Shown here: positions 1-64,000 of the stretch, one piece after another
How the letters are laid out: each line of letters starts with the position of its first letter
Numbering within the stretch: the stretch's first letter is position 1
DNA from: Dromiciops gliroides
Lineage: Eukaryota > Chordata > Mammalia > Microbiotheria > Microbiotheriidae
DNA: 64,000 bases
Reading direction: 5' to 3'
Assembly (NCBI RefSeq): GCF_019393635.1
Contig: NC_057867.1
Location: 67,955,492 to 68,019,491 of the forward strand
Position numbers and translations under genes: made by a program
The notes under the pieces: model-generated
The model's input: the letters and a program-made list of their open reading frames with translations, nothing else
Told to the model about the DNA's origin: nothing
Database searches by the model: none

Positions 1-31
1 CCCCATTTTCCTTTCTCCTGTCCTTTGAGCT

Positions 32-116
32 CTAGGTGCCCAATTGTGTAGAGGTAAGAAATATGCTGTATTCTTGATTGGTATATTTCTTGCCTCTACC
101 AACTGAGCATCTTGGA
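32..116 (+). ncRNA. Hairpin H1, subfamily A pre-miRNA-like
   Basis: The 5' arm GTGCCCAATTGTGTAGAGG pairs with 3' arm CCTCTACCAACTGAGCATC; the upper stem AAGAAATATGC/GTATATTTCTT is almost perfect. The 3' arm change CTACCAACTG keeps pairing with CAATTGTGTAG, so the fold is intact. First unit in the window; the array probably continues to the left. Confidence 0.7.
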
Positions 117-436
117 CTTTGCTGCTGTCAGGAGGGAGTGGGGTCCCCACACGTGATCCCATCTACACGCTGCAGGCCACCAAGAGGTTAAGTGTCTAGC
201 CTCAGGTTACAGAGTGACTGACTGTGTGTCTGGCTGTCTGAGGCAGAACAGAGTATCAAAGAGTATGCACCTCCTAGGATCCTTTAGTGGTGGGATGTCT
301 ATGGAGACAATAATAACCAAGATCAGAGCATAACAGTCTGGAGGAAAGGATGCTAGAACATAGAACTTGGACTTCTGAATAGGAAGTATAAATGTCTGAA
401 GGAACCTTGGTGATCTGAGTGAGAAACGTGAGGCAA

Positions 437-612
437 GGGGGCAGCTAGGTGGCGCAGTGGATAGAGCACCGGCCCTGGATTCAGGAGGACCTAAGTTCAA
501 ATCCAGCCTCAGACACTTGACACTAGCTGTGTGACCCTGGGCAAGTCACTTAACCCTCATTGCCCCACCAAAAAAAAAAAAAAGAAGAAGAAGAAGAAGA
601 ACAAAAAAAGAA
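437..612 (+). mobile_element. Marsupial CORE-type SINE with A/GAA tail
   Basis: Full-length copy from GGGGGCAGCTAGGTGGCGCA through the conserved CTGTGTGACCCTGGGCAAG to an A-rich then GAA-repeat tail. Inserted in a spacer between hairpins H1 and H2. Confidence 0.9.
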
Positions 613-778
613 ACGCAGGGCAAGGACCGCAGGTCCTTAGGATGCCCTTGATGCTGACAAATGGCCTGAGGCTTGGGAACATTAACACTGGGGGTACCCT
701 GCCAATGGCCACCATCACTCTGAAGGTTGTGTTTCTGTTTATGTCATTGTACTTTTCTTTAACCCTCTTATTTGGCTT

Positions 779-864
779 CCAGTTGCCCACCTGTGTAGAG
801 GCAGGGAAATATGCCGTGTTTTCTCTTTCGGTAAATCCTTGCTTCTCACAGATGAGCATCGAGG
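779..864 (+). ncRNA. Hairpin H2, subfamily A
   Basis: 5' arm TTGCCCACCTGTGTAGAGG and 3' arm CTTCTCACAGATGAGCATCG; the CACCTGTG/CACAGATG stretch remains paired although both arms differ from the consensus. Loop TGCCGTGTTTTCTCTTTC. Confidence 0.7.
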
Positions 865-1206
865 ATTCATCTACTCTCCCTGCCTAAAAATGTTGTAAGG
901 TCCCTAGTCATGAACCCAGCCATACCCTGCATTCCACCCAGAAGTCAGGTTATTCTGACACATCAGAAACGAGTAGAGTCTAGAGGGAGACATGCCAGAC
1001 TGTTGAAGATGGGCTTCACAGGAAGGAAACTTGACACTAGATCTTATGGAGGGTACTGAGGAGGGGCCACGGTCTTCCTTAGGCTGCTGGGATTTGGTCT
1101 CAGGCCATCACTGGCCACCCTCAGTCTGAAGACAGGATTTCTGATCCTGTCATTGCGTTTAGCTTTTCTCTTTTCCCTCCTTTTTCTTTCTTTGATCCTC
1201 TAACCT

Positions 1207-1292
1207 CCAGGTGCCCGACTGTGTAGAAGTAGGAAATATGCTGTGTTCTCTCTTCCGGTAAATTTCTTGCCTCTCAGAGTTGAGCATCTAGG
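1207..1292 (+). ncRNA. Hairpin H3, subfamily A
   Basis: Near-consensus: CCAGGTGCCCGACTGTGTAG with CTCTCAGAGTTGAGCATCTA. One variant in the 3' arm (CAGAGTTG for CACAGTTG), shared with H5, indicates that H3 and H5 are close paralogues. Confidence 0.75.
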
Positions 1293-1785
1293 AATCCTCT
1301 ACTTCTCCCTTCCTTAGGAGAGAGTAGGGTCCCCAGCCCTGAGCCCATCTACCCTGCATGCTCCCCAGAGGCGCCATTTTTTAGTGCCAGGTCAGGTCAC
1401 ACAATGGCTACGTGTCTGTCTGAGGTAAGCCTTGGAGCCAGGTTTCCCATCCATTGAAGCATTTTTGTCTTAGCAAAGAAGCATTAAAACACAGAATGTT
1501 AGCCCGTGGGACATAGAACATCAGACAGGCACCTTAGAAGTCACGTCTGATAGGGTTCTTTAGTGTTGGAAATATTGTATAAAATGGCAGAATAACATGA
1601 AAAAACATCAGCGTCTGCAGCGGGGGAGTGACGACTTTGGGGTTGTCAGCTGTACATGTCTGAAGGAACCCTGGTGCTTGATCTGAATGGGGAGTCCAGG
1701 ACGGGTCACAGGTCTTCATTCGGAGGCCCTGGATGCTGCTCACGCCCTGGATGCCACCTTCTTCTGTTCTCCTGTTCTTTGACCT

Positions 1786-1870
1786 CCCGTTGCTTGACTG
1801 TGTAGAGGCAAGGAAATATCCCTGTTTTCTCTTCAGGTGAAACCTTTCCTCTCACAGTTGATCATCGAGG
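1786..1870 (+). ncRNA. Hairpin H4, subfamily A
   Basis: 5' arm GTTGCTTGACTGTGTAGAGG, 3' arm CCTCTCACAGTTGATCATCG. The stem is intact; the 3' GAGCATC has become GATCATC, which would change any mature product from that end. Confidence 0.65.
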
Positions 1871-2365
1871 AATATGCGACTGTTCCCTGCATCAGGAGGG
1901 CATGGAGGCCCCAGACCTGATACCGCCTGGCCCTGCAAGACACCAGGGGTCTGAGGTGCTAGCCCAAGGGGCTACCTCACATGGTGTCTCTCTTTGAAAC
2001 CAGGGTGTCCTGGTAGGAGCGGAAGAAGACAGAATATCAGAGAGGAGGCACCTTAGAACACCTTAGAATAGTAGACTCGAAGGGTTCCTTCGGTCCTATA
2101 AACAGAGATCGGGGAATATTGTAGTCTTGCACATGTAACTTGGGTTTGTTATATCAAGCGCATGTCTGAATGAAATGTGACGTGGACCTCCTATCTCCCA
2201 TTGGAAACCCTTGATGCTGTTTGGTGGTGTCAAGCTCTGCCACAGCCCAGCTGGGGTGCTCCTGTCACTGGCCACCGTCAGTCTGAAGGCAGGATTCTTG
2301 GTCTGTGTATCACTAGACTTGAGTTTCTCCCTTTGCTCCCTTGCCTTTCTCATGTTCTTTTGCCT

Positions 2366-2451
2366 CCAGGTGCTCGACTGTGTAGAAGTAGGAAATATGC
2401 CGTGTTCTCTCTTCCGGTAAATTTCTTGCCTCTCAGAGTTGAGCATCTAGG
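2366..2451 (+). ncRNA. Hairpin H5, subfamily A
   Basis: CCAGGTGCTCGACTGTGTAG pairs with CTCTCAGAGTTGAGCATCTA, and GGAAATATGCC pairs with GGTAAATTTCTT. The pairing CTCGACT/AGTTGAG uses a G-U wobble that exists only on the + strand. Loop and arms almost identical to H3. Confidence 0.75.
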
Positions 2452-2594
2452 AATCCTCTACTGCCCCCCACCCTTAGGAGAGAGTAGGGTCCCCATCCCT
2501 GAGCCCACCCATCCTGCATGCCCCCCCCCGTGCCATTTTCTAAATGTCATTGGACTTAACTTTTCCCCTCTTCCTTTCTCCTCTTCTTTGTCCT

Positions 2595-2679
2595 CCAGGT
2601 GCTCCACCATGTAGAGGCGGGAAAATATGCCGTGTTCTCACTCTAGGTAAATCCTTTCCTCTCACACCCTTTCATCTCT
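2595..2679 (+). ncRNA. Hairpin H6, subfamily A, 3' arm diverged
   Basis: The 5' arm (CCAGGTGCTCCACCATGTAG) and upper stem are recognisable. The lower 3' arm reads CTCACACCCTTTCATCTC instead of CTCACAGTTGAGCATC, so only the upper part and the base still pair. It lies only about 145 bp after H5, the shortest spacing in the array. Possibly decaying. Confidence 0.45.
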
Positions 2680-3231
2680 TCTCCCTTCTGTCAGGAGGGA
2701 GTGGGTCCCCAGACTATGTTCTATGCCACCGGGAAGTTTCCAGCCCAGGGTCACACCATAACTCTGTGTCTATTTGGGGCAGGACATGTAGCCAGTTTCC
2801 CATCTGCTGAAGCTTGTGGACTTTCTTAAAGGCCATGAATTAGAAGATAGTATGTTAGACCATGAGAATGCAAGGTTTCAGGCCACACCTCTGAACGCTT
2901 TGGGATGTCAAATCAGTTAGAGTTCTTTGGTGCATAATAACAGATGAGAAAAGGGCGCGTTCTGGACAGATGGATGCTAGTAGGGGAAGTGAAATTTCAT
3001 AGCAATTGCATGAAAGAACCTTAGTTCTAGGTTTGAGTGAGGATTCTTGGGGCAGGGGCCACAGGTCTCCCCTTGGAGGTCCTTAATGTGGGTCCCTGGC
3101 TCCAAGCTGTGAAGCAGTGTACTCTGACCACTGGGTCCTCTCAGTCCAGGGACAGGATTCCCAGTCCTAGTATTGGGGATGGCTTCCCCTTGTTCTTCTT
3201 CTTTCTCTTATTCTTTGACCTCTAGGTGCCT

Positions 3232-3306
3232 AACTATGGAGAGGACAGAAGGATGCCAAGTTCCCTCTCTCAGTAACTTTCTTGCTTCCCACGATCGGAC
3301 ATCGAG
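3232..3306 (+). ncRNA. Hairpin H7, subfamily A, short and degraded
   Basis: CTAGGTGCCTAACTATGGAG aligns with the 5' arm and CTTGCTTCCCACGATCGGAC with the 3' arm. Several mismatches in the middle of the stem make processing doubtful. Confidence 0.4.
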
Positions 3307-3628
3307 GACTCTGTGTGGGGCCTCCAGACCTGAGTCCGCCTACACCCAGAGGTGAAATGTCAAGATCACACATTGTCTATGTGTCTTTCTGAGGCAAGAA
3401 CTGGTTCCTCCGTTTTCGATGCATTGTGAAATCCTGTCTTTCTGAAGGTATGTGCTGCTAGAATAGAACACCTGAGAATGTTGGGTTCCTTTAGCCCTGG
3501 ACTGTCATGGTCTGTGAAACTGCATGACCAGGCTCCTCCATCCACTGGACACCATCATTCTGGAGGTAGTATTTCTGATCCGATTACTAATCTTGGGTCA
3601 CCTTTTCCTTCCTCTAGTTGTTTAACCT

Positions 3629-3709
3629 CCAGGTGCCTGACAGGGCAGAGTTAGGAAAAATACTGTCTTCTTTTGGATGATTTCTTGCCTCTCTCTGTTG
3701 TGCATCTGG
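3629..3709 (+). ncRNA. Hairpin H8, subfamily A, variant
   Basis: 5' arm CCAGGTGCCTGACAGGGCAG and 3' arm CCTCTCTCTGTTGTGCATCT: CTGACAGGG faces CTCTGTTG, so the 3' change partly compensates for the 5' change. The stem is plausible but weaker than consensus. Confidence 0.5.
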
Positions 3710-4184
3710 GACTCTGGGACTGTCCCCTGCTGTAGGAGAGGATGTGGTAACACAGTAACCCTGGCTCTGTCTGAGGCAGGCCTTGAAGCCATGGTTTCCC
3801 ATCCAGGGAGGCCTGAGGTATTTCTGAAGGAGTGTTAGAAGATGGAATGTTATATTGGGAGAACACAGAGTTCAGACAAGAGGTACCTCCTATCACACCA
3901 TAGTCTTCAGTTTATGTCCTTTAAGTCCTGGAATGTCATTGTCTGAAGAGACATAATAACAGAGATCAGGGAATATTAGATTCTAGAAGGAGCAATTTTA
4001 GGAGATGGAACATAAGTCCAAATGTCTAATAAACCCCTGGTGTTAGATAGATATGCATGGAGAGCCCAAGGAGGAACCACAAGTCTCCTTTAGGAGATCT
4101 GTAATGCTCATTACCAGCCTCGGGCTGTGCAACAACACTAGGGGTAGCCCTGTCACTGGCTGCCATCAGTCCAAAGGCAAGATT

Positions 4185-4430
4185 GTTTGCCCTTTGTCTT
4201 TGACAGGGACCAGTGAGATCACAGGCTAATGGCTTGACTTTCACCTCTATTGGTTTTAAGTGAGGCAGAGCTGCACAAAATGTCAGCCTCGCTCTCTCTT
4301 CCAGAGTCATCTAAGTCCACTGGCAGGACATGCAGCAGATGACTTTGGCTTCTTTGATGTCTTGACCAAGTTCTAAGCATTCCACAGAGCTTGCTTTAGC
4401 CACCATGACTGGTGGAACAAATTGTTCTCA
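4185..4430 (-). mobile_element. Marsupial tRNA/RTE-type SINE (minus strand), diverged
   Basis: The blocks TTTTAAGTGAGGCAGAGCTG, TCTCTCTTCCAGAGTCATCT and AGTCCACTGGCAGGACATG match the same SINE type seen at 63,480-63,650. It replaces part of the spacer between H8 and H9. Confidence 0.55.
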
Positions 4431-4492
4431 TCTACCCATCCCGTTGGGGAAAGTCTTTACTGGTTTGAGATCTGTCAGTTCCCTTCAACCTG

Positions 4493-4513
4493 TTTTTTTT
4501 TTTTTTTTTTTTA
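4493..4513. repeat. Poly(T) tract
   Basis: About 20 consecutive T just before CTGGGGTCTGGCTG; probably the tail of a minus-strand retroelement fragment that I cannot assign. Confidence 0.5.
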
Positions 4514-4744
4514 CTGGGGTCTGGCTGCTGTGCATTCTGTAGCTTCTTGGAGCCACAGGTGAGAGTTGGGGGACAGGCGGACACCAAATTTGAATGAGAA
4601 GCCTTGAAAAGAGTTCAGCGAGCCCTCCCACAAGAGGTGCTAGGCCTTCCTGAACACCCCATAATCCCCGAGGCAAGATCACTGGCATTACTGGACATAG
4701 GGTTCTACCTTTGACTCCTTTTTCTTTCTCCTGTTCTTTGACCT

Positions 4745-4828
4745 CCAGGTGCCCGACTGTGTAGAGGCGAGAAAATTACTGTGTCCTGTGTTGGTAAATT
4801 TCTTGCCTTTCACAATTGAGCATCTAGG
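4745..4828 (+). ncRNA. Hairpin H9, subfamily A
   Basis: CCAGGTGCCCGACTGTGTAG with TTTCACAATTGAGCATCTAG; upper stem GAGAAAATTACTG with TTGGTAAATTTCTTGCC. First of four very similar units (H9-H12) sharing the CACAATTGAGC or CACAGTTGAGC 3' arm and a TGTGTTGG loop. Confidence 0.75.
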
Positions 4829-5451
4829 ACTCTGCTACTGTCCCTGGGCATGGGCTTAGGCGTGCTTCACACCACACACACATTCTCTTCCTCTCACTGT
4901 CTAACTTTTTTGTTAGTGTCTTTGAGAGTCAAACTGGACCATTTAAGAAGTTAATTTAGTAGTTTAGGGTCACACAGTGACCCTGAGTCTGTCAGAAGCA
5001 GATCTTGAAGCTAGGGTTTCCCATCTAGGGAGGCCTATGACCTTTGGTCTGAAGGAGCGTTAGAAAATAGAATGTTAGATTGTGAGAATACAGTGTCAGA
5101 TGAGGAGCATCTTAGATCACTTCGTAATGTTCAGTCTGATAGGGTCTTTTAAGTTCTGGAATGTCATTGTCTGGTGAGACAAAATAACAGAGTAGAGTAT
5201 ATTGGAGTGTACATGGAGGGATGCTAGAACTTGGAATGTGCCTTATAGTAAGTACAAATGTCTGAAGGAATCCTGGTGCTAGATCAGCATGGTGAGACTA
5301 GGGCAGGAACCACACATTTCCCTGAGGAGGTCTTTGATGTTCATTATCAGCTGTGCAACAGCAACACTAGGGGTAGCCCCGGCACTGGACCCCTTATTGG
5401 ACATGGGGTTCTACCTTTGTCCACTTTTTCTTTTTTCCCTTTCTTGGACCT

Positions 5452-5535
5452 CCAGGTGCCCCACTGTGTAGAGGTGAGAAAGATGCCATGTTATGTGTTG
5501 GTAAATTTCTTGCCTTTCACAATTGAGCATCTTGG
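5452..5535 (+). ncRNA. Hairpin H10, subfamily A
   Basis: CCAGGTGCCCCACTGTGTAG with TTTCACAATTGAGCATCTTG. Member of the local H9-H12 tandem expansion. Confidence 0.72.
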
Positions 5536-5618
5536 ACTCTGCTCCTGTCCCCCTGCTGAAGGAGGGAATATGGACCCTAGACTTGGGCCTTGGGCCTAAG
5601 TGTGTGCCCCGCATCCCC

Positions 5619-5619
<1 letters not shown>

Positions 5620-5687
<68 letters not shown>
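5620..5687. repeat. (AC)n microsatellite
   Basis: About 34 AC dinucleotides in the spacer directly after H10. A short interrupted version occurs at the equivalent place after H11 (around 5,965), so the repeat expanded within one copy of the tandem unit. Confidence 0.95.
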
Positions 5688-5688
<1 letters not shown>

Positions 5689-5806
5689 TCTCCTTCTTTC
5701 CTGTTCCTTGTTAATGCCTTTGAGAGTCAACTGGACCATTTGAGAAGTTAACTAGTGCATGGGGTTCCACATTTGTGTCCTTTTTCTTTCTCCTGTTCTT
5801 TGACCT

Positions 5807-5890
5807 CCAGGTGCCCGACTGTGTAGAGGTGAGAAAATTACTGTGTTGTGTGTTGGTAAATTTCTTGCCTTTCACAATTGAGCATCTTGG
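5807..5890 (+). ncRNA. Hairpin H11, subfamily A
   Basis: CCAGGTGCCCGACTGTGTAG with TTTCACAATTGAGCATCTTG. Unit start to unit start with H12 is 288 bp and the two whole units are almost identical, so this is a young tandem duplication. Confidence 0.77.
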
Positions 5891-6094
5891 ACTCTGCTCC
5901 TGTCCCCCTGCTGCAGGAGGGAATATGGACTCTAGGCTTGGGCCTAAGTGCACTCCCTCCCCACCCACACACACATTCTCCTTCTCTCCTGTTCCTTGTT
6001 AGTGTCTTTGAGAGTCAACTGGACCATTTGAGAAGTTAACTAGTGCATGGGGTTCCACATTTGTGCCCTTTTTCTTTTTCCTGTTCTTTTACCT

Positions 6095-6178
6095 CCAGGT
6101 GCCTGACTGTGTAGAGGTGAGAAAATTACTGTGTTATGTGTTGGTAAATTTCTTGCCTTTCACAGTTGAGCATCTTGG
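6095..6178 (+). ncRNA. Hairpin H12, subfamily A
   Basis: CCAGGTGCCTGACTGTGTAG with TTTCACAGTTGAGCATCTTG. Differs from H11 at a few bases; all stem changes preserve pairing or wobble. Confidence 0.77.
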
Positions 6179-6744
6179 ACTCTGCTACTGTCCCCTAGCT
6201 CCAGAGGGATTAGGGAACATAGGTCTATGTCTAGATGCTCCATCAACACACATGTACACCTTGTCCCCTTGGTTGTGTCTTTGAAAGTGAACTGGACTGT
6301 TTGAGACATAAATTAATACAAGGTCACACAGTGATTGTGTCTGTGACAGAATTTGGAGACTAGGTTTCCAATGCAGTGAGGAATATGATCGTTCTGAAGT
6401 AGCATTAGAATCTAGACCATGAGATCAGTGTAAGGCAGGAAGCATCTTTGAATATCTTAAAACATTAGATCTCATTAGTGTCCTTTATGCTTGAAATGTC
6501 ATTGTCTGAAGAGATGCAATAAGGAATCTGTAGGGATGCTAGAACTTGGAACTTGGGCCAGGGCTTGAAGGAACTTGCCCATTGGTCTTCCTCAGGAGGC
6601 CTTGATGCTGGTTAGGGGCTGAGCCAGTGGATGTGCAAGAGCAACAATCAGGGTACCCTCATTGTCAGTCTGGAGGCAGGATTTCTGGCCTCATCATTGG
6701 CCATTGGTTTCTTCCTTTTCTTCATTTTTCCTCTCTATTAACCT

Positions 6745-6834
6745 CCAGGTGCCCAACTGTGTAGAGACAAGAAAAATGCCGTGTTCTCTCTCTCTCTCGG
6801 TAAATTGCTTGCCTCTCACAATTGAGCACCTAGG
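6745..6834 (+). ncRNA. Hairpin H13, subfamily A
   Basis: CCAGGTGCCCAACTGTGTAG with CCTCTCACAATTGAGCACCT. The 5' CAACTG change is on the wobble position and becomes A-T with CAATTG. The loop is slightly lengthened by a CT run. Confidence 0.72.
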
Positions 6835-7262
6835 GTACTACGACTGTCCCTCGTCAGGAGAGAGTGGAGTCCCTAGACCTGAGCCCACCTTCCCCCTGCA
6901 TGTCACCAAGAGGTTATGTTTCTAGTGCAGGGAAGTGAGGGATTTCATGTCTCCTGAGACATCCGGTCTTTCTGAAAGAGCACTAGGACGTAAGAACACA
7001 AGCACCAGAGAGGAGGGAGGCAGCTTAGAAAATACTAGAATATTACAATGTCATTGTCTAAGAAGACACAATAACAGATCAAAGAACATCAGAGTCTGGA
7101 ATGAGGGATGCCACAACATGGAATTTGGACTTGGAATCATGGCAGATTTCTGAAGCAGCCCTGGGGCTAGATCACTGGCCACCAGCAGTCTGCAGGCAGC
7201 CTTTCTTGGCTGGCTCATTGCTAAACTTGGGCCTTCTGGTCTTCTCCATTTTCCTCCGACCT

Positions 7263-7346
7263 CCAGGTGCCCAAATGTGCAGCAACAGGAAAGGTGCCGT
7301 GTCTTATCTGGGTAAATTTCTTGCCGCTCACAATTGGGTAGCTAGG
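7263..7346 (+). ncRNA. Hairpin H14, subfamily A, variant
   Basis: CCAGGTGCCCAAATGTGCAG with CGCTCACAATTGGGTAGCTA. The 5' arm has TGTGCAGCAACAGG in place of TGTGTAGAGGCAGG; the middle of the stem is weakened. Probably a decaying copy. Confidence 0.45.
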
Positions 7347-7409
7347 CCTCTACTGCTGTTCCCTGTCTAGGAGAGAGTAAGGATCTTAGGGGTAAGTGTA
7401 GGTACACTG

Positions 7410-7437
7410 CCCCGCCCCCCCCCCCCCCCCCCGCCCC
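7410..7437. repeat. Poly(C) tract
   Basis: A C-only run of more than 20 bases interrupted by single G, in the spacer just after H14. Confidence 0.9.
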
Positions 7438-7482
7438 ATAGTCAGATCTGCATCTGAGCACAAAGAAAAATAGATGCATGTT

Positions 7483-7521
<39 letters not shown>
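7483..7521. repeat. (CA)n microsatellite
   Basis: About 19 CA dinucleotides in the H14-H15 spacer, at the same relative place as the AC tracts after H10, H11 and H18. Confidence 0.95.
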
Positions 7522-7526
<5 letters not shown>

Positions 7527-8077
7527 CTTGTTTCTTTTTTTGAGGGTCAATGATGCCACTTGAGAAGTTAATTAACAAATACAAGGTCATACTAGGTGTA
7601 TGTCTGTCTGACAGGACTTAGAGCCAGCTTTTCCTCTGTGGGGAAGCATATTGTATTTTTTACTGAACATTAGAAGGTAGAAGTTAGACTACAAGAAAAC
7701 TGTCACATAGGGAATACCTCGGATTACCTTAAAATGTCAGATCTGATAGGGTCCCTCAGTCCTGGAATGGCCCTGTCTGAGGAGATGTAATAACAGAGAT
7801 CAGAGAAAATCAGAGTCTGGAGAGAGGGATGCTAGAACGTGAAATTGGGCTTATATCAAGTGCATGTCTGAAGGAACCCTGGTGCTAGATCTGAGTCTGG
7901 AGTCTAGGACATGTACTGCTCTTGTTCCTTGGGAAGCCCTTGGTGCTGGTGAGTGACCTGAGGCTACACATGAGCGCTGTCAGGGGTACCAATACCACTA
8001 GCCACCCTCACTCTGAAGACAGGGTTTTTGGCTGCATCATTGAATTTAGGATTTCATTTTCTCTTGTTCTTTGATTT

Positions 8078-8218
8078 CCAGGTGCTCGATTATGTGGAGG
8101 TAAGGAATGCTATGTTTTATTTCTATTGCGCGCGCTCTCATGCTCTCGCTCTCTCTCTCCCCGTCTCTCTCGTGTGCGCTCACGGTAAATCCTTGTCTCT
8201 CACAGTTGAGCATCTAGG
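8078..8218 (+). ncRNA. Hairpin H15, subfamily A with greatly enlarged loop
   Basis: 5' arm CCAGGTGCTCGATTATGTGG and 3' arm TGTCTCTCACAGTTGAGCAT still pair, but the loop has grown from about 12 to about 70 nt through a CT/CG-rich microsatellite (8,128-8,183). The hairpin is 141 nt instead of 84, so Drosha could still measure the base but the terminal loop is unlike its siblings. Confidence 0.55.
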
Positions 8219-8755
8219 ATTGTACTGCTCTTCCCTGCATTAGGAGGGACCTGAGCCCACCCTGCATGCCACCAAGACATTAGGTTTCTATCCTATGGTT
8301 GATCACATGTGACTCTTATCCCTATGTGAGTCAGGCCTTGAAGTTGAAATAGAGGTTTCCCCTTCACTGAGTCACATTGTCTTTCTGAAGGAGCATTAGA
8401 CCATGGGTTGTTAAATCATGAAAAGAGAGCATTAGACAGGAAGCACACATGGAAACAGATTGGAGATTATCAGAGTCTGGAGGGACAGATGCAGGAACAT
8501 GGGATTTGAAAAGCTTCAACCACGTATATGTCTGAAGGAAAGCTGGTGCTCTTTCTGAATGGGGGTGTCCAGGGCACAGGGTGTTACACAGGTCTTCCTC
8601 AGGAGGACCTTGATGCTGGTTAGTGTCCTCAAGCTAAGAAACATCAGTACAAGGATACTGCCCTCACTGACCATGAACCATCTGACAATATTCTTGGTCC
8701 TGTCACTGAGCTTGGGCTTCCTTCTCTTCTCCCTTCTTCTCTTATTCTTTGAACT

Positions 8756-8839
8756 CTGGGTGCTTAGTTGTGTAGAGGCAGGAAATTTACTGTATTCTCT
8801 CTTGGTAAATTTCTTGTCTCTCACAACTGAGCATCTACG
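8756..8839 (+). ncRNA. Hairpin H16, subfamily A
   Basis: CTGGGTGCTTAGTTGTGTAG with GTCTCTCACAACTGAGCATC: both arms changed together at the centre (TTAGTTGTG/CACAACTGAG), a clean compensatory pair relative to the GACTGTG/CACAGTTG consensus. Confidence 0.72.
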
Positions 8840-9497
8840 ACGTTGTTGCTGTCTCCTGCCCACCTTAGGGGTGAGCCTGGGTGTGGCACCCTATCCCCAC
8901 CCTCAGTGACATCCACGTGTGCGTACCCACAGGTAGGCACTCAAATGCCTTCCCCTTCTGTGTTGGTATTTTTAAAGGTAATTTACTAGCGCAGGGTTAT
9001 ACACTGGCTAAATGTCTGTCTGAGGTGGGCCTTGAGACCAGGGTTTGCCATCCAGGGAGGCCTCTAGTCTTTCTGAAGAAACATTAGAAGAGAGAATGTT
9101 ATACCATGAAAACACACAATGTCAGGAGGCCCCATTGGGATACCTTAGAATCTTAGATCTGTTATAGCCCCTTAATCCTAGAATGCCATTGTCCCAGGCA
9201 ACATAATAACAGAGACTAGACAATTATCAGAGTCTGGAGGGGAGGGGTGGTAGAACACACGATCTGTAATGGAAGTACATTTCTGCAGGAACCCCGGTGC
9301 TACATCTGAGTGGAGCATCCAAAGAGCCACAGGTGTGTTCCTCAGGAGGCCCTTGATGCTGAGAGGAGGTGGGGTACAAGCCCCACACTGGGGGTACTGT
9401 CAGTGTAGATTGCTGGTCTCTCCATTGGATTTCACTTTACCCTTTTTCATTTCTCCTTTTTTGTTTGTTTTTTGTTTGATTTTGGGGTTTTTTTCTT

Positions 9498-9583
9498 CCA
9501 GTTGCCCGACTGTGTAGAGGTAGGGAAATATGCCGTGTTTTCTCTCCAGGTAAATCCTGACCTCTCACAGTTGAGCATCTAGG
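9498..9583 (+). ncRNA. Hairpin H17, subfamily A
   Basis: CCAGTTGCCCGACTGTGTAG with CCTCTCACAGTTGAGCATCT; consensus-like stem. Preceded by a T-rich stretch in place of the usual polypyrimidine leader. Confidence 0.75.
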
Positions 9584-10156
9584 ACTCTGCGACTGTCCCC
9601 TGTGTCAGGAGGGAGTAGGGCCCCTAGACCTGAACCTTCCTATGCCCTGCAGGACACAAGAAGCTTGTTTCTAGTGCAGTGACTTTATAGCTGTCTGAGG
9701 CCAGCCTTGAAGCCAGGGCTGCCCATCAGTGGAGGCCCATGGTCTTTGTGAAAGAACGTTAGAAGATGGAATGTTAGATTGGGAGAACAAAGTGTCAGAG
9801 AGGAGGCATCTTAGGACTTGTAAGAAAGTTCCATCCAAAAGCCCTAGGATGTCATCGGCTGAAGAGACATAGTGACATGTTAGAGAATATAAGAGCCTGG
9901 AGGGGAGGGATGGTAGAACATGGACCTGCGCCAAATAGTAAGTGCAAGTGTCTGAAGGAACTCTGGCATGGGGTCTGAGTGGCATGTCCCTGAGAGGACC
10001 CATGGGCCTTCCTTTGGAGGTCCTTGGTGTGAGTTAGTGGCCTTAGGATAGGCCACAGCAGCACTGCACTCACCCCCATCACTGACCACTGTCTGGAAGC
10101 AGGATCTTTGGGACCATCAATGGACCTCGCTTTCCTCTTTTTCTTGTCCTTTACCT

Positions 10157-10240
10157 CCAGGTGCCCGACTGTGTAGAGGCATGAAAGGTGCTGTATTCTC
10201 TCTCAGTAAATTTCTTGCCTCTCTCCGCTGAGCATCTAGG
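10157..10240 (+). ncRNA. Hairpin H18, subfamily A
   Basis: CCAGGTGCCCGACTGTGTAG with GCCTCTCTCCGCTGAGCATC. The 3' arm CTCCGCTGAG pairs less well with GACTGTG than the consensus does. Confidence 0.6.
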
Positions 10241-10309
10241 ACTTAGCTACTGTCCCCTGCATCAGGAGGGAGCAGGGACCCTAGGCCTTAAACCTAGTTA
10301 TACCCCACA

Positions 10310-10381
10310 TGCACACATGCGCTCGCGCGTGCGCACACTCACACACTCACACACACACACACACACACACACGCATGTGCA
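10310..10381. repeat. Compound CG/CA microsatellite
   Basis: CGCTCGCGCGTGCGCACACT followed by CA repeats, an alternating purine-pyrimidine tract able to adopt Z-DNA. It sits in the spacer after H18. Confidence 0.85.
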
Positions 10382-10846
10382 CTCCTGCAGTCACATCCAC
10401 CATGATTTTTCTTTGTTAGAAACTTTGAAAATCACCTGGGCCATTGGAGAAGTTAATCAACTAACATGAGGTCCCACAGTCATTCTTTATCTATCTGAGT
10501 CAGGAGTTGGAGTCGGCGTCTCCTGTCTACTGAGGTGGATTGTTTTTCTGAAGGATCATTAGAAGATAGAATGTTAAACCTTGAGAACACAATGTCCCAA
10601 GAGAAGAAGGCGTTCGAATGTTAGAGCTATCAAGTCCTTTAGTCTTCAAATATCAGAATGTGGATGGAGGGGATCCAGGACATGGGACTTGGGTTCATAG
10701 TAAGTGCATGTCTAAGGAAACCCAAGTGCTGGGGCTGAGTGGGGAGTACAGGGCAGGGGCCTCAGGTCTCCCTCAGGTGGCTTTTGATGCTTGTAACAGC
10801 CGGTCACTGGCCACCTTTATTCTGAAAGCAACAGATCTGTTTCCCT

Positions 10847-10930
10847 CCAGGTGCCTGGCTGTGTAGAAGCAGGAACATATGCCGTATTTTCTCTTGGTAA
10901 ATCCTTGCTTCTCACAGTTGAGCATCTAGG
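10847..10930 (+). ncRNA. Hairpin H19, subfamily A
   Basis: CCAGGTGCCTGGCTGTGTAG with CTTCTCACAGTTGAGCATCT; strong stem with AGAAGCAGGAAC facing ATCCTTGCTTCT, where both arms carry matched A-T in place of G-C. Confidence 0.72.
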
Positions 10931-11308
10931 ACTCTGCGACTGTCCCCTGTGTCAGGAGGAGGTGGGGGCCCCAGAGCAGAAGACTGTGTCTGTCTAAACC
11001 AAGGTTTCCTGTCCACTGAGGCACACTGTCTCTCGGCAAGGGCATTAGAATGCAGCATGTTGGTCCCTTAGAACACGAAGTGTTTGAAACAGGAGGAAAC
11101 AGAGCGCAGACTAGGAGAGAGCAGTGGCTCTGGGAGATCAGTGCCTTGAAATGACTGCATTTCAGAGCCTGCAAGGGGACAAGTTCTAAAACAGCGAATT
11201 TGGTTTTGTGGCAAGTCTATGTATGAAGGAAGCCTGGAGTTTGATCTGAGGGGAGGGGGCATCTGAATCCAGCCCAGGGATCTTCCTTGGGAGGCCCTTG
11301 ATGCCCCT

Positions 11309-11337
11309 GGGGGGGCAGGGGTGGGGGTGGGGGCTCC
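11309..11337 (+). promoter_or_regulatory. G-quadruplex-like tract upstream of a C' hairpin
   Basis: Runs of 7, 4, 5 and 5 G separated by CA, T and T, about 130 bp upstream of hairpin H20. The same tract is kept ahead of H44 and H48. A quadruplex fold is inferred from sequence only. Confidence 0.5.
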
Positions 11338-11465
11338 AGCTTGGCAGAGTCAGGGTTAGGGTCACCGCACCCCTGGCCCCTCTTGGTCTGGAGAGAGCCT
11401 CTTGTCCCATTCTTGGTCTCGCGTTCCCCCTGCCCTTCCGTTTCCCTCCTCTGGTGCTTTCTCCT

Positions 11466-11549
11466 CCAGGCGTCAGGCAGTGTAGAGACCGGTGAGGATG
11501 CTGTGCTCTAACAAGTAATTCACCCTTCTCTCACTAACTGGCACCTTGG
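11466..11549 (+). ncRNA. Hairpin H20, subfamily C'
   Basis: CCAGGCGTCAGGCAGTGTAG with CTCTCACTAACTGGCACCTT; upper stem ACCGGTGAGGATGC with GTAATTCACCCTTCTC. First departure from subfamily A, with both arms changed together. H44 and H48 are near-identical copies 18-22 kb downstream. Confidence 0.72.
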
Positions 11550-12344
11550 GCTCTTCATCGACCATGACCTGAGGAGGGAGCAGGAACCCCAGGCCTTAGC
11601 TCCCCTGGCCCTGGTTATAAGTAGAGAGTGGCTTGGGCCATTGAGATGCTAGCAGTGGCTTTCCCATTCACACGGTTACCAGATGTCTGTAGGAGGAATT
11701 GACACAAAGTTCAGCTAGTTCCAAGTTTGGGTCTCTCTGCATTGGGCTTGAAAACAAATGATTGAGGATGGGCGATATGAAGACGAAAGTAATGGCACTG
11801 AAAGTGAATCTAGAATATGGCACCCAGAGCCTCCAGGCGAGGAGAGGGGGACCTTAGTGTGAAGGGGACCTTGAAATGCAGAATGCTCAGTTGTAGAACC
11901 TATTTGCGTGATCTGGGAACATTCAGTCCTGCGTGTCCAGGATGCCACAGGGTTTGTCCTAGCCAGGACAGTAGAAACGTGTGACCCACCTGAGACCATG
12001 GGCCATTAGAATGCAGACCATAGGCTTAGAGGTAGAGGAAGGAAGGAACTTCGATCACTGGACACAGGATTAGAAGCTTGATCCTTGAACCTGGAGCCTG
12101 GCCTCGGGGTAAGTGCATGTCTGAAAGAATCCTGGGGTTGTAACCAAGCAGGAAGCCAGGATAGGCTTGGGGCTGGGAAGACCAAACCTTCCTCAGTGGT
12201 CCCAAGTGCTTCTAAGTAAGTGCTAACCCTCTATCCCATTCCCCATCCCCCACACACTGGCAGGCCTCTGTCTGAAATCCTGCCCAGTCCTGGGACTTTG
12301 GTTTCCCCAGTGTGCTCCTCTTTCCTTTCTCTTAGACTTTCTCC

Positions 12345-12433
12345 TCTAGGGGTTCAGTAATGTCAGGGTAGTGAGGGTGGGATAAAGGTTCTAGGTGTCA
12401 GGCAGCTTTTCATCTCACTGTCAAGGATCTAGG
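12345..12433 (+). pseudogene. Decayed hairpin H21
   Basis: CTAGGGGTTCAGTAATGTCA aligns with the 5' arm and CTCACTGTCAAGGATCTAGG with the 3' arm, but the stem has many mismatches. A relic unit. Confidence 0.35.
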
Positions 12434-12684
12434 CCTCTGCTACTAGACAAAATACCTGAGGAGGGACCCTGAACCCTAAGACCCTGCACCTCAACACGTC
12501 TTGGCCCTTCACACGGCCCCTGAGGACCCCTGGCTGGAAGTTCTCTTCTGAGAGTTGCCTGGAGCACTGAGATGTAAGAATCTTGTCTTGATCACCTTGT
12601 TCTTCCTCCTGCCCCGTTCCCGGTGTGGGGTTCCCACCCTTACCCTCATTCTCCCTCTCCTTTAGTTTGCTTTTTCTTCTCTTG

Positions 12685-12776
12685 ATGCCCTGGTAGGGTG
12701 GAGAAGGGGAGGCCACCTTGCTTTCTCAAACTAACTTTTTCATTTCTCACTCTTGAGCATCTAGGGCTCTGCTCCT
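12685..12776 (+). pseudogene. Decayed hairpin H22
   Basis: The 3' half TCTCACTCTTGAGCATCTAG is recognisable; the facing 5' arm is no longer a good match. A relic of an array unit. Confidence 0.3.
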
Positions 12777-13430
12777 GAACCCAGCGTGATGAGGAAGATG
12801 GTCCCTGGGCCTGGCTACACGTGGACCATGCACTGTGCCCCTGACCCCTGGCACGAAGGTATGTTCTCAGAGTTGCCTGGTCCCCTTGAGATGTTAAATG
12901 ACTTGTCCAGGGTCACCCAGTCAGCATGTCTCAGAGTCAGGCCTTGATACTCAGTCTTTCTGACTGCAAGGCCAATCCCCAGCCACGATGCTGCACTTTG
13001 GCCTGGAAGGAACATCAGAACGTGGGATAGTCGAGGGGCCTTGGAACACAGACTGTCAGAGGCCTAAGGGTCCCAGGAAGGAGAAGGTGATAGGTGAAAG
13101 GGCCTTAGAACAGAGGATGGCAGGCCTGGAAAACCCTTCAGATAGCAGCTATCAGGGACAGGTGGGAGCTTAGAAAACAAAGTGTTGTGTGTCTGAAGCT
13201 GAAGGGACATAGCCTAGGGAACAGTGTCGGTGTTGAGATGGAAAGATTCTGGAACATGGAATGGGACGTGTTGTGTGTGCACGTCTGAAGGAAGCCTGGC
13301 GCTTGACCTGAGTGAGGAGTTCAGGTCAGGGGTGAGCGAGGATCTTCTCTGGGAGCCCCTGATCCCCTGGGAGCCCCCTGTCCTGCCTTAGCTTTCCGCC
13401 ATCCCCCTCCTTCCTCTTCACATTCTCTAT

Positions 13431-13515
13431 ACCTGGTTCTTGGTAGTTGGGGGGAAACAAGGAGATGAGGCCCATCAGGTAACTGTCCTTTCTCTCTCAG
13501 TCAGGCAGCTTGGCC
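13431..13515 (+). pseudogene. Possible decayed hairpin H23
   Basis: GGTAACTGTCCTTTCTCTCT resembles a 3' arm start, placed where the unit periodicity predicts a hairpin. Little of the 5' arm remains. Confidence 0.2.
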
Positions 13516-14650
13516 TTTGGCCAGACCCAGCTTGCAGAGGGATCAGGGTCCCTGGACACCAGCTAGCATCCTTGCCATTCTAGGTAAGTTACAGTCTAAG
13601 GGGACAGTGTCACATATTTGTCCAGAGTCACTCCAGTTGGGGAGTCAAAGGCAAGAGTTGAAACCAGGTGGCCAGTCTTTGAAGGCCATATCCTAATTCA
13701 TTATGCCGGGTTGCCTTGTACAGTGAATTTCCCAGCATAGATGGGAAAAGCCCTTAGAAGCAGAACAGAGGGTCCCGAGGGTCTCACAAAAGAATCAGAC
13801 CTAGAAAGAGGCTTCGAACCTAGAGTGACTCATCCTCAAGGGAAACGACAACACAGAATACAGTGTCACATCAGAAGGAGGCTTTTGGACATGGAGTGAC
13901 AACTATTGGTTACAAATCAAGAGTGGGAGAGACCATAGAACAATGAACAACCAAGTGTCAGAGTGTAGAGGAAGGACTCCTGGGAGGTGGAGCTTGGGCT
14001 ATGTATCTAATGCATGTCTGAAGAGGCCCAGGCATTAGAGTGGAATGGGCAATGCAGAGCAGGGACTAGAGTCTTCCCTGGGAGCCTAGGCCCTGAGTGG
14101 GAGAACATCAAACCTTACAGGTGGAAAGGAGGCATTTTCACAGATGTTCAGAACCTTAGAGAACCCAGGGTCAGAACTGGGAGAGGAGGGAACCTAGAAC
14201 ATAGTACCCAGAATATTGTGGATGGGAGGAATGTTAGAATATGAAACACAAATTATTGTAGCATCACTGAAGGGTCATTAGAACTTAGAATGAAGAGTGG
14301 CACAGCTAGGCCGAAGATAACTTGGAAGATGAAGAATGGAGTCCGAGTCCCAAGGTAAAATTTTAGAACATGGAACATGGAATGTCAAAAGTCGAAAGCA
14401 TATTATGGCAGACAACACTTGGAGTTAGGGGCAAGTGCATGACTGATGGGACCTTGGATTTTGGCTAAGTGGAGAAGTTGGGCGGGAGATTGGAGGGAGA
14501 GGTCATTCCTAGGTCACTCTGCTCTTCTTTGACAGTTGCTACAGCACTACTTGGTCACCCTCTCCCTGGCAGCCTCTGTGTGGAGGCCAGCTTTCCTGCC
14601 TGTCACTAGATTGAGATTTTCTCTGTGAATTCTCTCTTCCTTCTTCTGTA

Positions 14651-14760
14651 GACCCTCCACTACACAAGTTTAGCAGGAAGTGGGCGTGGGGAGAGGTGGT
14701 GGCTCAGAATACCCTCATCTACCAACTAACTCTGTCTTTTCTCTCAATGGAGCCTCTAGG
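14651..14760 (+). pseudogene. Decayed hairpin H24
   Basis: TTTTCTCTCAATGGAGCCTC and CTAGGACTC at the 3' side resemble a subfamily B 3' arm. The 5' arm is disrupted by an insertion-like segment. Confidence 0.3.
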
Positions 14761-15631
14761 ACTCTTCTCCTGGACCCAGCCTGAGGGGGGACCCTGTACC
14801 TGAGCACACCTGATTGATGCAGCAGCCCAACCACATCATGGTAAGTTACAGTCTTTGAGAGTTGCCTGGGCCACTGAGAGGTGAAGTGACTTCCCGTCGT
14901 CACACAGTGTGCAGCAATCAAAGGCAGGATGTGAATCTGTGCCAGTGGGACCCCAAAGCCAAGTCTGTTACTTTGCCGCCTTGTCCTTTGTTCGAGGAAG
15001 GCTGTAATGGTGGAGTGATAGTTGGAAGGGCCCTTCAGATAGAGAGTATGAAAACCAGACCAAACCTAGAAACACATTAGATTGTGTCCAAGAGGAAGGT
15101 GAGAGTCTGAGGGTTTAGAAGAACATAAACTGAAATGCTGTCCAAGCCAGAAAAGACCCAAGATAACAGAACCCAGAATGTTGGTGCAAAGCAGACAATG
15201 GAAGAACTCAAAGCAGTGGTAGAACAGAAGAGTTCACAGCTGGGAATGAGAGAACTAAAATCATGTGCACAGGTCATTGGAGGTAGGAGGGATTTGAGAA
15301 TATAGCACAGAGGCTTCAGAAAGCTCAGCACAGAGGCTCAGAGCCAGCCAGACGTCGGGACATAAAGGATGTTGGGAATCGGGAGGGGGAGGAATCTAGA
15401 ACACAAAGCTTGAGTTCTGTAGAATGTGCTTGTCTGAAGAGGCCCTTAGGTAAGGGCTATATGGTGAGGGGGAGCCCAGTGAAGGGAATGCCCTGGTCTT
15501 TGTTCTTGCCCAAAGGAAAGCAGAAGGAGCATTGCTACCCCTTGCCCCCACTCCCACCAGCACCAATGGCCACCCTCAGTCTACAGGCAGAATTTCTTGT
15601 CCTACACTTGCTTCATCAGGTATTTTGTCCT

Positions 15632-15702
15632 TCAGTTGCCTGGCAGTGTAGAGGGCAGTGAGGATGCCATACTCTTTGGGGTAATTTAGCCTGGCACCAA
15701 GG
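15632..15702 (+). pseudogene. Decayed hairpin H25, 3' arm partly lost
   Basis: The 5' arm TTGCCTGGCAGTGTAGAGGG is like subfamily C, but the 3' side goes straight from GTAATTTAGC to CTGGCACCAAGG, lacking the middle of the 3' arm. Cannot form the full stem. Confidence 0.45.
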
Positions 15703-16209
15703 ACTTTGCTCTGAGCCCCAGGCTGAGACAGAAGCAGGAACCCATGTGTCCTGTCACTTTCCCCTGTCCCTTAGTTTCTGGGTTTTGTCCTTATCATGCT
15801 GTTACCATGTATCATGGTTGGATGGAAAGCAAGAATGTCCCTGACTCGCCAAATTTGGTGTCTCTGCACTAGGCTGCATGTAACAGAGTCATAATAGGAG
15901 AAATGAGAATGGCCCAGAGTGTCAGCTGGGAGGTGGGGTCCTTAGTAGAATGCACATTGAATGTCCAAGCCAGGAGGAACAGTAAATATGGTGTGTGAGA
16001 TCCCGGAAGGACTAACAGTGGTACGTGAAACCTCAGATCAGGCTGGCCAGGGGCACCTGACAAGGTGGAACTTGGGCTTGCTTATGTGTGTTGAGTGCAT
16101 GTCTGAAGGAGCCCTAGCCTTAGGTCCAAGTGGGGAGTCCAGGGCATGGAATGGCTGCTATTCCTGGGAAGCTCACAAGGTTCTCCCTGCTGCCAGACTC
16201 CCGTGCCCT

Positions 16210-16291
16210 CCAGGTGCCTAGCAGTATAGAGGTGGAGAAATTATCATGTTTATTGGGTAATTTTCTCCTCTTTCACTGTTGAGCATCCAGG
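16210..16291 (+). ncRNA. Hairpin H26, A/B intermediate
   Basis: CCAGGTGCCTAGCAGTATAG with CTCTTTCACTGTTGAGCATC; upper stem GGTGGAGAAATTATC with GGGTAATTTTCTCC. A good fold in which CAGTATAG faces TTTCACTG. Confidence 0.62.
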
Positions 16292-17058
16292 ATTTTTCTA
16301 CCTTTCCCTGCCTGAGTAGGGAGTGAGTACTCAGGCCTGAACCTACCTTGCACCCTGCCCCTTGACTCTTGGCACCACCCTGAGGCTCAGTGACTACCCA
16401 GTGGTCACGTCTACCCAAGGCAGAGCTTGAAGCCACCTTGCAGACACTTCTTGGCTGTTCCTCAGACCCCCAAGTGATGCTGCTTGGGAAAGGAGTATTA
16501 GAATGTAGGTCTAGAACCTTTAGAGCACACTGCGGCTGAGAAGGAGTAACGTTTAGGCCACTGAGTCTCTGGGTTCCAAAGGCGTCTTTCTGCACAGTAT
16601 GGCAGAATCTCCTGCTGGGGTTGGCTCTGAGTTAAGAGGACTTTGCCTGGGGATTTGTTCTTAGAAGGCCTTAATCCTTGTTAGTGGCCTCATGCTGGGT
16701 GGCAGTAGCAGCACTAGGTTCATCCTAGATAAAAAGAAAGAGGGAGTGTCCAGGAAGAGTTCTGAGCTAACATACAACGCAGGATGTGATGAGAGAAAGG
16801 GAGTGTGGGATTCGGAACAGGAAGCATCAAAGCCAGCAGGGAGGGGCCTTAGAAAAAGGCCCCCAGAACAGCAGAGTAGGCCAGGGAGCCTTAGGACATG
16901 GAACTTAGAGAATCCTAGCTTAAAGAAATCGTGAAATGCAGAAGAAATGCTGTTAGTGCCGAGAATCCCCTAGCAGAGGCTCGAGGCCTTGGTCCTCACT
17001 GGTGGCCTCAGGTAGTACAGCATCAGCTAGCATTGCCATGCCACCTCCCACCTTTTTC

Positions 17059-17145
17059 CTCCACTTACCTGGGTGTGTAGAGGGGTATGAGGATACCATT
17101 CAATCCTAGGTAACTCTTCCTTCTCTCATAGTTGAGCATCTAGGG
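17059..17145 (+). ncRNA. Hairpin H27, variant
   Basis: 5' CCACTTACCTGGGTGTGTAG and 3' TTCTCTCATAGTTGAGCATC; upper stem GGGGTATGAGGATACC with GGTAACTCTTCCTTC. The base is weaker than in neighbours. Confidence 0.5.
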
Positions 17146-17452
17146 TTCACTGCTAGATCCAGCCCTTGGTCCTGAGGACACCCAAATCCCCTACATCCCC
17201 CTGCCCCTGCTTTCGGTTCTAGTCATAGACAATTGTCTGACCACTGAGTGGTTCTGTGACTTCTTATGGTGAGTATATACCAAAGGCAGGACTTGGAGCT
17301 GGGTCAGTGGAATTCCAGTGCCAAGTGTTTACCTACTGTGCTGTGTGCTAGATGGTGGAAGAAATGGTGGAATGGAGTGTGTCAATGTTAGAAGGGCCCT
17401 TTCTGATAGAGAGTGCCTAAACCTCATGACAACGAAGAACATTTTGTTTCAA

Positions 17453-17606
17453 TTTTTTTTTTTTTTTTTTTGCAGGGCAATGAGGGTTAAGTGACTTGCC
17501 CAGGGTCACACAGCTAGTAAGTGTCAAGTGTCTGAGGTAGGATTTGAACTCAGGTCCTCCTGACTCCAGGGCCAGTGCTTTACCACTGCGCCATCTAGCT
17601 GCCCCC
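17453..17606 (-). mobile_element. Marsupial CORE-type SINE, minus strand
   Basis: Poly(T) then GGTTAAGTGACTTGCCCAGG through CCATCTAGCTGCCCC. The flanks TGTTTCAATTTT and TGTTTCAAATTT are a probable target-site duplication. It interrupts one spacer of the array. Confidence 0.9.
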
Positions 17607-18106
17607 TGTTTCAAATTTTAGAGAGACGTCAGCAGAGGACGTGAGAGCCGGGAACGTAGGGATGAAGAATAGAGTCAGATACATAGATTAGGGCAGGTTG
17701 GTGCTCAGAGGGATGTGCCTTACACCAGGGAGCAGAGAACATTAGAGGCGAAAGGAATGGTGGAACATAGAGCGTCACAGCTGGGAGTGATGGATGGATG
17801 TTGGAAGTAGGGAACCCAGCCTGACTCAGAATGCCTGAGCTGGGAGTGAGAGGTCTTGGGAAACACAGGCAGGGGGCCTTAGAATCAGAGTCAGGGGTGG
17901 AGGAGAAGGGATATTAAAACGTAGAACTTCTCCTGGGTTTGTAGCACTTTTATGTGTGAGGGAGCCCTGGGGCAGGCCCTGATCCTTAATGGTGGCCTCA
18001 GCTTATGGAGCTGGAACAGCCTCGACATATTCCCCTCTCACCCTTACCCCCCACTAGCCACCATTCTTTGGGCTTGTGCTTCTTCCTTCTTCCTGTACTT
18101 TGGGAT

Positions 18107-18189
18107 CCAGGTGCCTGACCTCGTAGAGACAAGAAAGTTACTGTATTCTGTCAGGTAATTTTCTTATCTCTCGAAGTCCAGCACCTAGG
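18107..18189 (+). ncRNA. Hairpin H28, subfamily A variant
   Basis: CCAGGTGCCTGACCTCGTAG with TATCTCTCGAAGTCCAGCAC: CTGACCTCG faces CGAAGTCCAG, so the two arms have diverged jointly. Confidence 0.6.
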
Positions 18190-18545
18190 ACTTGGCTACT
18201 ATTTCCTTCTTGAGGATGGTGCGAAGACCCCAGGCCGGAATCCACTCTGGATCCACACGCCAGTCCTGCCCCTTGGTTGTTAGAAGCTCTAAGAGTTGAC
18301 AGAAAGGCAGGACTTAAAGATTTTCCTGTCCCAGGGTCAGGGCTCAGTCAAGCAGGTAACATTGCCTGTAAGATAATAAGGTGCCTAGAGAGACCCTTGG
18401 AGCATGCAATATCAGACAGAAGGATGGTAGAAAGCCAAGTGTTAGAGCCACAAGCTTTGTCACCTTATTGCTGGGGACCCTTTGTTTTTAAGCAGATGGA
18501 AGTTTTCTCCCTGAATTCCTGAGTCTTTTTCCCAACTTTTCTCTT

Positions 18546-18640
18546 CCAGGTGCTCCCCCCCCCACCCTCTATGTGCAGAGTGTTGAGGGTACTAGGCACT
18601 ATCGGGTAACCCTCTGGACTCTCACAGTGGAGCATCTTGG
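18546..18640 (+). ncRNA. Hairpin H29, subfamily B with C-rich insertion in 5' arm
   Basis: The 3' arm CACAGTGGAGCATCTTGG is typical of B. The 5' arm carries a run of C and an insertion (CCCCACCCTCTATG) before GTGCAGAGTGTTGAGGGTAC, so the lower stem is disturbed. Confidence 0.45.
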
Positions 18641-19524
18641 ACTTCTGTGCTGGTCCCAGCCCGGGGCGGAACACCTTAGGACAGCTCATCAGCATATGGG
18701 AACCTGGCAAAGATGCCAGAGTCAGAAGCACCAGTACATCCCAGCTTTCCTCCCACAACTACGCCAAAACAGATCAGGTAAGTGCACCAACCCCAGGAGT
18801 CATTGCGGCTCATTTTTCTAGCCCAAGGCAACAGGGATAACCAGGGGTTTCCAGGCATTGGCCGTCGATCCACCCAGGAAAGGTCCTGAGCTTTTCCAAT
18901 TGTACAGCGTACCTGGAAGAGGAGGAACGCTGAGGATAACCTTGCAGATGGCACCTGTAGCTAGGTGCCACACAAGGAGCATCGGACAGTTTCTTCTCAT
19001 TGTAACTGACCTGGCCTCAGAGTGTCCAAAGGGGGGCACCAGTCGTGTACCAGGGAAGGAGTGGTTTGCATCTAGCACCCACCAGGCCTGGAGGGGCCCC
19101 CATGTGGCTTTGATTCTGAATCAGGGTTATGGATTTAAGGTCAGGCAGGGCTGCAGTGTACAGCTGAGTAACCTGGGCAAGGACCTTAGAGTAATGATGA
19201 GCTAGCAGTTTGGTGCAGTCTCCTAGACTGCTAATGGGTACTGGGGCCAGCAGCAATCTACTGCAGATGTGCGTTAAGGTCACCCAGAAGAAAACCTGGA
19301 TCAGGAGCTTACATAAAGTTCAGAGGTGCACAGCTACTCCTAGGCCTCTTGGGCTCATGGTACTGGGCTGTCTCCTGAGAGGAGATGGTGAGGGTGGCAC
19401 GGTTCTCTTGGTGGTGGGAGTTTGGTTTGCCCCTTGACTTTCCTTTAGGGTGCCTTGTTCCTTTTTGGAGACAAGACTTCCTGTCCCATCAGCAGACTTA
19501 ACCTTTCAGCCTGCAGTTTCTCCT

Positions 19525-19606
19525 CCAGGTGCCCCACTGTGTAGAGGAGTGAGGGTACCGTGCACTATTCGATAACCTTTCCTACTCTCACAGTGGAGCA
19601 TCTTGG
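19525..19606 (+). ncRNA. Hairpin H30, subfamily B
   Basis: CCAGGTGCCCCACTGTGTAG with CACAGTGGAGCATCTTGG; GAGGAGTGAGGGTACC faces GATAACCTTTCCTACTCTC. Same sequence as H41 and H49. CCACTGTG/CACAGTGG is a perfect stretch where A has a G-U wobble. Confidence 0.78.
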
Positions 19607-19797
19607 ACTCTTCTCCTGGACCCAGGCTGAGGGTGGACCCTGGGCCTGAGCACACCTGGACGCCGCAGTGCCCCCACCACATTGCTGTGAGTTACAGTCA
19701 GCGGGACAGGAAAACTTGCCAAATGTTTGAAATATAGCCGAGACCATCACTTAACCTTGGAATGGCATTTGCGGAAGGGACAAAGTAGCAATGTCTA

Positions 19798-19932
19798 TAT
19801 CAGACTGCTTGCTGTCTTGGGGAGCGGGGAGGGAGGGAGAAAAATCTGAAACGAGAAATCTTCTGAAAACAAATGTTGCAAACTATCTCTACTTGTAACT
19901 GGAAAATAATAAAATACTTTTATGAAAAAAAG
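19798..19932 (+). mobile_element. 5'-truncated L1-type 3' tail with target duplication
   Basis: A 135-bp insertion resembling a marsupial L1 3' end (GCTTGCTGTCTTGG, GAGGGAGGGAG, ACTTGTAACTGGAAAATAAT, A tail). The target duplication GTAGCAATGTCTA is at 19,785-19,797 and 19,933-19,945. The paralogous spacers near 26,275 and 28,832 have the empty site. Confidence 0.8.
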
Positions 19933-19972
19933 GTAGCAATGTCTAGAAGGCAGATGCTTTCCCCTTTGACCT

Positions 19973-20058
19973 CCAGGCACCCAGCAGCGTAGAGATGGAT
20001 AACATGCTGTGCTCTTACTCAAGTAATTTATCCTATCTCACGCCGTTGAGTGTCTGGG
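19973..20058 (+). ncRNA. Hairpin H31, subfamily D
   Basis: CCAGGCACCCAGCAGCGTAG with CTCACGCCGTTGAGTGTCTG; GAGATGGATAACATGC faces GTAATTTATCCTATCTC. Relative to A nearly every changed base on one arm is matched on the other. H39 and H42 are near-identical copies. Confidence 0.77.
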
Positions 20059-20276
20059 AAGGACATCAGAACCAGGGGACCCAGAGTTCTGGAGGTAGGA
20101 GGGACCTTAGAGCCAAGGAACCCAGAGTGCTAGAGGTGGGAGGGCCCAGAACATGCCTGAACTGGCAGTGAGAGGCCTTAGGGAGAACGGCACAGAGGGC
20201 TTTGGGCCCCTCAGCTCATTCCTGGAGAATTAGGTTGCTCCTGCCCTCCCATTTCCTTCCTCAGGCCCCTCGCTCT

Positions 20277-20360
20277 CCAGATTCCTGGCAGTGTAGAGGG
20301 TGGTGAGGATGCTGTACTCTCTTGAGTATCTCACCTTTCTCTGGCTGTCCGGCGTCTAGG
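20277..20360 (+). ncRNA. Hairpin H32, subfamily C
   Basis: CCAGATTCCTGGCAGTGTAG with TCTGGCTGTCCGGCGTCTAG; GGTGGTGAGGATGC faces GAGTATCTCACCTTTC. Copies at H35 and H40. Confidence 0.75.
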
Positions 20361-20807
20361 ACTCCGCTTCGCCCCCAGCCTGAGGAGGGAATGGGGACCC
20401 TAGGCCTTAGCGCCCCCTTGCCCCCTGGCACTTTGGACACGGAAGATGGCAGAATGAGAGAGGGTCAGAAAAGAAATCATTGACCTGGAAGGGCTTTGGA
20501 CCTAGGACAGTAGAACACAGGGTCTCACAGCTCAGAAGAAAGGAGCTTAGGAAATCGAAGACAGGTGGCCAAGGTGGAGAATTCAGTTGTGGAGCGGAGA
20601 GAATAAAAAGGTCGAGCATGCAAAAGTGATGTCAGTTATGAACTAATTTCTGTTACTCTCCCAAAGAGGGAGGCTGAAGTCTAAAACCCATGGTTTGCTC
20701 TGGAGGGGGAAATCATCAAACACAGAACCTGGACAAGCTCTGAAGGACGGTGCAGGCAATGGCCAAGGCTCTTCCTGGGCCCCCTCATCCTCTTTGGGGC
20801 CTCCGGC

Positions 20808-20835
20808 TGTGCAGCAGCAACAGCAGCAGCAGCCC
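20808..20835 (+). repeat. Short CAG/CAA repeat
   Basis: A GCTGTGCAGCAGCAACAGC run at the spacer position whose usual form is GCTGTGCAACAGCAACACTA. The same expansion is seen at 32,098-32,124. Confidence 0.8.
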
Positions 20836-20942
20836 CAAGTCCTCCCACCACTGAGAACCCTCTGTTCTGAGACGAGACTTCCTATCACATCAGCAGACTT
20901 AACTTCTCAGCCTGCAGTCCCTTGGTGCCTGCAGTTTCTTTT

Positions 20943-21026
20943 CCAGGTGCCCCACTGTGTGGAGGGGAGTGAGGGTACCGTGCACTATCAGGTAACCCTT
21001 CCTACTCTCACATTGGAGCATCTCGG
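20943..21026 (+). ncRNA. Hairpin H33, subfamily B
   Basis: CCAGGTGCCCCACTGTGTGG with CACATTGGAGCATCTCGG; GGGAGTGAGGGTACC faces GGTAACCCTTCCTACTCTC. One 3' mismatch (CACATTGG). Confidence 0.7.
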
Positions 21027-21264
21027 ATTCCTCTCGGAGACAGCCCGAGGATGGACCCCGAAGCTGAGCAAGCCCACACACCTGGATGTTCCAATGCCCC
21101 CAGCACATCACAGTAAGTTACAGTCTCTTGGGACACTGAGAGGCTAAGTGACTCCCTGTGGTCACACCGTGTGTATCAAAGGCAGGATGTGAAGGTATGC
21201 CAGTGGGACCCCAAGGCTGTCTCTTTGCTGTTCTGTGTGGTACCATACTCAAGAAAGGTTAGAA

Positions 21265-21384
21265 TGGGGGGTGGCTAGTTCAAATCCGGCCTCAGACACT
21301 TGACACTTACTAGCTGTGTGACCCTGGGCAAGTCACTTAACCCCCATTGCCCTGCAAAAAAAAAAAAAAAGAAAAGAAAAAAAA
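21265..21384 (+). mobile_element. Marsupial CORE-type SINE with internal deletion
   Basis: The first half of the SINE is missing: GGGGGGTGG jumps to CTAGTTCAAATCCGGCCTCA, then runs normally to the A-rich tail. AAGAAAGGTTAGAA flanks both sides as a target duplication. Confidence 0.85.
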
Positions 21385-22002
21385 AGAAAGGTTAGAACTT
21401 AGACCGTCACCACAGGAATCTAGCCCTTGGAATCTAGCTATGAAGCAAGAAGCCTAAGACTATTTGATATCAAGTCTGAGAGGGCCTTGAAATAGGGAAG
21501 GGGAGAGTCTGGAATAGATGTGAATGCAGAGTAGAGAGGCAGAGGCAGATCAGAAAGGAGGGCAGGTTGGTGTTGGGAGGGAGGTGCCTTATACCCGGAA
21601 GAAGGGAATATTGGAGCTGAAAGGAATGGTGGGACTTAGGAGCGAGGGATCTTAGAAAACATAACACAGACTGACTCAGAGTGATTGAGCTGGGGGTAAG
21701 AGATCTTAGAAAACACAGCACACAGGACTTTAGGATGGAAAACTCACAGTCTGGAGGAAGGGGTCCATGAACATAGAGTTGGGCTTATAGCCAATGCAGG
21801 TATAAAGGCTCTTAGGGCCTATTGGGCGCCCCAGGATGGACACAGACCTTCGCCTGGAGGCCTTGGGACTGGGCAGCAACAATACTAGGAATTCTCCCCC
21901 CTCCAGTACTGTGTGTCTGGAGCCTGGATTTCCAATCCCATAACCAAGCAGGTTTCCCCCACAGCCCTTCTCTCCCATTTGCCCTGTGGGTCTTTTAAAT
22001 TA

Positions 22003-22088
22003 TCATCATTCTTTTATAGTGTAGAGGTCAAGAGGATTCTGTATGGGTTCTTTCTCAGGTAATTTCTTTTCAGTTGGGCCCCTACAGG
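22003..22088 (+). pseudogene. Decayed hairpin H34
   Basis: AGTGTAGAGGTCAAGAGGAT and CTCAGGTAATTTCTTTTCAG keep the upper stem; the lower arms and the CATCTAGG end are lost. Confidence 0.35.
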
Positions 22089-22370
22089 GCCTTAGTTAGT
22101 ATACTGTGTTGCCCCAGCATCTAGCCCAGCTGACGCTGCTTCTGGATGGAATATGGACCTCTGAACTCAACCCCCTGAACCTGCCTTGGGATGGATCGTG
22201 GACACCAACACTCAGCCCACCTGACCTTTGGCTGTTACAAACTGTGAGAGCTTGTTGGGCTATGGAGAGGTGAAGTGATTGGCGGAGGCTCACACAGTGA
22301 TTTACTTTGTGTCTAGCTGAGAGGCATTTGAAGGCAGGTTTGCCTGTCCACTGAAAAATAATGGCTTTCT

Positions 22371-22501
22371 GGGGCAGCTGGGTGGCTCAGTGGATAGAGC
22401 ACTGGCCCTGGAGTCAAATCCGGCCTCAGACAGGTAACACTACCCTGGGCAAGTCACTTAACCCCAATTGCCTCGCTTAAAAAAAAAAGAAAAAGAAAAA
22501 G
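22371..22501 (+). mobile_element. Marsupial CORE-type SINE
   Basis: GGGGCAGCTGGGTGGCTCAG to an A-rich tail, with two short internal losses. The target duplication AATGGCTTTCTG is present at both ends. Confidence 0.9.
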
Positions 22502-22912
22502 AATGGCTTTCTGACGGCCCATTCAGAGATAGAAGGTTGGGTAGGCTCTTACTTAGTGTCTGAGACAGGAGTAACCTTAGAGCATCCAGTATTAGAACCA
22601 AAATTGCCTCTGAAGGAATAGAACAGTGTAAAACAGTGTCGTAGTCTAGAGAAGACCAGACTCCACAGTGTGGAATTCAGTTTGGTCCTAAGGACATGTC
22701 TTAAGGAAGCCTGGAGCTAGAACTGAGTGGAGGGGTGAGAGATCTTCCTTAGGAGGCTTACTGGGAAGGGGGCCTCCAGCTGGATAGAATCAGAAGTACT
22801 ATCATTTGTCCCCTCGGCCACGAGAGCAGCCTGTCTGGAGGGAGCTCTTCGGCTCATTCCTGGTCTTAGGTTGCCCCTATCCTCCCATTTCCCTCCTCAG
22901 GTACTTTGCTTT

Positions 22913-22996
22913 CCAGATGCCTGGCAGTGTAGAGGGTGGTGAGGATGCTGTACTCTCTTGAGTATCTCACCTTTCTCTGGCTGTCCGGCGTCTAGG
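22913..22996 (+). ncRNA. Hairpin H35, subfamily C
   Basis: CCAGATGCCTGGCAGTGTAG with TCTGGCTGTCCGGCGTCTAG. Identical in stem to H40 and one base from H32 at the base. Confidence 0.75.
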
Positions 22997-24050
22997 ACTC
23001 CGCTTCGCCCCCAGCCTGAAGAGAGAATGGGAACCCTAGGCCTTAGCACCCCTGTCCCCTGCACACTTCCTTTCCTCCTGGCTGTAAGTGACAGTTATGG
23101 AGACTGGCCTGGGTCACTCACTCTGAGGTTTAGTGGTAGAGGTTTAAATTCAGTAGTAGAACTTAAGGGAAGGTGCAGCTGACTCCAAGTTTGGGTCTCT
23201 GTGTACTAGGCAGTACTGGCTTGAGAACAGAACTTTGGTGGAACAAAAGGTGTCCGAGTGAGACAAGGCCTTAGAACAGACAAGGTCAGAGCTCAAGGGG
23301 GAGCCTAGAACAAGGAGTCATTGAGTTGGAAGAGCGTTGGACATAGAAAGATGGTTGAACACAGGGTCTTAGCTGGGGGAAAAGGACTTTAGAACATAGA
23401 AGACAAGTGACAGAGGTAGGGGAAGGGACCTTAGGAGAAAAAAAGAAATGTGGCAGAAGTGAGTGGTAGGGAACTTAGAACATGGAAAAAAGAGCAAGAG
23501 TGCCTAGGTTTTAGCACAAAACACTGAGGGCCAGAGGAGAAAGCAACTTGGAATTTGCCACCAAGAAGGTCAAAACCCGGAGGGGAGGGATCTTAGAAAT
23601 AGGAATGCAGATACTGAGAGTGACAAACAAGAACAGACCCCAGAGTGGCCCATCCTAAAGTAACAATCTAGGAAGGCAGAGAAGCTTTGAGCATGGACCA
23701 GAGATTGTCATAGCTAAACTGGAGAAAGCAATCCTTCACAACCTTAGCATGGAAGGTGTTTGAATGTAGAACCTGGTATCAAGCTCTGGAGTGAGCAATC
23801 TTCAAATATGGGAATTAGGGAAATAAAAGTGCACATCAGAGGCAATTCAAGAACTAGATCTGAGTCAGGAGTCTAAAATGAGGACAAGTGTTTTCCCCAG
23901 GAGGCCCTGATCCTCTGGAGCCCAGTGGTAGGGCAGTAGCAGCAGTTCATCCTATCACTGACAGCTCTGTTTGGAGGCAGGGTTTTATGTCTCATCAACA
24001 GACTTAAGTTTTCCACTTGAACTTTACATTTCCTTCATCCTTGACCTTTC
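22997..24050. repeat. Array spacer, no hairpin
   Basis: Typical array spacer text (CCTTAGAACA, GTCAGAGCT, CATAGAAAGATGG, CTTGGAATTTGCC) with no foldable hairpin seen. Nothing else recognised. Confidence 0.5.
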
Positions 24051-24054
24051 TCCT

Positions 24055-24138
24055 CCAGATGCTCCACTGTGTGAAAAGGGGTGAGGGTACCGTGCACTAT
24101 TGGGTAACCCTCCCTTCTTTCACAGTGGAGCACCTAGG
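24055..24138 (+). ncRNA. Hairpin H36, subfamily B
   Basis: CCAGATGCTCCACTGTGTGA with CTTTCACAGTGGAGCACCTA; AAGGGGTGAGGGTACC faces GGGTAACCCTCCCTTC. Strong stem with joint substitutions relative to H30. Confidence 0.75.
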
Positions 24139-24942
24139 ACTCTTCTCCTGGACCCCACCTGATGGAGGACCCTGGACCCGAGCATACCTGGACTCTGTAT
24201 CATCCGTGCCACGTTGAAGTAAGTTACAGTTTCTGACTAAGAGATTAAGTGGTATTGCATGGTCACATGGTATTTGTCAAAGACAAAATAACTTGCTACC
24301 TTGTTCAACAGACGTTACAACAGAGAATGGCAGCAATGGAAGGGCCCTTTAAATATAGAAGCTAGAAACTAGACGGTACAGAAGAACCCTTAATATCCTT
24401 GCTAGAAGAGCCTTTGAGTGGAGAAGATGAGAAGTTGAGATGAACACAGACTAGAAAAGGTCAGAGCCAGAACATGGATTGTTGAGGCTAAGGTGCCTCA
24501 GACTCTCCGACAGAATGGTTGACCCTAAAGGGACGGGAGTTCCTAGCATGTCACAGCAGGGAGCCAGGGATCTCCCCTCCCCCTTCGGAGGGTGCTTTGG
24601 AAAATGTAGCATAAGAAATAATAACTGAACCATGAAGGAGAGGCCTGAAGAAATACAATGTGGAAGATCAGAGCCAGGAGGACTGACCTTAGGATATAAG
24701 ACTCAGATTGTCAGAGTGCGATGCAGAAGGGATCCTAAGGCCCCCTGGAGGGAGATGTGGGATGGGGGGGGAGGCAAGAGGCTTCTCTGGGAGACCCTGA
24801 TCGTCTCTGGTGACCTCAAACTATATAGCAGCAGCACTAGGCCATTTTGCTACAGGCTGGTGTCTCTGTTTGGAGACAGGCTTTCCAGCCTGGTTAGCAG
24901 ACATATTTCCTCCTCAAGCCTCAATTCCTTATTCCATTTAGT

Positions 24943-25016
24943 TTTTGTTCTAGATGGGATGAGAATACCCTGCTCTGCCCTTTAACTCTTTCTTCTCTCA
25001 TAGTGATCGGCTAGAG
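24943..25016 (+). pseudogene. Decayed hairpin H37
   Basis: GGATGAGAATACCCTGCTCT and TTCTTCTCTCATAGTGATCG look like an upper stem and 3' arm of a unit with most of the 5' arm gone. Confidence 0.3.
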
Positions 25017-25675
25017 CTCTTGTACTGGGCCTAACCCGAGAAAGGGTCCTAGACCTGAGCACACTGGGATCTCTTAGTCATGTCATTTATCACTTTGGAG
25101 AGTTGCTTAGGTCACTGAGAGGTCAAGTGACTGTCCAATAGCAAAGGCAAGTCCTATAGCCATGTCAGTGGGACTTCAGGGCCAAGTGCTTAACTCACTC
25201 ATCTCGGGAAGGACAGAGTATAGACAGAGCTGGCAGGAGCCTTGGAAGAAAAGATGAGACTCTTAGATGATGTAGGAACACAGACTAGAGAGGATCAGAA
25301 TTAGACTGTCCCCTAGAACATAGAACAGAGGAGGCCAGTGCTGAAGGCAGCTCCAGCCAGTCTAAAATGCAATCAGACAATAGGAGACGTGAATGTTCGT
25401 GTGCCCTGGACTCTGAAGCCAAGAATAAAGCCCAAAAGAGCAGGAGAAGGTAGAGAGGGTATCACAGCCTTGAGCAATGGACCTTCAGAGAACACCCAGA
25501 GTTGGAGGTAGGAAGGATTTTAGAACATTTGACATCAAGTGCTTGAGCCAAGAGTTAGAAGCCTTCCAAACAACAAAACCCATAGCCAGAAGGACCTTAG
25601 GACATAAAGCTCAGGGTTCTGGGAGCTTGGGATGGTTGAAACTTAATGCATTGTCTGAAGGAGCCCTGGATTGCT

Positions 25676-25745
25676 GGGGGGAGGGGCGGGAGCAGGGGAG
25701 GGAGAGGAGGAGGAGTAGGGGGAGAGGGAGGGGGAGAGGAGTGGA
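25676..25745 (+). repeat. G-rich purine tract
   Basis: About 70 bases of almost pure GGGAG/GGAGG sequence, with many G runs of three or more; quadruplex or triplex formation is possible. It creates spurious ORFs on both strands. Confidence 0.85.
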
Positions 25746-25855
25746 GCTGAGTCCAGGTAGGTGGCAAGGATCTTCTGAACATGGGGCTGAGCCTCAGAAG
25801 TGATCTTAACTGGCGCAGCAGTGACAGCGCTTTTCATTTCATCTGGAATTTGGCC

Positions 25856-25941
25856 TCTAAGTGCTCAACAGTGTTGAGGTTGGGAACATACCATGCTCTT
25901 TGTCAGGTAAATTCTTAGCCTCTCACAGTTGAGCACTGAGG
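25856..25941 (+). ncRNA. Hairpin H38, subfamily A-like
   Basis: CTAAGTGCTCAACAGTGTTG with GCCTCTCACAGTTGAGCACT: TGCTCAAC pairs perfectly with GTTGAGCA. AGTGTTGAGG has an extra mismatch against CCTCTCACA. Confidence 0.62.
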
Positions 25942-26327
25942 ATGCTGCCGTTCTACATTGCCTCACGAGGGACCCAATCTGAACTGTGGTGTCAATCCGA
26001 ATTGGACTCACTGGAAATTACAGGAGTTGAGTGAGCTACTGAGAAGACAAGTGGGGAACACTTGATCATCCCCAAATGACTGGGTTTGTCTGAAGCATGA
26101 TCTAAGTGGGATTGTCCATCCACCGGCCTATACAGGCTTTCTGAAGGAGCATCGGAACAGAAGGTGTTCAGCCCTTTGAACACCGAGTGTCAGAGACAGG
26201 AAAACTTTGACCATAAAATGTTACAGCTGAGACCGTCATTTAACCTTGGAATGTTATTTGCTGAAGGGACAAAGTAGCAATGTCTAGAAGGCAGATGCTC
26301 TCCCTTTTGTTTCCTCCACTTTGACCT

Positions 26328-26413
26328 CCGGGTGCCCAGCAGCGTAGAGATGGATAACATGCTGTGCTCTTACTCAAGTAATTTATCCTATCTCACGCCG
26401 TTGAGTGTCTGGG
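26328..26413 (+). ncRNA. Hairpin H39, subfamily D
   Basis: CCGGGTGCCCAGCAGCGTAG with CTCACGCCGTTGAGTGTCTG; stem as in H31 and H42. Confidence 0.75.
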
Positions 26414-26559
26414 ACTCCTTACAGTGGAGGAAATGAATACCACTGGCCTAAGTGCACCTGTATCCTGTATACACGTTTTTGGCACTGGCTCATTCAGACG
26501 GTACGTAATTCACCCATGGTCAAACAATGAGTGGCCATGTGGCTGACTGAGCTGGGACT

Positions 26560-27165
26560 TGAAGCCATTGCCATGGAGGAAGAGAAGAAGCCATTATGGA
26601 GCACTACTCTGGACTTAAACATCCCTGCAGCCAGGAAATTAAAGACACTTGCTCCCTGGAAGGAAAACTATTGCCAATAAAAGCAGAGACATCACCTTGC
26701 TGACAAAGGTCTGTATAGCCAAAAGTACAGTTTTTGCAGTAGCAATGTATGGCTTTGAGAGTTGGATTATAAGGAAAGGTGAGTGCTAAAAAATTGACAC
26801 CCTTGAATTGTGGTGCTGGAGAAGACTTTGGAGAGTCCCTTGGATAGCCAGGAGACCAAATCAGGCAATACTCAAAGAAATTAATTCAGACTGTTCACTG
26901 CAAGGTCAAATACTGAAGCTGAAGCTTCAATACTTTGGCCACGTAATGAGAAGATGGGACTCCTTGGAAAAGACTGCCATGTTGGGAAAGACTGAAGCCA
27001 AAACCAGAAGGGGACAGCAGAGGATGAGGTGGATGAATAGTGTCATGAAAGCAATCAGCATGAGCTTGGACAGACTCTGCAATGTAGCCGAGGCCAGAAG
27101 GGCCTGGTGTGCCGTAATCTGGGGGGTCACGAAGAGTCGGCCATAACTGAACAATGGAACAAGCA
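26560..27165 (+). mobile_element. RTE-clade (BovB-like) LINE 3' end
   Basis: One frame encodes QYFGHVMRRWDSLEKTAMLG and RGQQRMRWMNSVMKAISMSL ending in GVTKSRP, the standard C-terminus of RTE/BovB reverse transcriptase ORFs. The DNA ends GGGGTCACGAAGAGTCGGCC, matching the RTE tail. 5'-truncated, with broken frames upstream. Confidence 0.85.
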
Positions 27166-27550
27166 CAACGTGATCCAGGTACCGTTCTGAGAGCTTTCCA
27201 AAGATTACTGTGTTTGAGCATTTCCACTAAGGCATGTGATCTCTAAGCCCGGAGGGAGCTTCGGACACAGAATGGGGCAGTGAAAGGGGCCTTTCCTGGT
27301 ACACCGATGATGGCAGAAAAGATTTTAGAATGAGGAACTTGGGACTGTGGCAGTTGCACATCTGAAGGAACCTTGGAGCTAGATCTGAGGGAGGTGTCAG
27401 AGACAGAGATTCTCCTGAGGAGGCCCTTGATGCTCACTAGGGGCCTCCAGCTGTGCAGAATCAGCCTTGGTTTATGCCACCCATGGGGACTCTGTCTGGA
27501 GAATTAGGTTGCCCCTGCTCTCCCATTTCCCTCCTCAGGCACTTTGCTTT

Positions 27551-27634
27551 CCAGATGCCTGGCAGTGTAGAGGGTGGTGAGGATGCTGTACTCTCTTGAG
27601 TATCTCACCTTTCTCTGGCTGTCCGGCGTCTAGG
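27551..27634 (+). ncRNA. Hairpin H40, subfamily C
   Basis: CCAGATGCCTGGCAGTGTAG with TCTGGCTGTCCGGCGTCTAG; sequence as H35. Confidence 0.75.
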
Positions 27635-27971
27635 ACTCCGCTTCGCCCCCAGCCTGAGGAGGAAACAGGAACCCTAGGCCTTAGTGCCCCTGCAGCTGCA
27701 CACCTCCCTTGCCCCCTGGTTGCAAGTGAAAGTTGTACAGAGTGTCCTGGGTCACTCCTAGATCAAAGGGTGCTTGGCCAGTCACACAGTTAGTAGGACT
27801 TAAAAGGCCACAGCTGGAAAGAAGAGGCCTCAGAACATGGACAAGGGACAGAAGCTGGGAGGAGGGACTTTGAAGTAAAGAGTAGAAGTGGGAAGTACCA
27901 TGAAAACATGAAAAATAGTCAGAATTCCTCAGATCAGCATGAGTCCAAAGAGCCTGGTGCCAGAGGAGAAG

Positions 27972-28735
27972 AGAAACTTGGAACATGCATGTGAGAGTGT
28001 CAGAGCCAAGGAGGGAGGGACCTCAGTAAGAGGGACCCAGAGGGATCTCAGATCAGAGAACAGGCTTAGAAGGACAGAGTCTGAGCTGGGAGGCCTAAGA
28101 ACTTGGATTGGGCAGAGCAGAAATGAGGGCCACAGCTCAGGATGCAGGCCCTTCAAGCCTAGAATGGAGCATGCCAGGGGGGCTGGAAGCCTAGACCAGA
28201 GCACACAGGGTGTCAGAGCTGCCGAGGTGAGGCCTGGGAACATGGGCCCTGGAGGCTCAGAGCCAGAAGGGGCCCTAGAAGATGGACCCTGGGAAGCAGC
28301 AGGGGAAGATTCGTTTGAGCATTGGAGGGAAGGCTCCCAGGACGTGGAGCCCGGGGAAGGCCCAAGCACTTGTCAGAAAGAATGGTGGACAGAGACTTTC
28401 TGGGGAGGTTAGGTCAGAGGCCAAGGCTCTTCCTGGGCTCCCTCATCCTCTTTGGTGCCTCAGGCTGAGCAGTCCTCCCAGCACTGAGAACCCTCTGTTT
28501 GGAGACAAGACTTCCTGTCCCATCAGCAGACTTAACCTTTCAGCCTGCAGTTTCTCCTCCAGGTGCCCCACTGTGTAGAGGAGTGAGGGTACCGTGCACT
28601 ATTCGATAACCTTTCCTACTCTCACAGTGGAGCATCTTGGACTCTTCTCCTGGACCCAGGCTGAGGGTGGACCCTGGGTCTGAGCCCACCTGGACGCCGC
28701 AGTGCCCCCCCCGCCCCCCGCCACGTTGCTGTGAG
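27972..28735 (+). repeat. Segmental duplicate, copy 1 (contains H41)
   Basis: Nearly identical to 36,128-36,873 over about 750 bp, covering spacer and a subfamily B hairpin. A small indel early in the block and a C-run before the end are the main differences. Confidence 0.9.
28559..28640 (+). ncRNA. Hairpin H41, subfamily B
   Basis: CCAGGTGCCCCACTGTGTAG with CACAGTGGAGCATCTTGG; same hairpin as H30 and H49. Confidence 0.78.
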
Positions 28736-28868
28736 TTAGTCAGTGGGATAGGAAAACTTGGAAAATGTTTGAAATGTTACAGCTGATACTTTCATTTAAC
28801 CTTGGAATGGCATTTGCAGAAGGGGCAAAGTAGCAATGTCTAGAAGGCAGATGCTTTCCCTTTTGACC

Positions 28869-28955
28869 TCTGGGTGCCCAGCAGCGTAGAGATGGATAAC
28901 ATGCTGTGCTCTTACTCAAGTAATTTATCCTATCTCACGCCGTTGAGTGTCTGGG
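28869..28955 (+). ncRNA. Hairpin H42, subfamily D
   Basis: TCTGGGTGCCCAGCAGCGTA with CTCACGCCGTTGAGTGTCTG. It follows H41 by 310 bp, whereas the homologous pair H30-H31 is 448 bp apart because of the L1 tail insertion there. Confidence 0.75.
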
Positions 28956-29043
28956 AAGGACATCAGAACCAGGGGACCCAGAATTCTGGAGGTAGGAGGG
29001 ACCTTAGAACCAAGCAACCCAGAGTGCTAGAGGTGGGAGGGCC

Positions 29044-29127
29044 CTAGGTTCTGGAAATATAGAGGCTGGAAAAATGCAGTGTTTTCCTGCAGGTAATCTG
29101 GCAGCCTCTCACAGTTGAGCATCTAGG
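29044..29127 (+). ncRNA. Hairpin H43, A-like, 5' arm shifted
   Basis: The 3' arm CCTCTCACAGTTGAGCATCT is consensus A. The 5' arm CTAGGTTCTGGAAATATAGA has drifted, so pairing is good only at the base and in the AGAGGCTGG/GGCAGCCTCT upper part. Confidence 0.5.
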
Positions 29128-29552
29128 ATCCTGCTGCTGTTGTCTGCCTCAGGAGGGAATATCAAGCTGGCGCCTCTTTCTGACCGGGCCCTGACAGCAG
29201 GTTGGACAAAGTGACAGAAAGCTGAATGAAACACTTGTCATCACAAAGTGGCTGTGTTTGTCAGAAGCATGGCTTAAGCCAGCTTCTCCTATGCACTTAA
29301 GTATACTGTCTCTTTGAAGGAACATGAGGACATAAAAAGGTAGACCCTTAGAACATACTGTGTGAGACAGGAGGGAACGTCGAACACAGTGTTATAGCTA
29401 ATAGGGCTCTTTAGTCTTGGAAGGGAGGGGGACTAGAACACAGAACTGGACATTGTAGCAGTTACCTGTCTTAAGGAACCCTGGGGCTACAGCTGAGTGG
29501 AGTGTCTGGGTTGAGGCCAGGGATCTTCCTTGGCAGGCCCTTGATGGTAGCT

Positions 29553-29580
29553 GGGGGGGCAGGGGTGGGGGTGGGGGCTC
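29553..29580 (+). promoter_or_regulatory. G-quadruplex-like tract upstream of H44
   Basis: Same G-run pattern as at 11,309 and 33,115; about 130 bp before the hairpin. Confidence 0.5.
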
Positions 29581-29709
29581 CAGCTTGGCAGAGTCAGGGT
29601 TAGGGTCACCGTACCCCTGGCCCCTCTTGGTCTGGAGAGAGCCTCTTGTCCCATTCTTGGTCTCGCGTTCCCCCTGCCCTTCCGTTTCCCTCCTCTGGTG
29701 CTTTCTCCT

Positions 29710-29793
29710 CCAGGCGTCAGGCAGTGTAGAGACCGGTGAGGATGCTGTGATCTAACAAGTAATTCACCCTTCTCTCACTAACTGGCACCTTGG
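29710..29793 (+). ncRNA. Hairpin H44, subfamily C'
   Basis: CCAGGCGTCAGGCAGTGTAG with CTCTCACTAACTGGCACCTT; differs from H20 at one loop base (GTGATC for GTGCTC) and is identical to H48. Confidence 0.74.
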
Positions 29794-30095
29794 GCTCTTC
29801 ATCGACCATGGCCTGAGGAGGGAGCAGGAACCCCAGGCCTTAGCTCCCCTGGCCCCTGGCTGTAAGTGATAGTCATGGAGTCTAGTGGCGTTCGGTGGTA
29901 GGACTTAAGGGAAGGGGTAGCTGACTCCAAGTTTGGGTCTCTGTGTACTAGGCAGTGCTGGCCTTAGAACAGGATTTTGGTGGAACAAAAGGTGCCTGAG
30001 TGAGACGAGGCCTTAGAACAGACAAGGTCAGAGCTGGAGGGGAGGCTAGAACAAGGCGTCATTGAGTTGCAAAGGCTTTGCACAAAGAAAGATGG

Positions 30096-31329
30096 TATAC
30101 TACCTGGGAAGAACCTTAGAACACAAGCATCAGAGTCTGGAAGAAAAAAGAGTAGAACAAGAAATGAAGGGTGTCAGAGAGAAGTCAACTGAAAACACGG
30201 GTCAGGGTAGAAAAGTAACTTAGAATGTTAAAGAAGGTAGGAGGGAGCTTGGAACAAAGGGTGAAAGGGACAAAGTGCAAAGGTGAGGTGCAAGGCAGGA
30301 AAGCTTAGCTCACAGAGCATGGATTGTGAGTCTCACAGCTGAGAGTGCAGGTCCAGGTGCTAGAGGTAGGCTTTTAGATGATAGAACATAGAGTGTCTGA
30401 ACTAGAAGAACTTAATGCTTGAACATGGAACTTGGTATCACTCTGGAAGGAGGGAAGCTAAAGCATGAAATCTGGGTATGTCCCAAGTCAATGTTTAAAC
30501 AAATCCAGGAGCTAGATCTGAGTGGAGAGTGAGTCGGGAGTCCAGGATGGGGTCAGGGTCCTGGGGCCTCCCATGGTCACACAGTGTGTGTCTAAAGGCA
30601 GGATGCCTATGGGCAATGCCAGTGGGTCCCAAAGCCAAGTCTTGAATGACTGTGTTGTGTGCTACCTTAGACAGGGAACTGTAGAGTATACAGTGCGATA
30701 CAGAATCGGGAAGACCCTTGGAGTCTAGAGTGTCACAAGCTGAAGGAACCTCAGAGCACTGAATGTCAGACCTGGGAAGGCCTCAGAATACAGAACATGA
30801 GAGTCTGGGAGACTACATTGTGAGTCCCAGCAGGAACCGTAGACTAGAGTATGGAATGTTAGTGCCAGGGGAGGGAAAGTAAGGAGTGGTAGAACATGGA
30901 GTGTCACAGCTGGGACTGGGGAACCTGAGAATCCTAGAACCCAGATTGTTTGCTCTCAAAGAGTGGGCGAAACTTGAGACCATCTGACAGAGTATCTGAG
31001 CCCAGAGTGAGACTCATTAGAAATAACCATGCAGAGGATGGCAACCAGAAGAAGGCTTCTTAGCCCTAAAAGCACTGAATGCTAGAATCAGAAGGCAAGG
31101 AGGGCCATGATCCTAGAACGTGAGGATGGGGTCAGCCCATGGCTCAAGAAGCCCTGAGTGGAGGGTTCTGTTCAGGGGTCTGGTGCCCTCGGGCTGAGTG
31201 GTGGCAGCAGCCCCAAGGTCGCCCAGTCGCTGGCAGCCTTCTTTTTGGTGGTGGGATGACGTACCCTATGGTGCCACTGAAGTTTTCTCCCTGAATTCTC
31301 AGGTCCTTCGTTCCTCCAGATTTTCTCCT
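30096..31329. repeat. Array spacer, no hairpin
   Basis: About 1.2 kb of spacer-type sequence (TAGAACATAGAGTGTC, GGGGTCAGGGTCCTGGGG, CACACAGTGTGTGTCTAAAG). A truncated unit boundary is near 30,540-30,600 but no hairpin is seen there. Confidence 0.5.
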
Positions 31330-31413
31330 CCGGATGCCCCACTGTGTGGAGGGGGATGAGTATGCCGTGCAATGTTGGGTAACCTTCCCTTCTCTCACAG
31401 TGGAGCATTTTGG
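31330..31413 (+). ncRNA. Hairpin H45, subfamily B
   Basis: CCGGATGCCCCACTGTGTGG with CTCACAGTGGAGCATTTTGG; GGGGGATGAGTATGCC faces GGGTAACCTTCCCTTC. Confidence 0.7.
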
Positions 31414-31846
31414 ACCCCTCTACTGGACCCAGCCTGAAGAGAGACCCTGGGCCTCGGCACACTTGGACTCCTCGCCACATTGCTGTAAGTTCTAGTCTTT
31501 GAGGGATGCTTGGGCCAATGAGGAGTTAAATGACTTCCCATGTTAGACAGATGTCAAAGGCAGGACTTAAAGCCATGTCAGTTGGACTCCAAGGTCAAGT
31601 CTCTGTTTGCCAGCATAGACAAAGAAGTCAGACATGGACGATAGCATATCACATGTCAGGGCGGGAAGGGCCTTGGAATAGGAAACGTGAGTCTGTGGGG
31701 ATTTAAGGCCACAGAATAGAGTGTGGGAGCCAGGAGGACCATCAGGCCATAGCACAGGAAATGGTAGTGCTTGGAACAAGGGCCTTGGAGTAGAAAGCAG
31801 AGAGCGTCAGCAACTCAAAGGAATGCTTGCTCTCCTCCTGTGACTT

Positions 31847-31930
31847 CCTGGTATCCAATGGTGTGAGGTGGGGGAAGAAACTGGGATTTCTTTCAGGCTC
31901 GTTCTTGCCTCTCACAGTGGAGCACCTAGG
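31847..31930 (+). ncRNA. Hairpin H46, A/B intermediate
   Basis: CCTGGTATCCAATGGTGTGA with CTCTCACAGTGGAGCACCTA; GGTGGGGGAAGAAAC faces GGCTCGTTCTTGCCTC. The fold holds with several wobble pairs. Confidence 0.6.
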
Positions 31931-32097
31931 CTTCTGGTACTATCTCCCACTGAGTCTGGACCTTGGACCCCAGATTTGGATCCTGCGTAGCAGCCTAGCC
32001 CTTGGCAAGGGAGACTTGGGAGAGTCAATGGCCCCAACCAATCTTTATGTGACTAATGGATTGTCACAGAGTGATTATGTCCAAGGGACCTCAGATT

Positions 32098-32124
32098 GTG
32101 CAGCAGCAACAGCAGCAGCAGCAC
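32098..32124 (+). repeat. Short CAG/CAA repeat
   Basis: GTGCAGCAGCAACAGCAGCA then CAG repeats, in the spacer position equivalent to 20,808-20,835 before H33. Confidence 0.8.
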
Positions 32125-32220
32125 TGGCATCATGGTCAGGAGGCAGAATTCCCTGGGCCGGCACCACACCTTGATTTTCTACCTGCCCATTGGAATTCCT
32201 CTATCCTCACCCTTTCTCCT

Positions 32221-32302
32221 CCAGATGCCCTGCCGTGTGGAAGGGTGAGGGTACCGTGTATTACCAGGTAACCCTCCCTTCTTTCACAGTGGAACATCTA
32301 GG
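32221..32302 (+). ncRNA. Hairpin H47, subfamily B
   Basis: CCAGATGCCCTGCCGTGTGG with CTTTCACAGTGGAACATCTA; AAGGGTGAGGGTACC faces GGTAACCCTCCCTTC, a perfect upper stem. Confidence 0.68.
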
Positions 32303-33114
32303 AAGCTTCTACCAGCCCCAACCTGAAGAAGGACCCTGGACCTTAGCACACCTGGACACCGCCTGGGGCCTCCCACATCACTGTAAGTTACAATCTTTGA
32401 GAGTTGCCTGGGTCACACTAACCAGAGTCAGAGAGACTTCAAAACATGTGCAAGGAACATCAGGGGGTAGTAAGCTCGCCATGCAAATGGCCCTTGGAAT
32501 TTAGAGTGTCACTGCCAGAAGAAATCAACACACCTAATGGCAGATACACAATAGAGACTGCTAGAGCTAGAAGAGAACTGAGGACATAGTACAAGGTAGG
32601 TGAGTGCTGGGAGGGAGTTGGCAGCCAAAAGCACCTGTAGTACTCCCCAGTTTAAATGGAATTGGGAAATGTTTAATTCAAGTAAAATAAAATACGACAT
32701 AGATAATGGTCATTTGTGGTTTTCTAAGTTAATACGCTGGTTTTGATGTCACCACTGCCTTAGGCTATGAAGCAGAATGTTAGAACCCAAAGGAATGCTG
32801 GAATGATGAGTATCACAGCTGAGAGTGAGGAACCTTAGAACCCAACAACACAGTGTTGCTGGGAAGTGCTTTATAACAGATAACATGGTGACTCAGACTG
32901 CCTGAGCAGGGAATGAGAAGCTTTACAGAAAAGAGTACAGAGGACCTTAGGACAGACATCAAGTTCAGAATGTGAAGATCTGAAGGAAGGGATGCTAGAA
33001 GATGGAACTGGACATTGTAGCAGCTACCTGTCTTAAGGAACCCTGGGGCTACAGCTGAGTGGAGTGTCTGGGTTGAGGCCAGGGATCTTCCTTGGCAGGC
33101 CCTTGATGGTAGCT

Positions 33115-33142
33115 GGGGGGGCAGGGGTGGGGGTGGGGGCTC
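33115..33142 (+). promoter_or_regulatory. G-quadruplex-like tract upstream of H48
   Basis: Third copy of the G-run pattern preceding C' hairpins. Confidence 0.5.
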
Positions 33143-33271
33143 CAGCTTGGCAGAGTCAGGGTTAGGGTCACCGTACCCCTGGCCCCTCTTGGTCTGGAGA
33201 GAGCCTCTTGTCCCATTCTTGGTCTCGCGTTCCCCCTGCCCTTCCGTTTTCCTCCTCTGGTGCTTTCTCCT

Positions 33272-33355
33272 CCAGGCGTCAGGCAGTGTAGAGACCGGTG
33301 AGGATGCTGTGATCTAACAAGTAATTCACCCTTCTCTCACTAACTGGCACCTTGG
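33272..33355 (+). ncRNA. Hairpin H48, subfamily C'
   Basis: CCAGGCGTCAGGCAGTGTAG with CTCTCACTAACTGGCACCTT; identical to H44. Confidence 0.74.
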
Positions 33356-33768
33356 GCTCTTCATCGACCATGGCCTGAGGAGGGAGCAGGAACCCCAGGC
33401 CTTAGCTCCCCTGGCCCCTGGCTGTAAGTGATAGTCATGGAGTCTAGTGGCGTTCGGTGGTAGGACTTAAGGGAAGGGGTAGCTGACTCCAAGTTTGGGT
33501 CTCTGTGTACTAGGCAGTGCTGGCCTTAGAACAGGATTTTGGTGGAACAAAAGGTGCCTGAGTGAGATGAGGCCTTAGAACAGACAAGGTCAGAGCTGGA
33601 GGGGAGGCTAGAACAAGGCATCATTGAGTTGCAAAGGCTTTGCACAAAGAAAGGTGGTAGAACATAGGGAAAACCCAGGTTTTCTGGCTGGGGAACAGGA
33701 ACCGTAGGAACATGAACCACGAGAGACAGTGTTTAAAGGAGGAACGCTGCAATACAGAAAACAGGTTC

Positions 33769-33924
33769 TGGGGCATTGAGGTGGTGCAGTGGACAGAGAA
33801 GTGGCCCTGGAGTTGGGAGGACCGGAGTTCAAATCCAGCCTCAGACACTTGTCACTGTGACCCTTGGCAAGTCACTTAACCCTGATCTCTTCTCAAAAAA
33901 CAAACAAAACAAAACCAAACCCAA
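33769..33924 (+). mobile_element. Marsupial CORE-type SINE, diverged
   Basis: GGGGCATTGAGGTGGTGCAG through GGCAAGTCACTTAACCCTGA to an AAAC-type tail. ACAGAAAACAGGTTCTG and ACAGAAAACGGATTCTG flank it as an imperfect target duplication. Confidence 0.85.
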
Positions 33925-34129
33925 CAGAAAACGGATTCTGAGCTAGGAGGGTATAGAGTCTGCAGAATCCATTTCACAGCTAGAATAGTAGGAATTAGCA
34001 TCCCAACTAAGGAGGCACAACACCGAGCTTGTCAGATCTCCACATGAGGCATTAGAGCCAAGGGCGTAAGCTTCCCAAGGGTGGGGAGCATAGGGGGGAG
34101 GAAGGTTAGAATGTAAAAAGGCTCCGATT

Positions 34130-34290
34130 TCCTTTTTTTTGGTGAGGCAATTGGGGTTAAGTGACTTGCCTATGGTCACACAGCCAGTAAGTGTCAAGGA
34201 CTCAGACGAGTCCGGATTTGAACTCAGGTCCTCCCGAATCCAGGGCCAGTGCTCTATCCACTGCGCCACCTAGCTGCCCCCCCCCCCCCC
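34130..34290 (-). mobile_element. Marsupial CORE-type SINE, minus strand
   Basis: T tract, GGTGAGGCAATTGGGGTTAA, to CACCTAGCTGCCCC and a long C run. The flank CCGATTTC recurs on both sides. Confidence 0.88.
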
Positions 34291-34559
34291 GATTTCTTAG
34301 CAATGGGTTTTAGTGCAAAAAACACAATGTCAGAGCAAAAAAGTAATTGTGTCTGTCCATCTCACCAAGCTGGCAGACTCTCTCTCTTCCCCTTTGTGGC
34401 TAAAACTGAGAAGACCATTCTCCCTCCCTTTCCTTTCCTCTCACTCTCAACTTGACACTACATTCTGGAGTCTGTCATTCGACCGAAACTCCCTTCTCCA
34501 AAGCCCCCAGTGAGAACCTAATCACCCAATCAAAAGTTCGGTCCCTCTCGACCTCTCTG

Positions 34560-36118
34560 TAGCCTTAGACGTTTTGTTCCCCTCTTCTGCTGGACTCTCT
34601 CTTCTTGAAGTTTCCAGGACACTGTTCTTGTACCTGTCTGTCCACTCCTTCTCAGTCCCCTGTGCTGGATCCTTGCCAGGCCCCGCCTGTTAATGGGGAA
34701 TATCCCCCAGGCTTTGATCCTAGGCCTTTAATCCCTCTAGACTTGATCTGATCATCTCTTGTGACTTCACTGATCATTTCTAGGCTGACTCTCAGATCTC
34801 TGTGACTCGTCCCAGTCTCCTAACCTCCAACCCTGCCAAGTCCAGCTGCCTTTTGGATGTATCAAATTGGATGTCCCAAAGCGAACTCATTCTCTTTCCC
34901 TCTCTGCCTCTTCTGCCCAGATCTGTAATGGTCAGGGGACACCTCTACCCTCTCAGTCATCCAGGCTCTCAAGCTGTGTGTCACCCTTGACTCTCCTCTC
35001 TCACCCCTCACATTCAATCGTTTGCCAAGTTCTGTCAATTTCACCTTCATAAAGTTTCTCATCTCCACCCCTTTGTCTCCTCAGGCATTGCTACCACCTT
35101 GGTGCCCCCTCACTCCTAGCCTATTGCTGTAGCCTTGTGGCTGGTCTCCTGGCTACAAGCTTCTCCCCACTCCAGTTCATCTTCCATTCTTCACCTGTCA
35201 AATGAATGTTCCTAAATTGCAGATATGATCATTTGATGCTCCACCCTTCCTCCCCCCAATTCAGTAAACTCCACTAGCTCCCTGTGTAAGGGGCTAAAAT
35301 TCTAGCTATACTATCTGAAATCTAATGAGTGGTCGCCAATAAATTATAAGCTTTAGCAAGAGTTTAGACTTTTAAACATTTATTAAGGAGAATAAGAATT
35401 TGGTAAAGAGAGAGAGACCTAGATTCATCTATCTATCTCGGGGAGCTACAGTTCTGCTCCACTCTCCACAAGATTCCTGGCGAAAAAGAGCCAGAGCGTC
35501 AGCCTCACCCTCTCTTCCTCCCACAAGCAAACGTCACTTCCTGATGCCAAAGAAAAGCCACATGGCCTTGCCCTCAGAGGCCTTCTCCTCATGGTGGAGC
35601 TTTCCTACAGTAAGTCTCCAGCAGTTGGCGTCATTCCAATTGTTACACCTGTCAATTAAGATCAATTAAGAAATGTGTGAGATACTCGGGAGTTGTTCAC
35701 CTTATGGTCCCCTCTTCTCTTGTTAGTCTTCTTCCATCTTCTTCCTTCCTTGTACTTCATGATCCAGTGACACCAGCCTCCTTGCTCTGCCTCCTACAAG
35801 TTCCTCTGTATCTGAACCCTGTTCATTTGCACTCGCTATCCCTCACTGCTGGAGGTCTCTCCCTTCTCATCTCTGTCTCTTGGCTTCTTGCAGTTCCCTC
35901 TTGTATGAGAAGCATCTCACGATGCCCCAGAATGCTAGGCCATTCCCATCATTGATTAGCTCCACTTTAACCTGGATGTATCTTGAGTGTCTGGAGTTGT
36001 TTGCATGTTGTTTCCCCCATTAGCTTCTCAAGGGCAAGACAGTTTTTGGTCGTCTTTGTACCTCTTAAGTATGCTGAGCAAAGTGCTAGGCATATAGTAG
36101 GTGCTTAATAAATGTGTA
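34560..36118 (+). mobile_element. L2/CR1-type LINE 3' region, interrupted
   Basis: Blocks typical of marsupial L2/CR1-type 3' ends appear in order: GGATGTCCCAAAGCGAACTC, CTCCAGTTCATCTTCCATTC, TTCATGATCCAGTGACACCA, GTTTGCATGTTGTTTCCCCC and the tail AGTAGGTGCTTAATAAATG. The element is split by the LTR-like segment at about 35,300-35,700. Confidence 0.7.
35300..35700 (-). mobile_element. Probable solo LTR (endogenous retrovirus fossil)
   Basis: About 400 bp that interrupts the L2/CR1-type sequence. Read on the minus strand it has LTR-like composition, with an AATAAA signal near the expected place. No internal retroviral sequence adjoins it. Family is uncertain; it is younger than the old LINE it lies in. 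Boundaries are approximate. Confidence 0.4.
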
Positions 36119-36127
36119 TTGGCTGCC

Positions 36128-36873
36128 CAAATGAATAACTTGGAATGTGCATGTGAGAGTGTCAGAGCCAAGGAGGGACCTCAGAGGGATCTCAGATCAG
36201 AGAACAGGCTTAGAAGGACAGAGTCTGAGCTGGGAGGCCTAAGAACTTGGATTGGGCAGAGCAGAAATGAGGGCCACAGCTCAGGATGCAGGCCCTTCAA
36301 GCCTAGAATGGAGCATGCCAGGGGGGCTGGAAGCCTAGACCAGAGCACACAGGGTGTCAGAGCTGCCGAGGTGAGGCCTGGGAACATGGGCCCTGGAGGC
36401 TCAGAGCCAGAAGGGGCCCTAGAAGATGGACCCTGGGAAGCAGCAGGGGAAGATTCGTTTGAGCATTGGAGGGAAGGCTCCCAGGACGTGGAGCCCGGGG
36501 AAGGCCCAAGCACTTGTCAGAAAGAATGGTGGACAGAGACTTTCTGGGGAGGTTAGGTCAGAGGCCAAGGCTCTTCCTGGGCTCCCTCATCCTCTTTGGT
36601 GCCTCAGGCTGAGCAGTCCTCCCAGCACTGAGAACCCTCTGTTTGGAGACAAGACTTCCTGTCCCATCAGCAGACTTAACCTTTCAGCCTGCAGTTTCTC
36701 CTCCAGGTGCCCCACTGTGTAGAGGAGTGAGGGTACCGTGCACTATTCGATAACCTTTCCTACTCTCACAGTGGAGCATCTTGGACTCTTCTCCTGGACC
36801 CAGGCTGAGGGTGGACCCTGGGTCTGAGCCCACCTGGACACCACAGTGCCCCCTGCTATGTTGCTGTGAGTTA
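36128..36873 (+). repeat. Segmental duplicate, copy 2 (contains H49)
   Basis: Near-identical to 27,972-28,735. It begins immediately after the L2-type tail and is the last hairpin-bearing block of the array. Confidence 0.9.
36703..36784 (+). ncRNA. Hairpin H49, subfamily B
   Basis: CCAGGTGCCCCACTGTGTAG with CACAGTGGAGCATCTTGG. Same as H41. The last recognisable hairpin of the array. Confidence 0.78.
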
Positions 36874-37460
36874 CAGTCTTTGACAGTCTTCTGGGGCTTT
36901 GACTCCATGTCAGTGGGACCCCAAGGCCAAATCTCTGTGGTACCATGGCCAAGGCATTTTAAAATGGAGAATGTCTGAGGTGGAAGGGCCTTAGACCACT
37001 AAACATCACAGCCCGAAGGAGCCTAAGAGCATTTAATGTCAGATCTGGGAGGGCCTTGGAGTAAAGAAGGAGAGAGTCTGAGGACATGTGAGGATTCAGA
37101 ATGAACTAGAGAGGCAGAGGCAGAGATCCGAAAAGAGGGCAGCTCAGTGTTGGGAGGGAAGCGCCTTATACCAGGAAGCGGGGAATATTAGAGCTGAAAG
37201 GAATGTTGGGACTGGGAATGAGGGCCCTTAGACCTGGAGAACCCAGCGTGCCTCAGAGTGCCTGGGCTGGGAGGGAACACAGTGAGAGGATCTTAGAATG
37301 TCAGAGTTTGGACCCGGAGAGTTTCTAGATTGTAGCTCTTGACAGTCCAGGACATGGGGGAAGGATCTTCCTTAGGAGGCCCTCATTCTTAGCCATTGAT
37401 TTAGTGTGGCTGAGCCAGGCTGAGGAGGCTCTGGGGCTCTCCTTCTCCTCAGACCTGGCA
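36874..37460. repeat. Terminal array spacer
   Basis: Spacer-type text continues (GGGCCTTAGACCACTAAACA, CTTCCTTAGGAGGCCCTCAT) without a hairpin and fades out near 37,460. This is the right edge of the array. Confidence 0.55.
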
Positions 37461-37659
37461 TCGAATCAGAGCCTAGAAGCTGGGCAGAGAGAGATCAGGC
37501 ATAGCTCGTGTTTCCATGTACAAACGAATGAGTCCCACGTTGCCTTCAACGAGTCTTCCATTAGCGTTGTGTCCCTGACTGACATAGAACCTTGTGCATA
37601 GTTGGATTGTTTTATATCGATAGGTTTGGAGCGATAAGGTACTTCCCAACTCAAACAGT

Positions 37660-37795
37660 TCAACTCCCTTATTTTTGCAGAAGAGGAAACTGAGGCCCCG
37701 TGAGGCAAGGTGACTTCCCTAGTGTCACACAGTGGCCGAGTGGGGTTCTAACCCAGGTTCCCTGACTGTAGCTGCCTGTGTTGCTTTTTCCAGAC
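37660..37795 (-). mobile_element. MIR-type SINE, minus strand
   Basis: GAGGAAACTGAGGCCCCGTG, GTCACACAGTGGCCGAGTGG and GGGTTCTAACCCAGGTTCCC follow the reverse MIR consensus order. Confidence 0.75.
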
Positions 37796-37909
37796 TAGTC
37801 AAGTTCCATGGAGACAGGGGCAGCGTCTTAATTAAAATTTATCCTTCTTATCTCTTCTACCCACAGCACCTATTAATAATTGGTGAACAGATGATGGCCT
37901 TTTCCCCAT

Positions 37910-38860
37910 GCTCCTTGTGACTTCTGTGACCTCTCGGCAGTCTTTGACACTGCTGATCCCTCTCTTCTCTCGAGGTTTTGGGGACAGCTCTCTTTTCTCA
38001 GTTGTATCAGACAGCCGGCTCCACAGTCTCCTTTGTTTGCACCTCCAGATCATGCTATCTAACTGTATATGTCCCACAGGCTTCTAGCCTGGCCTCTCTT
38101 CTCCCTCTCCACTACTTGGCATTCGGGGCTCCCATGGATTCCATTACTATCCCTATGCTGATGAGTCTCAGATCTGTCTCTTGCCCTCACCAGACATCTC
38201 CTACTGGATGTCCAATAGACATTTTAAAAGTCAACAAGTCCAGAAGCAAACCCGTTATCTTTCTCCCTAAGCCATGCCCTGCGTCACTTTCCTCATTGCT
38301 GTAGAGGACAACACCACCCTCCCAAGTCCTGGCCTTGGCACCTAGTAGTCATCCTGCATTCCTTCCTCTCACCACCAGCACCCATCAGTTTCACCTTTGT
38401 AGCATCTCTTCAATATGCCCCCTTCCCCTTACAGGACCTCATCACCTCATGCCCCCACTACTGCAATAGCTGCTGAGGGGTCCGCCTGCCTCAAGTCTCT
38501 CTCCATTCCAGTCCACTCTCCATTCAGCCTCAAAAGTGGTTTTCCTGGGGGCAGCTAGGTGGCACAGTGGATAAAGCACTGGCCCTCGATTCCAGAGGTC
38601 CTGAGTTCAAATACAGCCTCAAACACTGGACACTTACTAGCTGTGTGACCCTGGGCAAGTCACTTAACCCTCATTGCCCCCCCCCCCAAAACAGTGATTT
38701 TCCTACAGCACAGGTCTGGTCATGTCAGTCCTCCTACTCAATAAACTCCAGTTTATTTGACCCTATTGCCTTCAGGTTCAAATAGAGGATTTTCTATGTT
38801 TAGCATTCAAAGCCCTTCATAACCAACCTCCCCCATCTCCAAACCCTAATTGTTCTAATT
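37910..38860 (+). mobile_element. L2/CR1-type LINE 3' region with nested SINE
   Basis: CTGTGACCTCTCGGCAGTCT, GCTGATGAGTCTCAGATCTG, GGATGTCCAATAGACATTTT and AGCCCTTCATAACCAACCTC match the same LINE type as 34,560-36,118. A SINE at 38,547-38,691 interrupts it. Confidence 0.7.
38547..38691 (+). mobile_element. Marsupial CORE-type SINE
   Basis: GGGGGCAGCTAGGTGGCACA to a C then A tail; AGTGGTTTTCCT and AGTGATTTTCCT flank it as a target duplication. Confidence 0.9.
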
Positions 38861-38869
38861 CTTTACTGT

Positions 38870-39880
38870 CACAAAAAGTTCTGCTGCAACTATTTTGGTA
38901 TGTATAGGGACTTTCTTCTTATCAATGGCCTCCTTAGAGAATAAGCCTAGTAATAGAATCTCTGGGTCAAAGGGTATGCATAGTTGAGTCATTTAAAATA
39001 CATAATTCCAAATTGATTTCCAAAATGGTTGTGCCAATTGACAACTCTACCAACAGTAGCGCCTGTCTTCCTACAACCCCTCCCAACGTTGACTATTACC
39101 ATCTTTTTTCATCTCGGACAATTTTCTAGCTAGGAGTTGAAACCTCAAAGTTCTGATTTCTCTTAGGGATGTTTATTATGTTTGGTGATAGTTCACAATT
39201 CTTCTTTTGAGAGAGATTTGTTCATATTCTTTGACTACTTATGAATTGGGGAATGGCTTCTGGTCATACGTATACACTTATACACACATGTGTATATATA
39301 TACATATATATGCATGCATATATATGTATGCATGTATGTTTGTTCTATTTGTATATGCTGGAAACCAAACCCTTATAATATGATGCTTAATATTAAGGTC
39401 ACAGATCTATTTAGATGCATTGTGGGATGCAGTGTAAGGTATTGCTCTAAGCCTAATTTCTACCAGAGTGTTTTGCAGTTTTCCCAGTTGTTTTTAATTA
39501 TATAGAGAATTCTAGGTTATAAAGTTCCATTGTTTTTTGGTTCTCTATTGTCTAGTCTGTTCCATTCTTCTGCCTCTATTTTTCAACAAATACCAGATGG
39601 TTTTGATGACTGGTCTTTGTAATGTAGTTTGAGGTCTGAAAGGGATAATTCTCCCTTCAACCCTACCTTATTTTATTGCCCTTGCTATCGTAGATTTTTT
39701 TCCTAAATAAATTTTCTCAAGTTTTATGAAGCATCCTTTTGTGGATTTGACTGGTTTAGTATTAAAAATGTAAAATAGTTTTTGTAGTATCATTTTTTAC
39801 TCTATTAGCATGGCCCCAGCAAGCACACTGAACATTGCTCTACTATTTAAGTTGTTCCTTATAGCTTTAAGAAGTACTTT
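38870..39880 (-). mobile_element. L1 3' portion, minus strand
   Basis: TTCCAAAATGGTTGTGCCAA, CAACTCTACCAACAGTAG, CTTATGAATTGGGGAATGGC and a TGATGACTGGTCTTTGTAAT stretch are characteristic of reverse-oriented marsupial L1 3' ends. A TATA-type microsatellite lies at 39,285-39,340. Confidence 0.7.
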
Positions 39881-39892
39881 GCAGGGGGCAGC

Positions 39893-40034
39893 TGGGTGGC
39901 GCAGTGGATAAAGCACTGGCCCTGGATTCAGCAGTACCAGAGTTCAAATCCAGCCTTGGACACTTGACACTAGCTGTGTGACCCTGGGCAAGTCACTTAA
40001 ACCCCATTGCCCCGCAAAACAAACAAAAAAAACC
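39893..40034 (+). mobile_element. Marsupial CORE-type SINE
   Basis: GGGGGCAGCTGGGTGGCGCA to an AAAC-type tail; AAGAAGTACTTTGCA and AAGAAATACTTTGCA flank it as a target duplication. Confidence 0.92.
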
Positions 40035-40251
40035 CAAGAAATACTTTGCAATTTACAGGAAAGCTGAACTTCTAAACTTAACTCATAGACAAATTAAATA
40101 TGATTTAGGTAGTTTACATAAAATGTCAGTGGTGATACAAAATGGAATCAACTTCAGAATAGAATCAATTTGATTTTTGCAATTTTCATGCCCCTGATAC
40201 AAATCCAACTTAGTCCTAATGAATGATTTCTTGAATGAATTGTTACCTTCT

Positions 40252-40396
40252 CTTTTTGTGTGTGAGGCAATTGGGATTAAGTGACTTGCCCAGGGTCACA
40301 CAGCTAGTAAGTGTCAAGTGTCTGAGGCCGGATTTGAACTCAGGTCTTCCTGACTCCAGGGCCGGTGCTCTATCCACTGTGCCACCTAGCTGCCCC
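40252..40396 (-). mobile_element. Marsupial CORE-type SINE, minus strand
   Basis: GTGAGGCAATTGGGATTAAG to CACCTAGCTGCCCC; probable target duplication TGTTACCTTCT/TGTTGCATTCT. Confidence 0.9.
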
Positions 40397-40970
40397 TGTT
40401 GCATTCTTTTGACAGGATTTTATTTAAAATTTTTAATTGCTGTTCCTTAATAATATTGATGTATTGTTGTCCTGTGCTTTGTTCTTCCCTGCTTTGGGTA
40501 TTATGACTATATTTGTCTCATAAAAGGAATGTAGTGCGGTGTGTTCTTTCTCAACTTTTTTGTAGTATTCGTACTAATTGTTTTTAAGATATTTGCCAAG
40601 ATTCTCCTGTGAATCCAGCAGGACCAAGAGGTTTTTTTCCTTTGGAACTTCCTTTGAAGCTAGTTCTGTTTCCTTTTTTGAAATTGAGTTATTATTATCT
40701 CTATTTAGAGTCCTGTTAGTTTGAATGTTTTATATTTTGGAACATATTCTTCTATTTTTTGGCATATTCTCAGTTTCGTTAGCATAAATGTATAATTTTT
40801 TATGATAATTTTTATTTTTCAGATTTTGTGACTTCACTTTGTTAATTTGCTATTTTTTATTTGATTTAATTTTTTGCCTTTTAATCAGATTAGATAAAAT
40901 GTAATCAACTTTTAATCTTTTCTTAAAAATAGCTTTTAATTTGATAATTTTTTTAGATTTAAATTTATTT
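40397..40970 (-). mobile_element. L1 ORF2 fragment, minus strand
   Basis: TCTCCTGTGAATCCAGCAGG and TTGAAATTGAGTTATTATTA, then AT-rich text, fit reverse L1 ORF2. Heavily diverged. Confidence 0.5.
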
Positions 40971-40989
40971 ATTTAGAATTTCCCCTAAG

Positions 40990-42125
40990 TAACATGTTAA
41001 AAAAAAAACAATTTTTTACATTGATTTTTTAAAACTTTGTATTCCAAGTTTTCTTGCTTCTCCCCTAAGAAATCAAGCAATTCAATGGCATACCTGTGCA
41101 GTCATACAAAACATCATCACATTAGTCAGGTTGTGAAAGAAAACAGACAAAATACCTTTAGAAAGAGGAACTAACAAATAAAATTATACTTCAATCTGTA
41201 TTCACATACCATCAGTTCTTTCTTTGTTGATGATTTGCATTTTTCATACGTCCTTCTGATATCCTGCTCATCATTCTTTTCACAATTACTATTGCTAACC
41301 TGTATTACCTTCCATCCGATTCCCTCCCCTCGATATTTACTCTATTTTCTATCTTCTTTTACCGTATCCCTCCTCAAAAGAGTTTTGCTTTTAACTGCCC
41401 CCTCCCCCAAGCTGCCCTCCCTTCCTATGCCTCTCCACCCTTATTCCCTTCCCCTCCCACTTTCCCTCAGGGCAAAATATATTACTATATGCACTTGCAT
41501 GTGTATGTTATTCCCTCTTTGAGCCAATTTTGATGAGAATAAGGCTCACTCACTCCCCTGCTCCTTCCCCATCTCCCCTTCCACTCCTCTACTCCGTAAG
41601 CTTTTTCTTGTTTCTTTTATGTGAGCTCCTTTACCACCTTACACCTCTCCTTTCTTCCAGTGCATTCCTCTTACCCCATAACTTTATTTTAAAGATGTCA
41701 TCATGGGTCAGCTAGGTGACATAGACAAAGCGCCAGCCCTGGTCCCAGGAAGCCCCAAGCCTAAATCTGGCCCCAGACATAAGCCACCCCACCCTGCCTG
41801 CCCCACAAAAAACAAGGATAAACAAAAAATAAATGCTTTACAGATATCATCCCTCCACTAATTAGCATTCCTTCAAGTTCCCCCTCTCCTCTCCTTTTCC
41901 TCCTATTTCCCTATTGAGTCAAATGTATTTCTATACTCAACTTAAGTATGTCTGTGTTTTCTTCCCTCCTTTGCCCATTTCAGATGAGAGTGTGGTTTCC
42001 CCCACGCCCTCCTTCATATTTCTATAGGTATCAACTTCAGCACTCTGATTATGAGAGAATTTCCCTGGCCTTCTTTTTTTCCACCCATTTTTCCACAGTT
42101 TATTTTACTATTTCCTAACTGATGG
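40990..42125 (-). mobile_element. L1/HAL1 5'-region-like pyrimidine-rich fragment
   Basis: CTTCTTTTACCGTATCCCTC, GTATGTTATTCCCTCTTTGA and GCTCACTCACTCCCCTGCTC resemble the reverse of marsupial L1/HAL1 5' sequence. A diverged CORE-SINE (41,704-41,830) lies inside. Assignment rests on remembered consensus. Confidence 0.45.
41704..41830 (+). mobile_element. Old CORE-type SINE, diverged
   Basis: GGGTCAGCTAGGTGACATAG, AGCCCTGGTCCCAGGAAG and an A/C-rich tail; several internal losses. Confidence 0.6.
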
Positions 42126-42420
42126 GTATCTGCATTGTTTCTAGGTCTTTAATACACAAAAGTGTATTAAAAGTGTATAAACAGGTATGTCTGTTCTATC
42201 TATATAATACATTTGCTCCTATGATTGACCTGTTTGGGATATATGCTCTTCTGTGGTATTGCCAAATCAAAAAGTGCATACACTTTCATGACTTGTGTGA
42301 TTCTAAAATGCTTCCAGAATGGTTGGACCAATTTACAGCTTTACCAACAATGCATCAGTGTACCTGGCTTCCTATATTTCTCTCTAAGAGATGCCATGTT
42401 TTTCTCTAGTTATCTTTGGC
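42040..42420 (-). mobile_element. L1 3' end, minus strand
   Basis: TTTCCTAACTGATGGGTATC, GCTTCCAGAATGGTTGGACC and CTTTACCAACAATGCATCAG match the reverse L1 3' end as at 38,870 and 46,340. Confidence 0.65.
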
Positions 42421-42519
42421 AATATGATGGCTATGAAATGCATTGTTCTTTTTTTCTAAGTTATTCACCATCCTCTAACTTTATAACCTTTTATATTTAG
42501 GTTATATCACCATTTTTTG

Positions 42520-42620
42520 TGGTATATGAATGAATAAGTATTTATTAAGCACTTACTGTGTACACTGTGTTAAGTGCTGGGAATACAAACAGAAAAGCAG
42601 CCCCTGCTCATGTTCAAATG
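42520..42620 (-). mobile_element. L2/CR1-type LINE tail, minus strand
   Basis: AAGTATTTATTAAGCACTTA, GTGTTAAGTGCTGGGAATAC: reverse of the AATAAATG-ending LINE tail. Confidence 0.55.
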
Positions 42621-42799
42621 AGGAAGACAGCTCCTAGGAGAAGTTTCAGCTTCAACTCAGGTGGAGGCACCTTGGGTTTGGGGGGTACAGAGATAAAGCG
42701 TAAGGTAGGTAGTACAGCTCCTTCAATGACATTTCTGTTGACAAAACCATATCTATTTCTGCTATTGAACCATTTAACAACACCCAAGGGATTTGGTGC

Positions 42800-42935
42800 T
42801 GAGAATTGGCTTTTCCCCTCTCATTTTACAGGTGGGGAAACTGAGGGCCAGAGAGGTGATATGATATCCAAGGTCACAATAGGGACTAAATAGTAACTGT
42901 CTGAGGTGCAATTTGCCTCCAAAATTGGCTCTCCT
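42800..42935 (-). mobile_element. MIR-type SINE, minus strand
   Basis: TTTTACAGGTGGGGAAACTG and AGGTCACAATAGGGACTAAA follow the reverse MIR order. Confidence 0.6.
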
Positions 42936-43084
42936 CTTTCTCCTCTATTCTGAATTATTTTGGATGGCATTTCTCTATCTTAAGACCCGTTGGATTAAAA
43001 TTCTACCAGGAAATCAGCTGCATGATCTTGTTAGAATAGTGCTAAAGCTCAGAATAAGGGGAGGCTGATGAGGAAAGCTGTTCT

Positions 43085-43246
43085 TTTTTTTTTTTTTTGG
43101 TTTTTTTTTTAGTGAGGCAATTGGGGTTAAGTGACTTGCCCAGGGTCACACAGCTAGTAAGTGTTAAGTGTCTGAGGGCGGATTTGAACTCAGGTCCTCC
43201 TGACTCCAGGGCCGGTGCTCTATCCACTGCGCCATCTAGCTGCCCC
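43085..43246 (-). mobile_element. Marsupial CORE-type SINE, minus strand
   Basis: T-rich tail, GTGAGGCAATTGGGGTTAAG, to CCATCTAGCTGCCCC. Perfect target duplication AGGAAAGCTGTTCTT, so relatively young. Confidence 0.93.
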
Positions 43247-43419
43247 AGGAAAGCTGTTCTTAAAGAGAGATTAGCTGAGAAGAGGAGGACCAAAGCAGGG
43301 ACAGACTGGAATGTTAGAGAGAAGGCAAAGTCTCTTCTTTTGCTTCTGCTTCAGACCTGGAAGTGATCCGACTCCCCAGTCAAGTGAGGAGATCTAAGCA
43401 AAGACATAGCTACTCTTTA

Positions 43420-43745
43420 ATTCATGTCACTTGAGCCAAATAAATGACATCATTAGGGTACAGACAGAACTGGTGGAGGTAACTGCTTAGACAGTTAGTG
43501 GTACCTGAAAGATTGGAGAGAATAGGAGATGTGCCACAATATTAGACAAGTGTCCCAGTTTTGAAAAGGGGGAAGACAACAGATTTAGCAAACTACAGGA
43601 CAGTGAGCTTGACTTCATTTCTATGGAAATTCTAGATTCCATGACTCAAAATTTGGTTAGTGAATATCTAGAAAAGCAACAGGTGATTGTTTCATCAAGA
43701 ACAGATCCCACCAGACTTATCGTATTTACTTTTCCGGAGGCTTTT
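43420..43745 (+). mobile_element. CR1/L3-type LINE reverse transcriptase fragment
   Basis: CTACAGGACAGTGAGCTTGA and ATTCTAGATTCCATGACTCA fit the CR1-type RT segment around the motif YRPVSLTS...ILE. The reading frame is damaged. Confidence 0.5.
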
Positions 43746-43749
43746 TTTG

Positions 43750-44640
43750 GCATGTATGGGTATCATGTGTTTTTGTTGTTTTTATGCTTGATTATGCTTA
43801 TTGTTTTCCTGATGAACCACTCTCCTATTACTGGTACAAATTCAGCTTAGAGTGAATATTTTTTTACAAGTGTTACCATAGTCACTTTGATCAGATTTTT
43901 TTGCAGCACCATTCATTAGTGAGATTACTGTTCTATAGTTCTTGTATTTTCTTTTCTTTCTCCCTCCCTGGTTTTATTAAAACAATATTTGTCACAGAAA
44001 AAATGTTTAATAGAATGCCATCTTTCTCTATGAATGAGAACAATTTTGTACTATGAGTATTAATTGCTTCTTTAAACATTTCATTGAATTCACTTGAAAA
44101 TCCACCTGGCCCTTTGATGTAGATGATTTCTGGTTTGCTGAATCTCTAAGATTGTTTAACATCTCCATTTCTTGTTTTGTCCATTTGGGTATTTTATATT
44201 TGTAGTAACCATTTCCCTTTAAGTTCCAAAGAATTTCTGCTCTTTAGATTTTTAATTAACCTTATTTGTTTTTATTTTGATGACTTGATTTTCCTCTCTT
44301 GTCCTCTTATTTTTATGATTTATTTTGTGTTTGTTCTAGGATGGTTTGCTTCTATTTATTTTTATTACATGTTTAATTCTTTGATCCTCATTTTTGTTTC
44401 TATATATTTTCAGAAGTGTGATTGTTCCTCTGAGGACTTTTTAAGTGGCATTTTCCAAATTTGGGTGTGCTGCCTTATTTTCTTGTACATAGCTATTAAT
44501 TATGTCTATCATTTGTAATTTGATCCCACTCGTTGCTCAGGTTATTACTTAGTCTACATCTAGGTCTGTGTTGGTTGCTTATGGTTTTTTTATTGTATGA
44601 GTTTGTTAAGAATATGTTTAATATTTCCACCTTTTTATGT
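43750..44640 (-). mobile_element. L1 ORF2 fragment, minus strand
   Basis: ATTCACTTGAAAATCCACCT with GGCCCTTTGATGTAGATGAT, and ATTCTTTGATCCTCATTTTT, follow reverse L1 ORF2. Confidence 0.55.
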
Positions 44641-44664
44641 CCAAGAACACAACGGGTTTTGTAA

Positions 44665-44840
44665 AGGTATTCAAGACTTAGTAGCTGTATGACCCTGAGC
44701 AAGACCCTGTTTGCCTCAGTTTACTCATCTATATAATGAGCTGGAGAAGGAAGTGGCACACCACTCCAGTATCTTTGCCAAGAAAACCCCAAATGGGGTC
44801 ATGAAGAATTGGACACAACTGAATAACAACAACAAAAAAG
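44665..44840 (+). mobile_element. RTE-tailed marsupial SINE
   Basis: GTAGCTGTATGACCCTGAGC, GCTGGAGAAGGAAGTGGCAC, CCAAATGGGGTCATGAAGAA and an AACAACAACA tail. The tail matches the 3' end of the RTE LINE at 27,120-27,165, which presumably mobilised it. Confidence 0.82.
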
Positions 44841-45600
44841 GTACTGTGTGAGATGTTGAAAAATATGCTGTTTTTCCATTATAATACTATAATTTTTGTT
44901 CTTATTCCCCTTGTAATTAGTGCTTATGCAAATATGACCCAAGTCTTACGCCACAGGCTCTCCTATTTTTCTGCCCAATCTCAAGTTCTTTGAGTTGACA
45001 TTAACCATGCTTTTATTAATTTTTCCCTTTTTACCCTTCCCTTTCTCAGCCCAGATAAGAGTGTGGTTCTGGATCCTTACTGTTCCCCTCTTAACTTGCA
45101 TGATGTTTGTGTGTGGCTTCCTTTGTTCCGCAGTCCAGGCTCTTATTTGTGGGTTCTCCTTACACATTCCTTCTGTGTGTGCCTCATACAAAATAGAGGA
45201 CTCCTGAGAGACAAGTTTTGTTCTTTCTCTATCTCTCTAATTGCCATTCCACACCCTGTGCACTTCTACCTTGCATAGCTTTGTATTTGCTTTGTTTTTG
45301 GAGGCTCCTTATTTTTGTGGACCTTGCTCCCTGAAGTGGCGATCCATGAGAGGGACAACATAATCTGTTTGGGGCTGGTTCCAGAGTCATGGCCTGCTCT
45401 TAGGCTGTGCCCTGCCTTTATTACCTGCCTATACTTTTTATTTCTTAGTTTATTTCTTAGTTTATTTTTTTTCAGGTAACAATTTCAAAAATTAATCTGT
45501 TCTTCCAACTACCTCTTCTACCATTGAGGAAATTAAAAAAAAAACCCAAATTCCTCCCCACCAAGAAAAGCAATCCTCCCAACAAAGTCCGTCACTTTCT
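44841..45600. other. Unassigned AT-rich sequence
   Basis: Short ORFs only. Some stretches (CAGCCCAGATAAGAGTGTGG) look like old reverse L1 sequence but I cannot assign them firmly. Confidence 0.3.
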
Positions 45601-45830
45601 GCACTTTCAGTTCATCTTTCTGTCAGGAGGTAAGGAGTGTGATTCTCACTTGTCTCTGCATCAATTCATATAAAGATCTTCCCAGTTTCCTCTATTACAT
45701 TCATACATCCAAATTGGTTTAGCCATTTCTCCAAGAGGATGATATCCTCCTCCTTAGTTTTTGGTTTGGGCTACCACAGGAAGAACTGCTATGATATATT
45801 TTGGGCAAGATAGGCCTACACTACTTGCCA
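45600..45830 (-). mobile_element. L1 3' end fragment, minus strand
   Basis: TTTAGCCATTTCTCCAAGAG and CTACCACAGGAAGAACTGCT follow the reverse L1 3' end. Confidence 0.5.
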
Positions 45831-46084
45831 ATCCTAAGACCTGGACATTCCAAGACTTAAAGCCTCAGACTTAGATGCTGGTAGTTACTTGGTGGGTACA
45901 TACATTCTATCCCTTTGGGTAGGTGGTGGTCCTGGGAAGCATAGCCCATGCAAAAGGGTGCCTGTTGCTTCTGTTCATACAACTATCCTTTTAAAAGTCC
46001 CTGGACATTCTCCCTTCCCTCCCCAGTTTCCGCCGGTAGGTCAAGAGACATCACCTTCCTCTGACTGCAGGGCTAGGAATGTAT

Positions 46085-46305
46085 TTTTCAATTCAAAAAC
46101 CATTTATTAAGTGCCTGCTATGTGCCAGGCAGTATGTTAAGCACTGGGGATTCAAAAAGAGGCAAGAGACAGCCCCTTCCCTCAAGGAGCTTACAACCTT
46201 ACAGGGAAGCCAACATGCAAACATATATACAAAGCAAACTATATGCAGGGTAAATACGAAAATAATTAACAGAGGAAAAGCTCTGGAATTAAGAGGGATT
46301 GGGGA
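46085..46305 (-). mobile_element. L2/CR1-type LINE 3' end, minus strand
   Basis: ACCATTTATTAAGTGCCTGC, TATGTGCCAGGCAGTATGTT, CTCAAGGAGCTTACAACCTT and GCAAACTATATGCAGGGTAA give the tail in reverse order. Confidence 0.65.
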
Positions 46306-46339
46306 AGGCTTTTATATATTTATATATGTGTATATATAA

Positions 46340-46925
46340 TCATATATGTGCAATTGTATGAAACATTTCCATTAGTCATTTTGTACAGGAGAACAAAAAA
46401 AATGAAAGGAAGTGAAACAGTATCAGGTCTTTCTCTGGAGGAGGATCGTGGGCTTCATCGTGAGTCCTTTGGGATTGTCTTGGGTCATTGTATGGCTGAG
46501 AATAGGTAAGTCATTCACAGTTCTTTATTATATAATATTGTTGTTACTATGTACAGTGTTATCCTGGTTCTGCTTACTTCTCTTTCCACCAGTTCATGTA
46601 AGTAAATCCAGGTTTTTCTGAAATCCTCCTGCTTGTCATTTCCTATAGCACAATAATATTCCATCACAATCATATACCATAGCTTGTTTAACCATTTCCC
46701 AAACTGATGGACATCCTCTAATTTCCAATTATTGGCCACCACAAAAAGAGGTACTGTAAATGTTTTTGTACAAATAGGCTATTTTCCCTTTTGATGTCTT
46801 TAGGATACAGACTTAGTGGTGTTATTGCTAGGGGCAAAGGCTTTGCATAGTTTTATAGACCTTCGGCCATAATTTCAAATTGCTCTCCGAAATGGTTGGA
46901 TCAGTTCACAACTCCACCCATGGTG
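46340..46925 (-). mobile_element. L1 3' end, minus strand
   Basis: The reverse strand encodes WYMIVMEYYCAIGNDKQEDF, a familiar C-terminal/3' L1 translation. TTTCCCAAACTGATGGACAT and TCCGAAATGGTTGGATCAGT are also present. Confidence 0.75.
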
Positions 46926-47500
46926 CACTTAGAGGAAGCCAGAGCTGAGAGATGGAGGGTCTTGTTCATCCAACATCCAGGATCAAAGAGTACATATTGG
47001 GGAATAAGGTGTAAGAAGACTGGAAAAGTATATGAGGGCTGGGTTAGGAAGGGCTTTGAATGCCAAGCAGAGGATTTCATGTTTGCTCCTGGAGGGAATA
47101 GGGACTTGTATATCTCACATTCTCTCTACTTTCACCCTGACTAAGTGTCTTCTCATCTGTGTACTAGCAAGCTCTCACCTCTCTTTGTTTGATCCTAATG
47201 ATGTGGACATGTTGCTTTTAACCTAAAATGGTGAATTTTCTTCTTCCTTTCTTTTTTAACCGCCTTAATTCTTCAGTTTTCTAATCCTTTTGCCACAATT
47301 CTGGGCTACTTGGTTCCTTGGTAGCTAAAGACTTTCTCTTGGCTCCCTGAAATAGTTGGTTTTTGATGTGAACATTCTCATTAAACCAGCACACTCTAGG
47401 GATTGACATATGGGAGAACAGCTTTGAGCCTCCCTGGACTTGGTCACCTTCTCTGGTCACTGGTGGTTTGAGTCCACCTTTGCTCTCGTTTTATCCCTAC
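46926..47500. other. Unassigned sequence
   Basis: GGGTTAGGAAGGGCTTTGAA and nearby text hint at an old interspersed repeat; otherwise nothing recognised. Confidence 0.25.
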
Positions 47501-47830
47501 AGCTAGAGTTTGTAGAATGATGTCATAAGAATGGAGGAAAGGCACATGTTTGCTTTATTTCTCTTGTCACTAAAATGTCTTCCAGTGTCTCGACTCCCAA
47601 CAATGCGAGCTAGGTCTTTAGCAAAGGTTTTATTTTCTGAAGTTCTTGTGGTATTTGGGTGGGTTTTTTGTTATCTTGGCTGCTTCTGTGATTATGCTTA
47701 TTGCTTTCCTAATGTTAACCATCTTTATGAATCTAACCTAGTCCTAGTGAATCATTTTCTAGATAGATCACTCTGTATGGATTTCATTTGAAAATTTGGC
47801 ATCAGTGAGGTAGGTCTATGTTGTCTGTCT
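47500..47830 (-). mobile_element. Possible L1 ORF2 fragment, minus strand
   Basis: GATTATGCTTATTGCTTTCC and ATTTGGCATCAGTGAGGTAG resemble the minus-strand L1 text near 43,790. Weak. Confidence 0.35.
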
Positions 47831-47834
47831 TTGT

Positions 47835-48050
47835 TACACTGAGATAGCTACAGAGAGAGTGTACAGAGTGCAAATTTGGGAGTCAGAAGACCCAAGTTTA
47901 AATCCAGGCCCTGCTACTGAGTGTGACCTTGGGCAAGTCACTTAATGTCACAGAGCTTCAGGTCCTTGTTCCTAAAATGAGGGAATTCAACCAACCAGAT
48001 GACCTGAAAAGTCCCTTTCAACTTGAAGTCTAGGATGCCATATTTTCAGT
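47835..48050 (+). mobile_element. MIR/CORE-SINE
   Basis: GTGTGACCTTGGGCAAGTCA, CTTAATGTCACAGAGCTTCA and a GATGACCTGAAAAGTCCCTT ending follow an old CORE-SINE of the MIR kind. Confidence 0.75.
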
Positions 48051-48309
48051 CTGTGGTTCTGTGCCTTTTCACCCTTATTTCATAGACGGCTTTTTTCTCT
48101 CATCAGGCTTCCTTCAAGACTGAGCTCAAATTGTGGTTGTAGACATTCCATTTCATCTATGAGAAACAGCAAAAGAACGCCACTTAATCGACTTACAAGG
48201 AAACTTCCAAACTTCTTCAAGGTAAAGTGCCATATTTATTGTCTACCTTCTGGTGCAGTAAGAGCTATAGGCTGGCCTAAGTCTGGGCCCACCTCAGGCA
48301 TCCACTCTA

Positions 48310-48560
48310 TTAGTGGAGAGAGAGAATGTGTGAGACAAAGAATATAGTGAGAGAAAAAGGGGAGAAGAGAAGAGAGGTAGAGAAGGTGAGAGAGGAGATA
48401 GGGAGTGTTTCTCTGTGAGAGTTGGGCAGAAAGAGGAGATAGAACAGATTTGGAGAGAGTGTTTATGTGTGAGAGGGAGAAGGAGAGAATGTTAAGTGTG
48501 AGTGTATGTGAGAAAGATAGAAGGGGAGAGGAGATAGTGTATGTGTGTGAGACTATTATT
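48310..48560. repeat. Polypurine tract outside the left arm
   Basis: GAGAGAGAATGTGTGAG-type sequence on the + strand, same composition as 51,345-54,273. It lies outside the left end of the inverted repeat, with no counterpart outside the right end. Confidence 0.85.
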
Positions 48561-48571
48561 TATGGGACATT

Positions 48572-49328
48572 CTTGATGCCTCAGTCATTAGCTTATACCA
48601 GGTCCATTCTCATAATCAAGGCGGTTTCCCCCCCAAATTGGTCTTCTTCTAGCACTTCCAGAGGAATTCTGGTTAGACTAGTAGTGTCCAAGCTGCATTT
48701 TTGTGGATGCTTTTTGATTGTAGGTGTTTTGGAGCCCTTCTCAAGTTTAGAAGTTACTTTTCCTATAACTAGAACAGTTGTTGTGGTAGCATTGTTTTCG
48801 TTTGCTCATTCTTGTAGCCTATTTTCTAACTTGGTGTTTTATGTTAGGGCTGAGCTTGAGTCCTCTGGGGTCATTCTACTACTTTATTTTTTCTTGGGTG
48901 AGGCAATTGGGGTTACGTGACTTGCCCAGGGTCACATAGCTAGAAGTGTCTGAGGGCAGATTTGAACTCAGGTCCCCCTGACTCCACAGCTGGTGCTCTA
49001 TCCACTGCACCACCTAGCTGCCCCTCTACTACTTTCTTGGAGTTCAGAGTCAGCTCATATGGAGGGCCCCACAAGCTTTTACTTCCCCCATGGTAACCTG
49101 ACACATGGCAAAGTCTGAGCACTGCCCCTCTGGTCTGAGGTTCATCTCCTGGTCGTTCCTCCACAGGCTTCAGACTGGAACCAAGACCCCACTACACTCA
49201 CAGCATTAGAGCCACACAGATGCTGCTGCTGAACTTCCTCTTCAGGCCACAACCCAAGGCCTACAACCCCTCCTCACTCAGCCCTGGCACTTGGCAGCTA
49301 TTTCTGAACCCTTCATAAGGTAAGGATG
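48572..49328 (+). repeat. Left outer block of inverted repeat
   Basis: Unique-looking sequence of about 615 bp once the SINE at 48,886-49,025 is removed. It carries about 45 bp near 48,710-48,755 absent from the right copy. It ends at AAGGTAAGGATG, where the polypyrimidine arm begins. No gene recognised. Confidence 0.8.
48886..49025 (-). mobile_element. Marsupial CORE-type SINE inside left arm only
   Basis: GTGAGGCAATTGGGGTTACG to CACCTAGCTGCCCC. Target duplication CTACTACTTT at 48,876-48,885 and 49,026-49,035. The right arm has a single CTACTCCTTT-type empty site in reverse complement, so the SINE arrived after the inverted duplication. Confidence 0.92.
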
Positions 49329-51342
49329 TCGCCTCCCTCACACTCAAACACAAACACACATATACTTTCCACTCCCTATGTCTCTTCTCTCTTCCTCTCC
49401 CCTTTCCCTATGCCCTGTCACTCGGTCTCTCCACAAACACATACACTCTCTCTCTTCTCTCCCTTTGTCTAACATTCCTGCTCACACATGCTCTCCTCAT
49501 TCTTCCTTCTTTCCCAGTCTCTTCTCCTTGCACTCCTGCTTCTCTAACAATCCCACACAGTGTCCAACATAAACACTATCTTCCTCTATCCCCTTCTTTA
49601 CCTCTTCCTCTCACACACAAACACACTCTATCAATCTCTTCTTATCCCCTCTCTCTCTTCCTCCTCCCTCAATCACACCCTCCCTATCTCTCCACTGTAT
49701 CTTCTCTTTTACACCTAAACACACTCTCTTTACCAATCTCCTCTTTTTCCCTCTCTTACACTCACACCTAAACACTCTTTCCGTTCTCTACCTCTTCTCC
49801 CCCCTCACACACACAGACCCTATTTTCTCTCTACCGCTTCTCTAACAATCCCACACAAACACTATCTCCCTTTATCCCCTTCTTTATCTCTTCCTCTCTC
49901 TCACACACACACACATGCATTATTTTCCAATTTCCTCTATCTACATCTCCACTCGATGTTCTCTTTTACACCTCAACACTGTCTCCCTTTGTCTAACATT
50001 CCTGGTCACACACACTCTCCCTAGCTCTCCTCTTTTTCCCTTCTTTCCCAGTCTCTTCTCTCACCCACACTCCCTTCTCTACAGCTCTCCTTCCTCCTCC
50101 CCCCCACACTCTATCTACATCTCCTCTCCCCTTCTATCTCTTTAACAGACACACATACTCTGTTTTCTCTCTCTTTTCTTCTCCCCATTCTCCCCCCTAC
50201 TCATACATACAAACACTCTTTTCCAATTTCCTCTATCTACATCTCCTCTCCTTCCTCCTCCCCCAATCACACCCACTCTGTCTTTTCTTTTACACCTAAA
50301 CTCTCTCCCTTGTCTCTCTTCCAATCTCTTCGACAGACACACATAGTCTCTATTTTCTCTCTTTTCTTCTCCCCCTCTCATACACGCACACATCTCCTCT
50401 CCTCCCACCCTATCTTCTCTTTTACACCTAGACACACTTTCCCTTCTCTACCTCTCCCCCCCACACTTTCTCCATTCTTTTCCCATCTCTTTGACACACA
50501 TACATAGTCTAGATTTTCTCCCTCTCATCTTTTCTCTCCCTTCCTCACTCCTGCTTCTCTACCTCCTCTATTATCCCTTCTCTTTCTTTCTCCCCCTGTC
50601 ATACACTCACTCTCTCTCTCACACACACATACAAAGACACTCTTTTCCAATTTCCGCTATCTACATCTCCTCTCCCCAATCACACCCACCCTCCCTATCT
50701 CTCCACTCTATCTTTTCTTTTACACCTTAACACTCCCTTGTCTCTCTTCCTTCCCTTCTCTCTCCTGCTTTCTCTAACATCCTCACTCACACACTCATAC
50801 ATACTTTCTCTCCCTATCTTTCCACTCTATCTCCTCTTCTTCCCTTCTATCTCTCTCCTATCACTTCCTCCACTCCTCACACTCCCTTTACCAATCACCT
50901 CTTCTCTACATCTTTCTTTTCTTATCTTCTTTCCCAATTTCCTCTATCTACATCTCCTCTCCTTCCCTTTTACACCTAAACACTCTATCAATCTCTTCTT
51001 ATCCCCTTTCTCCCCACCCACTCATACATAAACACTCTATATCTAGCCCCTTTCTATCTCCTCTTTTTCTTTCTCCCCCCTACTCATACACACACTCTCT
51101 TCATCTCTTTCCTATCACTTCCTTCTCTATTTCTTTGTCCCCCTCCTCTACCTCTTTTTACTTCTGCCCTTTCTCCCTCTCTTTTCTCTCTCCTCTGTAT
51201 CACCTAAACACTCCCAACTCTCTCTCACACACACACACTCTTTTCCAATTTCCTCTATCTCCATCTCCTCTTCCCCCACCACTCATACATAAACATTCTA
51301 TATCTATCCCCTCCTTCTCTACCTCCTCACACACACAGTCTA
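49329..51342. repeat. Polypyrimidine arm (minisatellite-like)
   Basis: About 2 kb of C/T-rich sequence with ACACAC islands. Modules such as TTTCCAATTTCCTCTATC followed by ACATCTCCTC recur at about 49,927, 50,220, 50,647, 50,934 and 51,242, and ACACCTAAACACTC recurs often. Long ORFs here are composition artefacts. Confidence 0.88.
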
Positions 51343-51344
51343 TG

Positions 51345-54273
51345 AGAGAGGAGATAGGGATAAAGGGCAGAGAAGGGATAGTTTGTATGTGAGTGGGAGA
51401 TACAGAAAGGATGTTACAGAAGGGAAGGAAGAGATTGGGAGAGAGGTGAAGGGAGTGTTTAGGTGTAAAAGAAAAGATGGAGAGGAGATGTAGATAGCGG
51501 AAATTGGAAAAGAGTGTGTGTGAGAGAGAGAGAGAGTTGGGGAGGTAGAGAAGGAAGTGATGGGAAAGAGGAGATAGAAAGGGGCTAGATATAGAGTGTT
51601 TATGTATGAGTGGGTGATGAAGAAGTAGAGGAGGGAGAAAGGGGATAAGAAGAGATTGATAGAGTGTGTTTGTGTGAGTTGGGGGAAAAGAGGATAAGAA
51701 AAGAAAGATGTAGAGAAGAGAGGGAAGAGGTGATTGGTAAAGGGAGTGTGAAGGAGTATATAAGAGGGGGAGGAGGAAGTGATAGGAGAATGTGTGGGAT
51801 TGTGAGAGAAAAGAGAGAGATAGAGTGGAAAGATAGGGAGAGAAAGTATGTATGAGTGTGTGAGTGAGGAAGAGAGACAAGGGAGTGTTTAGGTGTAAAA
51901 GAAAAGATGGAGGGTGGGTGTGATTGGGGGGAGGGAGAGAACGGATAAAGAGAGTGGGGGGGAAAAGGGGGATAGATATAGAATGTTTATGTATGAGTGG
52001 GGGGGAGGAAGGGGATAGAGAGAGATAGTGTGTCGGATTGTTAGAGAAGCAGGAGTGAGGAAGGGAGGGAAAGAGGAGATTGGTAAAGAGAGTATGTTTG
52101 TATGTGAGTAAGTGTATGAGATAAGGGGGGAGAGAGTTGAAAGGGGAGAGGGAGAGATTGGGAGAGTGTGTTTAGGTGTAAAAGAGAAGATAGGAAGGAG
52201 ATGTAGATAGAGGAATTTGGAAAAGAGTGTGTTTGTGTGAGTTGGGGGGAAAGAGGTGAAGGGAGTGTGAGTGTGAGGGAGTATATGAGAGGGGTAGAAA
52301 AAAAGAGATGTGGAGAGTGTATGTATGAGAGAAGAGGTAAAGAAGGGTATAGAGGGAGATATGTTGGAGAGTATGTGGGATTGTTAGAGAAGTAGGAGAG
52401 AAAAGAGGGAGATTAGAAGAGAGACAAGGGAGAGAGTTTAGGTGTAAAAGAAAAGATAGAGTGGGGGGAGGAGGAAGGAGAGGAGATGTAGATAGTGGAA
52501 ATTGGAAAAGAGTGTCTTTGTGTGTGAGAGAGATAGGACATGTGGATAGAGTGTGAACTGTGGAAGTTGTGGAGAAAGGGAGAGAAAAGATGATAGGGAG
52601 AAAGAGTGTGTGTGTGTCTGAGGTGGGTGTAAAAGGGGAGAAGAAAAGAGAGAAAATAGACACTGTGTGCGAGTGGGGGAGGTAGAGATTGAGAGGAGAT
52701 GTAGATAGAGGAAATTGGAAAAGAATATGTGTGTGTATGTGAGTTGGGGAGAAGAAGAGAGAGATGTAGAGTGTGAAAAAAGGTGGAGAGCAAGGATAAG
52801 AAGAGATTGATAGAGTGTGTTTGTGTGTGAGTAAGTGTATGAGATAAGGAGAGAAAGTGGGAGAGAGAAGAGATTGGAAGAAAGGGGAGGAGAGGAAATA
52901 GGGAAGAGGTGATTGGTAAAGGGAGGGGGAGGAGGGAGAGATGTGGAGAGAGCAAGAGATAGGGAAATAGTATGGAGGAGATTGGGAAGAGGTAAAGAAG
53001 GCTATAGAGGGAGATATGTTGGAGAATGTGTGGGATTGTGAGAGAAAGTATGTATGAGTGAGTGAGGATGTTAGAGAGAGAGGGAGAGGGAGTGTGTGAG
53101 ATGGAGAGAGATAGGAGAGAACAGATGAAGAGAGTTGGGGGAAAAGGGGGATAGATATAGAGTATTTATGTATGAGTGGGGGGGAGAAAGGGGATAAGAA
53201 GAGGTAACGAAGGGGATAGAGAGAGATAGTGTGTCAGATTGTTAGAGAAGCAGGAGTGAGGAAGGGAGAGAAAAAATGAGAGGGAGAAAGAGTGTATGTG
53301 TTTGTGTGTCTGAGGTGGGTGTAAAAGGGGAGAAGAAAAGAAAGAAAATAGACACTGGGTGTCAGAGATAGAAGGGAGAGAGTGTTGAGGTGTAGGAGAG
53401 GAGATGTAGATAGAGGAAGAAAGGGGAGAAGAAAAGAGCGGTAGAGAAGAGTGTATTTAGGTGATACAGCGGAGGGAAAGAAGGGAGGGAAAGGGGAGAT
53501 TGGTAAAGAGAGTGAGTGGGAGTGGTAGAGAAGGAAGTGATAGGAAAGAGATGTGGAGAGTGTGTGCGAGGTGGGGGAAGAAGAAGTAGAGGACGGAGAA
53601 AGGAAGAGATAGGGAAAGAGTGTGTGTATGTGAGAGGAAGAGGTAAAGAAGGGGATAGTGTTTATGTGGGAGAGTGTGTGGGATTGTTAGAGAAGCAGGA
53701 GTGAGGAAGGGAGAGAAAAGCTGATAGGGAGAAAAAGTATATGTGACTTGGGGGGTGAGAGGAGAAGAGACTGGGAAAGAAGGGAGAAAGAGGAGAGCTA
53801 GGGAGAGAGTATGTGAGGTGGGTATAAAACGGAGAAAGGGGAGAAGAAAAGATAGAGGTAGAGAAGGGAGAGAGAAAATCGAGACAATGTGTGTGTGTCA
53901 AAGAGATGGGAAAGAGTGTTTATCTGAGTGTGGGAGAGGAGTTGATACAGAAAGGAAGATATATACACAGTCTAAGAGAATAGAAAGGAGAGAGTGTGTA
54001 GGGGGGAGGAAGAAATAGATAAAGGATAATAGAGGAGGTAGAGAAGGAAGTGATAGAAGAGAGATGTGGAGAGTGTATGGGAGTTGGGGCAGGAAAAAAT
54101 AAAGAAGATTGGTTAAGAGTATGAGTGTGTGAGGGAGATAGGGAGAGGGAGAGTGTGAGCAGGAATGTTAGAAGAGATAGAGTATGTGTGGGAGAAGTAG
54201 AGAAGAGAGAGAGGAAGAGAGTATGTGTCAGGGAGAGAAAGGAAATAGGGAGTGTATGTGTGGGCTGGAGGGG
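51345..54273. repeat. Polypurine arm (minisatellite-like)
   Basis: About 2.9 kb of A/G-rich sequence, reverse complement in kind of the left arm: GAGATGTAGATAGAGGAAAT, GAAAAGAGTGTG and TTAGGTGTAAAAG modules recur. Longer than the left arm by about 900 bp, so module copy number has changed. An ORF of 226 codons on the minus strand is low-complexity (S/L/P/H/T) and not credible as a protein. Confidence 0.88.
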
Positions 54274-54878
54274 GCATCCTTACCTTATGAAGGGTGCAGA
54301 AATAGCTGCCAAGTGCCAGGTCTGCTGCTCACTCTCCGCTTCTGGGTAGCAGATCCAGGACTGAGTGAGGAGGGGTTGTGGCCTGAAGAGGAAGTTCAGA
54401 AGCAGCAGCAGCAGCATCTGTGTGGCTCTGATGCTGTGAGTGTAGTGGGCTCTTGGTTCCAGTCTGAAGCCTGTGGAGGAACGACCAGGAGAGGAACCTC
54501 AGACCAGAGGGGCAGTGCTCAGACTTTGACATGTATCAGGCCACCATGGGGCCCCCAAATGAGCTGTCCCCCTTAGATCCTGGCACAACCCAATACTCCA
54601 AATTCCAAGAAAGGAGTAGAATGACCCCAGAGGACACAAGCTCGACCCTAACATGAAACACCAAGTTAGAAAACAGGTTACAAGAATAAGCAAATGAAAA
54701 CAATGCTACCGCAACAGCTATTCCAGTGATAGGAAAAGTAACTAAGAAAATGCAGCTTGGACACTACTAGTCTAACCAGAATTCCTATGAAAGTGCTAGA
54801 AGAAGAAACGTTTGGGGAAAAAACCTCCCTGAATATTAGAATGGACCTGATATAAGCTAATGCCTCTGAGCCATCAAG
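54274..54878 (-). repeat. Right outer block of inverted repeat
   Basis: Reverse complement of 48,572-49,328 without the SINE. Contains AGAAGCAGCAGCAGCAGCAT (a longer CAG run than in the left arm) and about 35 bp missing from the left copy (around 54,320-54,355). Runs directly into L1/HAL1-like sequence. Confidence 0.8.
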
Positions 54879-54899
54879 AAATATTTAAATAAAGTCAAA

Positions 54900-56395
54900 A
54901 GTCTGAAAAAAAAATGTGAGTTGTCTCCTAGGATAAACAAATGACCTAGAAAACGGGTTGAGGAGAGAGAATGTAAAAAAAAAATTAGACTACTTGAGAT
55001 CCATGAGCAAAGAAAAGCCTTTGCATCAATCATATTTCAAGAAATCATAGAAAAAAAACCTGATCACATCTCTTAAAATCAGAGAAGGAAGTAGAAATAG
55101 AATCCACCATTTACTTCCTGAAAGAAACCTCCAAATAAAAACTCTGAGGAGCATAGCACAATCCCAAAGTTTCCAGGGCAAAGAGAAAATACCGTAAGTA
55201 CCTAGAAAGAAAAAAAAAAAAAACAGGTACGGAGGAGCCATAGTCATAATCACATACCATTTAGTGACCATCACTATAAAGGATTTGAGAGCTTGATGGT
55301 ATTCCAGAAGGCGAAATAAAGCAACGCTTACAGCCCAGTATAATTCTACAGAGTAAAAAAGTAAGACCAAAATAGAGGACTTCCAAGCATTCCCGATGAG
55401 AGGACCAAAGGTGGCAAGAGAAAGACGAATAGGTACACATGAATGAAACATCAAGAGACTAAACAAGAATAAATAACTTTCATACTTACCTGGAGAGATG
55501 ACACATATGACCCCTCTGAACTCTATCAGGGGTCACAGAAGGAGTTTAACTAGGCAACAGGTCTGGGAGTAGGTTTTTTATGCCTTGATGATGTCAAAAG
55601 AAGACAAAAGGGAAGAACAGATGTAGAATACCCTGGGGGAAAGGATGGAGAAGAAGGTTAGGGGCAATTATAATCAGGGTGGACAAGTAGAAGTTTATAC
55701 AAACAAGGAGGAAGGGGCAGGGAGTGCATTTGAGCAGAATCCGACTGTCATCTGAACCAGTTAAAGGAGGGAAAGGGGAAAAAGCAGAATAAGAGCGAGA
55801 GTTAACTAAGGATGGGATGAGTGGAACGCTAAGCAAAACAAACTTTAAAAATGTAAAAAAAATATTTACAACTCTTTTTGCAGGGAACAGAATTAGAAAC
55901 TGAGGAGGTGCCCATCAACCGGAGAACGGATAGACAAGTTGGGGCATATGGAGAGAATGAAATACCACTGCCCTGTAGGAAATGACGAAAGGAATGATTT
56001 CAGAGAAACAAAGACTTGCATGAACTGATGGAGAGTGAAGTGAAAACAACCAGGGAAACACTTTATACTGACAACAATACTGTGAAGTCAAACAACTCTG
56101 AAAGACTCTGCAACTGTTACCACCTATCACCTTAATGACCAACCACTATTTCAGAGCACTAGGGATGAAGCATGCTACCCACCTGCTGACCAAGAGGTGA
56201 AGGATTCACAGTACCCAATGAGACGTTTTTCTCATATGTCCAGTGAGATTTGTTTTGTCTGACTACACATGTTTGCAACATGGGTTTTGCTTTTCTTTCT
56301 TAATTTGTTTGTGTGGGGATGGGGAATGATGGAGAGAGAGAGAAGGCAGATTTTTGCCAATCATAACAAATAAAATTTAATGTAAAAGGAAGATA
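54900..56395 (+). mobile_element. L1/HAL1-type element, plus strand
   Basis: AATAGAGGACTTCCAAGCAT and CATACTTACCTGGAGAGATG fit the ORF1 3' part. ATGCAAAGTG-like 3' end text follows soon after (GTGCCCATCAACCGGAGAAC, GACTTGCATGAACTGATGGA) with no ORF2, which is the HAL1 (half-L1) layout. Diverged and non-coding. Confidence 0.65.
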
Positions 56396-56535
56396 GGATG
56401 CTTTAGTGATACTTACAGTTGGGCATTATATTGCAAAAAATAAATCCCTTCAAAAAATTAAAATACGTCAAATCTAGGTAAACTACATTCACAGTATTCC
56501 TCTCCTATTTAACAATCCTATCAAAAAAGAAATGA

Positions 56536-56700
56536 GGGGCAGCTAGGTGGCATAGTGGATAGAGCATCGGCCCTGAAGTAAGGAGTACCTGAGTTCAAAT
56601 CCGGCCTCAGACACCTAACACTTACTAGCTGTGTGACCCTGGGCAAGTCACTTAACCCCAATTGCCTCACTAAAAAAAAAAAAAAAGAAAAAGAAAAAAA
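56536..56700 (+). mobile_element. Marsupial CORE-type SINE
   Basis: GGGGCAGCTAGGTGGCATAG to a long A-rich tail; AAAAAGAAATGAGG flanks both ends. Confidence 0.92.
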
Positions 56701-57039
56701 AGAAATGAGGTTAGTCTGGCATGACCTGTTCTTGATGCTGGCTGTTTGTAATCACTACTTCCATTCCTAGATATTCACCAACCATCTCTTAATTTTCCAC
56801 TAAAGTTATTTGTCACAGATGAAAACATAAAAGAGCATGTAAGTAATAAATCAGAGCAGCAACCGTGGTAGGGTAACAAACTAACAATGAATGAATTTAG
56901 TTAGGAATCTTCAGGGCCTTACACTCTAATAGTTCCCCTCTGATCAAGCCCTGGGGAGTTGATATCTCAGCACCCATTTAGCCAACCTACCTCTCTACAT
57001 CACTTCCTTGCTAAGGTCCACCAAAAATATCAGTTCATC

Positions 57040-57135
57040 CAATATAGAGTTTTCTTTGAGATAACATATGCAAAGCATTTTGTGAACTTTAAAGTGCTGT
57101 GTAAATGTTAGCTGCTATTATTGTTGTCGTTATTC
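57040..57135 (+). mobile_element. MIR/L2-type 3' tail
   Basis: GCAAAGCATTTTGTGAACTT, TAAAGTGCTGTGTAAATGTT and AGCTGCTATTATTGTTGT: a typical CORE-SINE/L2 tail. Confidence 0.6.
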
Positions 57136-57500
57136 TCTTTGACACAGAGATTAACTTGAACAATGTTATTCCTTGGTATGTAGGGCTTTCCGTGGTTGAA
57201 GAAAAGGTAGCAGATTTCTATAGTTTTATCCAATCCCAGATTCCTCTACTAGATACACATCTGAACAGGAAACTGGAGAAGAGGAAAACAGGAGACAGCA
57301 GGCCTGGGTACAGCTTTGCAAAAGAAAATGCAAGGATCGGGGAGAAGAGGGTGGGGCATAACTGAGGCCTTCCCAGCCCCTGAAGAGTTCAGGTCCAGGC
57401 TGGCCCTCAGGATTCGGGCAATGCTAAGGGTGGTTGCAAGCATGATACCAGCTTCAAGAGAACCTGCCTCTGTGCCACACCCTGAAACTTGGAACCTAAT
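57136..57500. other. Unassigned sequence
   Basis: Short overlapping ORFs on both strands; no recognisable gene or repeat. Confidence 0.25.
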
Positions 57501-59995
57501 CCTTAAGGGAAAAAGTTGAGGCATTTGAAGAATTCTTAGAAAAGAAACACCCCAAACAACAGCAATACAAGAAAGCTAAGTAGATAGAGCAACCAAAGAA
57601 AGTAGCAACAAAGAAACCATTAAGAGATTTTTTTTTCTACAAATATACAAACTGATAAGGGTGAAATCAAAAGGCAAATCTAAGAGAAACAGGTCTGAAC
57701 AATTCTCAAGGAACCCTCACAAAAGGCTGCCTACAGGGGAATCAATTCTTTTGTGTGACAAAGTGAAAGGAGGAAAGAAGAGGAAGAGGGAATATGTGAT
57801 AGAGCCAAATCAAGGCTAAGAAAAAGAACTCCTATAGTCTCTCAGGACAAAGAGAACATATGGGAGAGTGGATGAGGGGGCACGGGGGAAGGAAATGGGG
57901 AACTCTTGTTTCAGTTGTAGGAGGGGTAGCACTGAATATTGGAACCTTACAGTGCAAGCGTTTGGTGCTTTGAAACCATGCAATCCTACCTCACCATGGC
58001 TCTTGGGGGCAAGTGACCTCCTGAAGAGTGGGAAGGCCATGGATCAGGCTTCATGGTCAATGGGAAAAAAGAGCAAGAAAGAAAAATGAACAGCACGACC
58101 AGGGAAATAGGAAGTTTTCTACCAAAGAGCAAATATCCACTCCAGCATCTGCAAGGCAATAACATAGAAATTTAAGAGTAAGGGACACAAAATGGGCACC
58201 TTAGGAGCTTTAATGCCAGAAGAGACTAAAAAGTGTGAGGACCATAAATCAGAGAAAAACAGAAAGGGAATACTATGTAATGAAAAGAGCAAGAGAAAGA
58301 AAAGCAAACTGATACAGTTAGTTCAGAAATACATATTATATATAAAGCTAACTCAACTTTAAATGGAAACAGTCCACTAAAATTAAAAGGTGACATATTC
58401 GATATGGAACCCAAACCCCACACTGTTGCTTACAAGAAACACACAGAATGATGATTATCCCAATAGATGCAGAGAAAGCCTTTTACAAAACACAACACTC
58501 ATTTATACAATCAAAATCCCAACCCTACAAAGAGAAAGAGACCTTTTTAATATCCCCAAAGCCATTTCTCTAAATCCAAAGTCGAGCATCATAAGAAATT
58601 AAAAGTGCAAAGATACATTGAAAAGGAGATGAACTGTCCCTATATTCAGATGATAATATAGTTTGCTTAGAAACCCTTAATCAATCAACTAAGATGCTAA
58701 TTGAAACAATGAACATCTTCAGCAAAATTTCAGGCTACAACCCTCAAAAGTCAACATTCCTATATGATAAAATCCAAGACAGTGATTGAAAGGGAAAACA
58801 ATACTCAGTATTCATGGCTAGGCCTGCCGATATGATAAAAATGACAAAACAATATCAAAGTTAATTCATACTTTTAACACTGGATAGCATTAAAAACAAA
58901 CTGTCAAAGACATACCTTACAGAGCTTGATTAAATAACAAAATTCATTTGGAAAAACAAAAGATAAAGAATATCAAGGGGAATGAAGGGGGAAGAGCAGT
59001 TACAGACCTCAAACTGTAATATAAAGTAGCACAGTCGTTGAATCCATCTGGTATTGGTTAAAAATAAAAGGAGAGGCAGAATAAGGGAACAGACTAGACA
59101 AAGGAGAATCAGAAATAATAGGACTTAATAACCCAGTGTTCAATTAACTAGAAAACATGAATTATTTAGGAAAGAACTCCTCGTTCAATAAATAACATCT
59201 GGGACAACACTAAAGCAACCTGGCAGAAATCAGGATTAGACTAACACCTTACACCATATTCTGAAATGGATCCATGACCATCATACTATCAAGAAATATT
59301 GAGAAACAGATCCCACCTCTCACAGATATGTCTTGGATGTTAATTTAATTCCCCAATACATGAGTGGTCAAAGAATATGAACAAACTTCTCAGAAGAATT
59401 ACAAAATATTATTGCTAATAATAATGGAACATAAATCAAAACAACTGACATTTTACCTCACACTCTGCAACTTGGCAAATACAATAAAAGATGAGACTAA
59501 GCAATGTTGGAAGGGACTGTGAGAAGATGGGCATCTTGTTGCATTGCTGGTAGAACTTCAAAGAAGTATAATCATTCTGGAAAGGAATTTGGAATTACAG
59601 AAATAAAGTGACTAAAACGCCCATCCTCTTTGACCCAGAAATTCTTTTATTAGGCTTACTCTTCTAAAGAAGCCCTTGATAAGGAGAAAGTCCCCATATA
59701 CACCAAAATATTTTCAGTAGTACTTTTTGTGATAAGTTATTTGCTATCGCGTAGGGGAACAGCTAAACAAATTGTGGTACATGAAACGTAATGGAAGAGT
59801 TACATGAATTGATGGAAAATGAAAGAAGCTGGGCTAAGAGAGCAATACACACCATGACTCCAAGGGAAGCACAACCACAAAAGAAAAGGTGGGAGGAGAC
59901 ACTCCCACCTCATCTCTTTATAGAGGTAGAAAGGTCTACAAGTATCTTCAGACCTTTGCCATGTAAAGTTATGCTCATTTTTTTCCTTTTCTGCC
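57500..59995 (+). mobile_element. L1 fragments, plus strand (5' region, ORF2 pieces, 3' end)
   Basis: ACAAGAAACACACAGAATGA and TCCCAATAGATGCAGAGAAA fit ORF2, joined by an internal deletion. AACAAAATTCATTTGGAAAA, CAACACTAAAGCAACCTGGC and GAACAGCTAAACAAATTGTG follow in the right order to the 3' end. Diverged, many stops. The first kilobase is assigned less surely. Confidence 0.65.
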
Positions 59996-60189
59996 TTTAA
60001 AAATACTATTTGTTCAACTACAGTGACATAAAAACTCTAATCGATAAGAACTAATTATCCATTCTATCTTAGAGCTGGTGATAGAGACAGCAGGATACAG
60101 TTTAATATGCACCCTAGATTTTTGGAGAATAGATTTCAGATGTTTCAGAGAAACGATATAGGTAAGGTGTTAGAAATTGAAATAATACA

Positions 60190-60330
60190 AGAAATCGTAG
60201 AATAGTTTTTCGAGCCGAAAAGGACCTTAAAGGTCATTTCACTCACAAGGCCCAAAGAAGTTAAGATCACAGAGAAGTGGCAAAATGAGGATTTAAACCA
60301 GGTCTTCTGTTGTACAAATACAGGAAGAAC
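60190..60330 (-). mobile_element. MIR-type SINE, minus strand
   Basis: GAAAAGGACCTTAAAGGTCA, AAGTTAAGATCACAGAGAAG and GGATTTAAACCAGGTCTTCT fit the reverse order. Confidence 0.55.
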
Positions 60331-60416
60331 TCTGCAGTGCTTCACACAAATTCCCTAAGTTAGCCCAAGAACAAGGTAAAGATCTTAGTATTCAAAGGAC
60401 TCAAATCTACTTCATA

Positions 60417-60420
<4 letters not shown>

Positions 60421-60461
<41 letters not shown>

Positions 60462-60614
60462 TTTTTTTGGGGGGGGGGGCGGGACAATGATAGTTAAGTG
60501 ACTTGCCCAGGATCACACAGCTAGTAAGTGTCAAGTGTCTGAGGCTGGATTTGAACTCAGGTACTCCTGAATCCAGGGCTGGTGCTTAATCTACTGTGCC
60601 ACCTAGCTGCCCCC
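60421..60614 (-). mobile_element. Marsupial CORE-type SINE, minus strand, with TA/T/G tail
   Basis: AGTTAAGTGACTTGCCCAGG to CACCTAGCTGCCCC. The flanks CATAATAT and CATAATGT enclose a (TA)n and a T/G run, so the microsatellite seems to have grown inside the SINE tail. Confidence 0.88.
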
Positions 60615-61790
60615 ATAATGTGTGATATTCAAACCATTCAGGAAGTAATTAACACAAATTATTTTAAGTAGGAGGGAGAAACGTGGGCACCCCAACACTA
60701 GCCCTAGGAGGGAGTCTCTGGGACATTGTTCCAGCTTGAGAAAACAGCAAACGCTGTGAGGCTTGGACCCACACAAAGAGTTTTGTGAAGAAAAAGATCA
60801 AACTCAACAGGGAAACAGGCAGGAAGGATTAGTCAGAAGCAAAACAATCTTGAACTTCGGAGGGTGCATTAATGAAGGAAGGATTAAAGGAAACAAAAAG
60901 AGAAACCCTGTGATCAAGGTTTGGGTGAGGGGAAGAGAAGAGGGGGTACTGGAGCAGAAGCACATGTTATACTTCTTGCTAAATTCTTTGTAAAGGGGGA
61001 AGGGGTAGCACGAGCAGCAAGATGGGTGGGATGGACCCCAGGCCTGTTGGGAAGGCATGCATGTAAGGAGAAGCTACCAAATTACTGTGATACCTGTTAC
61101 CTCCTGCTGTTAGATAGTAAGCTCAGTTATTTCTGTGCTACTGGGATACAAGTACTTAAAATGTAAATGTAACAATCTTTAAAATTTGACATTTAAAAAA
61201 ATCATTTCAAATTTTGCAACCTCAAAATTGCAGTGGCCTAGGGCAAGCCTCAGGTTACCCTACCCCAGTTACAACTCTGCTTTCAAAATCGAGGTTTTTT
61301 ATTTCTGAGAAACAGTCAATCCAGTATTCAAACCTCTTTCCTTGGAAGTCTTTTAGATCATATTGCAGTGATGGCTAGCATTACAAGGCTAACCAATTGG
61401 ACAATCCTTCCTATCTGCCCTGAATTAGGAGCAGCCATTTGTTTTCCTGTCTAATTGCATAATTAATTTTTATGCTGTTATTTGTTTTCTTGATTACAGT
61501 CCTTTTGGCTAGAATCAGCCTTGTTTGGTAGGGGATCCAGATAAAATGACTGAGGAAATGTATCTGGCAAGAAAACAAAAACCTTTCTATTGTGAAAGGG
61601 CAGCTTTGCAGCCAGCATGCTGAAACCTGTGCCCCCTCCCTTCCTCCCCCCAAGTCAATTTCACTTGCTTCTAGTTGTCCATTGTACAGAGTGATCCATT
61701 TGCTCAAACTTTTTCATTTAATTGCCATGGAAATTTGATAATTTCATCTGAAAGGAGGGTTGAAGCAAACTCAGGAAGAGCTCCGATTAC
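60615..61790. other. No recognised gene
   Basis: Mixed sequence with small ORFs on both strands, the longest about 98 codons on the minus strand at 61,411-61,707 and not recognisable. No clear repeats. Confidence 0.3.
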
Positions 61791-61859
61791 TGAAAACTGG
61801 AAAAAATTCATCTTGATTAAAGCACTTCCCCCATGAAAATGGGGACCTCCTGAACTCTG

Positions 61860-62127
61860 TAAGGGTTGATTACGGGGAGGCCATTCTTTGGGGAATGCAA
61901 TAACGAACTGTACTTACTCGAGGATTTTCCAGGAATATTGGAGCAAAGGAGTGGAGACATCAAAAAAGCCCTTGAAAGGTGTAATTTTGTGGAATGTTGG
62001 CAGGAACTTACTCCAGTTCCTCTTGAAAATGAAGTGCCAAAATATGTGAACCACTTTCCAAGTCCATGATGTTGTAAGGAATGTCTGTCAGCTGTCATCA
62101 CCAATAAAGCTTTCAGCCTGAAAAAAA
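61860..62127 (+). pseudogene. Possible processed retrocopy of an unidentified gene
   Basis: A 67-codon frame (ITGRPFFGECNNELYLLEDF... ending KYVNHFPSP) has balanced composition unlike the surrounding repeats. It is followed 37 bp later by AATAAAGCTTTCAGCC and then eight A, the layout of an mRNA 3' end with its poly(A) signal and tail. Stops lie in frame just upstream of the ATG, so at best this is the 3' part of a coding sequence. I see no target duplication and do not recognise the protein. It could also be the tail of a DNA transposon or an unrelated chance ORF. Confidence 0.35.
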
Positions 62128-62369
62128 AGAATTCAGAGTATCATAGGAGATTGATTGTTAGTTTTCTAAAATGCATCTCCACCAATTCATCGTTGTTGGA
62201 ATCTGGTTCAATTTCTTTGCTTGAGTTAGTTATTTCAAACTGAAGGACTGGGAGGAATTTGCAGAGATTAGATTACTTGGGATTTTTGACTGTTTTCATA
62301 ACCATTCAGCCGCTGTCACTTTGGACAAACCAACATAAGAAAAATCTAATAGCTTAGGAATATACATGC

Positions 62370-62401
<32 letters not shown>

Positions 62402-63470
62402 ATAGAGAGAGAGATGTATATTATATATGAAACTATATAATACCTATATAATGGCATGTATAAATATCTAGGCTATTGTGTAAGTGATTTTCTGTGAGGG
62501 ATAACTTTAAAAAACAATGAATTGACAACTTCTGCACTGTTAAAGAAGAGTAGCTATTGTGGAGGGTCAGCACACAACAGGTACCTTCTGACCTATTCCT
62601 CATCCTAATGTCGTGAAATTTGCCCTCTAGGGCTAAGCAGAACAACTCTGAAGCTAACTTTCCTTTAACCTTTACATTTTTTCCCCTTTATTATGAATTT
62701 AATCAATAAAAACAAAAGAAAAATTCTGTATAAAATCAGTAACTTCTCCTATATTCAGGCTGCTTTTTAAATCACTTTCTTCTATCCACTTTGTTCTTCA
62801 GCCCTAAAAAATGAAAAGTAGATATCTATAGCTAGAGTCACAAATGACCTACTCTGCAAGGAAAAAATATGGACATTCAATGAATGAGAGGTGGAAGCTT
62901 TTTTGCAACAAAACAAGAACCAAAAGTGAAACCCAACAGATGAGAATGGAACTGTCAACTTGCACATAAGAAAACAACAGAAACACAAGTGTGAACATGC
63001 ACACCTGTCACAAAAAGAGGAAGTAAGGAAACCAATTACCTGATGTTCAGAGGTTACTTTAAAAAAGATTGAAACGAGGTTTAAAAAAGGACAAAGAGTT
63101 ATAGTCAATGAATCAGGTAGACCATAAAGACTTCACTTAAAGAAACAGGAGCAGAATTGAAGCACCACAGACTTCTCTAGGTGAACCAATGCATTTTGTG
63201 AGATGGAATTTCCAAGTGGAAGAGTATACATACTGGGACAGAGGAATAGGTGTTTGGGTTAAACAGTGAAGAAAAAGGGAGCTGCTACAAAATAGGACAG
63301 ACAGTGGAAGGTAGAGACTGAGTCAGTGCCTGAAAAGGGGCGGGGGTACAATGGGAAAAGACAACTTCATTAGTTGGGGGGAGCGGAGTTGATGCACTGA
63401 GAGAAGGAGGAAGAGAAATAGCAGCACTGCTCAACTTGAATAAGCAGGTTGGGTTCCCAGAGGGCAGCTA
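62128..63470. other. AT-rich sequence, no recognised gene
   Basis: Contains a TA/GA microsatellite at about 62,366-62,412. Small ORFs only; no clear repeat family. Confidence 0.3.
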
Positions 63471-63474
63471 CTAC

Positions 63475-63655
63475 TCACAAATTTTTGTTTGTCCCTTATT
63501 CTGGAAGAAGAAGAACAATGACAGCAGGAGGACAATGTCTTGATCTGCAATGAGTTGGGTTTAAGTGAGGTGGAGCTGTACAGAGTCATCAGAGTCATTC
63601 TCTCTTCCAGAGTCATCTGAGTCCAGAGGTAAGACATAAGTCAGGACGACTGGCA
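63475..63655 (-). mobile_element. Marsupial tRNA/RTE-type SINE, minus strand
   Basis: TTTGTTTGTCCCTTATTCTG, GAACAATGACAGCAGGAGGA, TTTAAGTGAGGTGGAGCTGT, CTCTCTTCCAGAGTCATCTG and CAGGACGACTGGCAATGGCC lie in the order of this SINE family in reverse. Same family as 4,185-4,430. Confidence 0.75.
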
Positions 63656-63667
63656 ATGGCCATGGGG

Positions 63668-63810
63668 AACAACACTATAGAACTGATAAAACTAAAAGCT
63701 GGTTCTTTAAAAAAAAAAATAACAGAATCAGTCAAGCTTTAGGCAACCTGATTGAAAGAAGGAGGAAAATGGAATTAACAAAGAAAAAACCATAAAATCA
63801 CAAGCTTTTA
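63668..63810 (+). mobile_element. L1 ORF2 fragment, plus strand
   Basis: AACTAAAAGCTGGTTCTTTA with TTAGGCAACCTGATTGAAAG matches the conserved ORF2 segment encoding KAGSL...NLI. Continues weakly toward the window end. Confidence 0.6.
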
Positions 63811-64000
63811 TTTACAAAAATATAACACCCCCTGCAACGCTACTTCTCCAACTCCTACTCACATTGATGAAACAGGTTCTGAGTGTGTGGTTAACTGGGT
63901 CTTCCTTTAGGGTTTTAGGAGTGACCCTAAGAGGCTGGCTCCAAAGTTCCTACTGGTGTACTTCCCATTAAATATTAGTCAGCAAGAGACTTCCATTAGC

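Follow-up and report, generated by a model that had tools for sequence, protein, structure and literature searches.

C19MC and the rodent Sfmbt2 cluster consist of tens of paralogous pre-miRNAs that grew by duplication. Like the array described here, the X-linked miR-506 family is fast evolving, clustered, and mammalian (excerpts of PMC11031087), and the dasyuromorphian NOVEL-16 of the devil and thylacine (MirGeneDB 2.1), compared by description only, is multicopy and subtly varied (excerpts of PMC10552650). The closest described system is mir-7398 (RF03378), for which excerpts of three papers name members from the opossum Monodelphis domestica, mdo-miR-7398f-5p (PMC5486014), mdo-miR-7398l-3p (PMC10544508), and miR-7398j (PMC5121246), and it is therefore an already known family. 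No family name was given in the initial annotation of the present locus, while mir-7398 already has named opossum members.

The window (the whole 64,000-nucleotide stretch of DNA analyzed) very probably contains a large microRNA cluster of the mir-7398 family, in full or for the most part, from an Australidelphian marsupial, with the RNA side predicted. It is most likely among the larger mammalian microRNA clusters and not a new kind of element.

Extent and family identity of the array

Using a covariance model built from the array (R1), 47 copies of one ~84-nt hairpin were identified between bases 33 and 36,786, on the + strand only, and homologous flanks link 46 of them in the array (1..37460, +). 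As the first hairpin already lies at base 33, the array likely extends past the left edge, and its left end is probably outside the window. The copies measure 79 to 91 nt within R1 bounds, typically ~84 nt, with one expanded copy of 142 nt as the exception, which agrees with the unit size of about 84 nt and common orientation originally proposed. The proposal of a 37-kb array on one strand was likewise borne out, but its count of about 42 intact hairpins was somewhat high, as 35 of the 47 are intact by the fold rule given below.

R1 matched 43 of the 47 copies at E < 0.01 and 40 at E ≤ 1.1e-9. The weak copies begin at 14678, 15633, and 12355 (E of 0.015 to 0.61), and the copy at 8079-8220 was scored as two weak pieces, as its loop insertion splits the match; four copies scored <20 bits. 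Matches on the + strand at 24951, 29459, 46108, and 46424 (R1 E of 1.3 to 3.3) were left out of the 47. Matches on the − strand at E < 0.5 all coincide with + copies, as palindromes should, and those remaining (5330, 8606, 10020, and 57233; E of 0.73 to 5) lie off the copies, at chance level.

The curated cut-off of RF03378 (≥44 bits) recovers only 26 of the 47 copies, a practical gap, with a best E of 7.6e-13 and each match covering model positions 1 to 60 of 60. At E ≤ 5, 40 copies were matched and 7 were missed; copies below the cut-off were assigned via their homologous flanks and the R1 model. In the all-family Rfam scan (E ≤ 5; Rfam models only) there was no significant match to the miR-506 family, and mir-883, which we take to be the only scan match belonging to that group, scored 23.7 bits where its cut-off is 85. 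Like C19MC and the Sfmbt2 cluster, the array holds tens of duplicated paralogues; set against them, its copies match no other miRNA family near that family's own cut-off in the same scan and lie 173 to 3431 bp apart, mostly <1.3 kb.

Likeness to opossum mir-7398 extends to sequence and structure across the whole 60-position model, but the lineage differs, judged by the WSINE1-like SINEs here, and the present locus places 47 copies in <37 kb. WSINE1 is an Australian marsupial SINE family, with no evidence for its presence in didelphids in excerpts of PMC3403934 and PMC2910653; the WSINE1-like SINEs present in the window thus suggest an Australidelphian marsupial origin and support the marsupial genome surmised at the outset. 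The single string compared directly, a printed one similar to mdo-miR-7398f-5p (excerpt of PMC5486014) whose reverse complement starts AGUGUAGA, agreed with the copies at best at 13 of 21 positions against a window maximum of 17, overall no better than chance.

Folding, duplication, and decay of individual copies

Copies were called intact when they folded as a single stem-loop with ≥24 pairs, an MFE of ≤ −25, and a shuffle z of ≤ −2; 35 of the 47 passed and 12 failed. The z was < −3 in 31 of 47 copies (median, −3.9), so most copies fold better than shuffled sequence, one of the tests on which the initial annotation had staked its reading. A strict blind fold scan of region 1-37,500 (MFE ≤ −34, ≥30 pairs, two block-shuffled controls) returned 37 hairpins on the + strand, 28 of them at model copies, and 18 on the − strand, 11 at model copies, with 3 and 6 in the shuffled controls. 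With loose cut-offs (−25, 24 pairs) the excess was just 143 hairpins versus 88 and 88 in the controls, and folding energy alone is therefore weak evidence. The case for the array is carried by the common sequence of the copies and by covariation.

Each copy, all on the + strand, is given below with its R1 bits, its z for fold versus shuffle, and, where a third value stands, its RF03378 bits. Intact hairpins lie at 33..117 (77.9, −8.4, 57.3), 780..866 (78.0, −5.2, 64.7), 1208..1294 (91.9, −4.4, 66.3), 1787..1872 (69.3, −4.2, 40.0), and 2367..2453 (91.2, −7.0, 66.1), followed by a copy with a degraded 3′ base at 2596..2682 (51.7, −1.2, 44.9), a degraded one at 3223..3309 (43.6, −0.1), and an intact one at 3630..3712 (73.5, −3.4). 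The best R1 score belongs to the intact copy at 4746..4830 (93.7, −5.9, 65.0), beyond which intact copies stand at 5453..5537 (90.0, −4.5), 5808..5892 (91.8, −5.7), 6096..6180 (92.8, −5.7), 6746..6836 (84.9, −4.2; a CT repeat lengthens the loop), and 7264..7348 (75.0, −3.8). At 8079..8220 (z −2.6; RF03378 35.5 bits at 8091-8206) the apical loop carries a long microsatellite-like insertion and the arms still pair. The lowest z and best RF03378 score were found at 8757..8841 (82.1, −12.3, 71.6), while the MFE structure at 9499..9585 (87.1, −4.2) is branched and fails the single-stem rule. Three more intact copies, at 10158..10242 (89.0, −2.6), 10848..10932 (85.8, −4.8), and 11467..11551 (73.5, −3.5), precede a run of poor ones: a decayed copy linked via flank homology at 12355..12435 (12.0, −2.6; E 0.61), a degraded copy at 12682..12767 (35.5, −1.0), and decayed copies at 13433..13515 (18.3, +1.5), 14678..14762 (17.5, +1.9), and 15633..15711 (17.5, +1.1), the last with its 3′ arm partly lost.

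Intact copies at 16211..16293 (67.6, −3.5) and 18108..18191 (85.5, −6.1) alternate with degraded ones at 17062..17146 (59.5, −1.0) and 18561..18642 (42.6, −1.7). The intact copy at 19526..19608 (78.0, −4.1) is identical to those at 28560..28642 (78.0, −4.0) and 36704..36786 (78.0, −4.2), both intact and the latter the last in the array; intact copies at 22914..22998 (69.8, −5.1) and 27552..27636 (69.8, −4.6) are identical to each other, as are those at 29711..29795 (72.0, −3.9) and 33273..33357 (72.0, −4.5). Also intact are 19974..20060 (72.5, −5.7), 20278..20362 (64.8, −3.2), 20944..21028 (80.9, −2.4), 24056..24140 (83.3, −5.1), 25858..25943 (71.7, −6.2; base AG shifted and poorly scored), 26329..26415 (68.6, −2.8), 28871..28957 (64.6, −2.2), 31331..31415 (79.2, −3.7), and 32222..32304 (68.6, −3.4). 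The copy at 29045..29129 (48.2, −1.6) is degraded, and the divergent copy at 31848..31932 (35.8, −1.8) is the only one without a flank-homology link.

Homologous flanks and near-identical blocks show that the array grew via repeated local duplication. The blocks at 27975..28738 and 29420..30097, both on the + strand, share 95.6% identity with 36137-36873 and 98.2% identity with 32982-33659, respectively. Such recent block duplications (95 to 98% identity) account for some identical copies without selection.

RNA-level selection and predicted processing

Covariation was assessed on an alignment of 30 of the 47 copies, all distinct. Two-sided changes were found in 17 of 20 stem pairs (shuffled mean, 7.5) and 89.2% of cells were paired (shuffled mean, 80.2; slid, 36-49), and 0 of 500 shuffles matched any of five covariation measures, counts that are not probabilities as the copies are related. 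In alignments fitted to the structure, the modelled stem held 143 G-U versus 36 A-C cells (42 distinct of 46 aligned copies), in line with the initial placing of the functional strand on + from G-U wobbles, and 23 nearest-neighbour pairs among 30 distinct intact copies differed 60 times between Watson-Crick and G-U versus 9 times between Watson-Crick and A-C. G-U cells outnumbered A-C cells in 16 of the 20 stem pairs, with the reverse in 3. Across 44 of the 45 copy pairs with homologous flanks on both sides, mean identity was 0.852 for the hairpin versus 0.723 upstream and 0.757 downstream, with gap shares of 0.035 versus 0.21 and 0.17; the hairpin was more alike than the upstream flank in 36 of 44 pairs and than the downstream flank in 38. 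Judged from the aligned copies, the + strand is under strong selection at the RNA level, and strand-biased mutation may be another cause of the G-U excess. As a curated Rfam miRNA family match is joined by RNA-level covariation, the reading as a + strand microRNA cluster is supported.

The locus is best explained, with high probability, as a pri-miRNA array that Drosha and Dicer process and that grew by repeated duplication, its RNA side following established miRNA biology. RNA polymerase II would transcribe the + strand into a single long RNA or a few of them, Drosha-DGCR8 would cut ~12 nt above each hairpin base to leave a ~60-nt pre-miRNA, and Dicer would release 5p arms that mostly share the seed GUGUAGA and 3p arms whose seeds differ. 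The loaded arm, 5p or 3p, would repress mRNAs, and copies would gain and lose function during array turnover.

The seed GUGUAGA is common to 25 of 46 copies, while the 3p seeds are of 24 kinds. The predicted 5p seed sits in a lower stem that is itself conserved, and the 3p bases paired with the seed vary about as little, so 5p conservation is no proof of a 5p guide; by a crude end-stability rule, 3p was favoured in 22 of 34 intact copies and 5p in 9, with 3 ties. Microprocessor motifs are optional, with no strict requirement for apical UGU or CNNC. Both were found here, basal UG being left out of the count. Of 39 distinct copies, 27 carry CNNC 16 to 18 nt beyond the pre-miRNA end defined by the Rfam match. 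By single offset, 24 copies have it at 16 and 28 at 19, whereas offsets 25-60 average 2.7 copies; further peaks stand at offsets 5 (33 copies), 29 (16), and 26 (12), and the enrichment may come partly from shared descent. For the UGU initially described as common in the apical loop, a loose test that accepts either UGU or GUG found one toward the loop in 38 of 46 copies.

It is very unlikely that the array is a duplicated inverted repeat now mostly unexpressed, whether as the fossil of a miRNA array or as a palindrome maintained at the DNA level by arm correction. The 12 failures of the fold rule, the four copies below 20 bits, and the identical copies that block duplication yields fit such a repeat, but the G-U over A-C asymmetry (60:9 and 143:36) fits a one-strand RNA and not arm correction at the DNA level, covariation and hairpin conservation above the flanks are not expected of neutral repeats, and the opossum has named miRNA members of the family. 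That the array is a source of endo-siRNAs or piRNAs instead of miRNAs is extremely unlikely: hairpin repeats in one orientation can supply other small-RNA pathways in general, but these stems are short, the core is of fixed pre-miRNA size (53 to 65 nt in 46 copies), and the match to the Rfam miRNA model runs end to end.

The pyrimidine leader and its meaning

A common pyrimidine-rich leader, proposed initially, was confirmed, with ≥70% C+T at −40..−13 in 40 of 46 copies versus 8.6% of background windows; at 4718..4748 (+), for example, it ends in CAG at the hairpin base. This leader is among the grounds for regarding the copies as splice-site-overlapping or splicing-assisted miRNAs, each hairpin starting where a repeated exon has its 3′ splice acceptor and the spliceosome and Microprocessor sharing the site, a reading we consider unlikely. 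Of 46 copies, 36 have an AG at the base; a rough acceptor score ranks this AG in the top 5% of all AG sites in the window for 31 of the 46 and in the top 1% for 16, hairpin bases make up 23 of the 60 best + strand acceptor-like sites of the array, and donor-like sites of >6 bits in the array number 15 on + versus 4 on −. Against this, 5 of 34 intact hairpins are without a base AG (1787, 8757, 26329, 28871, and 31331), and acceptor-like sites of >10 bits are equal on both strands (4 and 4). Matching donors were not found in the array: only 4 + sites exceed 7 bits, their distances differ, and its units keep no GT beside the shared motif and no fixed donor. The leader identity of 0.760 hardly exceeds that of the flanks (0.723 and 0.757), the CAG also belongs to the basal stem, and excerpts of PMC11347158 cite work in which the processing of endogenous splice-overlapping miRNAs left splicing undisturbed. 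It is likewise unlikely that the tract and CAG form a selected splice-acceptor-like module that, needing no donor, would recruit U2AF/U2 snRNP or a pyrimidine-tract protein and help or time Microprocessor cutting; if so, the array would multiply the dose of one 5p seed and diversify its 3p seeds.

Taken as a pri-miRNA array, the locus gives marsupials a counterpart to the giant miRNA clusters known from placental mammals, and it shows all stages together, from identical recent duplicates through diverged, well-folded hairpins to decayed ones. The contrast between a largely constant 5p seed and varied 3p seeds makes directly testable whether miRNA arrays expand to raise dosage or to reach new targets.

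Copy number and family identity of the array

Using the Rfam model of mir-7398 (RF03378), 26 plus-strand matches above the curated score were found in the window from bases 45 to 36,772, all of them end to end and the best with an E value of 7.6e-13; a looser limit brought the scan to 40 copies. A covariance model built from 30 aligned copies, searched against all 64 kb with filters off, identified 47 copies on the plus strand, counting as one an expanded copy split by an insertion (8079-8220) and leaving out four additional plus-strand matches with E values of 1.3 to 3.3. E values were below 0.01 for 43 of the 47 copies; the weaker ones were the decayed copies starting at bases 14678, 15633, and 12355, while the expanded copy was scored as two weak pieces. 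Minus-strand matches with E values below 0.5 all overlapped plus-strand copies at much lower scores, as expected because hairpins are palindromes. Between 38 and 64 kb, this search gave no match with an E value below 1. The initial annotation had described approximately 42 intact hairpins; the plus-strand array stands, with 47 copies, but only 35 of these pass a combined fold rule for intactness (a single stem-loop of at least 24 pairs, MFE of -25 or lower, and shuffle z-score of -2 or lower).

The mir-7398 family is said to originate from Meunier 2013. It is not new, as passages of three papers name Monodelphis domestica members (PMC5486014, PMC5121246, and PMC10544508), and the array is a large member of an already known kind. 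The name miR-7398 is also used without a species in a passage of PMC8336336, and excerpts of PMC3277949, PMC4848552, PMC2660371, PMC3059204, and PMC2950125 contain nothing on the family. No description of this array was found in one library of open-licence papers, as judged by titles, abstracts, or passages. NOVEL-16, described in part of PMC10552650 as a multicopy microRNA family of the devil and thylacine, may or may not be the same family as the array. According to a passage of PMC3576234, an X-linked microRNA cluster of the tammar consists of other microRNAs, those of the MIR363 group. X-linkage and testis expression of the array, as guessed in the initial annotation, are conjecture.

Folding, stem covariation, and strand

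Folding better than that of shuffled sequence had been set in advance as a point on which the hairpins could fail, and it held: with 200 dinucleotide shuffles per copy, 31 of the 47 copies had z-scores below -3 (median, -3.9). The plus strand folded better than the opposite strand in 40 of 47 copies. A blind hairpin scan marks the array off from shuffled sequence only at strict cutoffs. At an MFE of -34 or lower, 37 plus-strand hairpins were identified, 28 of them at copies, versus 3 and 6 in shuffled sequence; at -25, there were 143 versus 88 and 88, and a second loose scan gave 151 versus 80, 91, and 82.

Among 30 distinct copies, which share kinship, 89.2% of stem cells were paired, two-sided changes were present in 17 of the 20 stem pairs, and none of 500 shuffles matched the observed value on any of five covariation measures. 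Shifting the partner by 1 to 3 columns reduced pairing to 36 to 49%. Across 42 distinct, likewise related copies, in an alignment fitted to the structure, G-U cells outnumbered A-C cells by 143 to 36, with G-U ahead in 16 of the 20 stem pairs and A-C in three. Differences between 23 nearest-neighbor pairs, drawn from 30 distinct intact copies in the same structure-fitted alignment, comprised 60 exchanges of Watson-Crick with G-U versus 9 with A-C. This excess appears characteristic of an RNA transcribed from the plus strand, the strand that the initial annotation had favored from its G-U wobbles.

Conservation, seeds, and processing signals

With the hairpins masked, the flanks alone joined 46 of the 47 copies in one family by single linkage. 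Homology in both flanks was found for 45 copy pairs, of which 44 were measured, the remaining pair being too close to the window edge. Mean identity in these 44 pairs was 85.2% for hairpins, 72.3% for upstream flanks, and 75.7% for downstream flanks, and the hairpins had far fewer gaps than the flanks. The stem base, the 5p seed region, and the partners of both were the most conserved, the loop-side half being more variable. With premicroRNA ends taken from the Rfam match, 5p positions 2 to 8 read exactly GUGUAGA in 25 of 46 copies (18 kinds altogether), and 24 different 3p seeds were counted in these 46 copies on the assumption of a 22-nt arm. The presumed first nucleotide of 3p was U in 35 of 46 copies, and a crude end-stability rule preferred 3p in 22 of 34 intact copies and 5p in 9, with three ties. 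Given the conserved 5p seed together with the first nucleotide and end stability of 3p, either arm may be the guide. Seed-level selection for 5p was dropped as an explanation, as the 3p partner bases are about equally conserved. A printed opossum string matched the copies no better than chance.

Of 39 distinct copies, 27 carry CNNC at a distance of 16 to 18 nt beyond the 3' end. In these 39 copies, peaks lay at offsets 16 (n = 24) and 19 (n = 28) versus a mean of 2.7 over offsets 25 to 60; another, at offset 5 (n = 33), falls within the basal stem. The pyrimidine-rich leader proposed earlier was borne out, with at least 70% C+T in 40 of 46 copies versus 8.6% of windows. This tract closes with CAG at the hairpin base. 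AG is present there in 36 of 46 copies, and 31 of the 46 have one that scores within the best 5% of AG sites. Splicing is not claimed, because the best-scoring acceptor-like sites were equally numerous on both strands, AG is missing from the base of five intact hairpins, and no recurrent donor was found across the array units. A repeated exon-intron unit, suspected from GTAAGT adjoining the common TGCATGTCTGAAGGA motif, was rejected as a general feature, as the GT is not conserved from unit to unit and strong donors are few in the array.

Growth of the array and its surroundings

Self-comparison revealed duplications of various ages in the array, including blocks at 29420-30097 and 32982-33659 (98.2% identity) and at 27975-28738 and 36137-36873 (95.6% identity). 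A tree of 42 copies, from which the expanded copy and four decayed copies were excluded, divided them into a group of 20 that all lie at or to the right of 11.4 kb and a group of 22, of which 18 lie to the left, with limited support for this split (86/78). The apical loop of the expanded copy (8079-8220) holds a long CT/CG-rich, microsatellite-like insertion, and that at 6746-6836 holds a short CT insertion; in each, both arms still pair. From 14000 to 34000 the plus strand is mostly purine-rich, in contrast with the left part of the array, with positive GC skew in all ten 2-kb bins and positive AT skew in eight.

The window contains 53 open stretches of at least 110 amino acids. Ten of these, none of them low-complexity CT/GA sequence or a shorter exon, were searched against Pfam: nine lie beyond the array, at or to the right of 37,957, and the other lies within it. 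None matched at the cutoff, and therefore there was no gene anchor for synteny among them; the weaker names given to four proteins (E values of 0.014 to 0.16) look like chance. An open frame of 118 amino acids at 26790-27146, also with no Pfam match at the cutoff, looks similar to the terminal part of a LINE reverse-transcriptase protein. At 48570-54880 lies an inverted repeat of approximately 6.3 kb with outer arms 75 to 77% identical, its center pyrimidine-rich to about 52 kb and purine-rich beyond (GC skew of +0.91 in 52 to 54 kb); Tandem Repeats Finder reported only short pieces within it.

Three parts were assigned by eye to the short CORE-SINEs in the window: a head resembling a tRNA, a CORE piece, and a poly(A). 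The 25-base head had 11 matches with at most 3 mismatches, and a tail piece of opossum SINE1 was absent from the window. A passage of PMC3403934 gives WSINE1 as a CORE-SINE of the same description, abundant in the Tasmanian devil and with no evidence in Didelphimorphia, and part of PMC2910653 counts it among the elements specific to the branch that led to kangaroo. The window element is termed WSINE1-like, being equated by published description and not by consensus sequence. On this basis, the window would come from an Australidelphian marsupial. Four such SINEs lie within the array, at 439, 17580, 22372, and 34255, and are useful to date its duplications.
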